Assembly: GCF_000002985.6 (NCBI RefSeq)
Contig: NC_003284.9
Coordinates: forward strand, 6,324,001-6,388,000
Origin: Caenorhabditis elegans
Lineage: Eukaryota > Nematoda > Chromadorea > Rhabditida > Rhabditidae
Length of the DNA: 64,000 nucleotides
Direction of reading: 5' to 3'
A program made the position numbers and the translations under genes. Numbering within the stretch: position 1 is the first letter of the stretch; each line of letters opens with the position of its first letter. Below the pieces are notes generated by a model that saw nothing but the letters and a program-made list of their open reading frames with translations, searched no databases and was not told where the DNA came from. Shown piece after piece: positions 1 through 64,000 of this stretch.

Positions 1-393
1 GGACCAAACGGAAACTCAGGATCCGACGGACAGCCAGGAGCCCCAGGAAACAACGGAAACGCCGGAGGACCAGGAGCTCCAGGACAAGCCGGACAAGACG
101 GACACCCAGGAAACGCCGGAGCTCCAGGAGCCCCAGGAAAGGTCAACGAGGTTCCAGGCCCAGCCGGAGCCCCAGGAGCCCCAGGACCAGACGGACCAGC
201 TGGACCAGCCGGATCCCCAGGAGCCCCAGGAAACCCAGGATCCCAAGGACCACAAGGACCAGCCGGAGACAACGGAGGAGCTGGATCCCCAGGACAGCCA
301 GGAGCCAACGGAGACAATGGAGCCGATGGAGAGACCGGAGCCCCAGGAGGTTGCGACCACTGCCCACCACCAAGAACCGCACCAGGATATTAA
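1..393 (+). CDS. Cuticle collagen copy 1, 3' end only (cut by window edge)
   Basis: The frame is open from base 1 and ends at TAA 391-393, giving the last 130 residues of a cuticle collagen. It consists of Gly-X-Y triplets with short interruptions (including the VNE break shared with the other copies) and the C-terminal block [15 protein letters not shown], whose two cysteines are of the kind that disulphide-link nematode cuticle collagen chains. The N-terminal half lies left of the window. The DNA is almost identical to the matching part of the second copy (2388-3293), including about 50 bp of 3' UTR. Glycine is nearly always GGA and proline CCA, the strong bias of highly expressed worm collagens. 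A poly(A) signal AATAAA lies at 455-460. Role by family: secreted structural chain of the exoskeleton, made by the hypodermis. Confidence 0.95.
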
Positions 394-2144
394 GCTCATT
401 CACTCTGTATCTCCAATGCTTTTTTGCGTTGCCTGTCTTTCTAATTACCTCAAAAATAAACTTAAAGATATAGATAATTTATTTTTCAAACAAAATGAAA
501 GAAATATAACAGAAATCAAAAATAAATAAATTTCCGACATTTACCAAAAATTTTGTTTTGGAATGGGATATAGGCAAGATTCGTATTTTTCAAATTGAAT
601 TATATTTAAAAGTTTTCTATTAGATGATGCAATAATTCAATTTGGAACCTAAAAATACTATGATATAAATCAGGAGATCTTATACTTGAATACTATCTAA
701 ATTGTAAAATTAATTGTAATTGATATACGTGAAGGAAAGTGAAAATTTTTCTTAAAAATGCGGAAGTTATTTGGAATTTTAATTCAATACGGTACGGTCG
801 CCACGATTCTTTATCGGGGCGATGGCATTGATAAAACTGCCGAACAAATACATAGTTGTAGAGTTGTTCCAAATTTCGTGAAGAAAACAAACCGGGTGTT
901 CGATTGATACACTAGGAAGTAAATTTTGCGCAAGCAAAATGGATTTGCAGATTTATTGATAACTAATCGCGTCGTGCAAGGTCATGCAAACATAAACATT
1001 TTGCAGACTAATATGCATCAACTGTGGCAGCAACTGGAATACGTTTTGCGAGTGAGCAGTGCGGAGGATGTGCGGAAGACACATCAAAAGCTAGTATAAC
1101 AGGTGTTCACAAAATTATTAAAGTACTTGTGTTCACACTTCACTGCGATATTTTATCAGACTGAAATGAGTTGTTAGAATACATTGTCAGAAGTATAAAA
1201 CATATTTTTGAATGATGTAAGTTATATAAAAACATCATTTATCTCAGAAATACAAATAGTTATAATATTTTCCCAACTGATTTTTCAACAAATTCGATAT
1301 TTTTAGTGTTATTGTTTTTAGTCGCTCGAAGTTTAAACAAATGTTTTAAAAACTTATTTGCTACTTTTTTTTGTAGAAAATACGTTGCAATTCATACAAC
1401 TGGGATATGATTGCTTCATTACACTTAACAGGTATTTACCGTCTGTTCAGAAACCGATTCATCCTGGCTGAAAATATATATCTTCCGCTTCATTCAACTT
1501 CCTTGGCGTGTGGGGGGCCAGTTTTTGCAGATTCTTACTGCTGTTTCAAATGGATTTTGAGAAGGTGTAGCGAAAGTTTCGAAGGATTCACGTTTCAAAC
1601 CATATCTTCTTTCTTGTGTCTTCCTGAAAATAAGAAAACCAGTGAAAGGGATTACCGAAACTGTAAAGTTGCCTTGTGATCTGTGAGGCGATACAATCAA
1701 TCATTTTCTCTAGTTAAGCTGTTCCTGTTTTCGTTTGACGAACGTTTCCCTCTTTTTTTTTCAAAAAGCATCCTAATCTTTTTCTGAACCTGATTGTCGA
1801 TGATCCTTGGATAACTTCACGAAATAATTGAATACATACTTTTCCCTCAATTTTTTACGACGATGAATGATCTGCATCAATCATTTTCAATTTACTTCCT
1901 CTTGTATCCCTCACTAAAACCTACCAGCTTGCCTTAAGGGTGTAAAGAAGGCATTATTACATCACCGGGTCCAAAACGCATTTTTATCAAAAACTGTCGA
2001 CCTTTTGGGACACTTTTTGATTGTCTTTATTCACTGACTTCTCACTGTTTCTCTGTATCCCTTGAAAAGCGACTCCGCCTCCTTATTGTCTGCGTCTTCA
2101 GAATTAGAGTCATATTTTCAAGCTAGCAACATGAAGGTGGCAAA
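394..2144. other. Intergenic, collagen copy 1 to copy 2
   Basis: Holds the 3' UTR of copy 1 (AATAAA at 455-460). After that I see only AT-rich sequence with no supported exon until the promoter of the next collagen at about 2145. The open frames near 1407-1700 on both strands lack splice context and protein-like composition. Confidence 0.6.
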
Positions 2145-2217
2145 CACCGCCTACATTTTGTATAAAAGGTAGGTATGGGTGGCATTTTACAGGTGTCTCA
2201 TCACATCCCAAACCAAG
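2145..2217 (+). promoter_or_regulatory. Core promoter and 5' UTR exon of collagen copy 2
   Basis: A TATAAAAG box lies at 2161-2168, with CACCGCCTA at 2145-2153 just upstream; this is the counterpart of the CATCTCCGCCCA element of copies 3 and 4. About 25-30 bp downstream comes an initiation region (ACAGGTGTCTCATCAC) resembling that of copies 3 and 4. A good donor GTAAGT at 2218 fits a non-coding first exon spliced to an acceptor at 2387 that abuts the ATG (170-nt intron). SL1 trans-splicing at 2387 is the alternative. Confidence 0.65.
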
Positions 2218-2387
2218 GTAAGTCGTTTTATACCTCTATCATAGCCCATTATTAGATTCGATTCCAAAATTAATTACCAAAATGCTTTGTCTCTTGCTTT
2301 GAGGTTTCTTGATAGTTTGAGAAATTATTAAAAACATTGTTTTCTTTCAAAATAAATATTACTTATCCCATTATCAAACTTTTACAG

Positions 2388-3293
2388 ATGTCTGATATCA
2401 AACAACTTGAAAACGAGGCTAGCTCCCTCCGCCGCGTGGCTCTCGTCGGAGTTGCCGTCTCCTTCACTGCCACTTTGGTGTGTGTGATTGCAGCCCCAAT
2501 GCTCTACAACTACATGCAACACATGCAATCCGTTATGCAATCCGAAGTTGATTTCTGCCGTTCCCGATCTGGAAACATCTGGAGAGAGGTTACCCGCACT
2601 CAAGTTCTCGCCAAGGTTTCTGGAGGAGCCCTTCGTTCCCGCCGTCAAGCTGGATACGAGAGCGCCGGAGTTGAAGGATCTTCCGTTGGACACCAAGGAG
2701 GATGCTGCGGATGTGGAGTATCTGCTGCTGGACCACCAGGAGCCCCAGGACAAGACGGAGAAGATGGAGCTGATGGACAACCAGGAGCCCCAGGAAACGA
2801 CGGACCAGACGGACCAGCCGCCACTCCAGCCCCAGCTCACGAGTTCTGCTTTGACTGCCCAGCCGGACCACCAGGACCAGCCGGACCAGCTGGACCAAAG
2901 GGACCAAACGGAAACTCAGGATCCGACGGACAGCCAGGAGCCCCAGGAAACAACGGAAACGCCGGAGGACCAGGAGCCCCAGGACAAGCCGGACAAGACG
3001 GACACCCAGGAAACGCCGGAGCTCCAGGAGCCCCAGGAAAGGTCAACGAGGTTCCAGGCCCAGCCGGAGCCCCAGGAGCCCCAGGACCAGACGGACCAGC
3101 TGGACCAGCCGGATCCCCAGGAGCCCCAGGAAACCCAGGATCCCAAGGACCACAAGGACCAGCCGGAGACAACGGAGGAGCTGGATCCCCAGGACAGCCA
3201 GGAGCCAACGGAGACAATGGAGCCGATGGAGAGATCGGAGCCCCAGGAGGTTGCGACCACTGCCCACCACCAAGAACCGCACCAGGATATTAA
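2388..3293 (+). CDS. Cuticle collagen copy 2 (301 aa)
   Basis: Single coding exon of 301 residues. The start is the ATG immediately after the acceptor TTTACAG (2381-2387); an in-frame upstream ATG at 2337 would sit inside the intron and is rejected. Order: a short N-terminal block ([16 protein letters not shown]); a hydrophobic segment at about residues 17-38 that acts as signal or signal-anchor; a conserved non-triplet domain; a subtilisin-type processing site RSRR near residue 85; the paired-Cys block GGCCGCG; Gly-X-Y stretch 1; CFDCP; a longer Gly-X-Y stretch with a VNE break; and the CDHC end. This is the normal plan and length of a worm cuticle collagen. The triple-helical coding sequence is near-identical to copies 1, 3 and 4. 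Poly(A) signal at 3356-3361. The exact col number cannot be assigned from sequence alone. Confidence 0.96.
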
Positions 3294-4978
3294 GCTCATT
3301 CACTCTGTATCTCCAATGCTCATTTGCATTGCCTGTCTTTCTTTATATTTTGACAAATAAAGTATTGACGAATTCATTTCGTTCCATTGTGTTCACGATT
3401 AGTTATGAAAAAAAAAGATGTCGTGTAAAACAAGTAATGAAGTGGCTATGGTTAATCTCATCAAACAATCGTGGAAAACAAATTGAAGTGAATCCCTAAT
3501 AGTTTAACGATTACTGAAGTCTAGTTCCGCCCTATTAAACAATATATGGTTTGAATCATTTCAAGGTTTACATGGACGAAACTATCCAATTTCTAAACAG
3601 GGAATTTTTTATTGTTTTTTACTTGCAATTTTTATATTATCTTTGGTATAGTTGAAGTTGATGATTCCAGAATAATCCTTATTTTTTCGTATTGTCACTA
3701 ACGAAGGTATATTGATAGTCTTACGTAACATTGATTATGTTTACGAACGATTGGATGTAGGCAACAATTTTTCTAAGGTTTGTTCCTAGAAGTTTTCTGC
3801 GCTGTTCTCGTTTTGATCTTGTGATAAATTTGACAAAGGTAAAGAATAAAGTAGATTTCAAAAGTTACAAATTAGTTTATCGATCTCTACAACAATTAGA
3901 TAATTAATATAGTATACATTTATAAATGATTGAAAAATATAACTAAAATCTTTAAATTTTTAATATTATTTTTTTTTCTATTAGATTTACTCTCTTCGAA
4001 TACTGTTTTAAAATCAGCCATGCTACTGATGCCAATTCATTCGGTTTGTCGGCGTTTCTTGTATCGCGACAAGCAGGTAAAAACTAGCGAAACAAATTAG
4101 TGAGGCTTGAATTGGTTTTGTATGGGAGGTTGGAATGCGATGAAATTTGTGATGTCCTTCAAAGTTAGCGACGGGATCCGTTTGGTACTAATTTTTTCTC
4201 GATGATCGGTATTCGTTGTTAATTGTGAATTGTGAACAGCAATATTAAGATCAAAAAAACATCAAGTGTTCGTTTTTAATTGGCAAGTTTTTCAGGAGGT
4301 ACGTAGCGAAAATGCAACAAGGGCAGGTATACTGAAACAATAAAAACTTGATTTTTGCATTTGGTTCCTTCTTGAAGAAAAATGATTAAGCACGGCATGA
4401 TACTTCATAATGCGAAAATGATAAATGTAGTTTCAAAGAATGACATTGATACGCGCAAAGTGTAATAGGCACTGAAATGAAGTCATTATTCAGATTTGCA
4501 TAGAAGTACTGTAGAACAAAAGCCATCAGTACACGTTTAAACTTTGTAGAAATGGGAAATTTATCAACTTCAATAATTTGGAAAATCAGAACCCCAAAAA
4601 GAAGTTTATGACATTTCCTGAGCCAACATTTTATGATAGATGTCTAAACTAAACTCTGAATTCTATCGTAATATGTTTCTTATCCACTGATACTAACTTT
4701 ATTTCTTGCTGGTATGCTACTCCTTGAATTTCACTTTTTTAATCTGTTCGAATCAAGTGTTATCAGCGAATGAGAACTTTTTCTTTCCCATCATTACTTC
4801 AGTTTGTTGCTTGGTGGATCCTCATCATAATCTCGTTCGGCGGTCTTTGTCTGTTGCCGTGGCCTGATATCTCTCTGTTGCGCAATGACCTGCTAGGTAT
4901 TTTCTATTTCCTTGATACAAACACCGTTTTTCGACAACCGTTTTTGTCTCCGCCTACCACAATATGCGTTCATTAAAG
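3294..4978. other. Intergenic, collagen copy 2 to copy 3
   Basis: The 3' UTR of copy 2 is followed by AT-rich DNA without a supported gene. The right end (about 4940-4980) contains a pyrimidine-rich stretch and a CATTAAAG motif that leads into the copy 3 promoter. Confidence 0.6.
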
Positions 4979-5005
4979 CATCTCCGCCCATCATCGGTAT
5001 AAAAG
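4979..5005 (+). promoter_or_regulatory. Core promoter of collagen copy 3 (CATCTCCGCCCA + TATA)
   Basis: CATCTCCGCCCA at 4979-4990 is followed 7 nt later by TATAAAAG at 4998-5005. The same 12-mer with the same 7-nt gap occurs before copy 4 (7571-7597). The donor of any 5' UTR intron is weak here (GTTTTC at 5058), so copy 3 may rely on trans-splicing at 5159. Confidence 0.7.
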
Positions 5006-5159
5006 CAATGGGTGGCAATGACAGGCAAGGTGTCGTGTCTTTTCATCTTTCACTCACGTTTTCAAATTTTGCTCTCCCTCTCCAAAATTTGAAAATTCTT
5101 TGAACTACTTTTTTTTCCAAAACACATTTGAATGTTAAATTTAAAATACTGATTTTCAG

Positions 5160-6062
5160 ATGTCCGACATCAAACAACTTGAGCACGAGGCTACTTCCCT
5201 CAGACGTGTGGCTCTTGTAGGAGTTACCGTCTCCTTCGCCGCTACTTTGGTGTGTGTGATTGCAGCCCCAATTCTCTACAACTACATGCAACACATGCAA
5301 TCCGTTATGCAATCCGAAGTTGATTTCTGCCGTTCCCGATCTGGAAACATCTGGAGAGAGGTTACCCGCACTCAAGTTCTCGCCAAGGTTTCTGGAGGAG
5401 CTATTCGTTCCCGCCGTCAAGCTGGATACGAGAGCGCTGCAGTTGAAGGATCCGTTGGACACCAAGGAGGATGCTGCGGATGTGGAGTCTCTGCTGCTGG
5501 ACCACCAGGAGCCCCAGGACAAGACGGAGAAGATGGAGCTGATGGACAACCAGGAGCCCCAGGAAACGACGGACCAGACGGACCAGCCGCCACACCAGCC
5601 CCAGCTCACGAGTTCTGCTTTGACTGCCCAGCCGGACCACCAGGACCAGCCGGACCAGCTGGACCAAAGGGACCAAACGGAAACTCAGGATCCGACGGAC
5701 AGCCAGGAGCCCCAGGAAATAACGGAAACGCCGGAGGACCAGGAGCTCCAGGACAAGCCGGCCAAGACGGACACCCAGGAAACGCCGGAGCTCCAGGAGC
5801 CCCAGGAAAGGTCAACGAGGTTCCAGGCCCAGCCGGAGCCCCAGGAGCCCCAGGACCAGACGGACCAGCTGGACCAGCCGGATCCCCAGGAGCCCCAGGA
5901 AATCCAGGATCCCAAGGACCACAAGGACCAGCCGGAGACAACGGAGGAGCTGGATCCCCAGGACAGCCAGGAGCCAACGGAGACAATGGAGCCGATGGAG
6001 AGACCGGAGCCCCAGGAGGTTGCGACCACTGCCCACCACCAAGAACCGCCCCAGGATATTAA
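5160..6062 (+). CDS. Cuticle collagen copy 3 (300 aa)
   Basis: Single coding exon starting at the ATG directly after GATTTTCAG. The domain plan is that of copy 2: hydrophobic N-terminal segment, RSRR processing site, GGCCGCG, CFDCP, Gly-X-Y domains and a [13 protein letters not shown] end. The first roughly 28 codons differ clearly from copies 2 and 4, both in residues (EHEATS for [14 protein letters not shown] for GVAVSFTA) and at silent sites. From about base 5249 (TTTGGTGTGTGTGATTGC) onward the DNA becomes almost identical to copy 2. This mosaic pattern suggests gene conversion of the body of the gene while its 5' end and flanks keep their own history. The 3' UTR differs from copies 1 and 2 after about 20 bp; AATAAA lies at 6122-6127. 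Confidence 0.96.
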
Positions 6063-7570
6063 TCTCATTCACTTTGTATCTCCTCTGCTCTTTCACATTA
6101 CATGTAATTTCTCACAACTCAAATAAATGTCACTTTCTGAAAAATAAGAACATGCTTCAAGTTTTCATCAAGTTAAAAAAAACAGTAATGAACAAAATAT
6201 GAACTTGAGCACTGTTTTCAAGAAAACGAGGATTGTATCATTGTTACTGAAAATCCGAAGAATAACATGAAAATGTCGCCTCTTTGCTATCGTTTTCAAT
6301 TATAACCCACATTGAGCACATGATCTCTGAAAATGGCGGAACTTGTCAAAAATGTTACATTTCTTAAAAGTCAGGCCCAAAACACATGTTTAAAAGTCTC
6401 GATCAGCTTTGTGAATATATCACGTTGAGAAAAATAATGGTTTCTCTACATAGAGACGCTACTTCGACTTTTTGCCGCAATTCTCCTAATGTTTTTGCTT
6501 CCAATTCTAACATCGAAATTAAAATATAAGTACATTGAAAATTTATTAGTATTAACCTTTCTATGAGAGAGTGATCGTCAATCAAAGATCCACCATCAAT
6601 AATAATAGCTCCGGCTTGGGTGGTGTCGGCCGCTGTAATTATTTTGTGGCTGATTTAAAAACATAACACATTTTGAAAAAAATTGTGAACACATTGTTTT
6701 AGAGTAATTTTTTGCAGAAGTTTATAGTTTTCAAATAACACTCATTCGGAGAATTAAACAAAAACAATAAAACAACTGAAAGGGGATATCATCGACCAGC
6801 ACTGTCCCGATTTGTAATTCTCATTTTTATTGAATGCAAAGTTGGAAACTGTCTAGCAAAATTTTCAGCTAATTTAATTATGTTCGAACTATTATTCTAT
6901 AATAAAACCGTAGCGACTTAAAATTTATTTCATTACGGAATCGTCCGATGAAACAATGATCATGTGTTTTTGTGCTAGTATGGAATTAATAGAAGTTTGT
7001 TTGTGTCAATTTACTCATTACAAAGTTTTAAGCAAAAGCAAGTGTTCAAGACACCGCAAGTCTGAAATGTTTTGAGACTTATTACTGTCAAGGATAATTA
7101 ATTTTTATTCCAGAGCTTTTTCAAATCGAAAATGTTTCAAAAAATATTGTTTAAATCTGCTTCTAAATGTTGAGCCAATGTGATTTTCAGTGTTCAGTCA
7201 GTGAGCTTAACTCAATTTATGTTCACAGCTTGTTTAAAATAAATTTCACTTTCTGTTAAAGAAAATTATGTTGCAGAAGTTATTTCTGCTCACCTGTTGT
7301 ATGTAAACATATCATTGACAAAAACAAGACAATAGTTAATTAGCTGTTCAGTAATCATTTTCTCCGCCAAATATCGGAAGTTAGTTTCCAATTTGTGTCC
7401 TCTGCAATGTCAAATTTTGCGTGCCGTGTGGTCTCCCCCACCACTACAGTGACAACCAAAACCCGAAGAAATGTCTTCATGTCGTAAGTATTTCCTTGAT
7501 GAGAAAAAACTATCACCTTTTTTGTTCATCAACTAAGCCTCTCTCTGTTGCCAGTGTACACTCATTAACC
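6063..7570. other. Intergenic, collagen copy 3 to copy 4
   Basis: The 3' UTR of copy 3 is followed by AT-rich sequence with no exon I can support. The pyrimidine-rich block at 7425-7560 (CCCCCACCACTACAG, CTCTCTGTTGCC) is likely proximal promoter of copy 4, because similar CTCTCTGTTG text precedes the copy 3 promoter. Confidence 0.6.
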
Positions 7571-7597
7571 CATCTCCGCCCACCTGTAGTATAAAAA
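7571..7597 (+). promoter_or_regulatory. Core promoter of collagen copy 4 (CATCTCCGCCCA + TATA)
   Basis: CATCTCCGCCCA at 7571-7582 is followed 7 nt later by TATAAAAA at 7590-7597. The initiation region (GCAGGTGTCTTTTCATCT) follows about 20 bp downstream. A strong donor GTGAGT at 7655 and an acceptor TTTATAG ending at 7708 define a 54-nt 5' UTR intron. Confidence 0.72.
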
Positions 7598-7708
7598 CTG
7601 ATCGTGGTGAACATTAAGCAGGTGTCTTTTCATCTCAATTCATTTATTTGAAACGTGAGTTCAATTTTGGCACATATCAAAACTTCAATTAATTTTTTTT
7701 CTTTATAG

Positions 7709-8611
7709 ATGTCTGATATCAAACAACTTGAAAACGAGGCTAGCTCCCTCCGCCGCGTGGCTCTCGTCGGAGTTGCCGTCTCCTTCACTGCCACTTTGGT
7801 GTGTGTGATTGCAGCCCCAATGCTCTACAACTACATGCAGCATATGCAATCCGTTATGCAATCCGAAGTTGATTTCTGCCGTTCCCGATCTGGAAACATC
7901 TGGAGAGAGGTTACCCGCACTCAGGTTCTCGCTAAGGTCTCTGGAGGAGCCGTCCGTTCCCGCCGTCAAGCTGGATATGAGAGCGCTGGAGTAGAAGGAA
8001 ACTCATTCTCTCAAGGAGGATGCTGCGGATGTGGAGTCTCTGCTGCTGGACCACCAGGAGCCCCAGGACAAGACGGAGAAGATGGAGCTGATGGACAACC
8101 AGGAGCCCCAGGAAACGACGGACCAGACGGACCAGCCGCCACTCCAGCCCCAGCTCACGAGTTCTGCTTTGACTGCCCAGCCGGACCACCAGGACCAGCC
8201 GGACCAGCTGGACCAAAGGGACCAAACGGAAACTCAGGATCCGACGGACAGCCAGGAGCCCCAGGAAACAACGGAAACGCCGGAGGACCAGGAGCCCCAG
8301 GACAAGCTGGACAAGACGGACACCCAGGAAACGCCGGAGCTCCAGGAGCCCCAGGAAAGGTCAACGAGGTTCCAGGCCCAGCCGGAGCCCCAGGAGCCCC
8401 AGGACCAGACGGACCAGCTGGACCAGCCGGATCCCCAGGAGCCCCAGGAAACCCAGGATCCCAAGGACCACAAGGACCAGCCGGAGACAACGGAGGAGCT
8501 GGATCCCCAGGACAGCCAGGAGCCAACGGAGACAATGGAGCCGATGGAGAGACCGGAGCCCCAGGAGGTTGCGACCACTGCCCACCACCAAGAACCGCAC
8601 CAGGATATTAA
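7709..8611 (+). CDS. Cuticle collagen copy 4 (300 aa)
   Basis: Single coding exon of 300 residues with the ATG directly after the 5' UTR intron. The first 35 codons are essentially identical to copy 2 at the DNA level. The segment after the RSRR site differs (EGNSFSQGG where copy 2 has [10 protein letters not shown]). The Gly-X-Y body and C-terminus then return to near identity with copies 1-3. Paired-Cys block, CFDCP and CDHC end are all present. The array evolves as a patchwork, and this copy marks one patch boundary between about 7925 and 8025. AATAAA at 8674-8679. Predicted role: secreted cuticle structural chain. Confidence 0.96.
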
Positions 8612-10192
8612 TTCCCTTTCTATCCATGTTCTTGCACTATTTATTTTTGCAAGTCTTTCACATCATACCTCTGAATAAACTTTCATGACTATAACACATT
8701 TTTGTCCTATTATCAATTTTGGGGTGCATCAGCTTTCCCGCAAAAAAACCGATTCAGACAAAAGTATCAAATCTACATTTTTTCACAACACTTTTGTCTA
8801 GCTACAAAATAAATTTTAAAAAAGTTCATTTTAATATTGGGATCCGTATTTTTTGTTTTGAGTTAAATAAAATACATTTTTTCAGAATATCTTTTCTGCA
8901 GTGACTTACTTATTTCTCCTTGATAGTTAAACTTTTAAGTTTTCTTCTTCCTGAAGAATTATTAAACGTCGTTTTAAGATTTCGTTAAAATATTCATTAT
9001 TTAATGTTGGTATCAGTGACAGTGTAACAAGGAAATAAATAACAAACTGAGAATGGCATTATTTTAAAAAACTTAATCATTTTGAAAACTTGCACAACGC
9101 CTCCTCCTATTCATCTAGGTACGATATCTTAATTACGCTTTTATTGTGTATGATTTTCGATAAACTGAGTGTTGGATAGGATAGTGATCGAATTCATCAT
9201 TCAAATTGTTTAGTGGCTTTTGGTCTTAATGAAAAAGTATTCGAACATGGGGAATAAACACAACTGTCCTATAATTTTGCGACAATCGTGTAGTAAAGTT
9301 ACAGTCTGAAAAATTTGGGTACGGTTTGAATCACACCTCTACAGCTTAGGGTGGACTAGGGAAATTTTTATGACAGTAACTAGTTATGTGACTAAGGATA
9401 AATCAAAAATAATTCAACTTGTTATGCATTAGAAGAGATTTTGGGCATTCTGAATGTGTAATTAATTTGGACGAATTTGTGAACAGATTACAGATTCTGA
9501 AAAACCCATGTCAACTCTTCTCTCACTATACCCTAATGTTACATTACTCTGTAGTGTCTGACTAATAATGGTCTATAAACAAGTCATAAATATACATTGC
9601 ATACGTTTTACTTCATACGTTCTACGATTAGACATCACATTTTCCCCAGAAAACTTGCACAACCTCACTTCACGTTGACAGTTTTTCTTGAATTCTCTCG
9701 AAAAATGGTCAACTGACAAAAAATGCTTGCATAATAATTATTTACTTCTTATAGCTGAACCATTTTTGATAAAACCCAAATTTACCTAGATAACCGGATA
9801 GGCAGTCAAAGAATTTCCATAGGGGTGCAATTCGAAATGGCAAATACAGTCAAATTTTCTGAATTTCTTCCGAGAACTAGCTCAAATAGGATACAACTAC
9901 GCTCAAAAGCACTAAAAGATAGAAAAAAACACTTTTTAATAATGACTATTTGGTCAGTTATATAAATAATTTAAAAGTTTTTATGACCGATTCTTTTAAT
10001 TTAATGTCAGAATCGAATCTTGCCTTAACATTACTTTACTGAAATTTTGTAAATGCAAATGACAAAACATATGAATTGATATTAAGTCCTTATAAAGCTT
10101 TGGGTACTTTGGATACCACAAGTAGTTCCTTTTGTATAAAAACAATAACTTTTTATTCACTCGCCTCCATTGTCACTGTTCACTCATTACCT
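8612..10192. other. Intergenic, collagen copy 4 to copy 5
   Basis: The 3' UTR of copy 4 is followed by about 1.5 kb of AT-rich DNA in which I see no gene, tRNA or clear repeat. Confidence 0.55.
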
Positions 10193-10218
10193 CATCCCCG
10201 CCCTCGGTAGTATAAAAA
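10193..10218 (+). promoter_or_regulatory. Core promoter of collagen copy 5
   Basis: CATCCCCGCCCT at 10193-10204 precedes TATAAAAA at 10211-10218 with a 6-nt gap, a variant of the copy 3/4 promoter pair. Donor GTGAGT at 10274 and acceptor CATTCAG ending at 10321 give a 48-nt 5' UTR intron. Confidence 0.68.
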
Positions 10219-10321
10219 GTGGAAAAAGGGAACACCATGCAAGTACCTTTTCATTATTCCATTGTTTTAAAAAGTGAGTTTTTGATTCTTGTGTTTGATG
10301 TCGAGATCAATTTTCATTCAG

Positions 10322-11221
10322 ATGTCTGATAGCAAGCAACTTGAAAACGAGGCAAGCTCCCTCCGACGTGTGGCTTTCGTTGGAGTTGTTGTCTCCTTCA
10401 CTGCCACTTTGGTATGCATCATTGCCGCCCCAATGCTCTACAACTACATGCAACACATGCAATCAGTTATGCAATCCGAAGTTGACTTCTGCCGCTCCCG
10501 ATCTGGGAACATCTGGAAAGAGGTTACCCGCACCCAAGTTCTCTCCAAGGTTTCTGGGGGAGCAATCCGATCTCGTCGTCAGACCGAATACGAAAACCTA
10601 GGCGTAGAAGGCTCGTCTTCACAGGGAGGATGTTGCGGATGTGGAACATCTGCCGCTGGCCCGCCCGGATCTCCAGGACCCGATGGACAAGAGGGATCAA
10701 ACGGACGACCCGGAGCTCCAGGAACTAATGGTCCTGATGGTCGTCCTGCCACACAAGCTTCAGCAAGCGATTTCTGCTTTGACTGCCCACCAGGGCCTCC
10801 AGGTCCAGCTGGATCAATTGGACCAAAGGGACCAAACGGAAACCCAGGGTTCGACGGTCAGCCAGGAGCTCCAGGAAACAATGGTTTCGCCGGTGGACCA
10901 GGAGCCCCAGGATTAGGCGGAAAAGACGGTCAATCCGGAAATGCCGGAGTGCCTGGAGCGCCAGGAAAAATTACTAACATCCAAAGACCAGCTGGACTAC
11001 CAGGAGTACCAGGACCAATTGGACCAGTTGGTTCAGCAGGTACGCCAGGATCCCCTGGAAATCCTGGATCCCAAGGACCACAAGGATCAGCTGGTGATAA
11101 TGGAGGAGATGGTTTCCCAGGACAGCCAGGAGCCAACGGAGACAATGGACCCGACGGAGAGACCGGAGTCTCAGGAGGTTGCGATCACTGCCCACCACCC
11201 AGAACTGCTCCAGGGTATTAA
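10322..11221 (+). CDS. Cuticle collagen copy 5, diverged (299 aa)
   Basis: Single coding exon of 299 residues; the start is the ATG directly after the 5' UTR intron. It has the same domain order as its neighbours: hydrophobic N-terminal segment, RSRRQ processing site, GGCCGCG, CFDCP, interrupted Gly-[15 protein letters not shown]. It has diverged well away from copies 1-4. The VNE break reads ITNIQRP here, many X and Y positions differ, and codon use is looser (GGT, CCT and GGC are common where copies 1-4 use GGA/CCA). It therefore seems to have escaped the homogenisation acting on the other four. Two overlapping AATAAA signals at 11300-11309. Confidence 0.95.
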   Translation: MSDSKQLENEASSLRRVAFVGVVVSFTATLVCIIAAPMLYNYMQHMQSVMQSEVDFCRSRSGNIWKEVTRTQVLSKVSGGAIRSRRQTEYENLGVEGSSSQGGCCGCGTSAAGPPGSPGPDGQEGSNGRPGAPGTNGPDGRPATQASASDFCFDCPPGPPGPAGSIGPKGPNGNPGFDGQPGAPGNNGFAGGPGAPGLGGKDGQSGNAGVPGAPGKITNIQRPAGLPGVPGPIGPVGSAGTPGSPGNPGSQGPQGSAGDNGGDGFPGQPGANGDNGPDGETGVSGGCDHCPPPRTAPGY

Positions 11222-11702
11222 GTTTTTCATTATCGGTTTCCTCGTGTCATGCATTATTTTTCCTTTTAACTTTATCATAAGTTGTAATTGGTTCATTTCA
11301 ATAAATAAACTAGATTTTTAAAAATATTAATTTCAATTATGTCAGAAAATATTCTCGTCAAAAGTTCCGTACAAATCTTCATTGATGTGTTTTTTAGTAT
11401 GGATCCCACTGAAAGTTGTTGAATTGAGCATATTTTGTATCTGAAATCATTTAGGAACATTGAAAATGATTGAAGGTTGCTGGGTTTTGATATCTGTTAT
11501 TCTAGTTTTCTAGGCTATTCTAGGCTAGACTGTATTTTTTGTAACAAAAATCGAACGATAAAAATTCCAGGAATCCTATATGTATTATAATTCAAGTGTA
11601 TAAATGCATATGGAATTATTCAAGATTCAAATATTACGTTTCGGTGATCTTGGCTTGACAAAAAGAACTAAAAACTTCCTGCTAGACAATCCACTTGACT
11701 TT
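11222..11702. other. Convergent intergenic region, collagen copy 5 / SLC2 gene
   Basis: Holds the 3' UTR of collagen copy 5 with poly(A) signals at 11300-11309 and the presumed 3' UTR of the minus-strand transporter. No further gene is seen. Confidence 0.6.
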
Positions 11703-14035
11703 TTATTCACGTACCTCTTCACTTGATCTCCCTTTCGTTTCGGGTAAATATAGGTAAATGAGGATGGCAGCCACTAGTGCGGGACCGGCGGCAAGAATGA
11801 GAAGACTGAATATTCCAAGTAGTTTTATCATATGTATCGTAAAGACTTACCTGTAACCACCTACTAAATTGTCAACGGTTAAGTAGAAAAATGTTTCGAT
11901 CATAGTTGTGGACAATAAAATTCCTGTTGACAATGGTTGGAAGATCCATGCATATTCCGGATCGACAAGTTCTGATGTCAAAAACCACGCTGGCCCACCG
12001 CAGCCGATGCCGATAAATGTTTTTGTTGCCGCGAAACAAAGAGATACGATCACTTTGTTGGTTGTGAAAACCACTGCTCCAATGTTAGCAACACATGTTC
12101 CAAATAAACCAACAAGTACCAACTTCCGTCTTCCAAATCGGTCAGCCTACATCAAAATCAGTTTTGTTACTGAAAAGAAAAGAAAACTCACCAAATATAT
12201 TCCAAACAACGAGGCAAAGAAAAGAACTAATCCCAGCCCATCCGAGACTAAAATAGTAAACGTATCTGTTGTCTGATGAATCTTTTTCGAACTTTTCTCT
12301 TCGCCCTAAAAACTCTTGGTTTACTTTTTTTTCAAATTTAACTGTAAAAGAGAAAACATACTATCAGCATATTAGATGAGAATGTGTCAATTAAATCATC
12401 ACCGGTAAAAGCATATGACGCTGCAACAATAGCACCTATCAAAAAACCTTTGAATGATTCTCTCCATGATTTTCTACAAACTGGTTAATGTAACAAGTAA
12501 CATAATCATGTTTTTACCCATAATTTGCATATTTTGAAGTAAACTTATTTTCCATCATTTCGTAGTTGGAAATTAATGGGCGATACGAGTTGGATCTTTC
12601 GGTTCCATGGTAGAAAAGTTTTGAGTGAATTGCTGCAAATTAATGTTTTTTTTTAGTTTCAAGCAATCACTGTTCATGACTTGAAATTTGGTTTCTTTTT
12701 TATATTCAAAAATTAAATAGATTAAAATTTTTGTGTAGCTTTAGAAAGATTATAATGCCGCCAAAAACCTAATCGCATTAAAATTAGTCTCCAAGAATAT
12801 TTATTTCAATTATGTATAATTGAAATAAAAAGTTTTAAATTTGGTAACCTTATTGTGCATCCACTGACTGAAAATGTACCTGAACTAACGAAAAACGCTG
12901 CCGATTAAAAATTTTTAAATAGGGTTATACATACCAGCTAAGTTTGTTGCCAACCGAGTTTCTGGCAACATGGCCAGGTTTTGACAAATGGTTGCCAATT
13001 TTGCCGGTCGGATAACTGGACAAGATTATTTTTTGAAAATGAAGACCTTTTTTACGTTTTTAAATTGACTACTTAAATTTTCAAAACTTGTGGTCTTTTT
13101 ATTGAAGAAAAAATAACTGTTTACCTTCGTGTATACATTCCGGATGAAAATGACTCAGATAGTTTGGAGTTGGTGGTGTGATTATTAGCACAAATAATAG
13201 GAACAAAATTGGAATCACAGCGGATATTTGCATAATAAAGAATCTAGAACTTCCGAGAGGCAGAATTTCTTCAGATCCTAAAACCAATCCAAGAAGAGTC
13301 GCGAATGATTGTGAGACTTGCTGAATATCGATTTTTGATGAAAATTTTTCATCGAGTTACCTGAAAATTATTCAGAAACGATCTGTAATGTGCCGGACTG
13401 ATTTCAATTATGTACAAAGGCAGAAGACACAGTGAGCTTCCTGCCTGTAGTCCGATCATGAGTCTACCAATCGACAATATTGTAGCAAACGTGACTTCAC
13501 CTGAAACAACAATCAGCTAGTGTCTCAAACTGTCATAATTTGTTTTTGTTTACCAAGTGAGAGAAACGACAGTGCGAGAAAATGTACGCCAACGCCAATT
13601 GTTGCGGCAATACACATTATTCCTTGTGCTCTTTTAACTCCAATCCATTTAGTTAGAAACGGTACCTAAAAATTTATAATCTGGATGAATATGTCTAGAT
13701 CTAAACTTTTAAAAGATACCATCAAAAATCCAAGAATTGTTCCCGGGTAGAACATGCTGACAGTCACGCTCCATTGTGCAAGCCAATCATTTTCAGGGAG
13801 TTGACACGTGTAACATTCCCTTGATTGTTTGTAAGCAGTCCTGGCGAGTTTATAAAATGTGTCAACAGATGTGTTCACATAAGTGATCTGAAAATGATTG
13901 CTGACTTAGAACTGTTCAATGGTCATTTCTTGCAAATTAAAAAATTTGCAAACTTACCTGGAAAGCAAAAGACCAATTGGCACAAAACGAAGCGATGGCT
14001 GCTAAGATAACCAAACGGCATGGTGGTATATTCAT
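11703..14035 (-). CDS. SLC2-type facilitative sugar transporter (MFS), 477 aa
   Basis: Ten exons, all in phase: 14035-13958, 13887-13720, 13665-13554, 13500-13361, 13320-13125, 12632-12518, 12473-12362, 12305-12192, 12146-11851, 11805-11703. The product is 477 residues, the normal size for the family. Hallmarks of the sugar porter branch of the major facilitator superfamily are visible: GRLMIGLQAG and EISPAHYR in the first half, the inter-domain loop after PPTPNYL, ADRFGRRK at the start of a second-half loop, and PETKGRSSEEV at the C-terminus. Expected role: plasma-membrane hexose (or related polyol) transport with 12 membrane helices. The typical glucose-binding QLS motif is not obvious, so the substrate is open. 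The first exon follows TAGTTTCAG, compatible with SL1 trans-splicing. Confidence 0.9.
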
Positions 14036-14043
14036 CAAGCGTT

Positions 14044-17000
14044 CTGAAACTATTCAAATTGAAAATTGCAACAGAACATACGGACAACATAAATTGAAGA
14101 GTAAGACAACAACAATACTTGTATATATTTTGGCATGTACATACATACATATTTGCCTGAAAATTCTTAATTTTTTAAAATTCTACTTTTTAATCAGAAA
14201 ATTGCAACAAGAAATTAGGAAATTATTAACGTCTATTGGAGAAAAAATTCAAAATCTTCTGATACAAGAACATAGAAATTGGCTGGAAGATTTAAAAATG
14301 TTTCAGTTGTTATTATGAAACGAAACGCGACAGGCAAGGAAAAATGGATCATATCAGAAATTTGCATAATTTTTTCCGTTAACCATTTTTATTAGGAGGC
14401 ATGACTCAATATTCATAAAAATCTAAAAGAATCGGACACAAGGATGGTAAAAAATGAAAGGGAGGCGGTTTGTTTGTTGCATTTGTCTTTTTGTTTCAAT
14501 ATTCCTCTCAAATCGGTATCACAAAAAAAAATGAAAAAATAAAACAAAAACAAAAAAGCGATAAGATTGATTTGGAGTGGTAATGTGGTAAGGCTGATAG
14601 ACTATTCGAGAGCCGTGAGCGTGTGTGTTAGAGTAGTGTCCCAAACCCCCCGATAAGATAACAGTTTCATTTTGTGTCCTCTCATCACAAATTGCTATTG
14701 AATGAACAAGGTAGTGAGTTATCAGTGGAAATGAGTGTAGCGTAGAATAATGGTCAAGCGAACTACATTCGTTTAAATCACGAGTTCCTTGTCTGGCGAT
14801 ATACTACTTTCAAAAAATGACTGAAAGTTGTTTTTGTATCACTTTTTAGAGTGAATGATGTAATATTTTACTTTTTTACAGTTTCAGAAACAGTCCAACA
14901 TGATAAAATATCTATGTAGAACACTTCAGTCATCATTAGATCATCTAATTTAATTGAAAGTTTTGGTAACTTGCCAGACTCATTATTTTACTGTTATGAA
15001 ACGTTCAGATCATTATTGCCCTTTTGGAATTTTATTAAAAATTATAATTAAAATTATCAAATTTTTGAGGTGGGACAAACGACGGACAAAGAAAATACAG
15101 CATTCATTAAGACCTTTTAAATATTCGATAAAAAAGGTGCTATTAATATAAAAATTTTCGATAACTTCCAAAGTTTTCGAAGATTATTCCAAAGTATTTC
15201 ATAGTGAGGAAACTCATTCAATTTTTTTTTCAACGATTGTCATTTACAACACGCTTTTATGTGTTGTTCTACTGCAATCAAACATTATATTGATCTCGCA
15301 ATATATGATTTTTGGCAATTTACAAAATTGGGGAACACCAAGTTTTTTTCATATCTCTGGGTGATAATTTTTATTTACTTTTAAACAGGTATGCGCGGTA
15401 ATCAAAAATTTCCAACAATCGGAATGTGCCAGGTTTCAGTTTTTGTAAAGTGTTGAAATCGTTGATTACTGGACAAAAAGTGAAAATTTTTCAACAAAAT
15501 ACTCTCTACATCTCTAAATTTACAAAACTTTTTAAAGTTATGTTTCCGGAAACTCTGATATACGATAATCTGTGATCACAATTTTCGGCAAGATTTTTGA
15601 ACCAGAACCACAATCAAGTAGCCAGACGTAAAGAAAAATGCCACTTCGTTTGAAAAGTTTTTTTTTGCATTTTTAATATGAATTTTTCTAAGACTATCAA
15701 TCTGTTGAATTTTGCTCTGGTGTTTGTGGGTTTCTATAACACCCCTTCAAAATCCAGCTTTGCAAAATCCCCAATTCTAAAGTTTGCCCCCTATTTTAGA
15801 CTTTGATCAGCATTGCATCTTACTTCCGTCCATATTTCTTGCTCTTTTTTACTCATATCCTGTATAGTGCAAAATAGAGGAAATGTTGCTTGGTTTCAAA
15901 TTATTCCTCGTTTCATGCGCATTAAATCGCTCGTTTTTTCATTAGATTCCTTTTTGGTTGCTGGGCTCGACAACACAATTCACCCAGCCATCACACACTA
16001 CGATGTTTAATTTCACACATATTCTCACATGCAAACGTCTTCCACATTCTTAATTACACTCTGTTAGTTGAGACGAATGCACCAAAAAACCCCAATGGCT
16101 TATGTATGTCACTGACACCGCGTCTTCAATGACCTTTTGATGTTCTGCCCTTTGTCGAATTAATTTTCATAAAATTTAGCAGTTGCGTTAGCATGGAACG
16201 TTTCTTAATGTTTGTTGCATGTCTGTCATCAAAAAAGGTGTCGGTTTACTTGTTTATTAAAAATACAAAACACAACGGATACCAATCTCCAACTGAAGAA
16301 ACACAGCCATATATTTTGCGGTCTCACTACCTCCTATTCTTTTCCCGATTTTTTGACTCTCTGGTTTCTTTCATTAAGAACTTTCCGCAAAGTTGTTTCT
16401 CAAAAAAGAATTGGTGCAAAGATATTCTATCAAAATAAGAATTTGGGACTAACTATAAGAATTTAATAAGTTTTTTTCAAATCCAAATTTTTCTAGTTAA
16501 TCTTTTTATTTATTATCCAAAGCATTTTTAAATATGATTTGTTAACAAATTATAGAGTTCTGAACGATTTTTATAGTGAACCAGTCCAGGTCGAATTTTT
16601 TGGATTTATATATTAATTAGAAATGAGATAATAAAATTGTATGACCTCTCAAATTATTCTGCTATAATTCTACCGAAATTCGGAATCTTCCCGCATCCTA
16701 TTTATAATTAATATTTGAATTGCGAACAAATATTTTCAAAAATAATAAATAATCTTTAAAAAATTTGTGAATAAAAAAGTGTTTTGAATTATTTATAACA
16801 AGAAAGTCTGACTGTGCAAGTGAAATATACAATATTATATATTTTAGATGGAAATTTTATGGAAATAGTCTTTTCTTTTGAAAACTTAACATCACCATCA
16901 AATATTTTGGAAAATTTTAACGAAGTTACATTGAAAATACATTTTTCGGGACATTCAAAGCCTAATAAAGTATGCGCCCAAGTTTCGCTCTTCCAACTTT

Positions 17001-17834
17001 AACGTTTGCGTGAAAATAAAGTAACGCCGTACATAACAGTGTTGCACTAGTGTAACACTAATATGTAAAATTTTCTTAAGACTTAAGTTTAAATATTTTG
17101 GTTTTTAGAAAGCAAAATTTATGTGATACAATCACAAATTTTAGGAACATTTCGAAAGTAATCGACAACCAACGTAATTAAATTTTTTTAATGTTTTGGG
17201 TTATCTTAGAATATAACAATGAAGCCAAATGATGGCTCACATATTATCAGTGGAACGGACACTTTTCAACTGTCAGCTTTGTGGTCTTTGTTCAAACTCC
17301 TGACGAAAACTCCTCTGACATTTTTTTTCAAATGTTTACATAAAAATGTATTTGGCCACATGTTGTTGTTGCAACAATCGCAACAACAATATTTACCACT
17401 GTTTTACATATTCTGACACGAAAAAAAAACCACCACAATCCTACTTTTGATCCCATGCCCTCTTCATTCTTTTCCGGCCGTCATCAATCATACTTCTTGA
17501 TCTTTTGGTGCTCTTTCTCTTCACACCCTCCCTCTGTTCTTTTGATCGATCATTCAAGACACTACACAGTGCGTTGACAGTTTTGTATTTTTCTCTCTAT
17601 CTCTCACTCTCTTACTCTTTTGTTCAATCTCTGGAATACAGGACCACTGTGCACAATATCGTTGTGTCTAAATCCTATACGTTTTGCACAGTCCCTCATC
17701 TACAATGAAAACAGAACACGGGCGGCATAATTCGTTTTCCGTTTCGTTTGATAGTCGGATTTTTGTTCATTTTTGTGTTTGAAATTTATCTGTTGAAATG
17801 TGAAACAATTTATTTTCAGATACTTAGTACTTTC
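14044..17834. other. Large divergent intergenic region (3.8 kb)
   Basis: Lies between the 5' ends of the minus-strand transporter and the plus-strand 801-aa gene, so it should contain both promoters. I see AT-rich DNA, a C/T-rich block at about 17500-17600 that resembles worm promoter DNA, and no convincing exon, tRNA or transposon. Short open frames here (for example at 14954, 15813 and 16814) lack splice and codon support. Confidence 0.5.
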
Positions 17835-20800
17835 ATGGTTATCTCGTCAAATGCATTTATTGTGGGTAGAGTCGGAGAACTTGATCTCGTAAGTTTTTAC
17901 TGTGAAAAAAATTAACAGTAATTTCTCAAGTTCCAATGTCCGGAGAATTTTGTAAAAAAACTTTTTTTTGACTAACTTCCAAAAATATCAATTGTTGACT
18001 GAACAATTTTTGCGCAGTTTAAAAGTTTTTCTATAAGTGTTGCTATGTTATTTAATTATTTTAGCACCATATAATTGATTTTAAACGTTTTCGTGCTTCC
18101 AAAAATGGTTGATTTTTTTCAGATAACGGCAGGATGGCATTTTTTGCAACGAACAATGAATAATGAAGATCGTCGTGGTTTTGAGAAAATGATCAGCATG
18201 CCAGGATTTTGCGTGAAGAAGTTTGAAGAAACGTATCTACTGAAGCGTGTTAACCCTTTTGCGCAAAGTTGGTTTTTTGTCTCGTAAATCTCAAGTTGTA
18301 AAGTTTTTTGGATGTAATATTGAATGAAATGTAGCAGAATGTAAAATGGAGTATTGTTCACAGAAGGGTGAGAGTAAAAACGGAAGATTTGAAACAAAGT
18401 TATGGTTAGGAAAATTTCAGAAAATTTTCTTCCTGATCTCACAGCTTAACAATTCAAAATTTATTAAACTTTATGTAAAACATATTAAAAACATAGTAAT
18501 TTTTTCAGCGGAAGAAGGCCGCATTATCAAATTCAACAGTTCGGACTGTCCATGCGGTAAATCTCAAGATGTTCATAACATTTCGGCAATGAAGGATCAA
18601 CTTTCGAATTTCCTCGATAAATGGGAAAATGTTCATGAGAAGTTTTCTCTTCCAACAGGTTCATCGGAACTTACCACTTCAAAAGTGAGCCGTTAATTGT
18701 GAATATCAAAGCAATATATTCAACTTGAATTTTCAGACGCCGATTGACGTGGACACAAAAGAACAAGAAAATCGTCTGAAACAGAAAGCGGAAGCTGCAC
18801 CAAAGAGCACTCCAATTGAAAATCACAAGAAAAATATCCAAGCTTTATGTAAGCAAAATGCAGTTGCTGAGCAATGCCTGTGGAACGTCTATCATGTTTC
18901 AGGAAAACCCGCAGAGAAAAAGGAACAACGAAATGATATGGATAGAAACATTTCAGGGGTTTCTGTAAAAGACTATGAAACTTTGAAAAACTTTGAAGAT
19001 AAATCACCACCCCAAGCAGAAAATGCGTCGTCAAGCAAGAAAGTAAGTAAACGTATTCTTATATTTCTTTTTAATCTTTATTATTTTCAGGATGAACCTA
19101 TTTCTGTTGAGTGCACCGATGAAACGTCAAGCCGTCTCAGCCCCGCTACAGATATCAGTCATGAAATGGCGGAACACGGAACGCCCGACTCCGGAATGAT
19201 CTCCGACGTCAGCGAAATCAAGGTTCTGCCTGCAGGAAAAATTGAGAAGAAACTAATAAAGGAATTGAATCCTGAGATGATGGTTGGTCGAGATGGTCGG
19301 AGATACCGTCAGAAACTTCGCGAAGCTGAGAAGCAGGCGACTGTAGAGTTCAAACTTGAGAATTTTGAGCAAACTAATGGCGAAGCCCAGAGTGTAGAGA
19401 ACGATATATTAACTGGAAAGGAGAAAAGACGCTTGAAAGATAAACTGCGAAAGGAGAAAAAAGAACAGAGCAAATTATTTGTTGAAAAAGACTTGGAGAA
19501 GAACAAGGTAACATATGTTTAATTTATGCCTAATTTATCTCAAAAATTCAGGAAAGCAGCAGTGCTTCTTTGAGTACAAACAAATTGGCGGAGTCTCCAA
19601 CTGAAGCAGATAAAAATAGCAACGTTATTCACACAAATATCAAACCAAAAGACATTTGTATCGAAACAGAATATCCTGCGAACAATGATAATAAGAAGAA
19701 AAGTGAAGTCATGTTTTCTTCCACGGTCACAAACGTGTTCGGGAGAAATGAAAATCAAACCAGTTTTGATGTGAAGGAGCACACTGTGGATTCATTTGAA
19801 TTACTACCCGGAGAGTATCGAATTTCGAATTTTGGCCAGCAGATGGCTGATACAACTTCTGCGGAAATGACTGCATTGGGAAAAATGCCTCAAGAGGCTG
19901 GAGAAGTGAAGCCAACTGTGCGAGAGGTCAGAATTCTGAAAAAAATAAATAAAAAGTAGTGAATTTGGAAAGACTACAGAAATTGAAATCGTGGACTTCC
20001 AGACTAAAATTTATGAAGCATAATAAACAAATGGAAGAAAAAACAGATCAACAAATCAGTTAAATTCCACATGATTCACATCACATGGAAATTCAAACTT
20101 TGTTGTTCTGTTTGCACGTAGACCGATCTATTGTTTCAGTTCCTTCGGTTTAAGATTTTTCGAGAGCGTTAATTTCAACAAATATAATAGAAACTTGATG
20201 CATAACTCTCAAAATATTGCTAAATATTCTTGTTCACTCAAAAAGCACATTCTAGAACGCCACGAATTTGCGTTTCAATCTGAAGTTTTTTAGCATTCTG
20301 GAGCCAATTTTTTACAAAGGGAACGGAATTTCCCGCTTTCTTTGAAAACCACAGTGAGTATTTCTACTTTTACAACGTAATTAAATAATTCCCACATACA
20401 CATTAGCCTTTAATAATTTACACTAAAATTGTATTATTCTCAAATATTTTCAGGTGATAGCAAACTCTCCAGAAGGTGACATAGAAGGCAAACGGCTTAG
20501 CAAAGGTCAGAAAAGACGTGCACGTAACAAGGCGAACAAAGGTGTCTACGTGGTGAATGAAAACGGCTCACATTCCATTGAGTTGCTGCCGGGAGAATAT
20601 AAACTTTTGGAACTCGATGAAAACAAGAAAATTCAAGAATTTCCCATTGACACGAGGCATTACATGAGAGATGATCAAACGGGTGGCGGATCAAAAATAG
20701 TTGAACAAGGACAGAGAACGAAAAAGAAGAAGGTACAAATGCCGAGCAAAATCAAAACTTTTTTTTCAATTTTCAGAATTTCTACGTTGCCGGGAACTTA

Positions 20801-21645
20801 TCTAAAAACATTCTTGACAACGGAAAGTGGTTGGCATACGTTATTGACGATAAAAACTCCGATGGTGTTCCAAGAGTGGGAGAAGTTAGCACGGAAGAAG
20901 TACAAGAAACTATCAAGTTACTCGACTCCAAAATATCTCATAATGCAATACAAGATAACAGTTGTTCCGAAGATTTTGAATTCGGATCTTCATCCAGTAC
21001 GAATTTTGTGACAGGATCTAGCAGAAGTTTATTGCCAGAGTTAGATGCGGATTTTGTTCGAAAAACACTTGCCGATTACGAGGAAAATGCAACAGAAGAT
21101 GCTGCTGAAAATAACAATGAGGTGTTTGAGTCGGCTAGCGAAGAGTTAGAAATGTTCATGAATTCGGAAGGTATTGCGCCAAATTTCCATTCAGAATGTA
21201 AGCCTTCAGATCCTTTCAAGCCAATCTGTTTGTTTTAAGTTGCAAAGAAAACTTCTCCGCTTCTCGTTGGTAATGCAGAATTCAAGGATTTTTGCAGCAA
21301 GTATTCAAATTCAAAATATGATAATAAGAGTGAGAAAACATCTAAAACACTTTGTGAATATTTTTAATTCAATTTCAGCAATCTCAAAACTGGTCAAGAA
21401 ATACATTGACACCAGAATTGTACACCATTACGAGGTAAAGAAAATTGAGAACACACCCAGTATCTTTTTTATTATTTCAGAGATTCAAAAAGCTTGCTGA
21501 CAGGGAATCGCACAGAATTGCCAAAAGCTGGACAAAAATCTACGAGACTTCCTCATATTCATTGATGGTCATGCTCTACACCAATAGCCCCAGCTCTTCC
21601 GTCGGTTTCTCTGATTTGGAGGAAATTTTGTTTAACGACAGATAA
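17835..21645 (+). CDS. Uncharacterised large charged protein (about 801 aa)
   Basis: Eleven exons, in phase: 17835-17888, 18123-18246, 18335-18367, 18509-18684, 18737-19042, 19091-19507, 19552-19926, 20454-20732, 20777-21197, 21379-21434, 21481-21645. Exon 3 is inferred from the need for a phase-1 junction and is the least certain. The N-terminal 50 residues are hydrophobic/aromatic, a CPCGKS motif follows, and then long Lys/Glu-rich stretches. Three short basic segments look repeated (GRDGRRYRQKLREAEKQ, TGKEKRRLKDKLRKEKKEQ, SKGQKRRARNKANKG), as does ELLPGEY (in exons 7 and 8). Basic, disordered and possibly RNA- or nucleus-associated, but I do not recognise the family. Its last two exons have the same size and phase plan as the genes at 22.4, 26.3, 40.5 and 46.0 kb. 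Confidence 0.72.
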
Positions 21646-22358
21646 ATCACTTTTGATTTGTGTTTTCAAAATACTGGAAGAAAATTTTTATGTTTCTATT
21701 TATAGTTTTATATATGTATTACATTGCTTGTAGACTTGTATCTGATCAAGGATATCACTTATTAAAAAAAAAATTTCATTACATTTCTTTCACCTTCTTT
21801 CTCTCATTCCGTTTTTATTCATGACAAAGATTTTTTTTGCACAAAAGATAACTGTCAACAACACTTTTTCTGTACGGTGTCAATGAAATATGCAGTCACA
21901 AAATATCCAAGACAGCGATTCAACCAGTTTTGTAGTATGAAATATTTCGAACAAGGCAAGTTACTGGGAAAAATAAATTGCACAGTTTTTTTTAAAATTT
22001 GATTGTTCCAAAAATAATTGCAACAAAAAAACTTGAGAATGTATTGGTCAATGATGGATGCTAATATGACATAACGGAACAATAGTTCAATGTACAAGAA
22101 GACTTACAATGTACAAGTAGAAATATGTACAAGAAGACTTAAAGAAAACAAACAAGTTAGTAGATCAATTTAATGTAAGTCAATAAATGCTCATTAATGC
22201 CTTAACGTTGCAGATACATTTACATTCATTTTTAAATAAGTTTACGATTGACTTTCAAAAACAAAATTATCAAAATCATCAATATGTAAAGAGAAAAATG
22301 GTTTTGAACCACACACAGAAACTTGATTAATTATACACAATACAAACTGATTCAGCAA
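21646..22358. other. Convergent intergenic region
   Basis: 3' UTRs of the 801-aa gene and of the minus-strand 205-aa gene. A short direct repeat (TGTACAAGAAGACTTA) occurs twice around 22092-22142. Nothing else is seen. Confidence 0.5.
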
Positions 22359-23113
22359 CTAAATAAATAGTAATTTGTCTAGAATTGGTTCGTAACCAAC
22401 AAGAAAAAGGTTTTGAATTGAATTCAGGAGGTGTGATTTAAAACTGGGATCAGTTGTTGAACAAGAGTAGTTGAAGATTGGAAAAAAGTTCATCGGCATG
22501 TAATCAGTAGCAATTATCAAAATGATCAGTTTTTCTAGTGCATCATTGTTCAGAAAGTTACTTTTCAGGTAATCCTAAAAAATGTCATGTATGTCGAAAA
22601 ATAATTTAAAGACTCACTTTATGATATAACTCAATGAGCAGACCAATTTCAGCTCTCGCTTCCATATAATTGTCTGAAAAATAAGAATAATAACATTTAC
22701 TACTAATTATTTGTTTAACCATTCTGCTTGTTAATGAAATGCTCGAACTCTTCATTAACAACATCATCGTAAAATCGGTTGTTAAGTGCATCAATTAGTG
22801 GCTTTTTATTGGAAAAGTAAACCGTTCTCCATTTTGTTAAGAATTTAGATATACCAATATCACTCAATTTGTCTTGGTTGCCATTAACAGTTATCATTTT
22901 GTAAATAGCTTTCAGAACTTCTGTATTCACATTCGGGAGGTTAAGCAAGTGACCCAAAACGGTGCCGTGTAGTGCTGACTCTGAAAATTACACAGAACAA
23001 ATTAAAATATTAAGTCTCACAGCCTTACCATTGGAAAATGTCGCACCCATTTTTTCCTTAGCAGCGCATGATGGAATAGAGTGGAGTTTGAAGTTTTCCT
23101 CGACTTCTTTCAT
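22359..23113 (-). CDS. Uncharacterised nematode protein (205 aa)
   Basis: Four exons, in phase: 23113-23029, 22980-22720, 22673-22618, 22574-22359. The start is the first in-frame ATG (MKEVEENF); a second in-frame ATG 21 codons later begins MGATFSN, which would fit an N-myristoylation signal if it were used. The upstream reading frame is closed. The protein is mostly helical-looking and hydrophilic with no signal peptide. The segment PLIDALNNRF, ending with the phase-1 junction INKQN|D, matches [10 protein letters not shown] ... QNITN|D in the plus-strand gene at 26.3 kb. The penultimate exon is 56 nt in both, so the two look like diverged paralogues. I do not recognise a named family. Moderate confidence that it is a real gene. 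Confidence 0.72.
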
Positions 23114-24311
23114 GTTTCTGAGCACCAATTTATTTTTGAAACAAGTTAGAAATTATTATATTTTGTTTTTCTCGCACTGCCTATAGAATAAAATATTTGA
23201 AAAAGTCTTTAAAAGTATGTACTATTCAAAAATTAGAATTCAGCACGAAAAATTATCTCAGGCGGCTTTATATACTAGCAATTGTAAAAAGTGATAAGAA
23301 GTTGACTAATTACTTTCTCGTTGCACCTCCCATACCGACAAAGGTATGTTGGTTCTCATGATACTAAAGAAAATGTCTAGACGTGCAAGGTAAGAACGTT
23401 CAAACGAAGATTTTCACAAATAGGCAGAATTGACCTTCATTTCTGCACTTATGAGAAAAAGATGGAAAGAGAGGTAGGAAAAAAAGCTTAAGAGGTTTTA
23501 TTCGAGTAATTGTGGAATGGCGTGGAGGGTTTGGAATACGTTTGTCCAAATAAAAACATGAACAACATTAAAATCTTCACCTTTGTGTTTAACACTATAA
23601 TTTAACATTCAATATTTGTATTAAAGGTCAGAAATCATAGTACGAATAATAAGTATGTCTGAAAAGTTTTGGAATCTTGAGGATTTAATGTGAACCTTCA
23701 ATAGAGTACAGCTTCCAAGAATTTACATGCACTGGCATTATTCAATTATAACAATAAAACGGCTATTATTTTCAAGAAAATTTTACGTCAATATTGCTAA
23801 TAGAAACTATTTTTTAAATTTGAATGAAGTATAATTGAAAAATAAAGAAACAATAACAACAACTCAAAAACTCACCAAAGAACGCAGCAGGAAACTGAAA
23901 AATGAAGCAGCTTGAATGGAAGCAGAAATCCCTTTGAACTTGCCCCGTAAGATTACATGCACTTTGACGACTTTGCCATATTTTGCACTGATTTTATTGA
24001 AAGTGCATGCCACTTTTTGTCGAGATGTTTGGCTTCTTCTGAGAAAATGATTTTTTGGTTCTATTGAAAATTTAAACAAAAAATTTTTACGGAAATCGAA
24101 AAATTATTTTTTGTTGTTGTTTAAAAGTAGAAATAAAAACCTTTTGAAATCAAACCCAAATAATTAATGAGCCAATTATACCATTATTATAATAAAAAAG
24201 GTATAAGTTAATGATATGCTTTAAAATATTAATTTCATATTTATTTATTATTGGTGCATTACTAAATCTCAAATGTCAAAAAATTATTTAAAAAAATCAA
24301 AAAATGATCAA
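23114..24311. other. Intergenic with one exon-like antisense stretch
   Basis: Mostly AT-rich. The minus-strand segment 24038-23876 is flanked by a CATTTTCTCAG acceptor and a strong GTGAGT donor and is open in one frame. Splicing it to 23117 does not give a coding extension, because the frame of the 205-aa gene is closed there. It may be a 5' UTR exon or chance. Confidence 0.35.
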
Positions 24312-24576
24312 TTATCTTGTTATTTCAGTTATTTTACGTTGATCCAAATTTGATTCGTCATTTTCTATTTGAAATTGCTCCAAAAGCTCTTTAATCTTGT
24401 TATACGTAAAAAAGGATATCTGCAAATTTTTTTTGGATAACTTTTTGAAACAGCTGTCTAATTGTTTTATTTAGCTTTGCTCCATTGTGAAGTATTCAGA
24501 TATGGAAAACAGGTCTCAATTTTTGCGTAAATTTTTGAATTCGGTTTACCTTCCAGATGAAAAATTTGAAGGCCAT
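24312..24576 (-). CDS. Possible small two-exon gene (44 aa)
   Basis: Exon 24576-24550 begins with ATG 19 bases after a TTATTTTCAG acceptor, encodes MAFKFFIWK and ends at a GTAAAC donor. Exon 24419-24312 follows an AATTTGCAG acceptor, stays in phase and ends at TAA, giving a 44-residue product with an aromatic N-terminus and a charged, helical-looking C-terminus. A donor inside exon 2 (GTAAAA after GATCAAC) could instead join in frame to the exon-like segment at 24038. It lies between two diverged paralogues (22.4 and 26.3 kb), so it may be a fragment of a related gene. No homology is recognised; transcript evidence is needed to confirm it. Confidence 0.33.
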
Positions 24577-24595
24577 ATTGGAAACGTGGGTTTAT

Positions 24596-26282
24596 CTGAA
24601 AATAAACAAATACTTTGCGTAAATTCTAAAAATTCTTGTTCTATTTATCTATTTATTTGAATACAATTTTAATAACTTGGAAAAAATTAATGAAATACAC
24701 AAAAGAATCATACAAACTAATTTAGAAACTTGGTTCATAAGTGAATTTTCATTTTTAGAATAAGATGTGATCATCTTGTACAACCATGATACTATTTGTT
24801 TTATTCACATATCTGCCCATTTTTTCCCCAACACTGAACTTTTTTTAAAAGTAACTTTTATTGAGTCTACTTTTTGACAAAATATATTTTTTGCCCCTCT
24901 TATGTGACTGAGCATTTGCTCTTTTACGCTTCAATAAATCCTAATGTCTTACCTAGAGATTTTGATCTTTCTGAGAAAAGGAGTGTTCAGGAAATGTTTT
25001 AAATCTATTCTAAACTTCACCAACTTCCATGCTTCTATGTGGTGTATGTATTAACAGCGGTTCTCAAGAGATAAAATATCCTTTCACAGTAAAGATTTCC
25101 AACATTTTTCGAATTTTTCAAATTTACTTTTTCAAAATTTTTCAAAGAATGGTGTAATCTCAGGAAAAACTAGCTTCATCAATTTTTTAGTTTCAATTGC
25201 CATTCAATGGTTTTTACATTCCGTATTCTATACTGTTTTAGGAATTTAAACATTCAAAAATTCTCGAAATTGCTCAAAATGTTCATATTGTTAGAGTATT
25301 TATTATAGTAATTTTGGAAACTTGTGAATTTAGACTAAGTCCGCATTGTCGGTACTTTTGATCAGTGTAACATTGGTCTTCAAAACTGAAATACAGAGAA
25401 AAATAATGTAATTAAAGTTTTGATCACTTTTTTTAATGCAGCCTAGGTTTTTATTCATGTGTTTTATGAACCAATCCACCATCTGTATAATTGACAAAAA
25501 ATGAGTCCCACAAACTAAATGGCGCCTCGTGTTATTATTCTCTATCGCGGATACATTTCAAAGCTAGTAGTGAGGTGGCGCTCTTTTTGCTTCTTCTCTC
25601 TTTTTTTGCACTCCCAGCAGCTTCTAGCATTTTTTTCTTTTCCATGAGATTGTCGTCTACATACATGTATGTGTGTGTGTTTTTTATTCTTATATCAGTG
25701 ACGGCCAAGTTGAGGCATGCACCTCGCACACCTAGGTCTCTGGAGAGATGAGAGAAAACGGAGGATGGAGTGCTCGTTGTGAAGAGAATATCAAACTTTC
25801 ATCCGCTTTTATCAAATCCCTTTTCGCTCGAGTTTTGGCGCTCCGAAATGGTTTTCGGTTTTGTCATGCATTGCAGGCGAGCCGATTCTATTGTTAAACA
25901 GATAATCCTTTTTTTTTCAATGGATGATAACTGGAAAAAAATCCCTGAAAAATATTATTTTCTTACTTGTATACCTTTATTCGTTCCAAAAATTGTTTTG
26001 ATTTCCAAAAAAAAACTGTGATAGTTTTGTACTTACTATTTAGGAAGGAAGTACAAAGACATATAACTTTTGTATTAAGCTTCACTTGTTATTTGAAAAA
26101 TGAAGAGTTTTTTCTATTTCCATTTGTTGAACTACCTCCGCTGACCTTTTTTCAATTCAAGCTGGTTATTTCGGATCCCGAACCCTATGTTCATTTCAAG
26201 CGTTTTCCGCTTCTTTTTTCTACTAAATTTATTTTTTTTTGTTGTCGTACTTTCATATTTTTTCATCCAAATTTATTCTCAG
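24596..26282. other. Intergenic, upstream of the 194-aa gene
   Basis: AT-rich, with a GC-richer block at about 25520-25870 (containing TACATACATGTATGTGTGTG and CACCTAGGTCTCTGG) that could be promoter DNA of the plus-strand gene starting at 26316. No supported gene. Confidence 0.5.
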
Positions 26283-26315
26283 AACTTTAATGCTGCGGTT
26301 GCAGATTTAGACTTA

Positions 26316-27876
26316 ATGGACAAATCAAAAACTTTATTCGAGCGGGAGCTGGAGGTGAGCGAAAGGATTAACTTAGATTTGAATTGTTCTCTTTCCACGC
26401 TTTTTTGTTAATCTTCAAAATTGTTTAAGCTGGCAGCAATTCTTCAAGTGCCGGTCACCAAGCGCTACGGAATTGTAGAGATTGAAGAGAAGCCGCACAA
26501 GAGATATTACAGACCGGAAGTGTTGAAAATATACATGAGGTGACACATTCTTTTGAAGTTGAAGTGAATTTTTTTTCATTTCAGAAGGAACTATCCAACT
26601 TTATCTATGAGATCCGACTTAATGGATGCATTGAACAAAAATTTCCAGTCATCTACTCATGCTTATTTCAGGCACTCCAAGTGAGTTTGAACTCAGAGGT
26701 TGAAAAACTGATATATTTCAAAATTGCAAAAATTTGTAACACATGTGTTTTTATTTTTGTTAGGTAATACATAATATTTCACATAAATTTAGTGTAGACA
26801 TGACGAAACTGGACTTTGGCAAACTAGAGAAATTAGAGAAATTGACCCTGCTATAACCCCATATAATATAACTTTAAGTCTAAACTTTAAACTTAACAGA
26901 TAAAACTGTTGAGATATTTTTCAAAGGGCAATATTCAGCTGCTTTATAGTTTTATTTAAACGAACCTATGAATAATGATTTAATAAAAGCTGAAATTTGT
27001 CTAATTGACTGGAACGTGCATAACTATTTATAGTTTCCGAAACGTATTAACAACGGAAATTTTAAAAGTTCATTTTCATTAGGGTGACTATTTTGGAAAT
27101 TTGACAACTGCACTCAAGAAAATTTACAAAAATGGCAAGCGTAATTTCAAAAAGGAGAAAAAACTCGAGAAGAACCAACAGTGTTTTACTGTACTAATAT
27201 TTTTGCTTTTCATAAACATGTTTTTATGAAAATCCAAAAACTTCGATTTCTCGTGCCAAATTTTAAAGATAAACAACTCTGCTAATTGTATTTATTCAGA
27301 AATTTAAATTTTTCAGAGTCAACAAAATGCAAAATATAACCAACGGTGAGTTTATTTAACACATAACATTTTTATACGACTTGAATTTAAGCTCACAACT
27401 ATATCAAACACCTTCTATCACAATCCGGCTATTTGCGATATCATAATCGCCATTTGAAAGGGGATAATTACAAATGTAATGCTTTAAAAAGTTGTTTTTT
27501 TTATAATAACTTTATTTCCAGATGTGATCAGACGTTTTAACGCTGCTTTGAAAAACTATAATAAAGAATTGTATTTGGTACAGATTTCACATGTTTTTAC
27601 TTTTTAATTTATCACTTTCAGGTTTTCGAAAAAACCGATCACATCCACTTTCTCCACGAAATGTTGTTCATCAAGAACCTGCGAAACTATCCATTTCCTA
27701 CAAACTGGGTATCTCTTGTTGCATTACACGACAACTCTCCAAAATTCGAACGTATTCTGGCAGCTATTCGGGTTGTAACGGAATACGATGGAGATGCTGC
27801 TCCAGAGTTTGAACCGGATACAGAAGTTAACGAAGACAATGAGTTACTTCTTGCAATGTGCAAAGATTTTGATTAA
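26316..27876 (+). CDS. Uncharacterised nematode protein (about 194 aa)
   Basis: Six exons, in phase: 26316-26354, 26430-26539, 26585-26680, 27317-27345, 27522-27577, 27622-27876. The start is the ATG after the TTCTCAG acceptor at 26282; upstream in-frame residues exist, so a further 5' exon is possible. The acceptor of exon 2 (TGTTTAAG) is weak. The protein has no signal peptide and contains [18 protein letters not shown] and [10 protein letters not shown], the latter shared with the minus-strand gene at 22.4 kb. A 56-nt penultimate exon precedes a terminal exon with [10 protein letters not shown] and an acidic tail ([17 protein letters not shown]). The C-terminal half resembles the genes at 40.5 and 46.0 kb weakly. 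Function unknown. Confidence 0.68.
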
Positions 27877-30800
27877 GTTAGTTGGAAAGCCATGTTATTG
27901 CTTTAAAAAATGTATCTCAAATTTCGAAAGTTTACAAGTTCCTCATTTTATATCAATTGTCTCAATCTTGTGATGTTTTTTTACAATAATTATTCCTATT
28001 TTCTAACGTTTTTATTGTTATTATGGAATGTATTCCAATTTTTGTTTTTTAATAAAGATTATAAAGGTTTTTGAAAAAAAAAACAAAGTTTATGGTAGAT
28101 ATGCCTATATTCTTGATTTTTGCACTTTTTGAAATATGCGTGTGGCTGGAATCTTTTTGTTTTAGCGTTGATAGCTTTTCTTATTGTCAAGTTGCAAAAA
28201 TAACATCTTTATTTTTGGTCTGTAGTGTTTTTAATGAACAAAAATATTTTATAAAGCTTATCATAATGGTAAAACTTGAACCCGATTGCGAATGTGCTTT
28301 TTAGTCGTTTTGAAATTCGGATTATTTACTGTTGAGGTGGTTTATAGATGCGCTATCAAGCTCCTACAGCATTTTTTAAAGCATTTTTTAAAGTGCTGTA
28401 GAAGCTCGATAGCAGCAAACAAGTAACAGCTTCTTCCTAAACTGTGTGACGTCTTCGAATAATCTTGAGTTGTGCACGAATGCCTTGAGGTAACAGAATT
28501 TTGTCTAATACGTTTTTGAAACATTATACGAACAAAGCTGTGAATATTTTAATTGACTTACTGATTCCTGTGAAAATTGAGATCAAAAAATGTGTTCAAC
28601 AATAATACCTTTTTTTATTAAAAAAAAAACTCAAGACAACTATCACAGTATATATGTACAGCGGTCAACATATCAACATTTTTGTTGGATTCTACTGAAA
28701 CGCCAGTAACTCGAGAACAAAACACTTTTATGGAAAAGTTTTATTTTTGTTTTTACAATGTAGCACATTCATCAAATTACTCTAATAAAATTGTTATAAA
28801 ATTTTGAAACTGGGTACTTTTGAACACTGTTGAACCCTTATTTTCAAAAATATGGTTACGTTCTTCAAAACTCATTTTTGGAACATTTGTTCTTAAGAAA
28901 TATTTTTAAAATCATTTTTAACCATATTTTCATTAAAAATCAAAATTGAAAAACTTTTTAGAAGTATGGCTTTGTATTCTCGCTGTTTGAGCTATTACAA
29001 TCAAAGTTCTGCCCGCTCGAAAACATTTAAATTGAATTTAAGTTATAGAAAATGTTTTAGAAAATGTTTTCTTATCAAAACATTCCTCAAGAAAACGTTT
29101 AGTTTCTAAATTACAGAGATTTTAAAAAAGCTACCTAAAAATGGACTTGCGAGACGTTTACTGTTATATCTATATGGTCATAGTTGTGTTGGGACATTTT
29201 AGTATTTGTGAGCAAATAAAGGAAATTGTGAGCAACGATTTATCAGTGGAACTTTCTTGCTAATAGTAAATTTTGTAGTTTTAACGTTATGAGCCATTGA
29301 AAAACTTGTAAAATCGCTTTAGAAAATTGATCTTAGATAGAACATGTTAAGCACTGTACCAAATCTGAAAAGTTTTGAATTTCTCATCATTTCTCATTTT
29401 ATAATATATCAATTTTCTCAATGTTGTCTTGTAATTTTCCAAAAAAAAATTCAAAATTCTCACATTTCTATTAATATTATAAAATGTATTCCATCTTTTT
29501 CTGTTTTTATTAAAGAAATATATTTCACACACTTACATTTTCACAGACTCTTGCGGGTTTTGAAAAATCAAAGTTCGTTCTAGATGTTTCGGCTGACTTG
29601 GTTTAACTTATAATTTTTGCACTTTTTCATGAATCAATTCAAGGCTGATTTTGCAATGCGTGTGTGCCTGGAATTTCTTCTTTGGTGTTGATGTACTGAT
29701 AGATTTCCTATCCGCCTGGTCTACTACAAATTGCAGAAGTTTCATTTATATTCTGCCAGTAATGTTTTGAAGATTTAGTTTTGAGTTTACTTCAAAAACT
29801 AAGTTTCATCGGAAAGTCAAAATCTGGTGGCAAAAATTAAATTTGAGCAGAAACACATAAACATATTTTATGAGCTCTGACGTTGTTTTCAAAAGACCAA
29901 AGAACATTTTCAAACCCGGAACTAAAAGTATATTAGGTAAGACTCAAAGAGCAACAATTACTCATGCTGATTCAGATGATGATTTATCACGTGTTTAGAA
30001 ACGTGATGTTTCGTTTAGGTTGTATTGAAGTTTAGTTGAAGCCCAATATTATTTGTTTTTGCATTTTCTAACATAATTTTTTTAGTGACTGATTAGTCTG
30101 CAAAATACGAATTAAAAAAGAAAAACCGAAAAAATAAAAACCTTACATTTAACATGTAGAGCTAGTACGACGTTTGACTAATGCGGTCACTGCTACTCAC
30201 TACTTCACTACTGTTCTTCGTAAATTTTCAATATTGTAGAATCTCATAAAAATCAGACTAACTTCCAGTTGAGTTATTTCCCATAAAAGTTAAACTATTG
30301 CGGCTCCTGCCAGCAATATCACAGCAGCAACCAAATTTCTACATGATTTGGACAGTGGCCTGAGGGGTTTGGAACAAAAGTGTTTGTGTCAACTAGTAAT
30401 TTCTCGGTTTGGCAGCTTCCATGTACCGCAAATCTGAAAAATTGCTAATTTTCTTGTGGATTCATAAGTCAAATTTCTTGTCGTTTGTCATTGCAGTTTT
30501 TGGGTTTTTCAGATAATATCGTGATAAGCACCTTTGAATAAGTAAACTTTTATTATTTCAAAAGTGAGGTAGCGTCAGTGGAGATTTTTTTTGTCACATT
30601 CAAAATGTGAAAATCACTAAGTTTCATACGATTTAAAAAAAAATTTCTGGAGTTGTAAAGGTTTAAAATAACAATAGTCTAAAAGTGCCCTGTGAAACTT
30701 CATTTTTGCAAATTTCCTAAAGACACCAAAAAAATTCGACGCTTTTGTTTTTTGCCATTTTGAAAAAACACGACGTGCTTACAAATTTTTCATAAATAAA

Positions 30801-31647
30801 TACAATCAGAAGTTTAAAGTTAAAAAATTAAACATTAGTTAGTGTTAGACAAACAAAGAAACTCAGCGTTTTTAGTTTCCAAATGTCTATTTTAACTAAG
30901 ATTTGATGAAAATATCGTTTCAAAAACAAACAAATAATCATCAGCAAAGTATTATAAAAGCGCACTCACACATGTTTGGCTTTCAATATGTGGCTATAAA
31001 CCTATCAAATGCGCTCTTTATCAATTCTCGGGGGTCGTATCGTTTTGCAGCTTCAAAACATTGCGGTTAGCGTGTAATCATGCAAATCGCTGATAGTTTC
31101 TGCTGACCAACCGCAAATATATTTGCAATTCCGTCCGGAAAATTGCTTTTTTATATTTTCTGTGTTGTGTGCAAAACACACCTGTGTTTTACGGTCATTT
31201 TTCATTCGGATGTCTTGCACGTCCACAATGAAATTATCTAGAGGCATGATGAAACGTGAGGATAGTTTGAATCTTCGGCAAACTAGATTCGCCGGATCCT
31301 GGCGTGCCAGTCCCAAAACACATTTCAATTCTTTCGGGAGATTTTTCACGATAAGGAATTAGAAATGGGTGCAAAGATTCATTCAGTCCTGGTTTTCATT
31401 TCTCCTTCTTTTTGAAATCATGTTTAGCATATACCATTTAATTTAAATTATTTCATGTTGCGTTTGAGTTCAAGTTGTTCTTCTTTTTTTGGTTTTCTAT
31501 TTCAAAACGTAATTACTTAGTTTGCTGATGTTTTAAAAAATTCTGATTCTATATATGGTATTAAAATCGTCAATCTATTTTCAGAAGAACCTTAAAAAGA
31601 CTGTGAAGAAATACAACGTTAAACAAACAAGAAACCTCTATTAAAAA
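27877..31647. other. Large intergenic region (3.8 kb)
   Basis: Apart from the short inverted repeat at 28352-28413 I see no gene or named element. A slightly GC-richer patch at 31020-31370 is open on both strands, but its minus-strand frame begins without an ATG and has no splice context. Confidence 0.5.
28352..28413. repeat. Short imperfect inverted repeat (62 bp hairpin)
   Basis: Two 20-bp arms (GCTATCAAGCTCCTACAGCA at 28352-28371 and the complement of GCTATCGAGCTTCTACAGCA at 28394-28413) differ at two positions and enclose a 22-nt T/A-rich loop. The loop plus its edges contains two direct copies of GCATTTTTTAAAG. It could be the tip of a small fold-back element or a transcribed hairpin. 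Confidence 0.6.
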
Positions 31648-33424
31648 ATGCAAAGTGCTCAGAAATCAAAAACTAATGGCGATACTTCTCTATTCCTTAT
31701 GAAGGACATACCACAATATTGGTCTCCAGCTCTAAAAATTGGATCAGGGTGAGTGAAATATCATATTTTTGGACGTACAAGGTAGAAGTTGTCACTTTTA
31801 GGAGAAAGTTTTAATAAACAAATCCGAATCTTGGAAAAAAGTTCAAAAATTTGATCTTCTTATAATGTTAGTTTTTAGTTTAAAATTTCTAGTTAAAAAT
31901 CAGATTTTTTATGGTTTTCAGTCAAGAAATGATCGATTTTGTGTTACTTTTGAACATAACATTTTTAGAGCATTCGGTGAAGTAATGTTGGTGCATTCTG
32001 ATCGGTTGGACGCACGAGGAGAGCAAATACTGCATAATGAATTTGCTTTGAAAGTTATACGGTTTCCAGAGTGTGATTATCACAAAATTATCAGAGAAGT
32101 TAACACGCATACTTTGTGTCGGCATCATGATAATGTGCTCTTTATTGGTTCAATCTATTGTCAGACGTTTCAACAAGGGCTCAGAGTTCAGGCAAGACTT
32201 TTGAAAAACTGTTTTATGATGATTTTAGAGAATGCATGTTTTTCATAAAATGCATGTTTTGGTTGTATACTGTTTTATCGGAAAATTACCAACGGACAAA
32301 AAAGTTCATACATTTTTCTAGTGTGTTTTATTAATTTTCACATAACTTTTTTAAATATTGAATTTAGTTAAACATTGTCAAAGTTGAAAAATGGAATACT
32401 TTACCCAATTGAAAATTTGCAGATGTGTCTAGAGTATGCTGCATTGAGCGACTTATCACTTCTCGCCTCATCAGAAACATTCGAGAGTCATGTTGCCTAT
32501 ATTTGTAAAAATGTACGTAATCCAACCAGTTTACACATTAATTTTGATATTACAGTTGATATCAGCGCTTATACATATTCACAATTTGGGAATTGTTCAT
32601 GGAGACTTGAGTGTTAAAAATATATTAATGACTCACGAAGGTGTTGTGAAACTTTGTAAGTTTGAATTCATCTGGAAATTGTTTTAATCATTTTTTTCAG
32701 CTGATTTCGGAATGGCTAATACATTTGAGCAAACGAGAAAATCAAAAAATCAATCAATTTTAGGAACTCCAGGGTTTGTAAGTGTTGTTGTATTTTTATT
32801 TGAAATGTGGAAGAACATCGTTTTCATATTCCATCAAAATTTTGACAAGAGAACAAATTTTAAAACATTTGTAAAATATTATACTGTTTGAAACAAACAA
32901 GACTAAAATATTAAGTAAGAATAATCTTGTACTTTCAGATAGCTCCAGAAATCATCAATTTGCAAGGTTACGACGGAAAAGCAGATCTATGGGGTCTAGG
33001 TATTCTGTCACTTTTTCTTCTCAAGGGAGAGAATCCGTTCAAAAAATGTACTCAGTTTGATCTAGAATCGGTATGAATTATTGTTAAGATGCCATCTAAA
33101 AGATCTATTTTTCAGTATAAAGTCTCAATATCCGAGAGTTTCTACCCAGACTACAGCAATTACTCAACCCCGCTTCAGGTGAAAAAAATGATGTATAAAA
33201 ATTATTGTTTTTTTTTATTTTAGGAATTTATGTCATCTTTGAAAGATTACAACCCAGAATTTCGGTCATCAGCGCTTCACGCCTCATCACAAACATATCT
33301 TAAGACCAGTTGCTCACAAAGTGAAATTTTGAATTATTATAAACGGCTGAGAAGAACACGTGGGATGGATCTGCCGTGGCCAGAAGAAATTCATACTTTT
33401 TCTGTTCCAGTAAGCTTGGAATAA
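31648..33424 (+). CDS. Protein kinase, probable Ser/Thr type (328 aa)
   Basis: Eight exons, in phase: 31648-31748, 31969-32191, 32423-32512, 32556-32655, 32701-32777, 32939-33070, 33116-33178, 33224-33424. A complete minimal kinase domain is visible: the Gly loop GSGAFGEV, NEFALKVI with the ATP lysine, REVNTHTLCRHHDNVL with the helix-C Glu, HGDLSVKNIL (catalytic Asp and Asn present; the usual HRD Arg is Gly), DFG, the activation segment ILGTPGFIAPEII, and DLWGLGIL. It is therefore probably active, but lacks the Arg used by activation-loop-phosphorylated kinases. Intron 2 starts with GC rather than GT (CAG|GCAAGA). The last exon contains a good donor at 33410 that would allow an alternative end using 34015-34053 in phase. 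Exact group not assigned. Confidence 0.86.
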
Positions 33425-33781
33425 TTTTAATTGGAGTTTGGTAAATCTAATTTTTTAAATGGTATTTTCTCATTGGCCTGTGTTCAATTTTCATTTTTTT
33501 TTTTTCAAGATTATGTAATTTTCACAAATGACAACTATCATACGGTTTGATTTGAGCTTCAACACGCTTGATTATATTTTAGTTTTCTCCCAGCTTCATA
33601 TTAAATATGTATCTTTAAAACGGTTTCTATAACATATTTTATCAGCACATAACTTCAATTTCACAATTCAAACAATAATAAACCCGATAATAAACCATTT
33701 CGATCTGTTTCGAATCTGTTCTTCCTTCCTTCGCCGTCGTCGTCGTCTAGTCCCGAATCCCTTCCGATCGTCCCAATCCAC

Positions 33782-33850
33782 CCATCCATCCATCCATCCA
33801 TCCATCCATCCATCCATCCATCCATCCATCCATCCATCCATCCATCCATC
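33782..33850. repeat. (CCAT)n microsatellite, about 17 units
   Basis: Uninterrupted tetranucleotide run of CCAT. On the minus strand it reads as an artificial MDGW repeat, which explains the spurious open frames there. It lies inside the possible alternative last intron of the kinase gene. Confidence 0.95.
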
Positions 33851-33883
33851 CCAATCGTCCTGATACTTCCATCCATTGTACTT

Positions 33884-33904
33884 CATCTATAAAAAATTGT
33901 AGTT
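33884..33904 (+). promoter_or_regulatory. TATA-containing motif, copy 1 of 2
   Basis: CATCTATAAAAAATTGTAGT followed by T is repeated exactly at 35172-35192. TATAAAAA at 33888-33895 could be a core promoter for the exon-like stretch starting at 34015. Function inferred only. Confidence 0.35.
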
Positions 33905-35171
33905 AACTTGAAGCATCAAAAAACATCCTTACAAACTTGGATTGTCTTCTTCCATTTTCTACCATCCTTCACTTATCGTCGTTTGATTGAGATGTGTAAA
34001 AAATTACATTTTAGTTGATGATAAAAGGAGAACGGTTCTTGAAAGGGAAATAAAGAAAAGAGATAATTGTGAACCAGTCTATTCAAGCAAGGTAATTGTT
34101 ATGGAGACAGGATGGGGAAAAAAATTTTTCAGGGCCCAGAATTGGTCAAAAAATCAAGAAACATTAAGAAATAGCTTTTCGGTGAATATTTTAGGTCAGA
34201 AACAAAATTAAGTGCAATTTTTTAATTTGAAGATATTTTTTAAGATCTAAATTAGAAATTACAAAAATTTGACAAAATTGATCATTTTTTGCTCAAATTG
34301 TTGTTTTCTTTAAAACCTTTTATGCAAATGCTGTGTTTTTTCCTGTTTTTTTGTTTTCTATTGAATTTTTACACTTTGAAAATCATACAAATATCAAGCA
34401 AACTGCTTTTAAAAATAAGCTTTTTTTAAATTTCGAGTTTTGAAGAAAAATAGCTCTTGATGGGTTGGCTCAAAAAACAAGAAATAAAGAAGCAAGATTA
34501 CTTAACGAAATGTCAAGGAACCTAGAAGTTAACGAATTAAGAGCTAAGATTGAGGATGGGGACAAACAGATAAAAAGAGGATGAATGACAGAAAATCTTT
34601 AGGTGATGGGCAGGGCCTGCAGACGGTGTTGGCAAAGATCTCTAGCAGGTGAGCCTGTGAAGATGCAAACAACATAACCGCTTTTTATCCTAAATTTTTT
34701 GGCATCGTTATTTTCACCTCTCTTTTGTGCAAGTTGTTTGTGCATGGCTAAATGGCAGATGTTATCTCCAGATGTTATGGCGTACTGACAGAGAAATTGT
34801 ATTTATATAGCATTCAAGATGTACCAAGTATGCTTATGTCCCAACTATCAGGTCTTCAATTTCACCATCTCCAATCTTTATGACGTATCAATCGTAAGGG
34901 CTCCTGTTATTTAATGATCGCACGTGACAGAGGTTCAATGTGCTCGTCTGCCTCTAGTTTTTTTGTAGTGATATTTTTCAAGTGTCCATTTTCAAATGGA
35001 ATTCGATTCATTTGGAATTCTGAAAGTGAGCTAAAATACTTTTTTAGTTATAGTTATAGATAGTTATAGACAGTCTTGGAGTTAAGTTAACAACTATATA
35101 TTATACACAAGAAAAATAATAACATCGCATCTTTCACGTTTTCATCATCATCTTTCGCTTTATAGTTGCTC

Positions 35172-35192
35172 CATCTATAAAAAATTGTAGTT
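35172..35192 (+). promoter_or_regulatory. TATA-containing motif, copy 2 of 2
   Basis: Exact second copy of the 21-bp motif at 33884-33904, with TATAAAAA at 35176-35183. No supported exon follows. Confidence 0.3.
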
Positions 35193-35877
35193 TAGTTCCT
35201 CAGAAGTGAGGAGTCGATGCACGAAATGTAGAATAAAATGTAAAATGCTCCCAACCTTGACACAACGCTTGCAAAATTTGTATACATCCACTTTTCTAAA
35301 TTTAAACAATCATCCGTATGACGACATTTATTTAAAATACTATAATGAACACAAAGCAGAATATTTTATTGAACCAAGCGAATTTATAATTTTTATTACA
35401 TATACGATTATAGAACCATTTATTGAAAAAATTGTTATTTACACAAGTAGCTAAAATCAACAATTATAGTTTGGAGCGTTTTACAAATTCAGCTTTTGCC
35501 TCGACGCCTGAAAATGATTTTTTTGTTAAAATTAAAATCAAAAATGTTATCCAATTTTTCAGAAATTCAATTTGAAGGTAGAGTATCGTCAGTAAAGACT
35601 TTCGTTAAAGATACAACCGTAACATTTAAGCATACACTAAACGTAATAAAATGGCGTTGTGTGTTTGTGTCAAAAAATTAGGCCTAAGTTTGTGAAATCT
35701 AGGCAAAATGTAGCTGATTTTTTAAATGAATGCTGTTTAAATTTTTCTTGTGAAATGCTGTATTTTTTAATATTTTCACTTTTAGAGAAGTTTAAATAAT
35801 GTTGCTGGTTTGAGACCCTAAAATTTTAAAATATAAGTAGTTACAACATTTCAAAAATGGTAAATGAAACTTTTTCA

Positions 35878-36758
35878 TTATTGACAACAGAACTTACAAC
35901 TGCACACTCCTTCGACATCCTGATACACGTTCCAGTCATATCCTTTTCCACACTCATTACAAACCATCGTCACGACATCCCATTTCATTTTGGACAGAAT
36001 ATACTCAACTGTGACATCACCAAGTTGTGCAACAAAAGGTGTTACAAAAACTCCAGCCACAATAGCACCGAAAACTGTCCCAATGCCGGGAAGAACAGCG
36101 GTACCAATCGCACTACCTAGAAAACAGTTAGTTGTTTGAAACCATAACTATTTTTGAGTACCAGCATATGCCGAAGCTGATCCAGCAGAGTATTCTCCTA
36201 CTTTCGTTGCCAGAACTTCGACCGTATTCCGTGTTGTGTTATGATCAATATCTTTCTTTACTTCTTTGGAAATTTGATAAGCTTCGAAAAGTAATGTAGC
36301 AGCTGCGAAAGCAGGAGCAATTTGATTGGTTTTTTCAGCAACCTTCCCAAGTATTCCAAAAATTTGTGCAGTTATCGGGTTTATTTTTATGTGTGGATCA
36401 GTCACTCCTGTTATAGCTTTATTGATGTTTATATGATTGAAATTCACGTTTCCATGAGGACGATCAAATCGAACCCACCACTTTGGGTTTCCTAGTTTTG
36501 ATATGTGAGCCTTATCAAAAAAGTTTACAATGTTTGAGTTTCTGCCATTTGTTTTAATGATATATTTTGTCCAATTCCGGTGAGTAGCAACAACAAATCC
36601 TCGAAGGCCGTCAGCAATAATTGGATGCAACTGGAAATACAGATTTTTTAGATTACTACATATATTTTTTCAACGTATATATATATATATATATATAAAC
36701 AGACTTTTTCAATATGTTCCTGACTCCACTGATTCAAAAAGTTCATGCTTGAATTCAT
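35878..36758 (-). CDS. Uncharacterised protein: RFDRPH/DPH block, glycine-zipper segment, Cys-rich tail (253 aa)
   Basis: Three exons, in phase: 36758-36705, 36630-36162, 36116-35878; ATG directly after TGTTTTTCAG. After a helical N-terminus (MNSSMNFLNQW) comes a compact block of conserved-looking polar residues (WWVRFDRPHGNVNFNHININ then TGVTDPHIKI, about residues 68-100). I associate this block from memory with bacterial secreted or polymorphic-type proteins, but I cannot name the family securely. A Gly/Ala-rich hydrophobic stretch follows across the exon 2/3 junction (AGSAIGTAVLPGIGTVFGAI), a glycine-zipper-like segment that could insert in a membrane. The C-terminus is CNECGKGYDW...CSCKFCC, a possible metal-binding or disulphide tail. 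No signal peptide is seen. Intron 1 contains an AT microsatellite. Horizontal acquisition is possible but unproven. Confidence 0.75.
36675..36697. repeat. (TA)n microsatellite in intron 1 of the 253-aa gene
   Basis: A run of about 11 TA units within the 74-nt intron between 36704 and 36631. Confidence 0.9.
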
Positions 36759-37858
36759 CTGAAAAACATAGTTTTAGAATGATCAATAGTTACAACGTGT
36801 TTTGAAGAGATGTATTCAGACCCGGTTGGTAAAGGAAAAAAAACGTATGAAACTGTAAAAAAATCGTTTGAAATATGTAGTTAACAATCGATGAAAATAT
36901 TTCACATTTAAATACCCTATTTCAGAAAACATTAAACTATTTGAAAACGCGTGACTTTTAAAAAAAGCTCATCAAACTCCCTAGTAGCAAAGTACGCTAC
37001 AAAGACAATGTGGTTGTATATAGAAAAATATATTTTATTTTTAAGTGAAATTTTTCGAAAAAAAAAGAATTAAGAATGAGGAAAAATTATTTCCTTTCGA
37101 ATCGATTTTTATGCAAACGGTAATCGCTTTGTTTGACTGACATGTTGTATCTTATCAGAAAAATTGAGGTAATGACCTTACACTTGACATGAATCATCAC
37201 CCTTCAACCAAAGTTTGGAGGAAAATAATTTAATATCTGTTCGCCAACATTGTTGAAATTCTAACATTTGAATTAGATATCAATAAATAATGTTTCAATT
37301 AATAATATTAAATATACTAAATTACAAGTCACATGCAATTTAACAGCTTTGACGTTTGAACGGAAAGCATAATTTTTTGTTGAGTTTATCGAATATTTAA
37401 CAGTGCAAGAAAGATTTATAGATCCATTTGTTTTTTTCAAAGTTTTTAACGCTGATGATTCAACACTTCAAATTTTCAGATGTTTTCCTCTAAAACTAGG
37501 CACGTATAAAAAATCTTAAAATATCGGCTGAGAAACTTATCACTTAATATTTTCGTATCTTCGTTTTTGGTTTTGTTAGTTGTTTGTGAAGCAAAAAAAT
37601 TAGCTAGTCCTGCTTATATATAATCCATATTTGCAGTCGACATCTTGCTGGCCAGTGTTTGACAATGGTACCTGTGTCGCATGTAGCCCAACAACAACAA
37701 GTTTTCACGAAACATTTAAAATGACATGATTTGTAGCCTCTTCTTGTGACATATAAATTCTGTGCTCTGTTGCTTAATAGCTTGCTTTTCTTTCAGGGTT
37801 TGAAAAACGACGAAGAGGTAACAAATCGTTCTTCTTGAACTTTAGAAATTTTCACCGT
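36759..37858. other. Intergenic, upstream of the 253-aa gene
   Basis: AT-rich; presumed promoter of the minus-strand gene. No exon, tRNA or clear repeat until the repeat block that begins at 37859. Confidence 0.5.
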
Positions 37859-38015
37859 TTTTTTGTCGGTATCAGCATTTCTATTCATTTCTTCGACTTT
37901 TTCTGAGATTGTTAGGCATTATTTATAAATATCATTGCAAACTCTAGTTGGAAACTGAAAAAAAAATCTTGTTGGAAACTACTCATAAACTACTGCTACA
38001 GGGAGCATAAAGATT
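37859..38015 (+). repeat. Direct repeat, left copy (about 155 bp)
   Basis: Shares runs such as TTTCTGAGATTGT, GGAAACTGAAAA, GTTGGAAACTACT and CTACAGGGAG in the same order with 38922-39075. The two copies sit about 1.06 kb apart in the same orientation and bracket the nested elements at 38111-38720. Confidence 0.75.
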
Positions 38016-38107
38016 ACCCGAGTATTCCGAAAAGTTAGATGAATACGGTTCTGAGTAATTGAGAAGATTGTCCACGATAACAAAATTGGGTCAGCCAATC
38101 TAAAGGC

Positions 38108-38590
38108 TTACTAGGGAATGGCCAGCTTAGGGGTGAGGTACCTAGAGACGCCACATATGCCAAACGGAAGCTGAGATCATTGGCTACAAGAATATGCTTT
38201 CAAATTCTGCAACGGACCTCTGGGAGTCTGGAAATTCTTGTCTGAAATTATGCTTTTGAATGCTCGAAAGTGGTAAGAATTTAGAATTTATTACAGAAAA
38301 ACGTGAAGTTGAATACCTAGAAAAGATGAAAATGTGTTTTGATACAGTGCATACAGTACTTGTTTCAAGTATAAAACTAATTTTATTAATTAAACGTTTT
38401 TCTGTAATAAATTCTAAATTCTTACCACTTTCGAGCATTCAAAAGCATAATTTCAGACAAGAATTTCCAGACTCCCAGAGGTCCGTTGCAGAATTTGAAA
38501 GCATATTCTTGTAGCCAATGATCTCAGCTTCCGTTTGGCATATGTGGCGTCTCTAGGTACCTCACCCCTAAGCTGGCCATTCCCTAGTTA
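38108..38590. mobile_element. Fold-back DNA transposon, Tc4/Tc5-like (477 bp plus TTA duplication)
   Basis: Element 38111-38587 begins CTAGGGAATGGCC and ends with the exact complement. The arms 38111-38304 and 38394-38587 appear perfectly complementary over 194 bp around an 89-bp unique centre. TTA stands on both sides (38108-38110 and 38588-38590), a 3-bp target duplication. Fold-back form, CTAGGG ends and a TNA duplication within a CTTAG site (the CTNAG target) are the features I associate with C. elegans Tc4/Tc5. There is no transposase frame, so it is a non-autonomous member. The two mirror-image open frames inside it are by-products of the palindrome. A related sequence at 43387-43400 shows the same site without the insertion. 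Confidence 0.85.
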
Positions 38591-38720
38591 GGAAAACACC
38601 ATTCCTAAGCCTAACGAGAAAAATGGGTATCACGTTTAATATATACGGATAAATTTATGGAAGTGTAAATAATTTTAAAATGGCGCGGGTTTAATACACA
38701 ATTTCTTTTGGAAACTTTTC
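38591..38720 (+). repeat. Dispersed repeat fragment (host of the fold-back insertion)
   Basis: Similar in order and sequence to 43391-43490: GGAAAACACCATT..., GGGTATCACGTTTAAT, ACGGATAAATT.ATGGAA, TTTTAAAATGGCG.GG...AATACACAA. It is probably a degenerate copy of the small inverted-repeat element at 43297-43501. Confidence 0.7.
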
Positions 38721-38921
38721 AAAATTTGATCACATCTTATAGAAAGTTATGATTTTTTTTTATTTTTCGAAAAAAAAAATTGAAATTATTTGTAAGGGGT
38801 TCGAAAAAAATTTGTTCGAAAAAAAAAGTTATCAAAAATTATCAAATATATTTACAGAACGGATCTAAAACAACAACTAATTATTTTCACCAGAACTTGA
38901 ATGAAAGGCTAATTATTAAGG

Positions 38922-39075
38922 TTTTTTTGGCACTATCAGCATTTTCATTTATAACAATCCTTTCTGAGATTGTCAGGTATCATTTATAAATAGCATTGAA
39001 AACTCTTCTTGGAAACTGAAAATTAATCTAGTTGGAAACTACTTATCAACGACCGCTACAGGGAGTAAAAAGATT
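38922..39075 (+). repeat. Direct repeat, right copy (about 155 bp)
   Basis: Partner of 37859-38015, same orientation, diverged by point changes and small indels. The pair may be a local duplication or the ends of an older element whose centre was invaded by the fold-back transposon. Confidence 0.75.
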
Positions 39076-40495
39076 TTATGTTTTCAAAAATAGTAATTGG
39101 ATACAGAGTATTTCAACTCAGAGAGTCAACTCTGAGAACTTCCGCCCAATTATTTACTGAAGTTAAGATAGATGATTTGAATGCTATTCAACAAAAAGTC
39201 TCGTTATAATTTTGTTTCTTTTTTCCATTCCGTTTTTTATGATTCACATTTGATGGGATGATTGAATTTAAGAATTTATGATAACAGACGGTGTTTCTCG
39301 AGTTGACTGCAGTTCCCCGGTGTTCAGAGATTTTAGTTAAGTCAAGTTAGTGTTCTAGATGTTCTCATCAAATAGTAGTGTAGTTTAAAATCTAGTGATC
39401 AGTTGTAAAGTTATTTTCTATTGATTTGGCACAACGATGACGAGTTTTTAGAATGTTTATTATATTTAATAGAGATGTGATATAAATTTTGGTGTGCTAA
39501 GCCAGGTTAAACTGAAGCTTTAAACTTTAAACTTATACCTATTTTCTCCAACGCAATCGAAAACCAACTTGTACTGTTATGTAATCCTTCAGTCTCCGCC
39601 AACGAAATTCATGCGGACCCAATTGGCACATTGCCAACCCCGTTTGTTTCTTTTCTCTCTCAGCCTCTCGTGTGCTTTCTCCCAACGGCAGATAACCGAG
39701 GACTGTGTCGCGCCTCGTGATCGCGCCCATCATGGCCCCCCTTCAATGATACTCGCAATCTACATGCTCAGTGTGATGAGGGCGTTTGTCTCTCCCTTCC
39801 TTTCAGCAAGCACACATTTGTTACACACTTTTCTCAATTTAAGGTTAATGGTTGAATATTTAAAACGTGGTTTCTTCTTCTAATTTTTCATGTTTATGGT
39901 AAATTTAGTTTACATCAAGCCGAATATCAGAAATAATCAATGCGACTACTAAAACTCATTAACAAATGCTACATACCTGCAGCTCAAAATCTATGGATAT
40001 GCTGCTTAGCGTATTTCTATCTCACGCTTTGTTACTTCCATTTTTCAAACCTCCAAAAAATTCCGTTCCAAATTCAAACATTCTCTCAAGGTCGTTCTTA
40101 TGCTTCGCAAAAATATTTTTGATTCGTAAAATCAGATGGCGCTGGTCACCCTGTCTTTCACTTTCAAGATATTAGTATAGGCAACCTTCCGGATTTTAAA
40201 TATAAAACAGAACCTGGCTAGGGTATATTTGTAATTTTTATGTCGTGTCAGTAAAGACAGACATCAATAAACCTCTAAATCTCTTTACAAATTGTGCTCA
40301 CAGTCGGTACAGACATAAGGTCGTATTACGTATATGCGCCACAACCATTGCCCCTTTACAACCATAGCCTCTTCACATCTATGCTTCATTTTCACTCATC
40401 AAAGCAGCTTTCATCATTTTTTCCAAATTTTCTCTCAGTTCTATCATCGTTTTGATTGAGGTTCATTGTTACAAGTTAGCATTTTATTTCAAATC
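39076..40495. other. Intergenic, upstream of the 253-aa gene at 40.5 kb
   Basis: AT-rich, with a GC-richer block at about 39560-39820 that looks like promoter DNA but has no supported exon; the open frames on both strands there are short. A CT-rich segment at 40340-40440 leads into the gene at 40496. Confidence 0.5.
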
Positions 40496-41717
40496 ATGAG
40501 TCTCCCGGACAGTGAGACCCTGATGAAAACAGTGCTCGAAAAGTATCCAGACGCTACTGATTTAAAAGAAGACATTGATGTGCATATGGAAGAGTTCAAA
40601 GCTTTTGAGTATCGCTTCAAATTGACCAACGTTGTTCTCCGGGCTCTTACTCTTCCCATCCCGAAACTTGAAGATGAATCAGAAGTGGTGTTCGAAGGAA
40701 GAAGTATCACGTACCACTGGACTTTCTGTGAGTTTTGAAACGGGGAAAATCTTTGTTATTTGCCTTGAATAGTTTAGATTTTTTGAATATGGTCCGTTTT
40801 GTAATTGAAAAAACGTTTGCTCAAAAACACTCCAAAATAAAAGTTAAACAAAACTATACGTTCGACAATCAGCAAAACATTGGGAAACTGATTTCCGGTT
40901 GCCAAAAAGATGCCGTAATATCTACAACCAAGAATGCATTGTTTTCTTCAAAATTAGAATTTTTTGTTCCAGGGACCGGAGACGACGAGAAAAAAATTGT
41001 GTCCTGGGTGAATTATAGCCCGAAGCCAATCGCTATTCAAACGTTGAAAAATAAAAGTTCCCATCGAAAGTAAGTGTTAAAGAACAGTTACCGCCTAATA
41101 TAAGAATAATTTATAAGAATAATTTTGTCAAGTTTGTTTCAGGAAAGACATTACCTACAGCCAGTATATTGATATCAAAGGCACCGTTGAGCCAGGATTT
41201 GTCGTACCAAAAAACTACTTTGTGCCACATCCTGACCCAGACCTCCAACCAGAGGATGCCGTTGTTCACTACCAGATTTTGACCAGCATGAAAGATTCCA
41301 TCGAGGATATGCCTCATTTGATGTCGGGTAAATACAAAAAATGACAAATAATAATTGACAAAATTTTGGAAACAAAAAAAAATTGGCAAAATTTTGAAAA
41401 CAAAAAAAATTGTTCCAGAAACAAAGCTCGATTGCGAAATGTACATAAAGGACCGCTTTGAGGAGTTGCTCCAGGTTTGAGAATAAGCATGTGTTAATAG
41501 TTTAAATGTATTCTATATATTGTAGGAGTACCAAGAGAGCAAGAACACATACTACTTGGCCCGTGCCGACTTTTACCGCAAGCTGAAATTCGAGCACTTG
41601 GATCTGGATCATCAGCTTCTTATCTCCGCAGCCAATCGAGATTGGATTGACGGATATTTCTTGGAGAAGGAGCTTCGCGCTTCATATTCCCTCAAAATTG
41701 ATAGTCTTGCGTGTTGA
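40496..41717 (+). CDS. Uncharacterised nematode family protein (253 aa)
   Basis: Five exons, in phase: 40496-40727, 40973-41069, 41143-41327, 41419-41474, 41526-41717. The start is MSLPDSETLM, with no upstream in-frame extension. It is a soluble, acidic, helical-looking protein without signal peptide or membrane segment, with a Pro-rich middle (KNYFVPHPDPDLQPED). The fourth exon is 56 nt (phase 1 to 0). The last exon carries YYLARADFYRKLKFEHLD and YFLEKELRASY, which align with IYLAKAVFIKFLDFDRLS and CYVEGILRRHY in the gene at 46.0 kb, and DHQLLISAANRDW with NYQLALILAKRNGW in the gene at 49.6 kb. Its first exon is duplicated at 42015-42252. Function unknown; no named domain recognised. Confidence 0.78.
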
Positions 41718-42014
41718 TTTTATTTGTATCCTGAAATATCACGTTGTTGTATATTACCATCTGAATTCAATTTGCCTTGCACTTTTTTCTATACTACTTC
41801 TAACATTCATATCCGTACATGATATCAGTTTGAATGCATTTTACGAGTTGTTTTTTTTAATTGGTGCTAATCGACTGTAATAAATCATGTTTAACACATT
41901 TAACAAAGCCTGTTCCATTTTTTATTATTTTGTAACTATGTTTTGACATATCTCAGAATTATTTTACATGGAATTCTTAACATTTATTATGATAATGATT
42001 ACCAGTTTCCAGAA

Positions 42015-42424
42015 ATGCCACCTATCATTCCTCTAAACCTGACGCTGTCTCATATATTGGGACGAATTCAGCGAAAGTATCCAAACGCGACCATCGATGC
42101 TCAGAGAATCAGTGCTCATATGGGTGAATTCAGAGTTCTGGAATGTTATTTCAATATGACACGCGTCGCCATTAGAGCAATAACTTACCCGCAAGATGAG
42201 AATGGAAAAGAATCATGTGCTTCTGGGGAAGTACATTATCACTGGGCATGCTGTAGGTTTTTGAGACAGAACAGTTGACACTGCCAATATATTAAAAGAA
42301 TATGTGTTTGTAAGCTGTCGTCCAGAACTACACCGTTATCTCTCCACTACCGGCAATTCTAAAAAGCAATATCAAAACAAGTTGTCAGGTAGCTCCTCGA
42401 ACAACTAAATCAATAAGTACATAG
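42015..42424 (+). CDS. Truncated tandem relative of the 40.5-kb gene (about 115 aa)
   Basis: Exon 42015-42252 starts with an ATG two bases after GTTTCCAG and aligns along its whole length with exon 1 of the gene at 40496: LGRIQRKYPNATIDAQRISA with LEKYPDATDLKEDIDV, HMGEFRVLECYFNMTRVAIR with HMEEFKAFEYRFKLTNVVLR, and the ending HYHWAC|T with TYHWTF|T at the same phase. A shortened second exon, 42315-42424, would follow a poor acceptor (GTTTGTAAG); it keeps NYTVISPLPAILKSNIK, similar to VNYSPKPIAIQTLKNK of the parent, then stops at TAG. The three downstream exons are missing. It is either a young pseudogene or a short, separate protein; the intact 79-codon first exon argues that it has not been neutral for long. 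Confidence 0.6.
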
Positions 42425-45400
42425 ACGATTTTAATTACTATTTTACTGTTTGAAATTGTGTTTTGTTTAGATGAGAAAATATTAACATTATATTGACGGT
42501 ATTTATGAATAAAACACATTTTAGAACATTCACAATTGCCTTATTGTTTATAGAAAGTATTACGAAAATAGACGTAGAAGATTGTTACTTATAAATCTTT
42601 TATTTTCCTAATCAGTGCTTCACTCAGTGTTTTTTCCTGAAAAATGATTAGGAATACAAAACTAATAGGCAACAGTTTTCAGTTTATAATGTTACGTTGA
42701 GCGTAATTCAACATTTTTCAGTCTGCGGTGTATCACCTAATCTTCAAGTTTACATCATACATTACAAACCGAGTGGAAACAATGTTCAACAAAAGAAGAA
42801 AAACAACGAGAACCTTGCCGTCAGAAAATGAGCGGCTAACCAATACTGTTTCAAAATTTTCAATTGTAGATCTCCTAACTATCATCTCTACTGTCCGTAT
42901 TAACTTTGATTTTTGTTAAGTGTTTCCCATTTTAATTTTATTTTTAAGCAAATAACATTATGCAACTTTCCGGTATAGATTTTAGCGATCAAAATTTTCT
43001 TGGAACGTGTTCTGATAATTATTTTTACTAATCAAAATAAATGCTCCGTCAGTTTCTGGCTTTGTGTTTAAGATTTTGAACATCGGGTATGCAATTACAA
43101 CAGAGTTCTCCAGAAAAATGCTTCCTTGAATAGATTGTCACAGATATATGCTTTGAAATGAAAATATAAACGAACACGTTTCGAATATTTGAACTCTAGG
43201 CAGGTGAGAAAACAAGAGCAAACATCTTCACAATTTAATTTTTAATACAAACTCAGATATGTTGCCCCGTTAGAAATTTTGGAAATTTTGGAAATTTTGG
43301 TACTTGTGTAATATGCCCCCGCCATTTTAAGAATTAATTTTTTAACTTATAAAATAAAAAAGTGTACATTTTTTTTGAATTTTTAGGCTTAGGAAAACAT
43401 CATTTTTAAGCTTAGCGGGTATCACGTTTAATTGAAACGGATAAATTGATGGAAATTTGATTTATTTCTAAAATGGCGGGGCATAATACACAAGCACCGA
43501 ACTTTTTACTGTAGTAGGTTTAATAACAAAAGGGTAAAAAATAATTAAGTTTCAAATATGACCGGTTTGCATTCTTATTATAAACATAATGGGACCCACA
43601 TGACCATTCCAGAATGAGAAATCTGAAAAACTTATCAAAAATGCTTTTGGCAGGAAAAATTTCAAAATACTACAGGGTCAAATATCTGAAATTTTGTAAA
43701 CTTGTTTCTGTAACAACGGCTGGTAATCAATTTTTATTAATTTAAAACTACTTTTTGTTTTTTGTTATTTGTTGTTCATTAGCGGTTTCAAGATAGTTTG
43801 TGCACTTTTGAAATCAAAGAGCATTAAAAATTTGGGGATTATCGTTAAAATAGCGAAATATGGTTCATTGCTCTTTTAGGCTGAGAAAAGTAACGAATTT
43901 GGAAATGAAATCTTTTGAATGAAAATGTATAAAAATTTATTTCAGCGAAATTTGACAGTATAAAACTGACAAATTTTGAGGTGTTAGCGGAAAACGGAAC
44001 TTTTTGTGAAAACTTTGAATTGCCATAACTTTTTTTTGAGGATTACGTTTCATCATAAATATCTGTCGTCCTAATTTGTGATGCCTTTCTTTAAACTTCC
44101 TGATATATTTCTGATTTACTATAAATTTATTTCTGTATTTCCAACGTAAGTTGTCAAATGCCAGAATTGTTGATTTGACACCCTCATTCAGATTTTAGTT
44201 TCAGCATGCAATTTCCAGCTTGACCACATTGCAGGTGCTCTCACGACTAACGATTACGCTTGTGTAGAGAAAAGTGTGGATCGAATCAATCTTTTTGTTC
44301 CCAATAAAAAAGTAATAAAATTATTTTGAGCATTTTTGGGTCTATTTGTTTCATTTTCTACTTTGCAACAGTTCCATTGTTTGGCTACATTCTATTTAAT
44401 TTAAAAAGATGAGTTTTCAAGTTTCCGTTTTGAAGTTGTGAATATTTGAGTGAACCAGGAAAAGTCGGAGGTGAAAATGAAGAGTAAAGTAGGAAACACA
44501 CTCTTTATTTTCAGCTGTGCTCCTCTCATTTTTTACACTACACTCTACATACATTTTTAGCGTTTTGCTGTGCATTTCATTAAGTTTCTTTCAAATAGAT
44601 TAAAGATCATTCAGATGTGTAGTGTTTTAATCGAATATAGACGACTTAATATTGATCATAGTACACCACTTTAGACGCATCTGAATTTCTGCCAATGTTG
44701 CTTTATTTAGGGAAATGTTCAAAGATCACGCCGCCAATTTTTGAAACTTGTTTCTTTTTTACTCTGAATTCATAAATGTTTATGACAGATTCAAGAGTTC
44801 AAGAGGCTTGTTGTGTGGTTTCTAGAATGTTCTATTTTAAGTTGTAAAAAAACGAATTTTTGAAACGTCTGAACTGGATTCCTGATTTCCTTATGTAATT
44901 CTGAAAATGCTTCAAAATACATTTTATGTATTTTTTTAAAATTTTGAGTGCAAAAGCTTATGGTTTAATTGGTGTTCAATTAATCCTATATAAAACATTA
45001 TAAAAGCTACGTTAAAGGTGCCCAAACGTTACAGCAAAATTTTGAAACAAATTTTTTAATTCTTTAAAACTACAGTCAAAATGAGTTAAAATAGTTGGTT
45101 TTCGAATATTCTATGGGTTTAAAAATGCAACAATGCTCTAAATTTCTTAAGAATTGCCAAACTTCACAATTTACCAAAACTTCGACTGAAAATTTTGAAA
45201 AATCTTAATATTTTCGAGGGCGTTTTTCTAATATTCGGTCACATTTTTAACCACTCATTTTATATTGAATGAAATGTCTTGCAAATTTTTCAGACCAATT
45301 TTTTCTAGTTCAATGTACTCTTCTGTGGATAAATTAATTATAGGGACCAATCTGAAAATTTTATCTTCCAATGACATACATTTGTTTAATTCAGAAATCA

Positions 45401-46033
45401 GCCCAAGTAAACTCTGTACTGGAATTTTTTGTCTTGAAAGATTTTTGATTTGCTTTTCTTTGCACCTTTTTTTTCAATGTAGAAGAATTGTTGTTTTTAA
45501 TGGACAAAAACAGAGTTCCGTCATCATTTTTACTGTTTTGGAATTTGTCGTGATAGTTTTAAGTCTTCCTTCAATTAAAAATGAGCAAATCTAAGCTTAA
45601 ACATATTTTCACAAATTTTTACATTTTTCATTGCATTTCGATTTTTTACATATAATTTCAATTAGAAAGCTCATCCAAGAACATCAATTTCCATGTTCTC
45701 TCGTTTGCGACGTATCGCCCACTCAAAGAACATAACGAGAAAGAGAAGCCGTGGCTCCACCCTATACACCGTGATTTGCTCTCCGCATGGCTTACCCATT
45801 TCAAACCTTTAGAGGCGTCGTCGTTCTTTTTGCCGCCCTAATAAACATTTCCTCTTTTGGCAAAAAAGAGCAGCTAGTGAACACAGAGTACACAGTTTCT
45901 CTCTTTTTTTATATATATTTTTTACTTCGTCATCAACTATTATTATGTGTCCTGTGCTCACCTTTTTTGTCTGCAGCTGTCCACTTTTTTGCTTTTTTTC
46001 TTATTTTAAAAATAAATTATTTCAGAACCAAAT
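42425..46033. other. Large intergenic region (3.6 kb)
   Basis: Contains the small inverted-repeat element at 43297-43501. The rest is AT-rich without a supported gene. The block at 45660-45850 (GCGACGTATCGCCC, GTGGCTCCACCC) is GC-richer and is probably the promoter of the gene at 46034. Confidence 0.5.
43297..43501. repeat. Small inverted-repeat element (MITE-like, about 205 bp)
   Basis: Imperfect 33-bp terminal inverted repeats: TTGGTACTTGTGTAATATGC... at 43297-43329, and the complement of ...GCATAATACACAAGCACCGAA at 43469-43501. The interior shares GGCTTAGGAAAACATC and GGTATCACGTTTAATT with the repeat at 38591-38720. No coding capacity. Confidence 0.7.
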
Positions 46034-49000
46034 ATGGAGCAATTATTTCAAAAATACGAGAAAAAATTGAAGCTCCAGAATGTACAAGCACGCATCTGGG
46101 AAGAAAAACATACATATATAAAATCCGGAAAAGCTGTTTTCAAAGTTCCAAACCCGCCAAAACAAGAGAGAACTTTCCGTTGGGTAATCGGTAAGACTTT
46201 TCTTTCTTTTTTAGAGTTCTTTTTAGACGCTTTATGAAAAACTGCTATTTCCGGTAGTAATCTACTTTTTTCCAGAAGCTCCGGCGAGCAGCTGCCAGAC
46301 ATCACGTGGATATTCTGTCAAATTCACACCCAGTCGAGTGAAAAGAGCAAAAATCCCGGAACGAATGTACAATATGAAACGATGTTTGTGAGTTTAACTT
46401 TTATTCATCTATGGAAGACGGAAGTCAATATTCCAAAAATATTCCACAGTGATATATAATTAATTACAACATTCACGCAGCATTTTCCATGCTAGAGATC
46501 GTGAATTTTGTTCAACTAATGTTTATGTATCACAAGTGCCTGGTGCTGAAGCATAGTACATCAACATTAGATGAAACGTATCTAATAATAGTGTACTTTC
46601 AAGCACAAAGCACATACTTACTCTCCAGACCTCTGCAACTTTCCGTCTCAATGGATTGCAACTTTTTTTACTGGCGCGAGGGTTCTCATTGGTTTCTTTT
46701 ATTCATTTTTTAGTGCAATGTTTGGTTTGAAGAACTTTAAATTGGTCACATTAAAGGAGGGTACGGTCAGTGGAGAAATTATAAAAATTTTATCCATGAT
46801 GCGAAAATGACCAAATATCATAATAAACATTTTAAACAAATTTTGGATTTTTAAAATTTCAAGTCAAATAGTGGTGAAAACTGTGTTTGCGCTACTTTTC
46901 GTTTAAAGTATTCTCTCAGCCCCATGAAATGTTGGAATATGAATATTTCAAACATAATTCGAACATACAACTGGAAGGCAACTTTTTTTTTATTGATCGT
47001 TGACTTCCAACAAAAAATTGAAAACTGAGCTATCACTGTTTTAACAACAAAAAACATTCAATTTTTTTTTTGAAAAAATTTATGATGGAATTTGATTATG
47101 TTAGCACCACAAGAATAGTCTAGAACATAACTTTTTTTCAGAGTAGAATATTTTTCACAGGTAAATCACCGCCTTGAATTATGCTTTTCTACACATCACT
47201 TTTATTTTTAAAAAATACATCATCGCTCGTTTGCCTCGCATTAGCTAACATAAGTCTAGCAGGAAAAAAAAGAAGAAACGTTGACAAATTTTTTTGCCTG
47301 GGTCTCTCGCTATGCTGTTACTCGGTTCACTCGTAGCGGTCGTCCATATCACTGCTGTCGACAAGAGAGAATAACATGACTGCTTGGCGCAATGGTAGCG
47401 CGTTCGACTCCAGATCGAAAGGTTGGGCGTTCGATCCGCTCAGTGGTCAAATTTTTTGTTTTTTAAGTAGTAATATAATACAATTTAATTCAAAATTACA
47501 CGCAAAAATTTAATAAAGTAGTCCAAAATGCTAATCGTGTGAAAAAATGCCTTCTGGTAATGTATTTCTCACACGAAAATTTGTTGAAATTGGTTTTTGA
47601 CACAAGCGAATGTTGCAATTATTTTCTTGATTTTTCTACAAATTTGAAAATCAAATTTCACGACTGCAAGTATAACATTAAAAAACAATATACCCAAGCC
47701 CACAAAAAAACGTATTCTGAAAAATTGGTACAATTGAGAAATAAAATTTGAGAATCCCTTATCTTTAGAAGTTGATCTCTTGATATTGATACAACTCATG
47801 CTAGACAGTGTCTACTCTGCTCAAAAAGTCAATTAGTAATTTGATCCGCTAGCAATCTAACGCATAGGATGCACCCGCAAACTGAACACCTATATCCAGA
47901 CAATTGTTGCGCAATAATGTCTAAGTCTCCTGTATTTGTGTGTATTTTACGAAACATGTAACGGATAGGAATTTTGCTGACCTCACACGTATGGATGATG
48001 TGCAACAACTTGCGATTAAGGATAGGATATGTGTCAATTAGAGCAAATGGATTATACTAATGAAAACAATTGAAGAGTTTTTTACCTTTACGGAAATCTT
48101 TATAATTAGTTCAACTTGAACAACGGGAATTTAATTTTTTTTTTAACATGGGATAAATGAAATAATTAAGATGAACAAATTTCAGCCAACTCCGCCGAGA
48201 CAGTCGTATTGCATTGTCAGATGCAATTTTCCAGCCGGAAAAGAAGACAAACACGATGGATCATTTATTTACCGCTTCTACAGCTCCGGAATACTCGGAG
48301 AAGGAATTGCGACAGATAGAAGATTTTCAGTCATTTTTTGACAATTGGGATGATGATTACTATACGGAGCAAGGTACTTTTAGAATTTCTGAAATATTTT
48401 TACAAAAATTACTATTTTTAATTCTAGAAAAATATCCAGTTATATATGACCTCATAACAATTCAAATTTCAGATTGTCTAGACCTGATGCAACAAGCTGT
48501 AAATGGAAGAATCGAAGTTTATCAAGAGGTTAGAAAAACCATTTTAATAGAAACCTAACTTTTAACAAAGCTCAATAACTTTAAATCTTCTTAGAAAAAT
48601 TTTTGTTGAGTAAAAATAAAAAATAAACACTAAAAAAACAAATATATGCAGAATAATCAAAAGAGTTTTGGGTCAAGATCGGAACATTAATTTTTTCCCC
48701 GTTTTCACTTATTCTTGTCAAAATGTATTAAACTGAAAAACCACGAAGTTTCGAGAATTCCAAAGCACTCAGACGAATCTCTTCGCTGTGAAATACATAA
48801 AATGGTTACTTGAAAACAATTAAATTCTAATATTTTTAATATGTAAAAAAAATTTGATTCTTATTTTCCAAATTTAGCAAACCTCTTCTGAAATCTAGTA
48901 AAATGGTATCCGATTTTTCATAGATTTGGAGTTTAACTTGAACATATTCAGTTTGTTGAATTGAATCGGTACCGCAGAAAACATTTCAGGTATACAAGCA

Positions 49001-49157
49001 AACTTCCAACCCAATATATCTAGCAAAAGCAGTTTTTATCAAATTTCTCGACTTTGATCGACTCTCTCCACTTCATAAAACGTACTTGATGCTCAGCGAG
49101 GAATGTGAATTTCCAATGTGCTATGTAGAAGGAATTCTCCGTCGTCATTATGAATAA
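46034..49157 (+). CDS. Uncharacterised nematode family protein (226 aa), with long intron hosting a tRNA
   Basis: Five exons, in phase: 46034-46190, 46276-46387, 48186-48373, 48473-48528, 48990-49157. ATG eight bases after TTATTTCAG. The N-terminal half is basic (YEKKLKLQN, PPKQERTFRWV, SRVKRAKIPERMYNMKRC), the middle is acidic (FFDNWDDDYYTEQ), and the last exon has IYLAKAVFIKFLDFDRLS...CYVEGILRRHYE, clearly related to the end of the gene at 40.5 kb. The penultimate exon is again 56 nt, phase 1 to 0. Intron 2 is 1.8 kb, long for this region, and contains a complete tRNA-Trp gene at 47378-47449. No signal peptide or membrane segment. Function unknown. Confidence 0.78.
47378..47449 (+). tRNA. 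tRNA-Trp (anticodon CCA)
   Basis: A 72-nt cloverleaf: acceptor GACTGCT pairs with AGTGGTC (two G-T pairs); D stem GCGC/GCGC; anticodon stem TTCGA/TCGAA around loop CTCCAGA, giving CCA; T stem GGGCG/CGCTC around TTCGATC; discriminator A. No intron. Internal A box (TGGCGCAATGG) and B box (GTTCGATCC) are intact, and TTTTTT at 47452-47457 provides the pol III terminator. It sits in intron 2 of the 226-aa gene in the same orientation. Confidence 0.97.
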
Positions 49158-49647
49158 TTGTTTTCTGGCTTTTCATATTATTTTTAGCCATTATTATTTT
49201 TTGTTGCTTAGATGACATTTTGTTTATTGTATTTGAAAACCAGTATTTTTTGCTCTTTTCATTTTGATTTCATTTTTATTCCGTTCACATTAATAGTGTA
49301 ATTGGGGATTTGTTCATGGTATTTCATATTTTTAGTGTCCTGGAAATCGTATACTTCATATTTATAAAGATGTATTTTAATGATTTCTGCATTCGTATCC
49401 ACTTTAAAGTATATAGCCAGGTTCCGCTCACAGTAAAAGAATCAAGTATAACGCAATAAACAGAGTTCAACAGTGTTGAGCCACGCCCACGTGACCTCTC
49501 TAAGGTAACAGATATACTATAGACAAACTCCGCCTATTATGTCTAGAGCAGCTTTGTACCGTATCATTTGCAACAGTTGCTCTCGCTCCATTGTGACTTT
49601 TCTGAGCTCAAAATTCTAACCATTGTTATTTCAATTCGTATTCTAGA
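49158..49647 (+). promoter_or_regulatory. Intergenic and probable promoter of the 49.6-kb gene
   Basis: 3' UTR of the 226-aa gene, then a GC-richer block at 49480-49600 that contains CCACGTGACC, a perfect E-box core CACGTG. No exon. The role as promoter is inferred from position. Confidence 0.4.
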
Positions 49648-51592
49648 ATGCTTCCGGCCGCGAATGCTAGCAACAGCCTTCCTCGTAAAAGTATGAGAAC
49701 CGTGAAGTCATCCAGACGTCGCAGCCTTGCTCCAAATGAATGCTTTAATACTGAAAAGGAGAAAGGAAACGATCTTTTCTCGTCTCTTCATCGAAAAATT
49801 GTCAAAACTGTCAGGAGATGTAAGTAATTATTGGTAGTAGTAAAATATGTAATAGTTGAAATAAAACCAGTAAGTATGCTTCCATGTAGATTTTTTTTAA
49901 ATTCATGTGAGAGTTGCATTGAGTAGTAAGTATCACGCATCCAAGAATATATGAAACTTATGTTTTTGTGGAGTGGGATTCTTTTTCATTGCCGTTACTA
50001 ACATTATTGTAGACTTAAGTATAAGTTCTTGAAGCTAATGCGCTCAAAACACGACTTTTTAAAGGAGTAGTAATGGTTCGGACAATTTTGAACGTAGAGA
50101 CGCAAAATAGGCTCAAATAAACTGAATTCTGAGGCATCCCAAAAATTCTTCAAAAATATATTATGCCGGTTTAAAATAACTGAAAAATTAAGATAATTTT
50201 TTCTAAAATTTCATATTTTACCAACTATTCCGTTTCGCAAGTTTTTGAAATTAAGTTTTATTTGATTATCTTTTTTTGTATCAATTTCAGTGATTTTCGG
50301 TTACTTATCAGTGTATTCAAATCAACTATTATACGTGAGATGAACAACCAAAATATATTTTGAACAAATGAATAATAATTTTCAATTTTTTGTTCGTTTC
50401 AGCACATTTTGCATCTATATATATACGTTTGAAATACCCCATTCCATTACTCCTACTTTGAGCCCAAATGATAATTGTTCCCAATGTAGTAGAAGTGGTG
50501 CCGTAAAGAGTCCGTATTGAACGAACATTGGCCGAAAAAAGACAGGCGCTACCAGTCCAATCTGAAAAAAAGTAACTCACAATAATTCAACTCAAATAAC
50601 TTGCAGCTATCGCTCCTGAACAACTTCGTTTGAGAACTGATGAAGAGAGAAGAGACCACGAAGCCTGCGATTTGGAAAACCAGAAAAAATTAGACATTTG
50701 CAAGGACCAGTACGAAGCTGAGCTTGTAATGTGCAAAACCCAACACCAAAATGAACTGGACGCGTGAAATTGAGCAATACAAACAAGTCGTTGCATCATA
50801 TAAATTGAAGATGAAGCGGATGGAAATGAAGATCAGCGACATATCAGAAGAAAAACGTCAATCATCGATGCTATTCGATCCTGCCGGAACTCATTCGGAT
50901 GACAAAGAAGTTTGTGAATACTGGAGAATGATTAATTATGTGGACCAAAACTTCAATTTGATTGGAGGAATGATAAAAATGCATCAGTACTGTTTGTCTG
51001 TGAGTATTCCAGATTTCAGTTATTAAGCGAGAGCTCATAAATTATTAATTTTTTGCAGGTGTACAATAAAAGTGGATCTGGATACTTCCGTGATGGAGCA
51101 AACTTCTTCCGAAATGCGGATCCATTGAATCTTTCCAACGATAGCAAGATTCCCATCCAAATGGTTTGCATGAATCTGTGGACCTGCGAAAAAATCGAAA
51201 TCTGGTATCGAGATTTTTACTCGCATCGTTACTTGGAGCAAGTCGATGGCAAGGAAAAATACGATGAAGATCAATATACAGTTTTTGACCAGTTGTTTGA
51301 CAATCTTGGCAGTGACGCGAGCACATTGATGGAGCAACAAATCGAGCTCATGAGAAATTACTGTCAAGCGAAGGCTGAGCTTACAAACATGGTGGAGTTC
51401 CAGAGAGGCGTTCGGTTTTGGAGAATGGTGTCACCAATTCATCTGCCACGTAACTATCAGCTGGCGTTGATTCTTGCCAAGCGTAATGGATGGGTGCATG
51501 AAGATGTGGAGCGTTGGTTCAGAGTCTTGTACGACGAGTCATGCTGTGTTGGAGCCCGAGGTCGTGATGTCTATCTAAATTTCGGTCGTTGA
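49648..51592 (+). CDS. Uncharacterised coiled-coil protein of the 40-50 kb family, with a reading-frame break
   Basis: Exon 1 49648-49819 (MLPAANASNSLPRKS, then a very basic SSRRRSLAPN) joins in phase to 50607. That frame runs through a Glu/Lys/Gln-rich coiled coil and hits TGA at 50765-50767. The next open frame, shifted by one base, continues the coiled coil (EIEQYKQVVASYKLKMKRME) to a donor at 51000 and the last exon 51059-51592 (178 codons). Two explanations fit: a 49-nt intron 50726-50774 (GTAATG...TTGAG; in phase but with a poor acceptor; total about 349 aa), or a one-base frameshift. The C-terminus (NYQLALILAKRNGWVHEDVE) resembles the gene at 40.5 kb. Intron 1 is 787 nt. Function unknown. 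Confidence 0.65.
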
Positions 51593-52758
51593 AAAAACTC
51601 AATTACACACTTGTGGTTTAAAAACTCATTTATATTGTCCCCCAATTTCACTCAAAATTACTTCTCTATAAATTAATCTAATTATATATTATCACTTATC
51701 CTACCTTTTTCATGTGTGTTTTGTCTCTATACAGTTATTCTGGTTTTGATTTGTTCAATTTTAACATGTATTTTTACTTACCTGCCACGGTCATTCTGTT
51801 TCGTCATTAATATTAATTTTTAAATTTCAGCAGTGGTCATTTTTCATTTTAATAAAAATTTTTTTTAAAAAAACATGAAAAATGAATCATTTCAATGTTC
51901 ACTGTTAATACCGTTTTGGCAACATTCCGGCACGTCTGTGCTTAGAAAAAAACATGTTATGATTAAATTGATTAAAGATTATTGATTAAAGAACTACAGT
52001 TTTTCAGTTAATTTCCATGTTTTAAAATAGGTATCCCAGAGAGGGTTTTAAGATTTCGAAAATATGTGCTTCAATCATGGGGCGCAGCATTTGCTAATTG
52101 GCAATTGCAATTTCGGCAAGTTTAGCATTTGACGAGATTGGACTACATTTTCGAGTTTAGAAAATCACCGTTTTAATGCAAAAGCTGTGAAAAACAAGTC
52201 ACGGTAAATTTTGTAATGTTTATATTTTATTTCGTCACGGTAAGTAACTCATTAATTAGAATTCACTTTATTCTGTTATACTTTTAGCTAGCTCCGATCT
52301 TTGCCTTCAAATAATCCATCCGTTCCCATGCTGGAACTCCTTGAAACTTCAGAAATCCCTAAAGACCCTTTTAAAAATCTTATTATTCATGTATCCTCAT
52401 ATTTGCATAACAATGCACATATTGATTTTAGAAGTAAAGACTGAAATTTCGCAATTTTGGTTGGAGAGGGACTTTATTTGAAACAAGGGATGAAGGATAT
52501 TAAACGTAAAGTCATCGTACGGGCTTAGAAACAGTGTTCTACTACCACGTGAGGTACTACTCGTTTGAAAAATGGAAGAGAATATCAGAAAAATGAAATA
52601 GAACTGAGATAAGTAAAAGAGGAAATGTTGGATGATTGCACAACATTGCAACAGAGGAAATGGAAACAAAGAATCATCAGATTCTGAGCATGAACAAGGC
52701 TATTGATAATATTTTGATTGAATGATGATAAGAACAGTTTCACAACAATAGCAAAGAT
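51593..52758. other. Convergent intergenic region
   Basis: 3' UTR of the plus-strand 49.6-kb gene (AATAAAAA near 51851) and of minus-strand lmp-1 (a reverse-strand AATAAA at 52473-52478 is a candidate poly(A) signal). No other gene is seen. Confidence 0.5.
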
Positions 52759-53654
52759 TTAGACGCTGGCATATCCTTGTCTCTTTGCACGAGCACGTCC
52801 GATAAGGTATCCGACGAGCACAACCACGACGAGAGCCGCGAGGCAGGCTCCGACGACGATTGGGACAACTTCGTTGGTGCGAGCATCCAAATAGCACACC
52901 TCGTAGACTTGGTCAGTTGGGAAAACGGTGCCGTTCATCTGTGCAAATGCAATCACGTTGGATGTCTTGATGTCAATGGTAGATCCTCCGACGAGTCCAA
53001 GCTTGGCGGTGGAGCACTGAAAATTTTTGAGTTAGGCAAGAAATAGTGAGTGGTAACAAGACCCCAAATGCTATAGCAGAAATGGTATTACCTTGTAAGC
53101 GTTGGTCTGAGTTGCTGTAACATCTCCGGCAGCATTGGCGTCTCTGACAAACTTTCCAAAGTATGGGACAAGATCCGTTCTCTGAGTGGTGAGGGTGTAG
53201 TCAATGATCTCAAAGGCGACGTTGCTAGATGATCCGAACACGATATCGAGCTCCCACTCTTTGGCGTAACGGGCAGATTGTCCTTCAGGGTTGAACTTAA
53301 TCTGGAAATTTTTTCAAGTTATAAATTGCCCTAAAGTTGTTATTCAAAAACTCACATTCAACGTCTGAACCGATTGATTGTTGCGGACTCCGTTGCAATC
53401 TCCTTCGACACTGACTGTCTCGTTGAATGTGACCGTGAACTTCTCGGTGGTGTTCTTCTCGTTGAAGACCAAATTGAACTGGAAGTCTCCGTCGAGGATG
53501 ATGCACGTGAGTCCGGTGTTGTTGTTGGTTACATAGTAATGCGAAGCGGTGGCGGATGCGGAGGCCAGGAAGGCTGAAAATTGATTGATTGCTATTGTAT
53601 TTCTGCGTAGGAAGTATTTCACTTACCAAACAAGATGACAAACGATTTCAACAT
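52759..53654 (-). CDS. lmp-1: LMP-1, LAMP-family lysosomal membrane glycoprotein (237 aa)
   Basis: Four exons, in phase: 53654-53627, 53573-53356, 53301-53092, 53016-52759. The 237-residue product is a type I membrane protein. It has a signal peptide ([17 protein letters not shown]), a single LAMP-type lumenal domain with paired cysteines ([30 protein letters not shown]) and several N-glycosylation sites (NTT, NET, NQS, NGT). A transmembrane helix follows ([20 protein letters not shown]), then a short basic tail ending GYASV, the GYxx-hydrophobic lysosomal sorting signal at the extreme C-terminus. This matches C. elegans LMP-1 as I remember it in size and tail. Expected role: structural and trafficking protein of the lysosome and gut-granule membrane. 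The acceptor at 53685 lies 30 bp upstream of the ATG (trans-splice or 5' UTR intron). Confidence 0.88.
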
Positions 53655-53684
53655 AGTTCAATTGTGTAGAATGAGTCCGACGAT

Positions 53685-55563
53685 CTGAAAATGAAAACTT
53701 TGTTGTGCTACGAGAGCAGAGCGGACAAGCAATAGATTTGTGTTTGTGTAGGCACAAGCAAACAGTAAATTGCTACGCGAGTTGAATGTGATTAAAAAGG
53801 TGGGAACAATGAGGAATATGGAGTGTTTATGCTTCTACAATTCAATGGTCATAGATTGATCATAACAAAAATCAGAGTCATAACAAAACAAAACATAAAC
53901 TGCTGAGAATAAATGCAGAGAATGTTTATGGGGTGGATGAGTCACCTCATCTCTTGCAAAACAATCGATCTTGTGCGGTTTCTAATTGGAGACATGGTAT
54001 GATGATGGGAAAGACCCAAAATTGACGAGCAAATGAGCGCTCAAGACATCTTTCGGCAGCGTTAATCAAGACTTTGACTATGATAAAGAAACAAGAGAGC
54101 AACATTATCACGATTGGGTCACCTGATAACACTGTCGACGACATTGATCGGTTTTTGGGTATTTCGATTGGTTTTCTGCCAGAAAAAAAAAGAAAAATCG
54201 GATGATAATGAGAAGAATAAAGTGCACATTCGCAATGATGCTGTAAAATGTTCTAAATGGATAAACTGGCGAAAAAATAGTATGAACAATTCCTCTAAGT
54301 TGTTTTCGCAATGATTGGGATGCGACAGCAAGACATGTGACCTAGCGAAAACCAAACAACTCGCGATAGAAACCGTGAGAGCAAACTGAGGAATTCGTCT
54401 AAAACTACCAAATCCTGCATCGCGATGCACTATCTCACACGTAGTGGTGTCACAGAGCAGAGAAGACGACGTTGCAGCAGAACTGGGGAAAAGAAAGAAG
54501 AGTGAGAGGAAATGAATGTCAATACACAACTGAAGGCAAGACGAGAGTAGAGTGTGTGGTCGAGCGCGCGCGCGTACACAGCCGTCCCTCGAAGTGTCGT
54601 AGCGTTGTGCGCACTATTGGTACATGTACACCGCACGACATATTGCGGACCAAACCGAACAACAATTTTTGGAGCAGGAATGCATTTTCCAGAGCAGGTG
54701 CATAGATTTCGGAACCTAGCTATTGCGAATAAATAGATAATAATTAGATTTTGAGTTAATATTCAAATTGAATATAATCTGTATGTTTTCTGGAGAACTT
54801 GGAGTAGTCAGTGGTATAATCATAGCAAATAATTCCTATAGAACTAAATTGATTAAAATGTAAAATGAAATTAAAACTTTTCAAAAAAGTTGGTAAATTT
54901 TTTCGGAAGTCGTCCATCAAAAACTTTTTACTTCCAGTTTTATGTTTTAATTTTATTTACAGTATGTATTCATACTGGAACATTGAAGGGGTTCGAACAT
55001 GCGTTAATGCATTAGATTTTTCGGAAAATGGTGAAAACTCTGTTACTCTGTTTTCACCGCAAAAAACCTCTGTTTTCACCGATTTTTGACTCGAAATTAA
55101 AAAAGAAAACCTCGAAACTATTGAAAAACTACTAGCATTCAGCCTACGTGTAGCGAAAACAATAGAAAACTGGTTGTTGAATTACCTTGGTTTGCCAACA
55201 AATTCAGTCCAATGCAAAAGGATATGAGTAAAAACAAAATGGCAAGTAATATCTATACTCTCTTGTACTGTGTCATCTCTTTTGTCAAAATTTTATATTT
55301 AACCCGATCAAATGATATTTGCCCAACGATTTTTAAAAGTTGGTGTGTGAAGAAGCAAACAGAAGAAGAAAGAATGTATTTCTTTGAAAATGAGATATAA
55401 AAACGTACTTTTATTTTTTATAAGTTTTAAACTCGAACGTTAAATATTTACCAATGTGATAAAAAAGGGAAATGGCAGTAGAGGTTTTATAATATTTTGA
55501 GATGCAGAAAATGATACGAAATATAACTGAAAACCCGATATTAATCTTGTTAAAAGGTTTTTT
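53685..55563. other. Upstream region of lmp-1 and downstream region of the Ig receptor gene
   Basis: About 1.9 kb. The stretch 54330-54720 is clearly GC-richer than its surroundings and includes a GCGCGCGCGCG run near 54563; it is the likely distal promoter of lmp-1. From 54740 to 55560 the DNA is AT-rich and holds the 3' UTR of the Ig gene. No additional exon can be supported. Confidence 0.5.
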
Positions 55564-58500
55564 TTAGATTTGAGACTGCTTGTATTCTCGTCTCAGTCTT
55601 TCCAGTCGCAAATCTTGGTACAGCTGAGCCGGTGGATCTTGAACTCCCAAAATGTATCGATCTCTGAACATGTCATCTATTGGGTGGTCTTCTCCGATAT
55701 CATAGTCTAACTCGGCAAGAGACTGAAAAACTTTTTAATTTCTATTTGAATTTGTGTTATATATTCATACCGGTGGATATCTAACAGCCACGGGCTCTAA
55801 ATCACGCGGTCCTCTCCATTCATGGTCGTCCAATCTGCAAAATAAATTTTAAAAAAATATTTGTTTTTTTTTAACTATTCGGTGCGAATTTCCCATGTCA
55901 GCTTCCCACGCTTTATATATTTTTTTCAGTATTGAAATGTCTGTTTTCAATAATATGTAATATTTCCGAGTATTTTTTGCCAAATTTCACTTACAATCTC
56001 AGTGAAGGCTCATAGTACGTTTCAGTGCCGGGTTGACTGGAGCTGCTTCCATCTCCTGAAAAACATAAAAATACGAGGGTAGAATACGAATGCATAATGG
56101 GCACTTGAAGGAAGGAAGAGAGGAAAACAACAACAAATATTACGAACCATAAGTAAATCTTCCATAGTCCTGATACGTTTTTGAGGGCGTCGAATTGCTT
56201 CTGCTTTTTCTTCGCTTTGATTTTTTATTCTTGTTGTGGAAACATCTCCAGGCAAATAAACCGCAAGCAAAGCAGAACAGAAGACCGAAAACTGCGGCAA
56301 GCATGAAAATAGGGAGGTCCACATTGTCTGGAATATGATATAAATTTTTAAATATAGTCAAAGGGAAATTTTATCATAAATACTGCAGTGTTCAAAAGTT
56401 ATTTCTACACAATACCCGAAGCCTCGCATTTCAATATTACAATTTTTTCACAATTTTGATTTTTGAGACCTGATTTATAATATCAATTATTGCACGTCTA
56501 ATAAAAATTTTTATCAGAAATTTTGCTCACCTGCTATTCCGTATCTTAAGGCATTACTGGGTTCACTAGGTGGATATGATGGTCTTGTGCTCCGGACACG
56601 GAAGATGGTCTGCTTGGTCTCGTCGACATCTTTCCCAAGTCTATAATACGTTTCTAACACTTCGGCCTGCAATGTTACGACATTTTTGAATCTGATTCAT
56701 TACATCATTACCAATGGCTGGAAGTTTTTGCTAGGTTCCGTTCGACTCTCAATTCTATATGATGATGCTCCTTCAGCTGCGGTCCAACATAACTCGTTGT
56801 AGCCGCAGAAGTACAATTTGTCTGGAGCATGGAGACTTGTGCAACCTGTAAAATAACGTGTTATAGCTTACATTATTTATTTCAAACACATACTCCTTCT
56901 GTTATAAGTTGTGGAATTTGTCGATCCTTTTGCATTCACACTTTCGATACTCACACGATAGGACACAAATGGTTCTAAATGATCCAAAATTGTTTCATTC
57001 AGTGATGTCTTAATAGATGTCCATTGCAGTGTAACATCATTCTGAGCATGTACGGCAAAAGTCTGATCAAAACCCCCATTGTATCCTGAAAAATAGGTTT
57101 TAATATATTTTAATGAAAAAAATGGTACTTATCAGTTTCGTTGCCCCGGAAACGTTTACCGTATTTTTTAAATTAAGATGCTAACCTTTTCTTTCATTCC
57201 CAGGCTTAAGGAAATGATTTTCTGAATCTGAAAATTGAAGTACATAGTAACAAAATAACTATTTACATGTGAATTAAGATAAACAACATTTAGTGCTATA
57301 TTATTAAAAATCATTTTGTGGGAAACGAGACCCATAAGTACCACAAAATTTGATAAATTTACCTGGAGTCCAAGAAATTCTCATCGAACTGCTATTAAGA
57401 CATGTAAACTTGATAGATGAAGCCATCTGAGGTTTTGTTATCTGAAATATTGGCATATTTAACGGCATAACTAAAAGAAAAGGATACCTCAACCAGCAAC
57501 ATAACTCTTGTTGAGATGGTCTCGACGGAATTGGCGACAACGCACTCATAAGCACCGTGATCCAAGTGTTCAACTTTTTTGAATGTTAACGTCGATTGGT
57601 TTATTCGTTTCTGAATACTATTCTATGCATTAACCAAAAATTTAATAAAATTTACTTTATCTCTTATCCAATAAACAATAGGCATTGGGTCTCCAAAGCC
57701 TTGACAGGGAATCGAAACTTGATCGCCTAGGCGTACTTTTATCTCGGATGGGGGTGCAACTGTGAATACGGGAGGCTCTGAAATATTGTTTGTTTTTTCT
57801 GGAAAAAAGTTGTTGAAAAATATAATTACCTGCAACAATCAAGTGCGTCTCTACAATTGATCCTTTCCCAGCAATATTATCGGCCTGGCAGCCGTAAATA
57901 CCACCATCACCTGGTTTCGCATAGCTGATAATAATATGACTCTGAAATTTTACTGATTATTAGCTAGAAAATCTGAAAACCACTCACTGAAGCTTGTGTC
58001 GGTAAGTAATGACCATTTTTTGACCAAGTGTAGCTAGTTGGAGTAGGATTTGCGATAACATCACAAGATACAGTTGTATTTCTTCCGGAAGCAACAGTTT
58101 GTACCGGCTGATGAGATGATAATGGTTCTGGTGGATCTGAAAATTGTATTCAGAAAACTTCATTACGGAATTCAAATGTTTTGCGCTGACGAATGCGCGC
58201 ATCTGAATCAATCTTATTAAAATTGAAACTTAATTTATCGTACATGTATATTTGAAAAAATTAAGCTGCTTTCTCTGTTCTCGTCTTATTATTTGTTTAT
58301 CAAAAAATAGTTCTGTATCAGCAAATGTTCTCAATGAGCACATGGGCATTATTTTAAACAATTACGTACGTCACTTTTTGTTTTATTTGTTAACTTTATT
58401 CATACTTTATTATTTTTCTCAATGTTCACTTTATATTAGAAGTATTATGTATCATATATTTTTTATCAGTGCTGCACCCCATTTCTCCATTTTAACATAG

Positions 58501-60694
58501 TACATCTCGGTTCAGTTTGAAGATATCAATACACAATTAATTACAAACCTAAAGAAAAATTTTAATTTTTTTCGGTACAATTAGTGACGCCAGTTCGCCG
58601 TAAAACTTTATGTTGCAAAAAGTTTGCAAAATTTTGCAAGTCTTTGCTTTAAAAATACCATATCCGGTCTTGGCATAAATTATTTTCTTGTTAAATATAT
58701 ATCGGTATTCATTTTTAAAGAGTGCTGTAATTTCAAATATTTGTTACTACAGAAATTATATTGTTTTTTATATTGTTCCTCATGATTTATTAAAATTTAT
58801 CTGTTTTTGTAAAACGAGTACATTTTTATCAAAAAACCATAAGGATTTAATAAAAATTCAGCATCAACAAGAGATTGAAACACTTTTGCATTTTAGGGTA
58901 CCGTATTTTTTGTTTAAGTCATTCGTTCATTTTTGTCGCATAGAAATTATATTGAAAACAGAACCCGCTTATCAGGAGTTCAAAATCTTTCCTCATATTC
59001 CCATGGACTAGGTCATGTCTAGGCATCTACAGACATGATGGATGTAACAAAAGAAGTGTGAAAAGATTGTCTACCTGATCTTATTACACTAAGCCTATTC
59101 CCCCTTTTCCGACCACCCAGCAACCGAAAAGGACATCAAATCTGTCCTTGGCTGCTAGTCTTTTTCTGCCACCCATTACTCACAGAAAACGTGAAGATAA
59201 GCAGTTGAACTTGTCGTTTCTCCGGCACTATTCTTGGCTTCGCAAGTGTACCAACCGCTGTCACTCTTTCTGACATCTTGAAGTGAAAGATCGCCGGACT
59301 AAAAATGGTTTTGATTTATTATATTGAAATCTAACATTTTCATCTTCGAAATTTCTCATTTCTTACTCGAATGTTTGAGCGGAGTCCTAACGAAGTAGTT
59401 TTAATTGGCTTTTTCTCGAAGAGCCAGGAATACGATATAGCGGTAGCTTGGGCATTTGCGTGACAGTGCCAAAAAACATTGGACCCCTCGATGACGGTTT
59501 TGTTTAAAGGTATCAAATCAAGAATCGTTGCTTCTGAAATGATGTTCAATAAATCGATTTTCAATTTCCTTCAATGAGAAGCACTTAAGTCTGAGATTTT
59601 GTTTTTTAGAATCAATATGACCCAAATAATGGAATTTCGTAATGAGTCGTTTTGAAAAAAGCTCAAAAAAGTTATGGCGGTCCAGAGTTTTGGGAAGAAA
59701 ATGTTTATTTTCAGCTAAAATCTTAAATTTTACTAATTTTACAGTCACAACTAGAAGAACATTGTTAGTATTTTATTTCACCACCGAATACATATTTTGA
59801 TTGCATGTTACGCGTTTATTTTTTTTGAGTTACTGATCAGATCGGCCCATGGGTTTACAAAGTTGCTTCATATTCGTGCACCCATTGACTGAAAAATAAT
59901 CTCCAGTAACGAAAAAACACATGATAAAGTAACAAATTATGCATTAATTAGTGATAATCAAATGAAAGCTTACTTTTGGAAGTTGTGATTTTTAACACGA
60001 TAAGACAAAATTTGAGATTTTAGCTGAAAATAAGCTTAGTTTTTCAAAACGTAAAACCATAATTACTTTTTTTTGTGAAACCATTACAAAATTCGGCGTG
60101 TTTTTGAGACACTTTTGGGTCTAAAAAAGCAAAGTCTCAGATTTCGGCACTTCTCCTTTGAAAACTCACTCGTAAACCTTACATCAATTGATGATGTACT
60201 GTTTCCCTCAATGTTCACAGCTAGACATGTGTATAACCCTTTATCACCCTCTTCCAAATTACTAAGCGTTAGAACAGGTGAGGTGCTAATGATCTGCTCG
60301 TTCTGGAAATCCAATTGCATTTGTTTCTGAGTCCTGAAAGGTGCGGTAAACGTTTTAACTTACCCTTGACCAAGTAATTTCTGGAGATGGAGCACCCTCC
60401 GCCTTACATTCAAATATTAAATCAGCTCCAACTTTCTTATGAATTATAGCATTTTTGGATGGGGATATAATAACAGGCGGAACTGGAAAATAAGGAAAAT
60501 AAGTAATTTCTAAAATAAACTTTTGAAAAAGTCATCTTTGATCTTACCATTCACTACTAACTTTGCCGAAAGCCCTTTCTCGGGTCTAGTGGGTTGCTTT
60601 GAGAACTTTGTGACAATACACTGGTATACTCCTGCATCCCCATCCGTGACCGAATGTATCGTTATCCCTAGAAATCCATCTCGAGCTAGACGAC
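55564..60694 (-). CDS. Ig/FN3 transmembrane cell-adhesion receptor, 3' part (5' exons outside or not found)
   Basis: Eighteen consecutive exons in phase: 60694-60548, 60482-60364, 60326-60170, 59533-59367, 59298-59184, 58136-57988, 57941-57830, 57777-57656, 57610-57488, 57441-57363, 57227-57186, 57085-56894, 56845-56712, 56666-56531, 56327-56148, 56055-55995, 55834-55771, 55722-55564. The first begins in phase 1 inside an Ig domain (DGDAGVYQC), so at least one exon is missing upstream. Four more Ig domains follow, each split over two exons with a C...W then D.G.Y.C pattern (EGDKGLYTC, KSDSGWYTC, PGDGGIYGC, LDHGAYEC), then one or two FN3-like domains (WTSIKTSLNE, ELCWTAAEGASSYRIES). Last come a transmembrane helix (LPIFMLAAVFGLLFCFACGL), a KKSKRRKSR stop-transfer and a Tyr-rich tail. 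The architecture is nephrin/SYG-2-like; the symbol is not assigned. Confidence 0.88.
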
Positions 60695-61484
60695 CTGAAA
60701 AAGATAAATATCTTATCTTTTATCTCGTCAATTTCCTTGATACTGTTTTTTGTCTAAACGTTATCTCTACTTTCCTTTGGCGGATCGGATCAAAGTTTCA
60801 ACCGGATTTCTTAGGTTTTATGAACCCGTTCCATCTGAGGGTCATCGTTCATAATAGCCAAGTATCAATGTCAAAACCACATTATTTAGGTTATAATTTG
60901 TCTTTTATGTTTTTACTTTCTAATGATTACCCGCTTTTAAACTTGATTCATCGTTCGAGGAATTGAACTCTCTTCAAGTTTGGATAATGCATGGTGTTAC
61001 TGATAGGAAAACCAAAAATAATAGATTTCGAGGGTACAAAAATTGACACATAATAATATAAAGCATCATCTTCACACCTTAGCTGATACATATTTTCAAT
61101 GTCATCTTATTCTATCTTCTTTGGTCTTTCGATACCGTATTCACTCTTGTCATATTTTTCATGGTCGTTATACAATATTGTTATCAAACGGTTATCCGTT
61201 GTTTTCCCTTATTCTTTTTTTGCTATGACGTTTCCTCCTCCTTAGATTCAAATTTTTGAGTGAACGTTTTGCAAGAATAAAAGTGGGTGGAGGCAAACGA
61301 ACTCTGAGTAATTGAGGTCTGTAAGGTTTTTCTAGTTGCCGACAAAAAGAGAACAAGAAAACCGCCACGGAGTAGGGCGAGGAGGGGGGCGGGCAGCCAT
61401 TCTTTCTCGTCTTCTCCATCCCTCTCTTGTCATCTACCTGCCTGTATTCATCTGGATTCCTTTGCTCTTTCATCATTTCCAGCT
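60695..61484. other. Region between the two opposite-strand adhesion genes
   Basis: No exon that would supply the missing first half of the Ig domain is visible here on the minus strand. The right part (61200-61484) is GC-richer and pyrimidine-rich and is the likely promoter and 5' UTR of the plus-strand gene, ending in CATTTCCAG at 61482. Confidence 0.5.
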
Positions 61485-63859
61485 ATGCCTATCAATTTTA
61501 TCACTTTCACTATTGTTATATTACTACCATCGTCTGTGTATTCATTACGAGAACAATGTTGCAAAGATCTTGGCGTTCCCGAGAAATGCTATCAGCCACT
61601 GTGTAATCCTTCGAAAATACCAAAAGTGATGCTTCGCTACAAAATATTTGATCCAGACATAAACTGTCACCCTTATTTACTTCCTATTTCTCAATGCCTA
61701 TCAAAAGGAAGAGACGTGAGCAGTTGCTGTTACAAAAATGCATATGATCTTGAGTTTGATTATTGCTTTGGATTATGCAATGGAACTATGCACTTTGATT
61801 ACTCCCGAAAAAAAGACTTTTTATCATGCTTCGTTTTGCATGTTGTTTCAATATTTCCTTGCTTAACATCCAGCTATGAATCTTCCCCGTCAGAAGCTCG
61901 GGAGTTGACAATAGACGAGAAAACAGAGAATTCCGTCAGTATCAAATGGAAGGAGCCAACTGAATCACCGGATCTAGTCGATCATTATACAATTCACTTA
62001 ATTGAGCGAACAGGAGTGTCAGAAACCGAGTCCGTATTCACAACAGAAGATATTGAATACACCCTGGAAGGCCTGTCATCAAGTTTTTCGTACAGTGTAC
62101 ATGTGGTTGCTCACGCACCAGTTCATAACGACGATAGGAATTGGTTCAAGTCAAGAATATCAAACGTCATATTGTTCACAACTGAAGACGCATTAATTGT
62201 TGCGAAAAGCGAAGATCGACTACCTTCAAATGTTGCATCTCACTATTTATATTGCAAAATGAGGACAATTTTTAATGCTGAAAGTTCAATCGAATGGGTT
62301 AAAATAAGTGCAAATGGCGAAGAAATAATCACAACGGATAAAAAATATTCCATTGTTTCTTATCAATCAGAGTTGGATTCGAAAACTATTGTATCATCGT
62401 TGAAGATTTTCGATTTTAAAGATTCGGATTTTTCTACCTATCGATGTTATATCAAGGATACACGAATTGAGTACTCAGAAACTGTGATTGTAAAAATTGA
62501 TTTTAGTGAGCAAGCACCAAATAGTATTCCACCGGATACGTTGCTTGAATGCTGCTCAAAATATAATCATAAATCAGATTGTCAGTCAGTGTGCTCACAA
62601 GGTACTGATGATAGGAGATCTATGTTGAGACCAGGTTTGCAATTCTTCATTAATCTCTAAATACTTTAATTAAAGTTTAGGTGCATTTCTTCCACCTCCA
62701 AAAAATTGCGAGAAAGAAGTGGATCACCTCTTTAAATGCTCCATATCTCGCCTAAATAGTGCAGCATGCTGTATTCACTCGGAGGTTGGTTTTTGTTTTT
62801 AATTTTGTTACTAACAAATTGGTACTAATACAATGATTATTATCAATTTAGGTGTCATTCTTTTGCTTGGGAATGTGTGATGTTAAATTCGATATTGATC
62901 CGCAGCGGGTGAAATCCTGCCGAAAACATGTGACAAATGTAAGTTTCGTATTCCAATTTATAAATATTATTAAAATATAGAGTTCGAAAATTGAGGATTT
63001 CGTTTCAATATGTATTCTTGGAAAATTTAATTCCTTTGAATCAGCATACAAGAAAAAACAAAAATGAACTGCTAAAAATTGCAAATCCTTAATCTTAAAA
63101 TGCAAATTACCGTCTCTCTCTCCAATTTCACCGTTCGATTTTTTTTTCAAAATAAGAACTCACTGCCTACTTTGACCATTTGGCATCTTAGCTTCTTCTG
63201 ATTAGTTCAAAAGTGGGTGGAGCACACCGCTGATTGGTTGCAGTTTTAATTTTGTAGGAAATTCAAAAAAGGAAACTTGAGTTGAGAATTCACAACTTTC
63301 CAAGTTCGACTTTTTAATCTTTCGATTTTTTATAATTTTTCATGTCGATTTAGCATAAGATCCCGTGTACTTAAAAAAAAACTCCGAAAAATACAATTAT
63401 TATTTGTTTTTTGGTTATTAAAGTATTCAAAAACTATTCAAACCTATTGAGTTTTATTTTCAAGATTATTGCATGCAAGCTGGATGAAAAAAATACGCGG
63501 CCTGAAGCAGTATCTAACGTGATAACGACACATGTCTATGTCTACACGTTTCGATTTTCTTGGGACAAAGCACTCGATGCAAAGGTAAAAAATTACATCC
63601 GGAACTTTTTTTTAAACTAGAACTTTTTCAGGCTTATCATGTCTACAGTAGAAAACGCGAAGGGGATTGGACGGTTCGTGTGACACTGGATCACTCCGTA
63701 GATATTGTTGATTCTGATGAGGTAGTACACTTGTTTAAACTCGGATCTTGAAAATAAAAATCAATTTCAGGTCGTTCTAATTTCTGTCAACGAATTTGGT
63801 CCTTCCGAACAACATCGGCTTTACTATGATGAGGACGGATGGCTTACTGTAGATCATTG
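61485..63859 (+). CDS. Secreted or surface DB-module / FN3 / Ig protein, 5' part (runs off right edge)
   Basis: Exons, in phase: 61485-62634, 62681-62784, 62852-62938, 63465-63584, 63632-63721, 63771-63859, the last ending at a GTGAGT donor; the rest lies outside. It has a signal peptide (MPINFITFTIVILLPSSVYS). A first DB module follows (EQCCKDLGVPEKCYQPLCNP ... VSSCCYKN ... FGLCNG), then an FN3 domain (SVSIKWKEPTESPDLVDHY). Next are an Ig domain (LPSNVASHYLYCKM ... DFSTYRCYIKD), a second DB module across exons 1-4 (LLECCSKYNHKSDCQSVCSQ ... AACCIHSE ... FFCLGMCD) and a second FN3 domain (FRFSWDKALDA). This order matches the nematode-specific IGDB-type proteins. Role: extracellular adhesion or matrix, by domain. 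Acceptor at 63464 is TTTTCAAG, slightly unusual. Preceded by TTTCCAG|CT-ATG, fitting SL1 splicing. Confidence 0.87.
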
Positions 63860-64000
63860 GTGAGTAAATGGATATGAGATCAGTAAAATTTCACAGAAGA
63901 CCACTGATCAGATGCATTGAAACTGTGCGTAAATACATTCCTACAATTTTAATCAAAAAAATCCTATGACTTTTTGTCTGCGTTCGTTTGCCTGCGTAGC

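Follow-up and report, generated by a model that had tools for sequence, protein, structure and literature searches.

The window analysed here, a stretch of 64,000 nucleotides from Caenorhabditis elegans (NC_003284.9, positions 6,324,001 to 6,388,000 of the forward strand), lies on contig C6, which we take to be the X chromosome. Within it, some 34 kb are taken up by the family, interspersed with a kinase gene that is unrelated and one more uncharacterised gene. The features are as follows, A17 to E46 being given as gene models:

17835..21645, forward strand: A17, the 17.8 kb gene, 11 exons, 827 aa; 56-nt penultimate exon 21379-21434, terminal exon 21481-21645
22359..23113, reverse strand: B22, the 22.4 kb gene, 4 exons, 205 aa; 56-nt penultimate exon 22618-22673 (reverse strand), terminal exon 22359-22574
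26316..27876, forward strand: C26, the 26.3 kb gene, 6 exons, 194 aa; 56-nt penultimate exon 27522-27577 with a weak donor (gtacag), terminal exon 27622-27876
40496..41717, forward strand: D40, the 40.5 kb gene, 5 exons, 253 aa; 56-nt exon 41419-41474, terminal exon 41526-41717
42015..42831, forward strand: G42, two exons, 115 aa, a truncated D40 paralogue covering the N-terminal part
46034..49157, forward strand: E46, the 46.0 kb gene, 5 coding exons, 226 aa; 56-nt exon 48473-48528, terminal exon 48990-49157
47377..47450, forward strand: tRNA-Trp (CCA), in the E46 intron between exons 46276-46387 and 48186-48373
50811..51592, forward strand: F51, a 240-aa frame with two tandem module copies, its halves alike by Smith-Waterman alignment; intron 51000-51058, phase 0, at the place of the intron that follows the 56-nt exon

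A17, B22, C26, D40 and E46 share a 56-nt penultimate exon that is entered in phase 1 and left in phase 0 and is followed by a single terminal exon. This arrangement, reported in the first-pass annotation, was recovered in all five genes at the same positions. F51 and G42 are without the 56-nt exon (the intron position alone fits in F51, and no G42 tail was found). Among control genes from 20 loci, a length of 56 nt was absent from 36 penultimate exons and occurred once in 295 internal ones. Scanning 264 kb (the window plus the 20 loci) for exons of this length flanked by good splice sites yielded 46 candidates, headed by the five members under a profile that itself included them; the sixth candidate overlaps A17, whose terminal exon it borrows; the remainder score far lower. 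Additionally, the intron phase series 0,1,2,1,0 is common to D40 and E46 throughout.

The gene models were examined with a simple gene finder, blind to the exons read earlier, whose codon and splice models were self-trained. Run freely, the finder chose the borders of the 56-nt exon in 5/5 genes. The exon was penultimate in A17, C26 and D40; B22 and E46 were extended into further exons, and there it became penultimate once the region was bounded. The final models were hand-edited: two tiny exons were removed from E46, and the upstream exons of C26 were chosen, which the finder also preferred when weak acceptors were permitted. For the A17 tail the finder's first choice was another frame; the frame originally read there was obtained only after permitting a weak acceptor before 21240, and is preferred by 1.0 score unit (136.4 vs 135.4). 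Three junctions have weak splice scores, namely an A17 acceptor (0.0), a C26 acceptor (0.8) and a C26 donor (1.2). The protein lengths first given for B22, C26, D40 and E46 agree with ours, but for the 17.8 kb gene the product has 827 aa instead of 801, falling to about 813 should 20997-21038 be spliced out.

Ordinary alignment links some of these genes directly. The modules of D40 and E46 are alike by Smith-Waterman alignment against shuffles (p ~9e-6), so the tails at 40.5 and 46.0 kb are genuinely alike, as first noticed. The N-terminal parts of D40 and G42 are related with a Smith-Waterman p of 7e-13 (tblastn E 8.5e-5, and E 7.5e-7 in a second search); a C-terminal module was looked for in G42 and not found. 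The two halves of F51, F1 and F2, resemble each other with p ~4e-9. A resemblance originally placed at 49.6 kb belongs to the frame at 50.8-51.6 kb, where the module occurs twice. Unanchored tail alignment gave suggestive likenesses for D40 with F51 (p 0.006-0.011) and for B22 with F2 (p 0.006). When a profile of D40 and E46 was run over the 264 kb, F51 was the best match outside D40 and E46 among 6615 frames (E 0.086), but HHalign of A17, B22 and C26 against it was not significant (P 0.14-0.36). For F51, the residues that immediately follow the two introns were aligned by HHalign (P 0.0019, at a probability of only 14%). In the reverse direction, two control frames (E 0.13 and 0.53) outrank D40 (E 0.6) under a profile of F1 and F2. 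A genome-wide composite query also matches F51 with E 0.098, a value that is not independent, the query having been built in knowledge of D40, E46, F51 and C26, and that is left out of account. F51 is likely a sixth member with a doubled module.

To compare the more divergent genes, we used an anchored test, ungapped and with the register fixed by the exon borders over 19+14 residues. For the five peptides, 0/10,000 control sets reach the observed score, and 1/10,000 do so when the outer two residues are cut from the 19. Slid registers reach it in 1/10,000 cases for 19+14 residues and in 8/10,000 for the 19 residues alone. Taken singly, A17 and C26 each exceed all of 112 control exon ends (shuffle p 0.008 and 0.0036, respectively), and B22 is equalled by 1/112 (shuffle p 0.02). 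The 801-aa gene, which had been tied in with reservation, therefore passes this test. Set against D40 and E46 together, A17, B22 and C26 have zero control draws as high with three matrices, with or without the junction residues. Agreement within A17, B22 and C26 is weak (p 0.015-0.25). Among the ten anchored pairs only A17-E46 (p 0.001) and B22-E46 (p 0.011) fall below 0.05, and 0/5 pairs with F51 do. By this comparison, A17, B22 and C26 are linked to the D40/E46 pair and weakly to one another. The hydropathy profiles of the five genes' modules agree over the 56-nt exon (p 0.01), with no agreement over the 14 residues that follow it (p 0.49).

Since the five genes have the same 56-nt penultimate exon and a similar tail despite little overall likeness, they probably derive from one ancestor, and the homology of the family members is well supported. 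The earlier proposal of one fast-evolving, locally expanded family with no known domain agrees with the anchored tests, genome-wide tblastn and Pfam. We favour, as a probable account, one locally duplicated and fast-diverging family with a shared C-terminal module. An ancestral gene would have given rise to copies in situ, with an inversion on at least one occasion, and their divergence would have been so rapid that what is left in common is chiefly the placing of introns and a hydrophobic pattern.

A different history, which we hold to be unlikely, is exon shuffling, in which the last two exons alone were duplicated as a 3' cassette and joined to unrelated N-terminal exons. It is favoured by the unlike exon numbers and upstream phases (11 exons in A17, 4 in B22, 6 in C26 and 5 in D40 and E46), by F51, which suggests that the module can duplicate by itself, and by whole-protein comparison, in which A17, B22 and C26 give no significant unanchored alignment with D40 and E46 (p 0.07-0.55). 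However, the D40-G42 N-terminal likeness and the identical phases of D40 and E46 indicate whole-gene duplication there, and N-terminal similarity is expected to be lost when tails are so divergent. The stretch before the exon in B22 and C26, PLIDALNNRF in one gene and a ten-residue counterpart in the other, also speaks against shuffling; the likeness claimed for it stands by eye and not for the whole proteins (p 0.16). In its boldest form, which we rate as rather improbable, the tail would be an undescribed, small all-helical domain, spread through the X cluster as a two-exon 3' cassette on unrelated N-termini and doubled in one gene.

It is also improbable, and somewhat more so, that these genes are decaying relics with mostly little protein function. 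Published primers for C03B1.2 (PMC4999229) match the window exactly at 49142-49169 (reverse strand), 42765-42790 and 43591-43612, and by these sites E46 is C03B1.2. PMC4999229 describes this gene as the host of the intronic amber-suppressor tRNA-Trp sup-7, which we take to be the tRNA-Trp at 47377..47450, and its expression as undetectable by GFP reporter and RNA-seq; in the part of that paper drawn on here, C03B1.2 appears as host gene only, and neither a family of proteins nor a tail module or a 56-nt exon is described. The lack of detectable expression would suit a relic, as would the truncation of G42 and the break in the reading frame upstream of F51, between about 50768 and 50811. Yet five frames (A17, B22, C26, D40 and E46) are open over their full length, codon log-odds are positive in 7/7, and optimal-codon use in D40 is above that of 97% of 35 control genes. 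Third codon positions, moreover, differ most in all three paralogue comparisons made (D40-G42 0.59, D40-E46 0.74, F1-F2 0.74), which fits selection on the protein.

Still less probable is a narrow family of D40, E46, G42 and perhaps F51, with A17, B22 and C26 carrying unrelated 56-nt exons whose likeness is due to chance or helix-like composition. Besides the HHalign result, unanchored comparison of their modules with those of D40 and E46 falls below significance (p 0.08-0.73), and when each gene is left out, decoys outrank all three (A17 2nd, B22 3rd and C26 2nd among 45 candidate sites, against 1st for both D40 and E46). The dependence of the A17 frame on a weak acceptor and the weak agreement among the three point the same way. 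Against this, three more genes in the same cluster have the same rare exon length and phases, and their anchored agreement with D40 and E46 lies above every control draw and above shuffles.

A reading of the tail as degenerate globin (helices A-C) is very improbable: the A17 tail matches a cytoglobin chain (PDB 6q6p) with E 0.0088 in the full search and E 1.9e-5 with a query trimmed after the match was seen, but two further cytoglobin sequences reach only E 1.1, A17 and its tail hit zero Pfam families at E up to 10, seven-module and five-module profiles match no globin, and the 52-residue match lies where the gene ends, leaving no room for a globin domain, so that this identity, confined to the A17 tail, was dropped.

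Searches for further relatives of the family gave little. In tblastn with A17, B22, C26, D40, E46 and F51 against the whole genome (100,286,401 bases), only the queries themselves, D40-G42 and one noise match were found, the last being a C26 match with two internal stops at C6:10005245 (E 0.021), rejected by eye. On the window and the 20 loci, nothing besides D40-G42 fell below E 0.07, and when bacterial and archaeal genomes were scanned with D40, 0/8 pattern matches were confirmed. No Pfam family, including globin, SPK, F-box, MATH and BTB, was above cut-off in the seven proteins or tails (for whole E46 the scan used a 235-aa form that included two spurious tiny exons, for its tail the correct form), and D40 had no NCBIfam match. 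In PDB sequence searches, the N-terminal part of D40 matched DpHF18 (E 0.0006) and DpHF19 (E 0.001), by their names presumably designed helical filaments, followed by lectin-like receptors at E 0.1 and worse; F51 had no match, and the module profiles gave nothing below E 0.16.

Fast-evolving, locally expanded families of C. elegans include those of the F-box, MATH/BTB and NSPF type. The present one is like them in its local cluster and strong divergence; it differs in having no Pfam domain above cut-off and in comprising about seven genes, mostly too diverged for single-sequence tblastn. It is a new family, of an ordinary kind. Read as a fossil of ancestry, intron position here brings together orphan genes that single-sequence search leaves mostly as singletons, in one of the best-annotated animals, and gives a family, traceable in other Caenorhabditis genomes, to the gene that hosts the classic sup-7 tRNA. 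Were the tail a new fold that moved as a cassette of exons, it would offer a small and tractable example of how domains arise and are shuffled.

As for the proteins of this locally duplicated family, a model of the second F51 module is all helical, with five helices (pLDDT 60.5, pTM 0.50), and Foldseek returned 11 matches for it, the best at E 4.4, indicative of no fold match; an AlphaFold2 model built from just the terminal exon of F51 (pLDDT 37) was discarded. From the low-confidence model of the second F51 module, the one copy concerned, the C-terminal module is probably a small helical bundle. We infer an interaction role for it: the module would bind a shared protein partner and the unlike N-terminal parts different ones, a division of labour that is a guess and one we think doubtful. 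The highest 19-residue hydropathy is at most 1.20 in 6/7 proteins, and B22 has one stretch at 1.68, close to the usual membrane cut-off; solubility and an intracellular location are probable for these proteins, with B22 the least certain case. The 827 residues of A17 include several lysine- and arginine-rich clusters.

Five genes, at 17.8, 22.4 (minus strand), 26.3, 40.5 and 46.0 kb (A17, B22, C26, D40 and E46, or A to E), end in a 56-nt penultimate exon of 19 codons and one terminal exon, together encoding a C-terminal module. Gene models came from a custom-written small finder, with the window and 20 other 10-kb loci as its training set. Every model then went through exon-by-exon checking and editing, in which two tiny finder exons were removed from E46 by hand. 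Uninformed of the borders that the first-pass annotation had proposed for the 56-nt exon, the finder picked the same ones in all five genes, and the phases (entered in 1, left in 0) were kept in all five final models. Run freely, it extended B22 and E46 beyond the terminal exon, and found the correct end once the region was bounded. Protein lengths of 205, 194, 253 and 226 aa agreed with the earlier ones; that of A17 had to be revised to 827 or about 813 aa. In A17 the frame of the tail turns on whether a weak acceptor before 21240 is admitted: if it is, the frame read originally leads by 1.0 score unit, and if it is not, another frame is picked. As exon controls we used 20 loci (200 kb, six of them flanking the window), taking finder genes with at least three exons and a score of at least 15 (n=36). 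None of these 36 genes has a 56-nt penultimate exon; among 295 internal exons in the control loci, one is 56 nt long, and none combines that length with phases 1 to 0. By chance, a cluster would not be expected to hold five such penultimate exons.

The exon borders themselves supplied the register for comparing the sequences, namely the 19 residues of the 56-nt exon and 14 of the next. Over these 19+14 residues the five members scored 11, against a control mean of -299 (sd 47, maximum -77; 10,000 sets, each of five control exon ends), and over the inner 17 residues the observed score was equalled by 1 of 10,000 control sets. When the members were slid against one another, the score was reached in 1 of 10,000 trials; with only the 19 residues compared, 8 of 10,000 trials reached it. 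Dropping any single gene left p at 0.0003 or less for the 19+14 residues, with weaker values, up to 0.007, for shorter stretches. Compared with the other four, A, C, D and E were each matched by 0 of 112 control exon ends and B by 1 of 112. D and E resemble each other most, so A, B and C were also tested against these two only, under BLOSUM62, BLOSUM45 and PAM250 with junction residues in or out; none of the control draws, at most 20,000 for each setting, scored as high. Agreement among A, B and C alone is weak (p 0.015-0.25), and just two of ten anchored pairs, A-E and B-E, have p below 0.05. Hydropathy agrees among the members over the 56-nt exon (p 0.01) and the whole module (p 0.001), but the 14 residues that follow the intron show no such agreement (p 0.49). 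These data show A to E to be one family, as the first-pass annotation had proposed. Each member left out in turn ranked 2 (A), 3 (B), 2 (C), 1 (D) and 1 (E) among 45 of 50 candidate sites, left once the four remaining members and an overlapping site had been removed. Sequence alone is therefore insufficient to pick A, B or C; architecture and sequence single them out jointly.

Ordinary Smith-Waterman alignment supports the D40-E46 modules (p 9e-6) and gives no support for pairing A17, B22 or C26 with either D40 or E46 (p 0.08-0.73 for modules and 0.07-0.55 for whole proteins). Two further frames came into the comparison:
42015-42831, plus strand: G42, a two-exon truncated paralogue of the N-terminal part of D40, 115 aa
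50811-51592, plus strand: F51, a 240-aa frame with two tandem module copies, F1 and F2, and an intron at 51000-51058
In G42, just exons 1 and 2 of D40 are copied (p 7e-13), and within F51 one half matches the other (p 4e-9). Smith-Waterman scores also suggest that F51 may be related to D40 (p 0.006-0.011), and its second module to B22 (p 0.006). A D+E profile run over 6615 reading frames (264 kb) placed F51 as the top match outside D and E (E 0.086; next 1.1). In reverse, an F1+F2 profile found D40 at E 0.6, behind two control frames (E 0.13 and 0.53). The intron-blind HHalign put the residues that directly follow the D intron and the F51 intron opposite each other (P 0.0019, probability 14%). 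Against the five members in exon register, 2 of 112 control exon ends scored as high as F51, and none of its five anchored pairs fell below 0.05. F51 lacks the 56-nt exon, and upstream of it the reading frame is interrupted. There, within 49648-50811 (plus strand), a coiled-coil-like frame runs to a stop near 50768, and the F51 frame opens beyond; the two may be separate genes, or an intron may have been missed, or the frame broken, between them.

Whole-genome tblastn (100,286,401 bases, 7 contigs), with A to F, the A tail and G42 as queries, matched the genes to themselves and D and G42 to each other, and returned no further relatives; its counts are lower bounds because only the best candidates were kept at the first step. 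One extra C26 match was judged to be noise. The window lies on contig C6 (C6:6324001-6388000), which we take to be the X chromosome. To the left of the cluster stand collagens and a transporter-like gene, to the right LAMP-like and Ig-like genes, all named by eye from translations. E46 is C03B1.2, since the window contains exact matches to three published C03B1.2 primers (PMC4999229), at 42765-42790, 43591-43612 and 49142-49169. Its second coding intron in the present model holds one further gene:
47377-47450: tRNA-Trp
This is taken to be sup-7, placed by PMC4999229 in the third intron of C03B1.2; one extra annotated exon upstream would fit the difference. The same paper reports C03B1.2 as undetectable by GFP reporter and RNA-seq. 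Literature passages name only C03B1.2, C03B1.12 (lmp-1) and C03B1.14 and do not describe the family, most subscription papers and WormBase being outside this scope. We judge the genes to be a small family that is new but ordinary in type, reached by an instructive route.

Pfam assigned the members to no family at its cut-off. The A17 tail matched cytoglobin (E 0.0088; 1.9e-5 once the query was trimmed to the match); a globin identity was rejected, the match being absent from the module profiles. A model of the second F51 module (alignment of four rows) has five helices (pLDDT 60.5, pTM 0.50), weakly supporting a predicted helix bundle, and Foldseek found no match for it. Six of seven proteins do not exceed 1.20 in hydropathy over 19 residues; a B22 stretch of 1.68 may be a membrane segment. 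The members are probably mostly soluble proteins, and the helical module might serve as an interaction module, a role we infer with low confidence. Differences at codon positions 1/2/3 (D-G 0.49/0.47/0.59; D-E 0.57/0.50/0.74; F1-F2 0.59/0.48/0.74) fit selection on the protein. D40 exceeds 97% of 35 control genes in optimal-codon use. The contrary results (F1+F2 profile, anchored pairs, B22 hydropathy, finder overruns) leave the odds as before, because the anchored joint tests are unaffected.

Other features of the window are:
2388-11221, plus strand: collagen-like gene array, frames from 2388, 5160, 7709 and 10322
31648-33409, plus strand: protein kinase gene situated within the cluster (Pfam Pkinase, 6e-36)
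33776-33851: repeat array, 19 copies of a 4-base unit, 97% matches
35464-37888, minus strand: predicted gene, about 270 aa, with a glycine-/alanine-rich hydrophobic stretch and a cysteine-containing tail
The last of these had only Pfam and NCBIfam matches far below cut-off. The kinase carries HGD in its catalytic loop in place of the usual HRD. Three of the collagen-like genes are nearly identical and one is more diverged, and what looks like a further copy lies at the left window edge.
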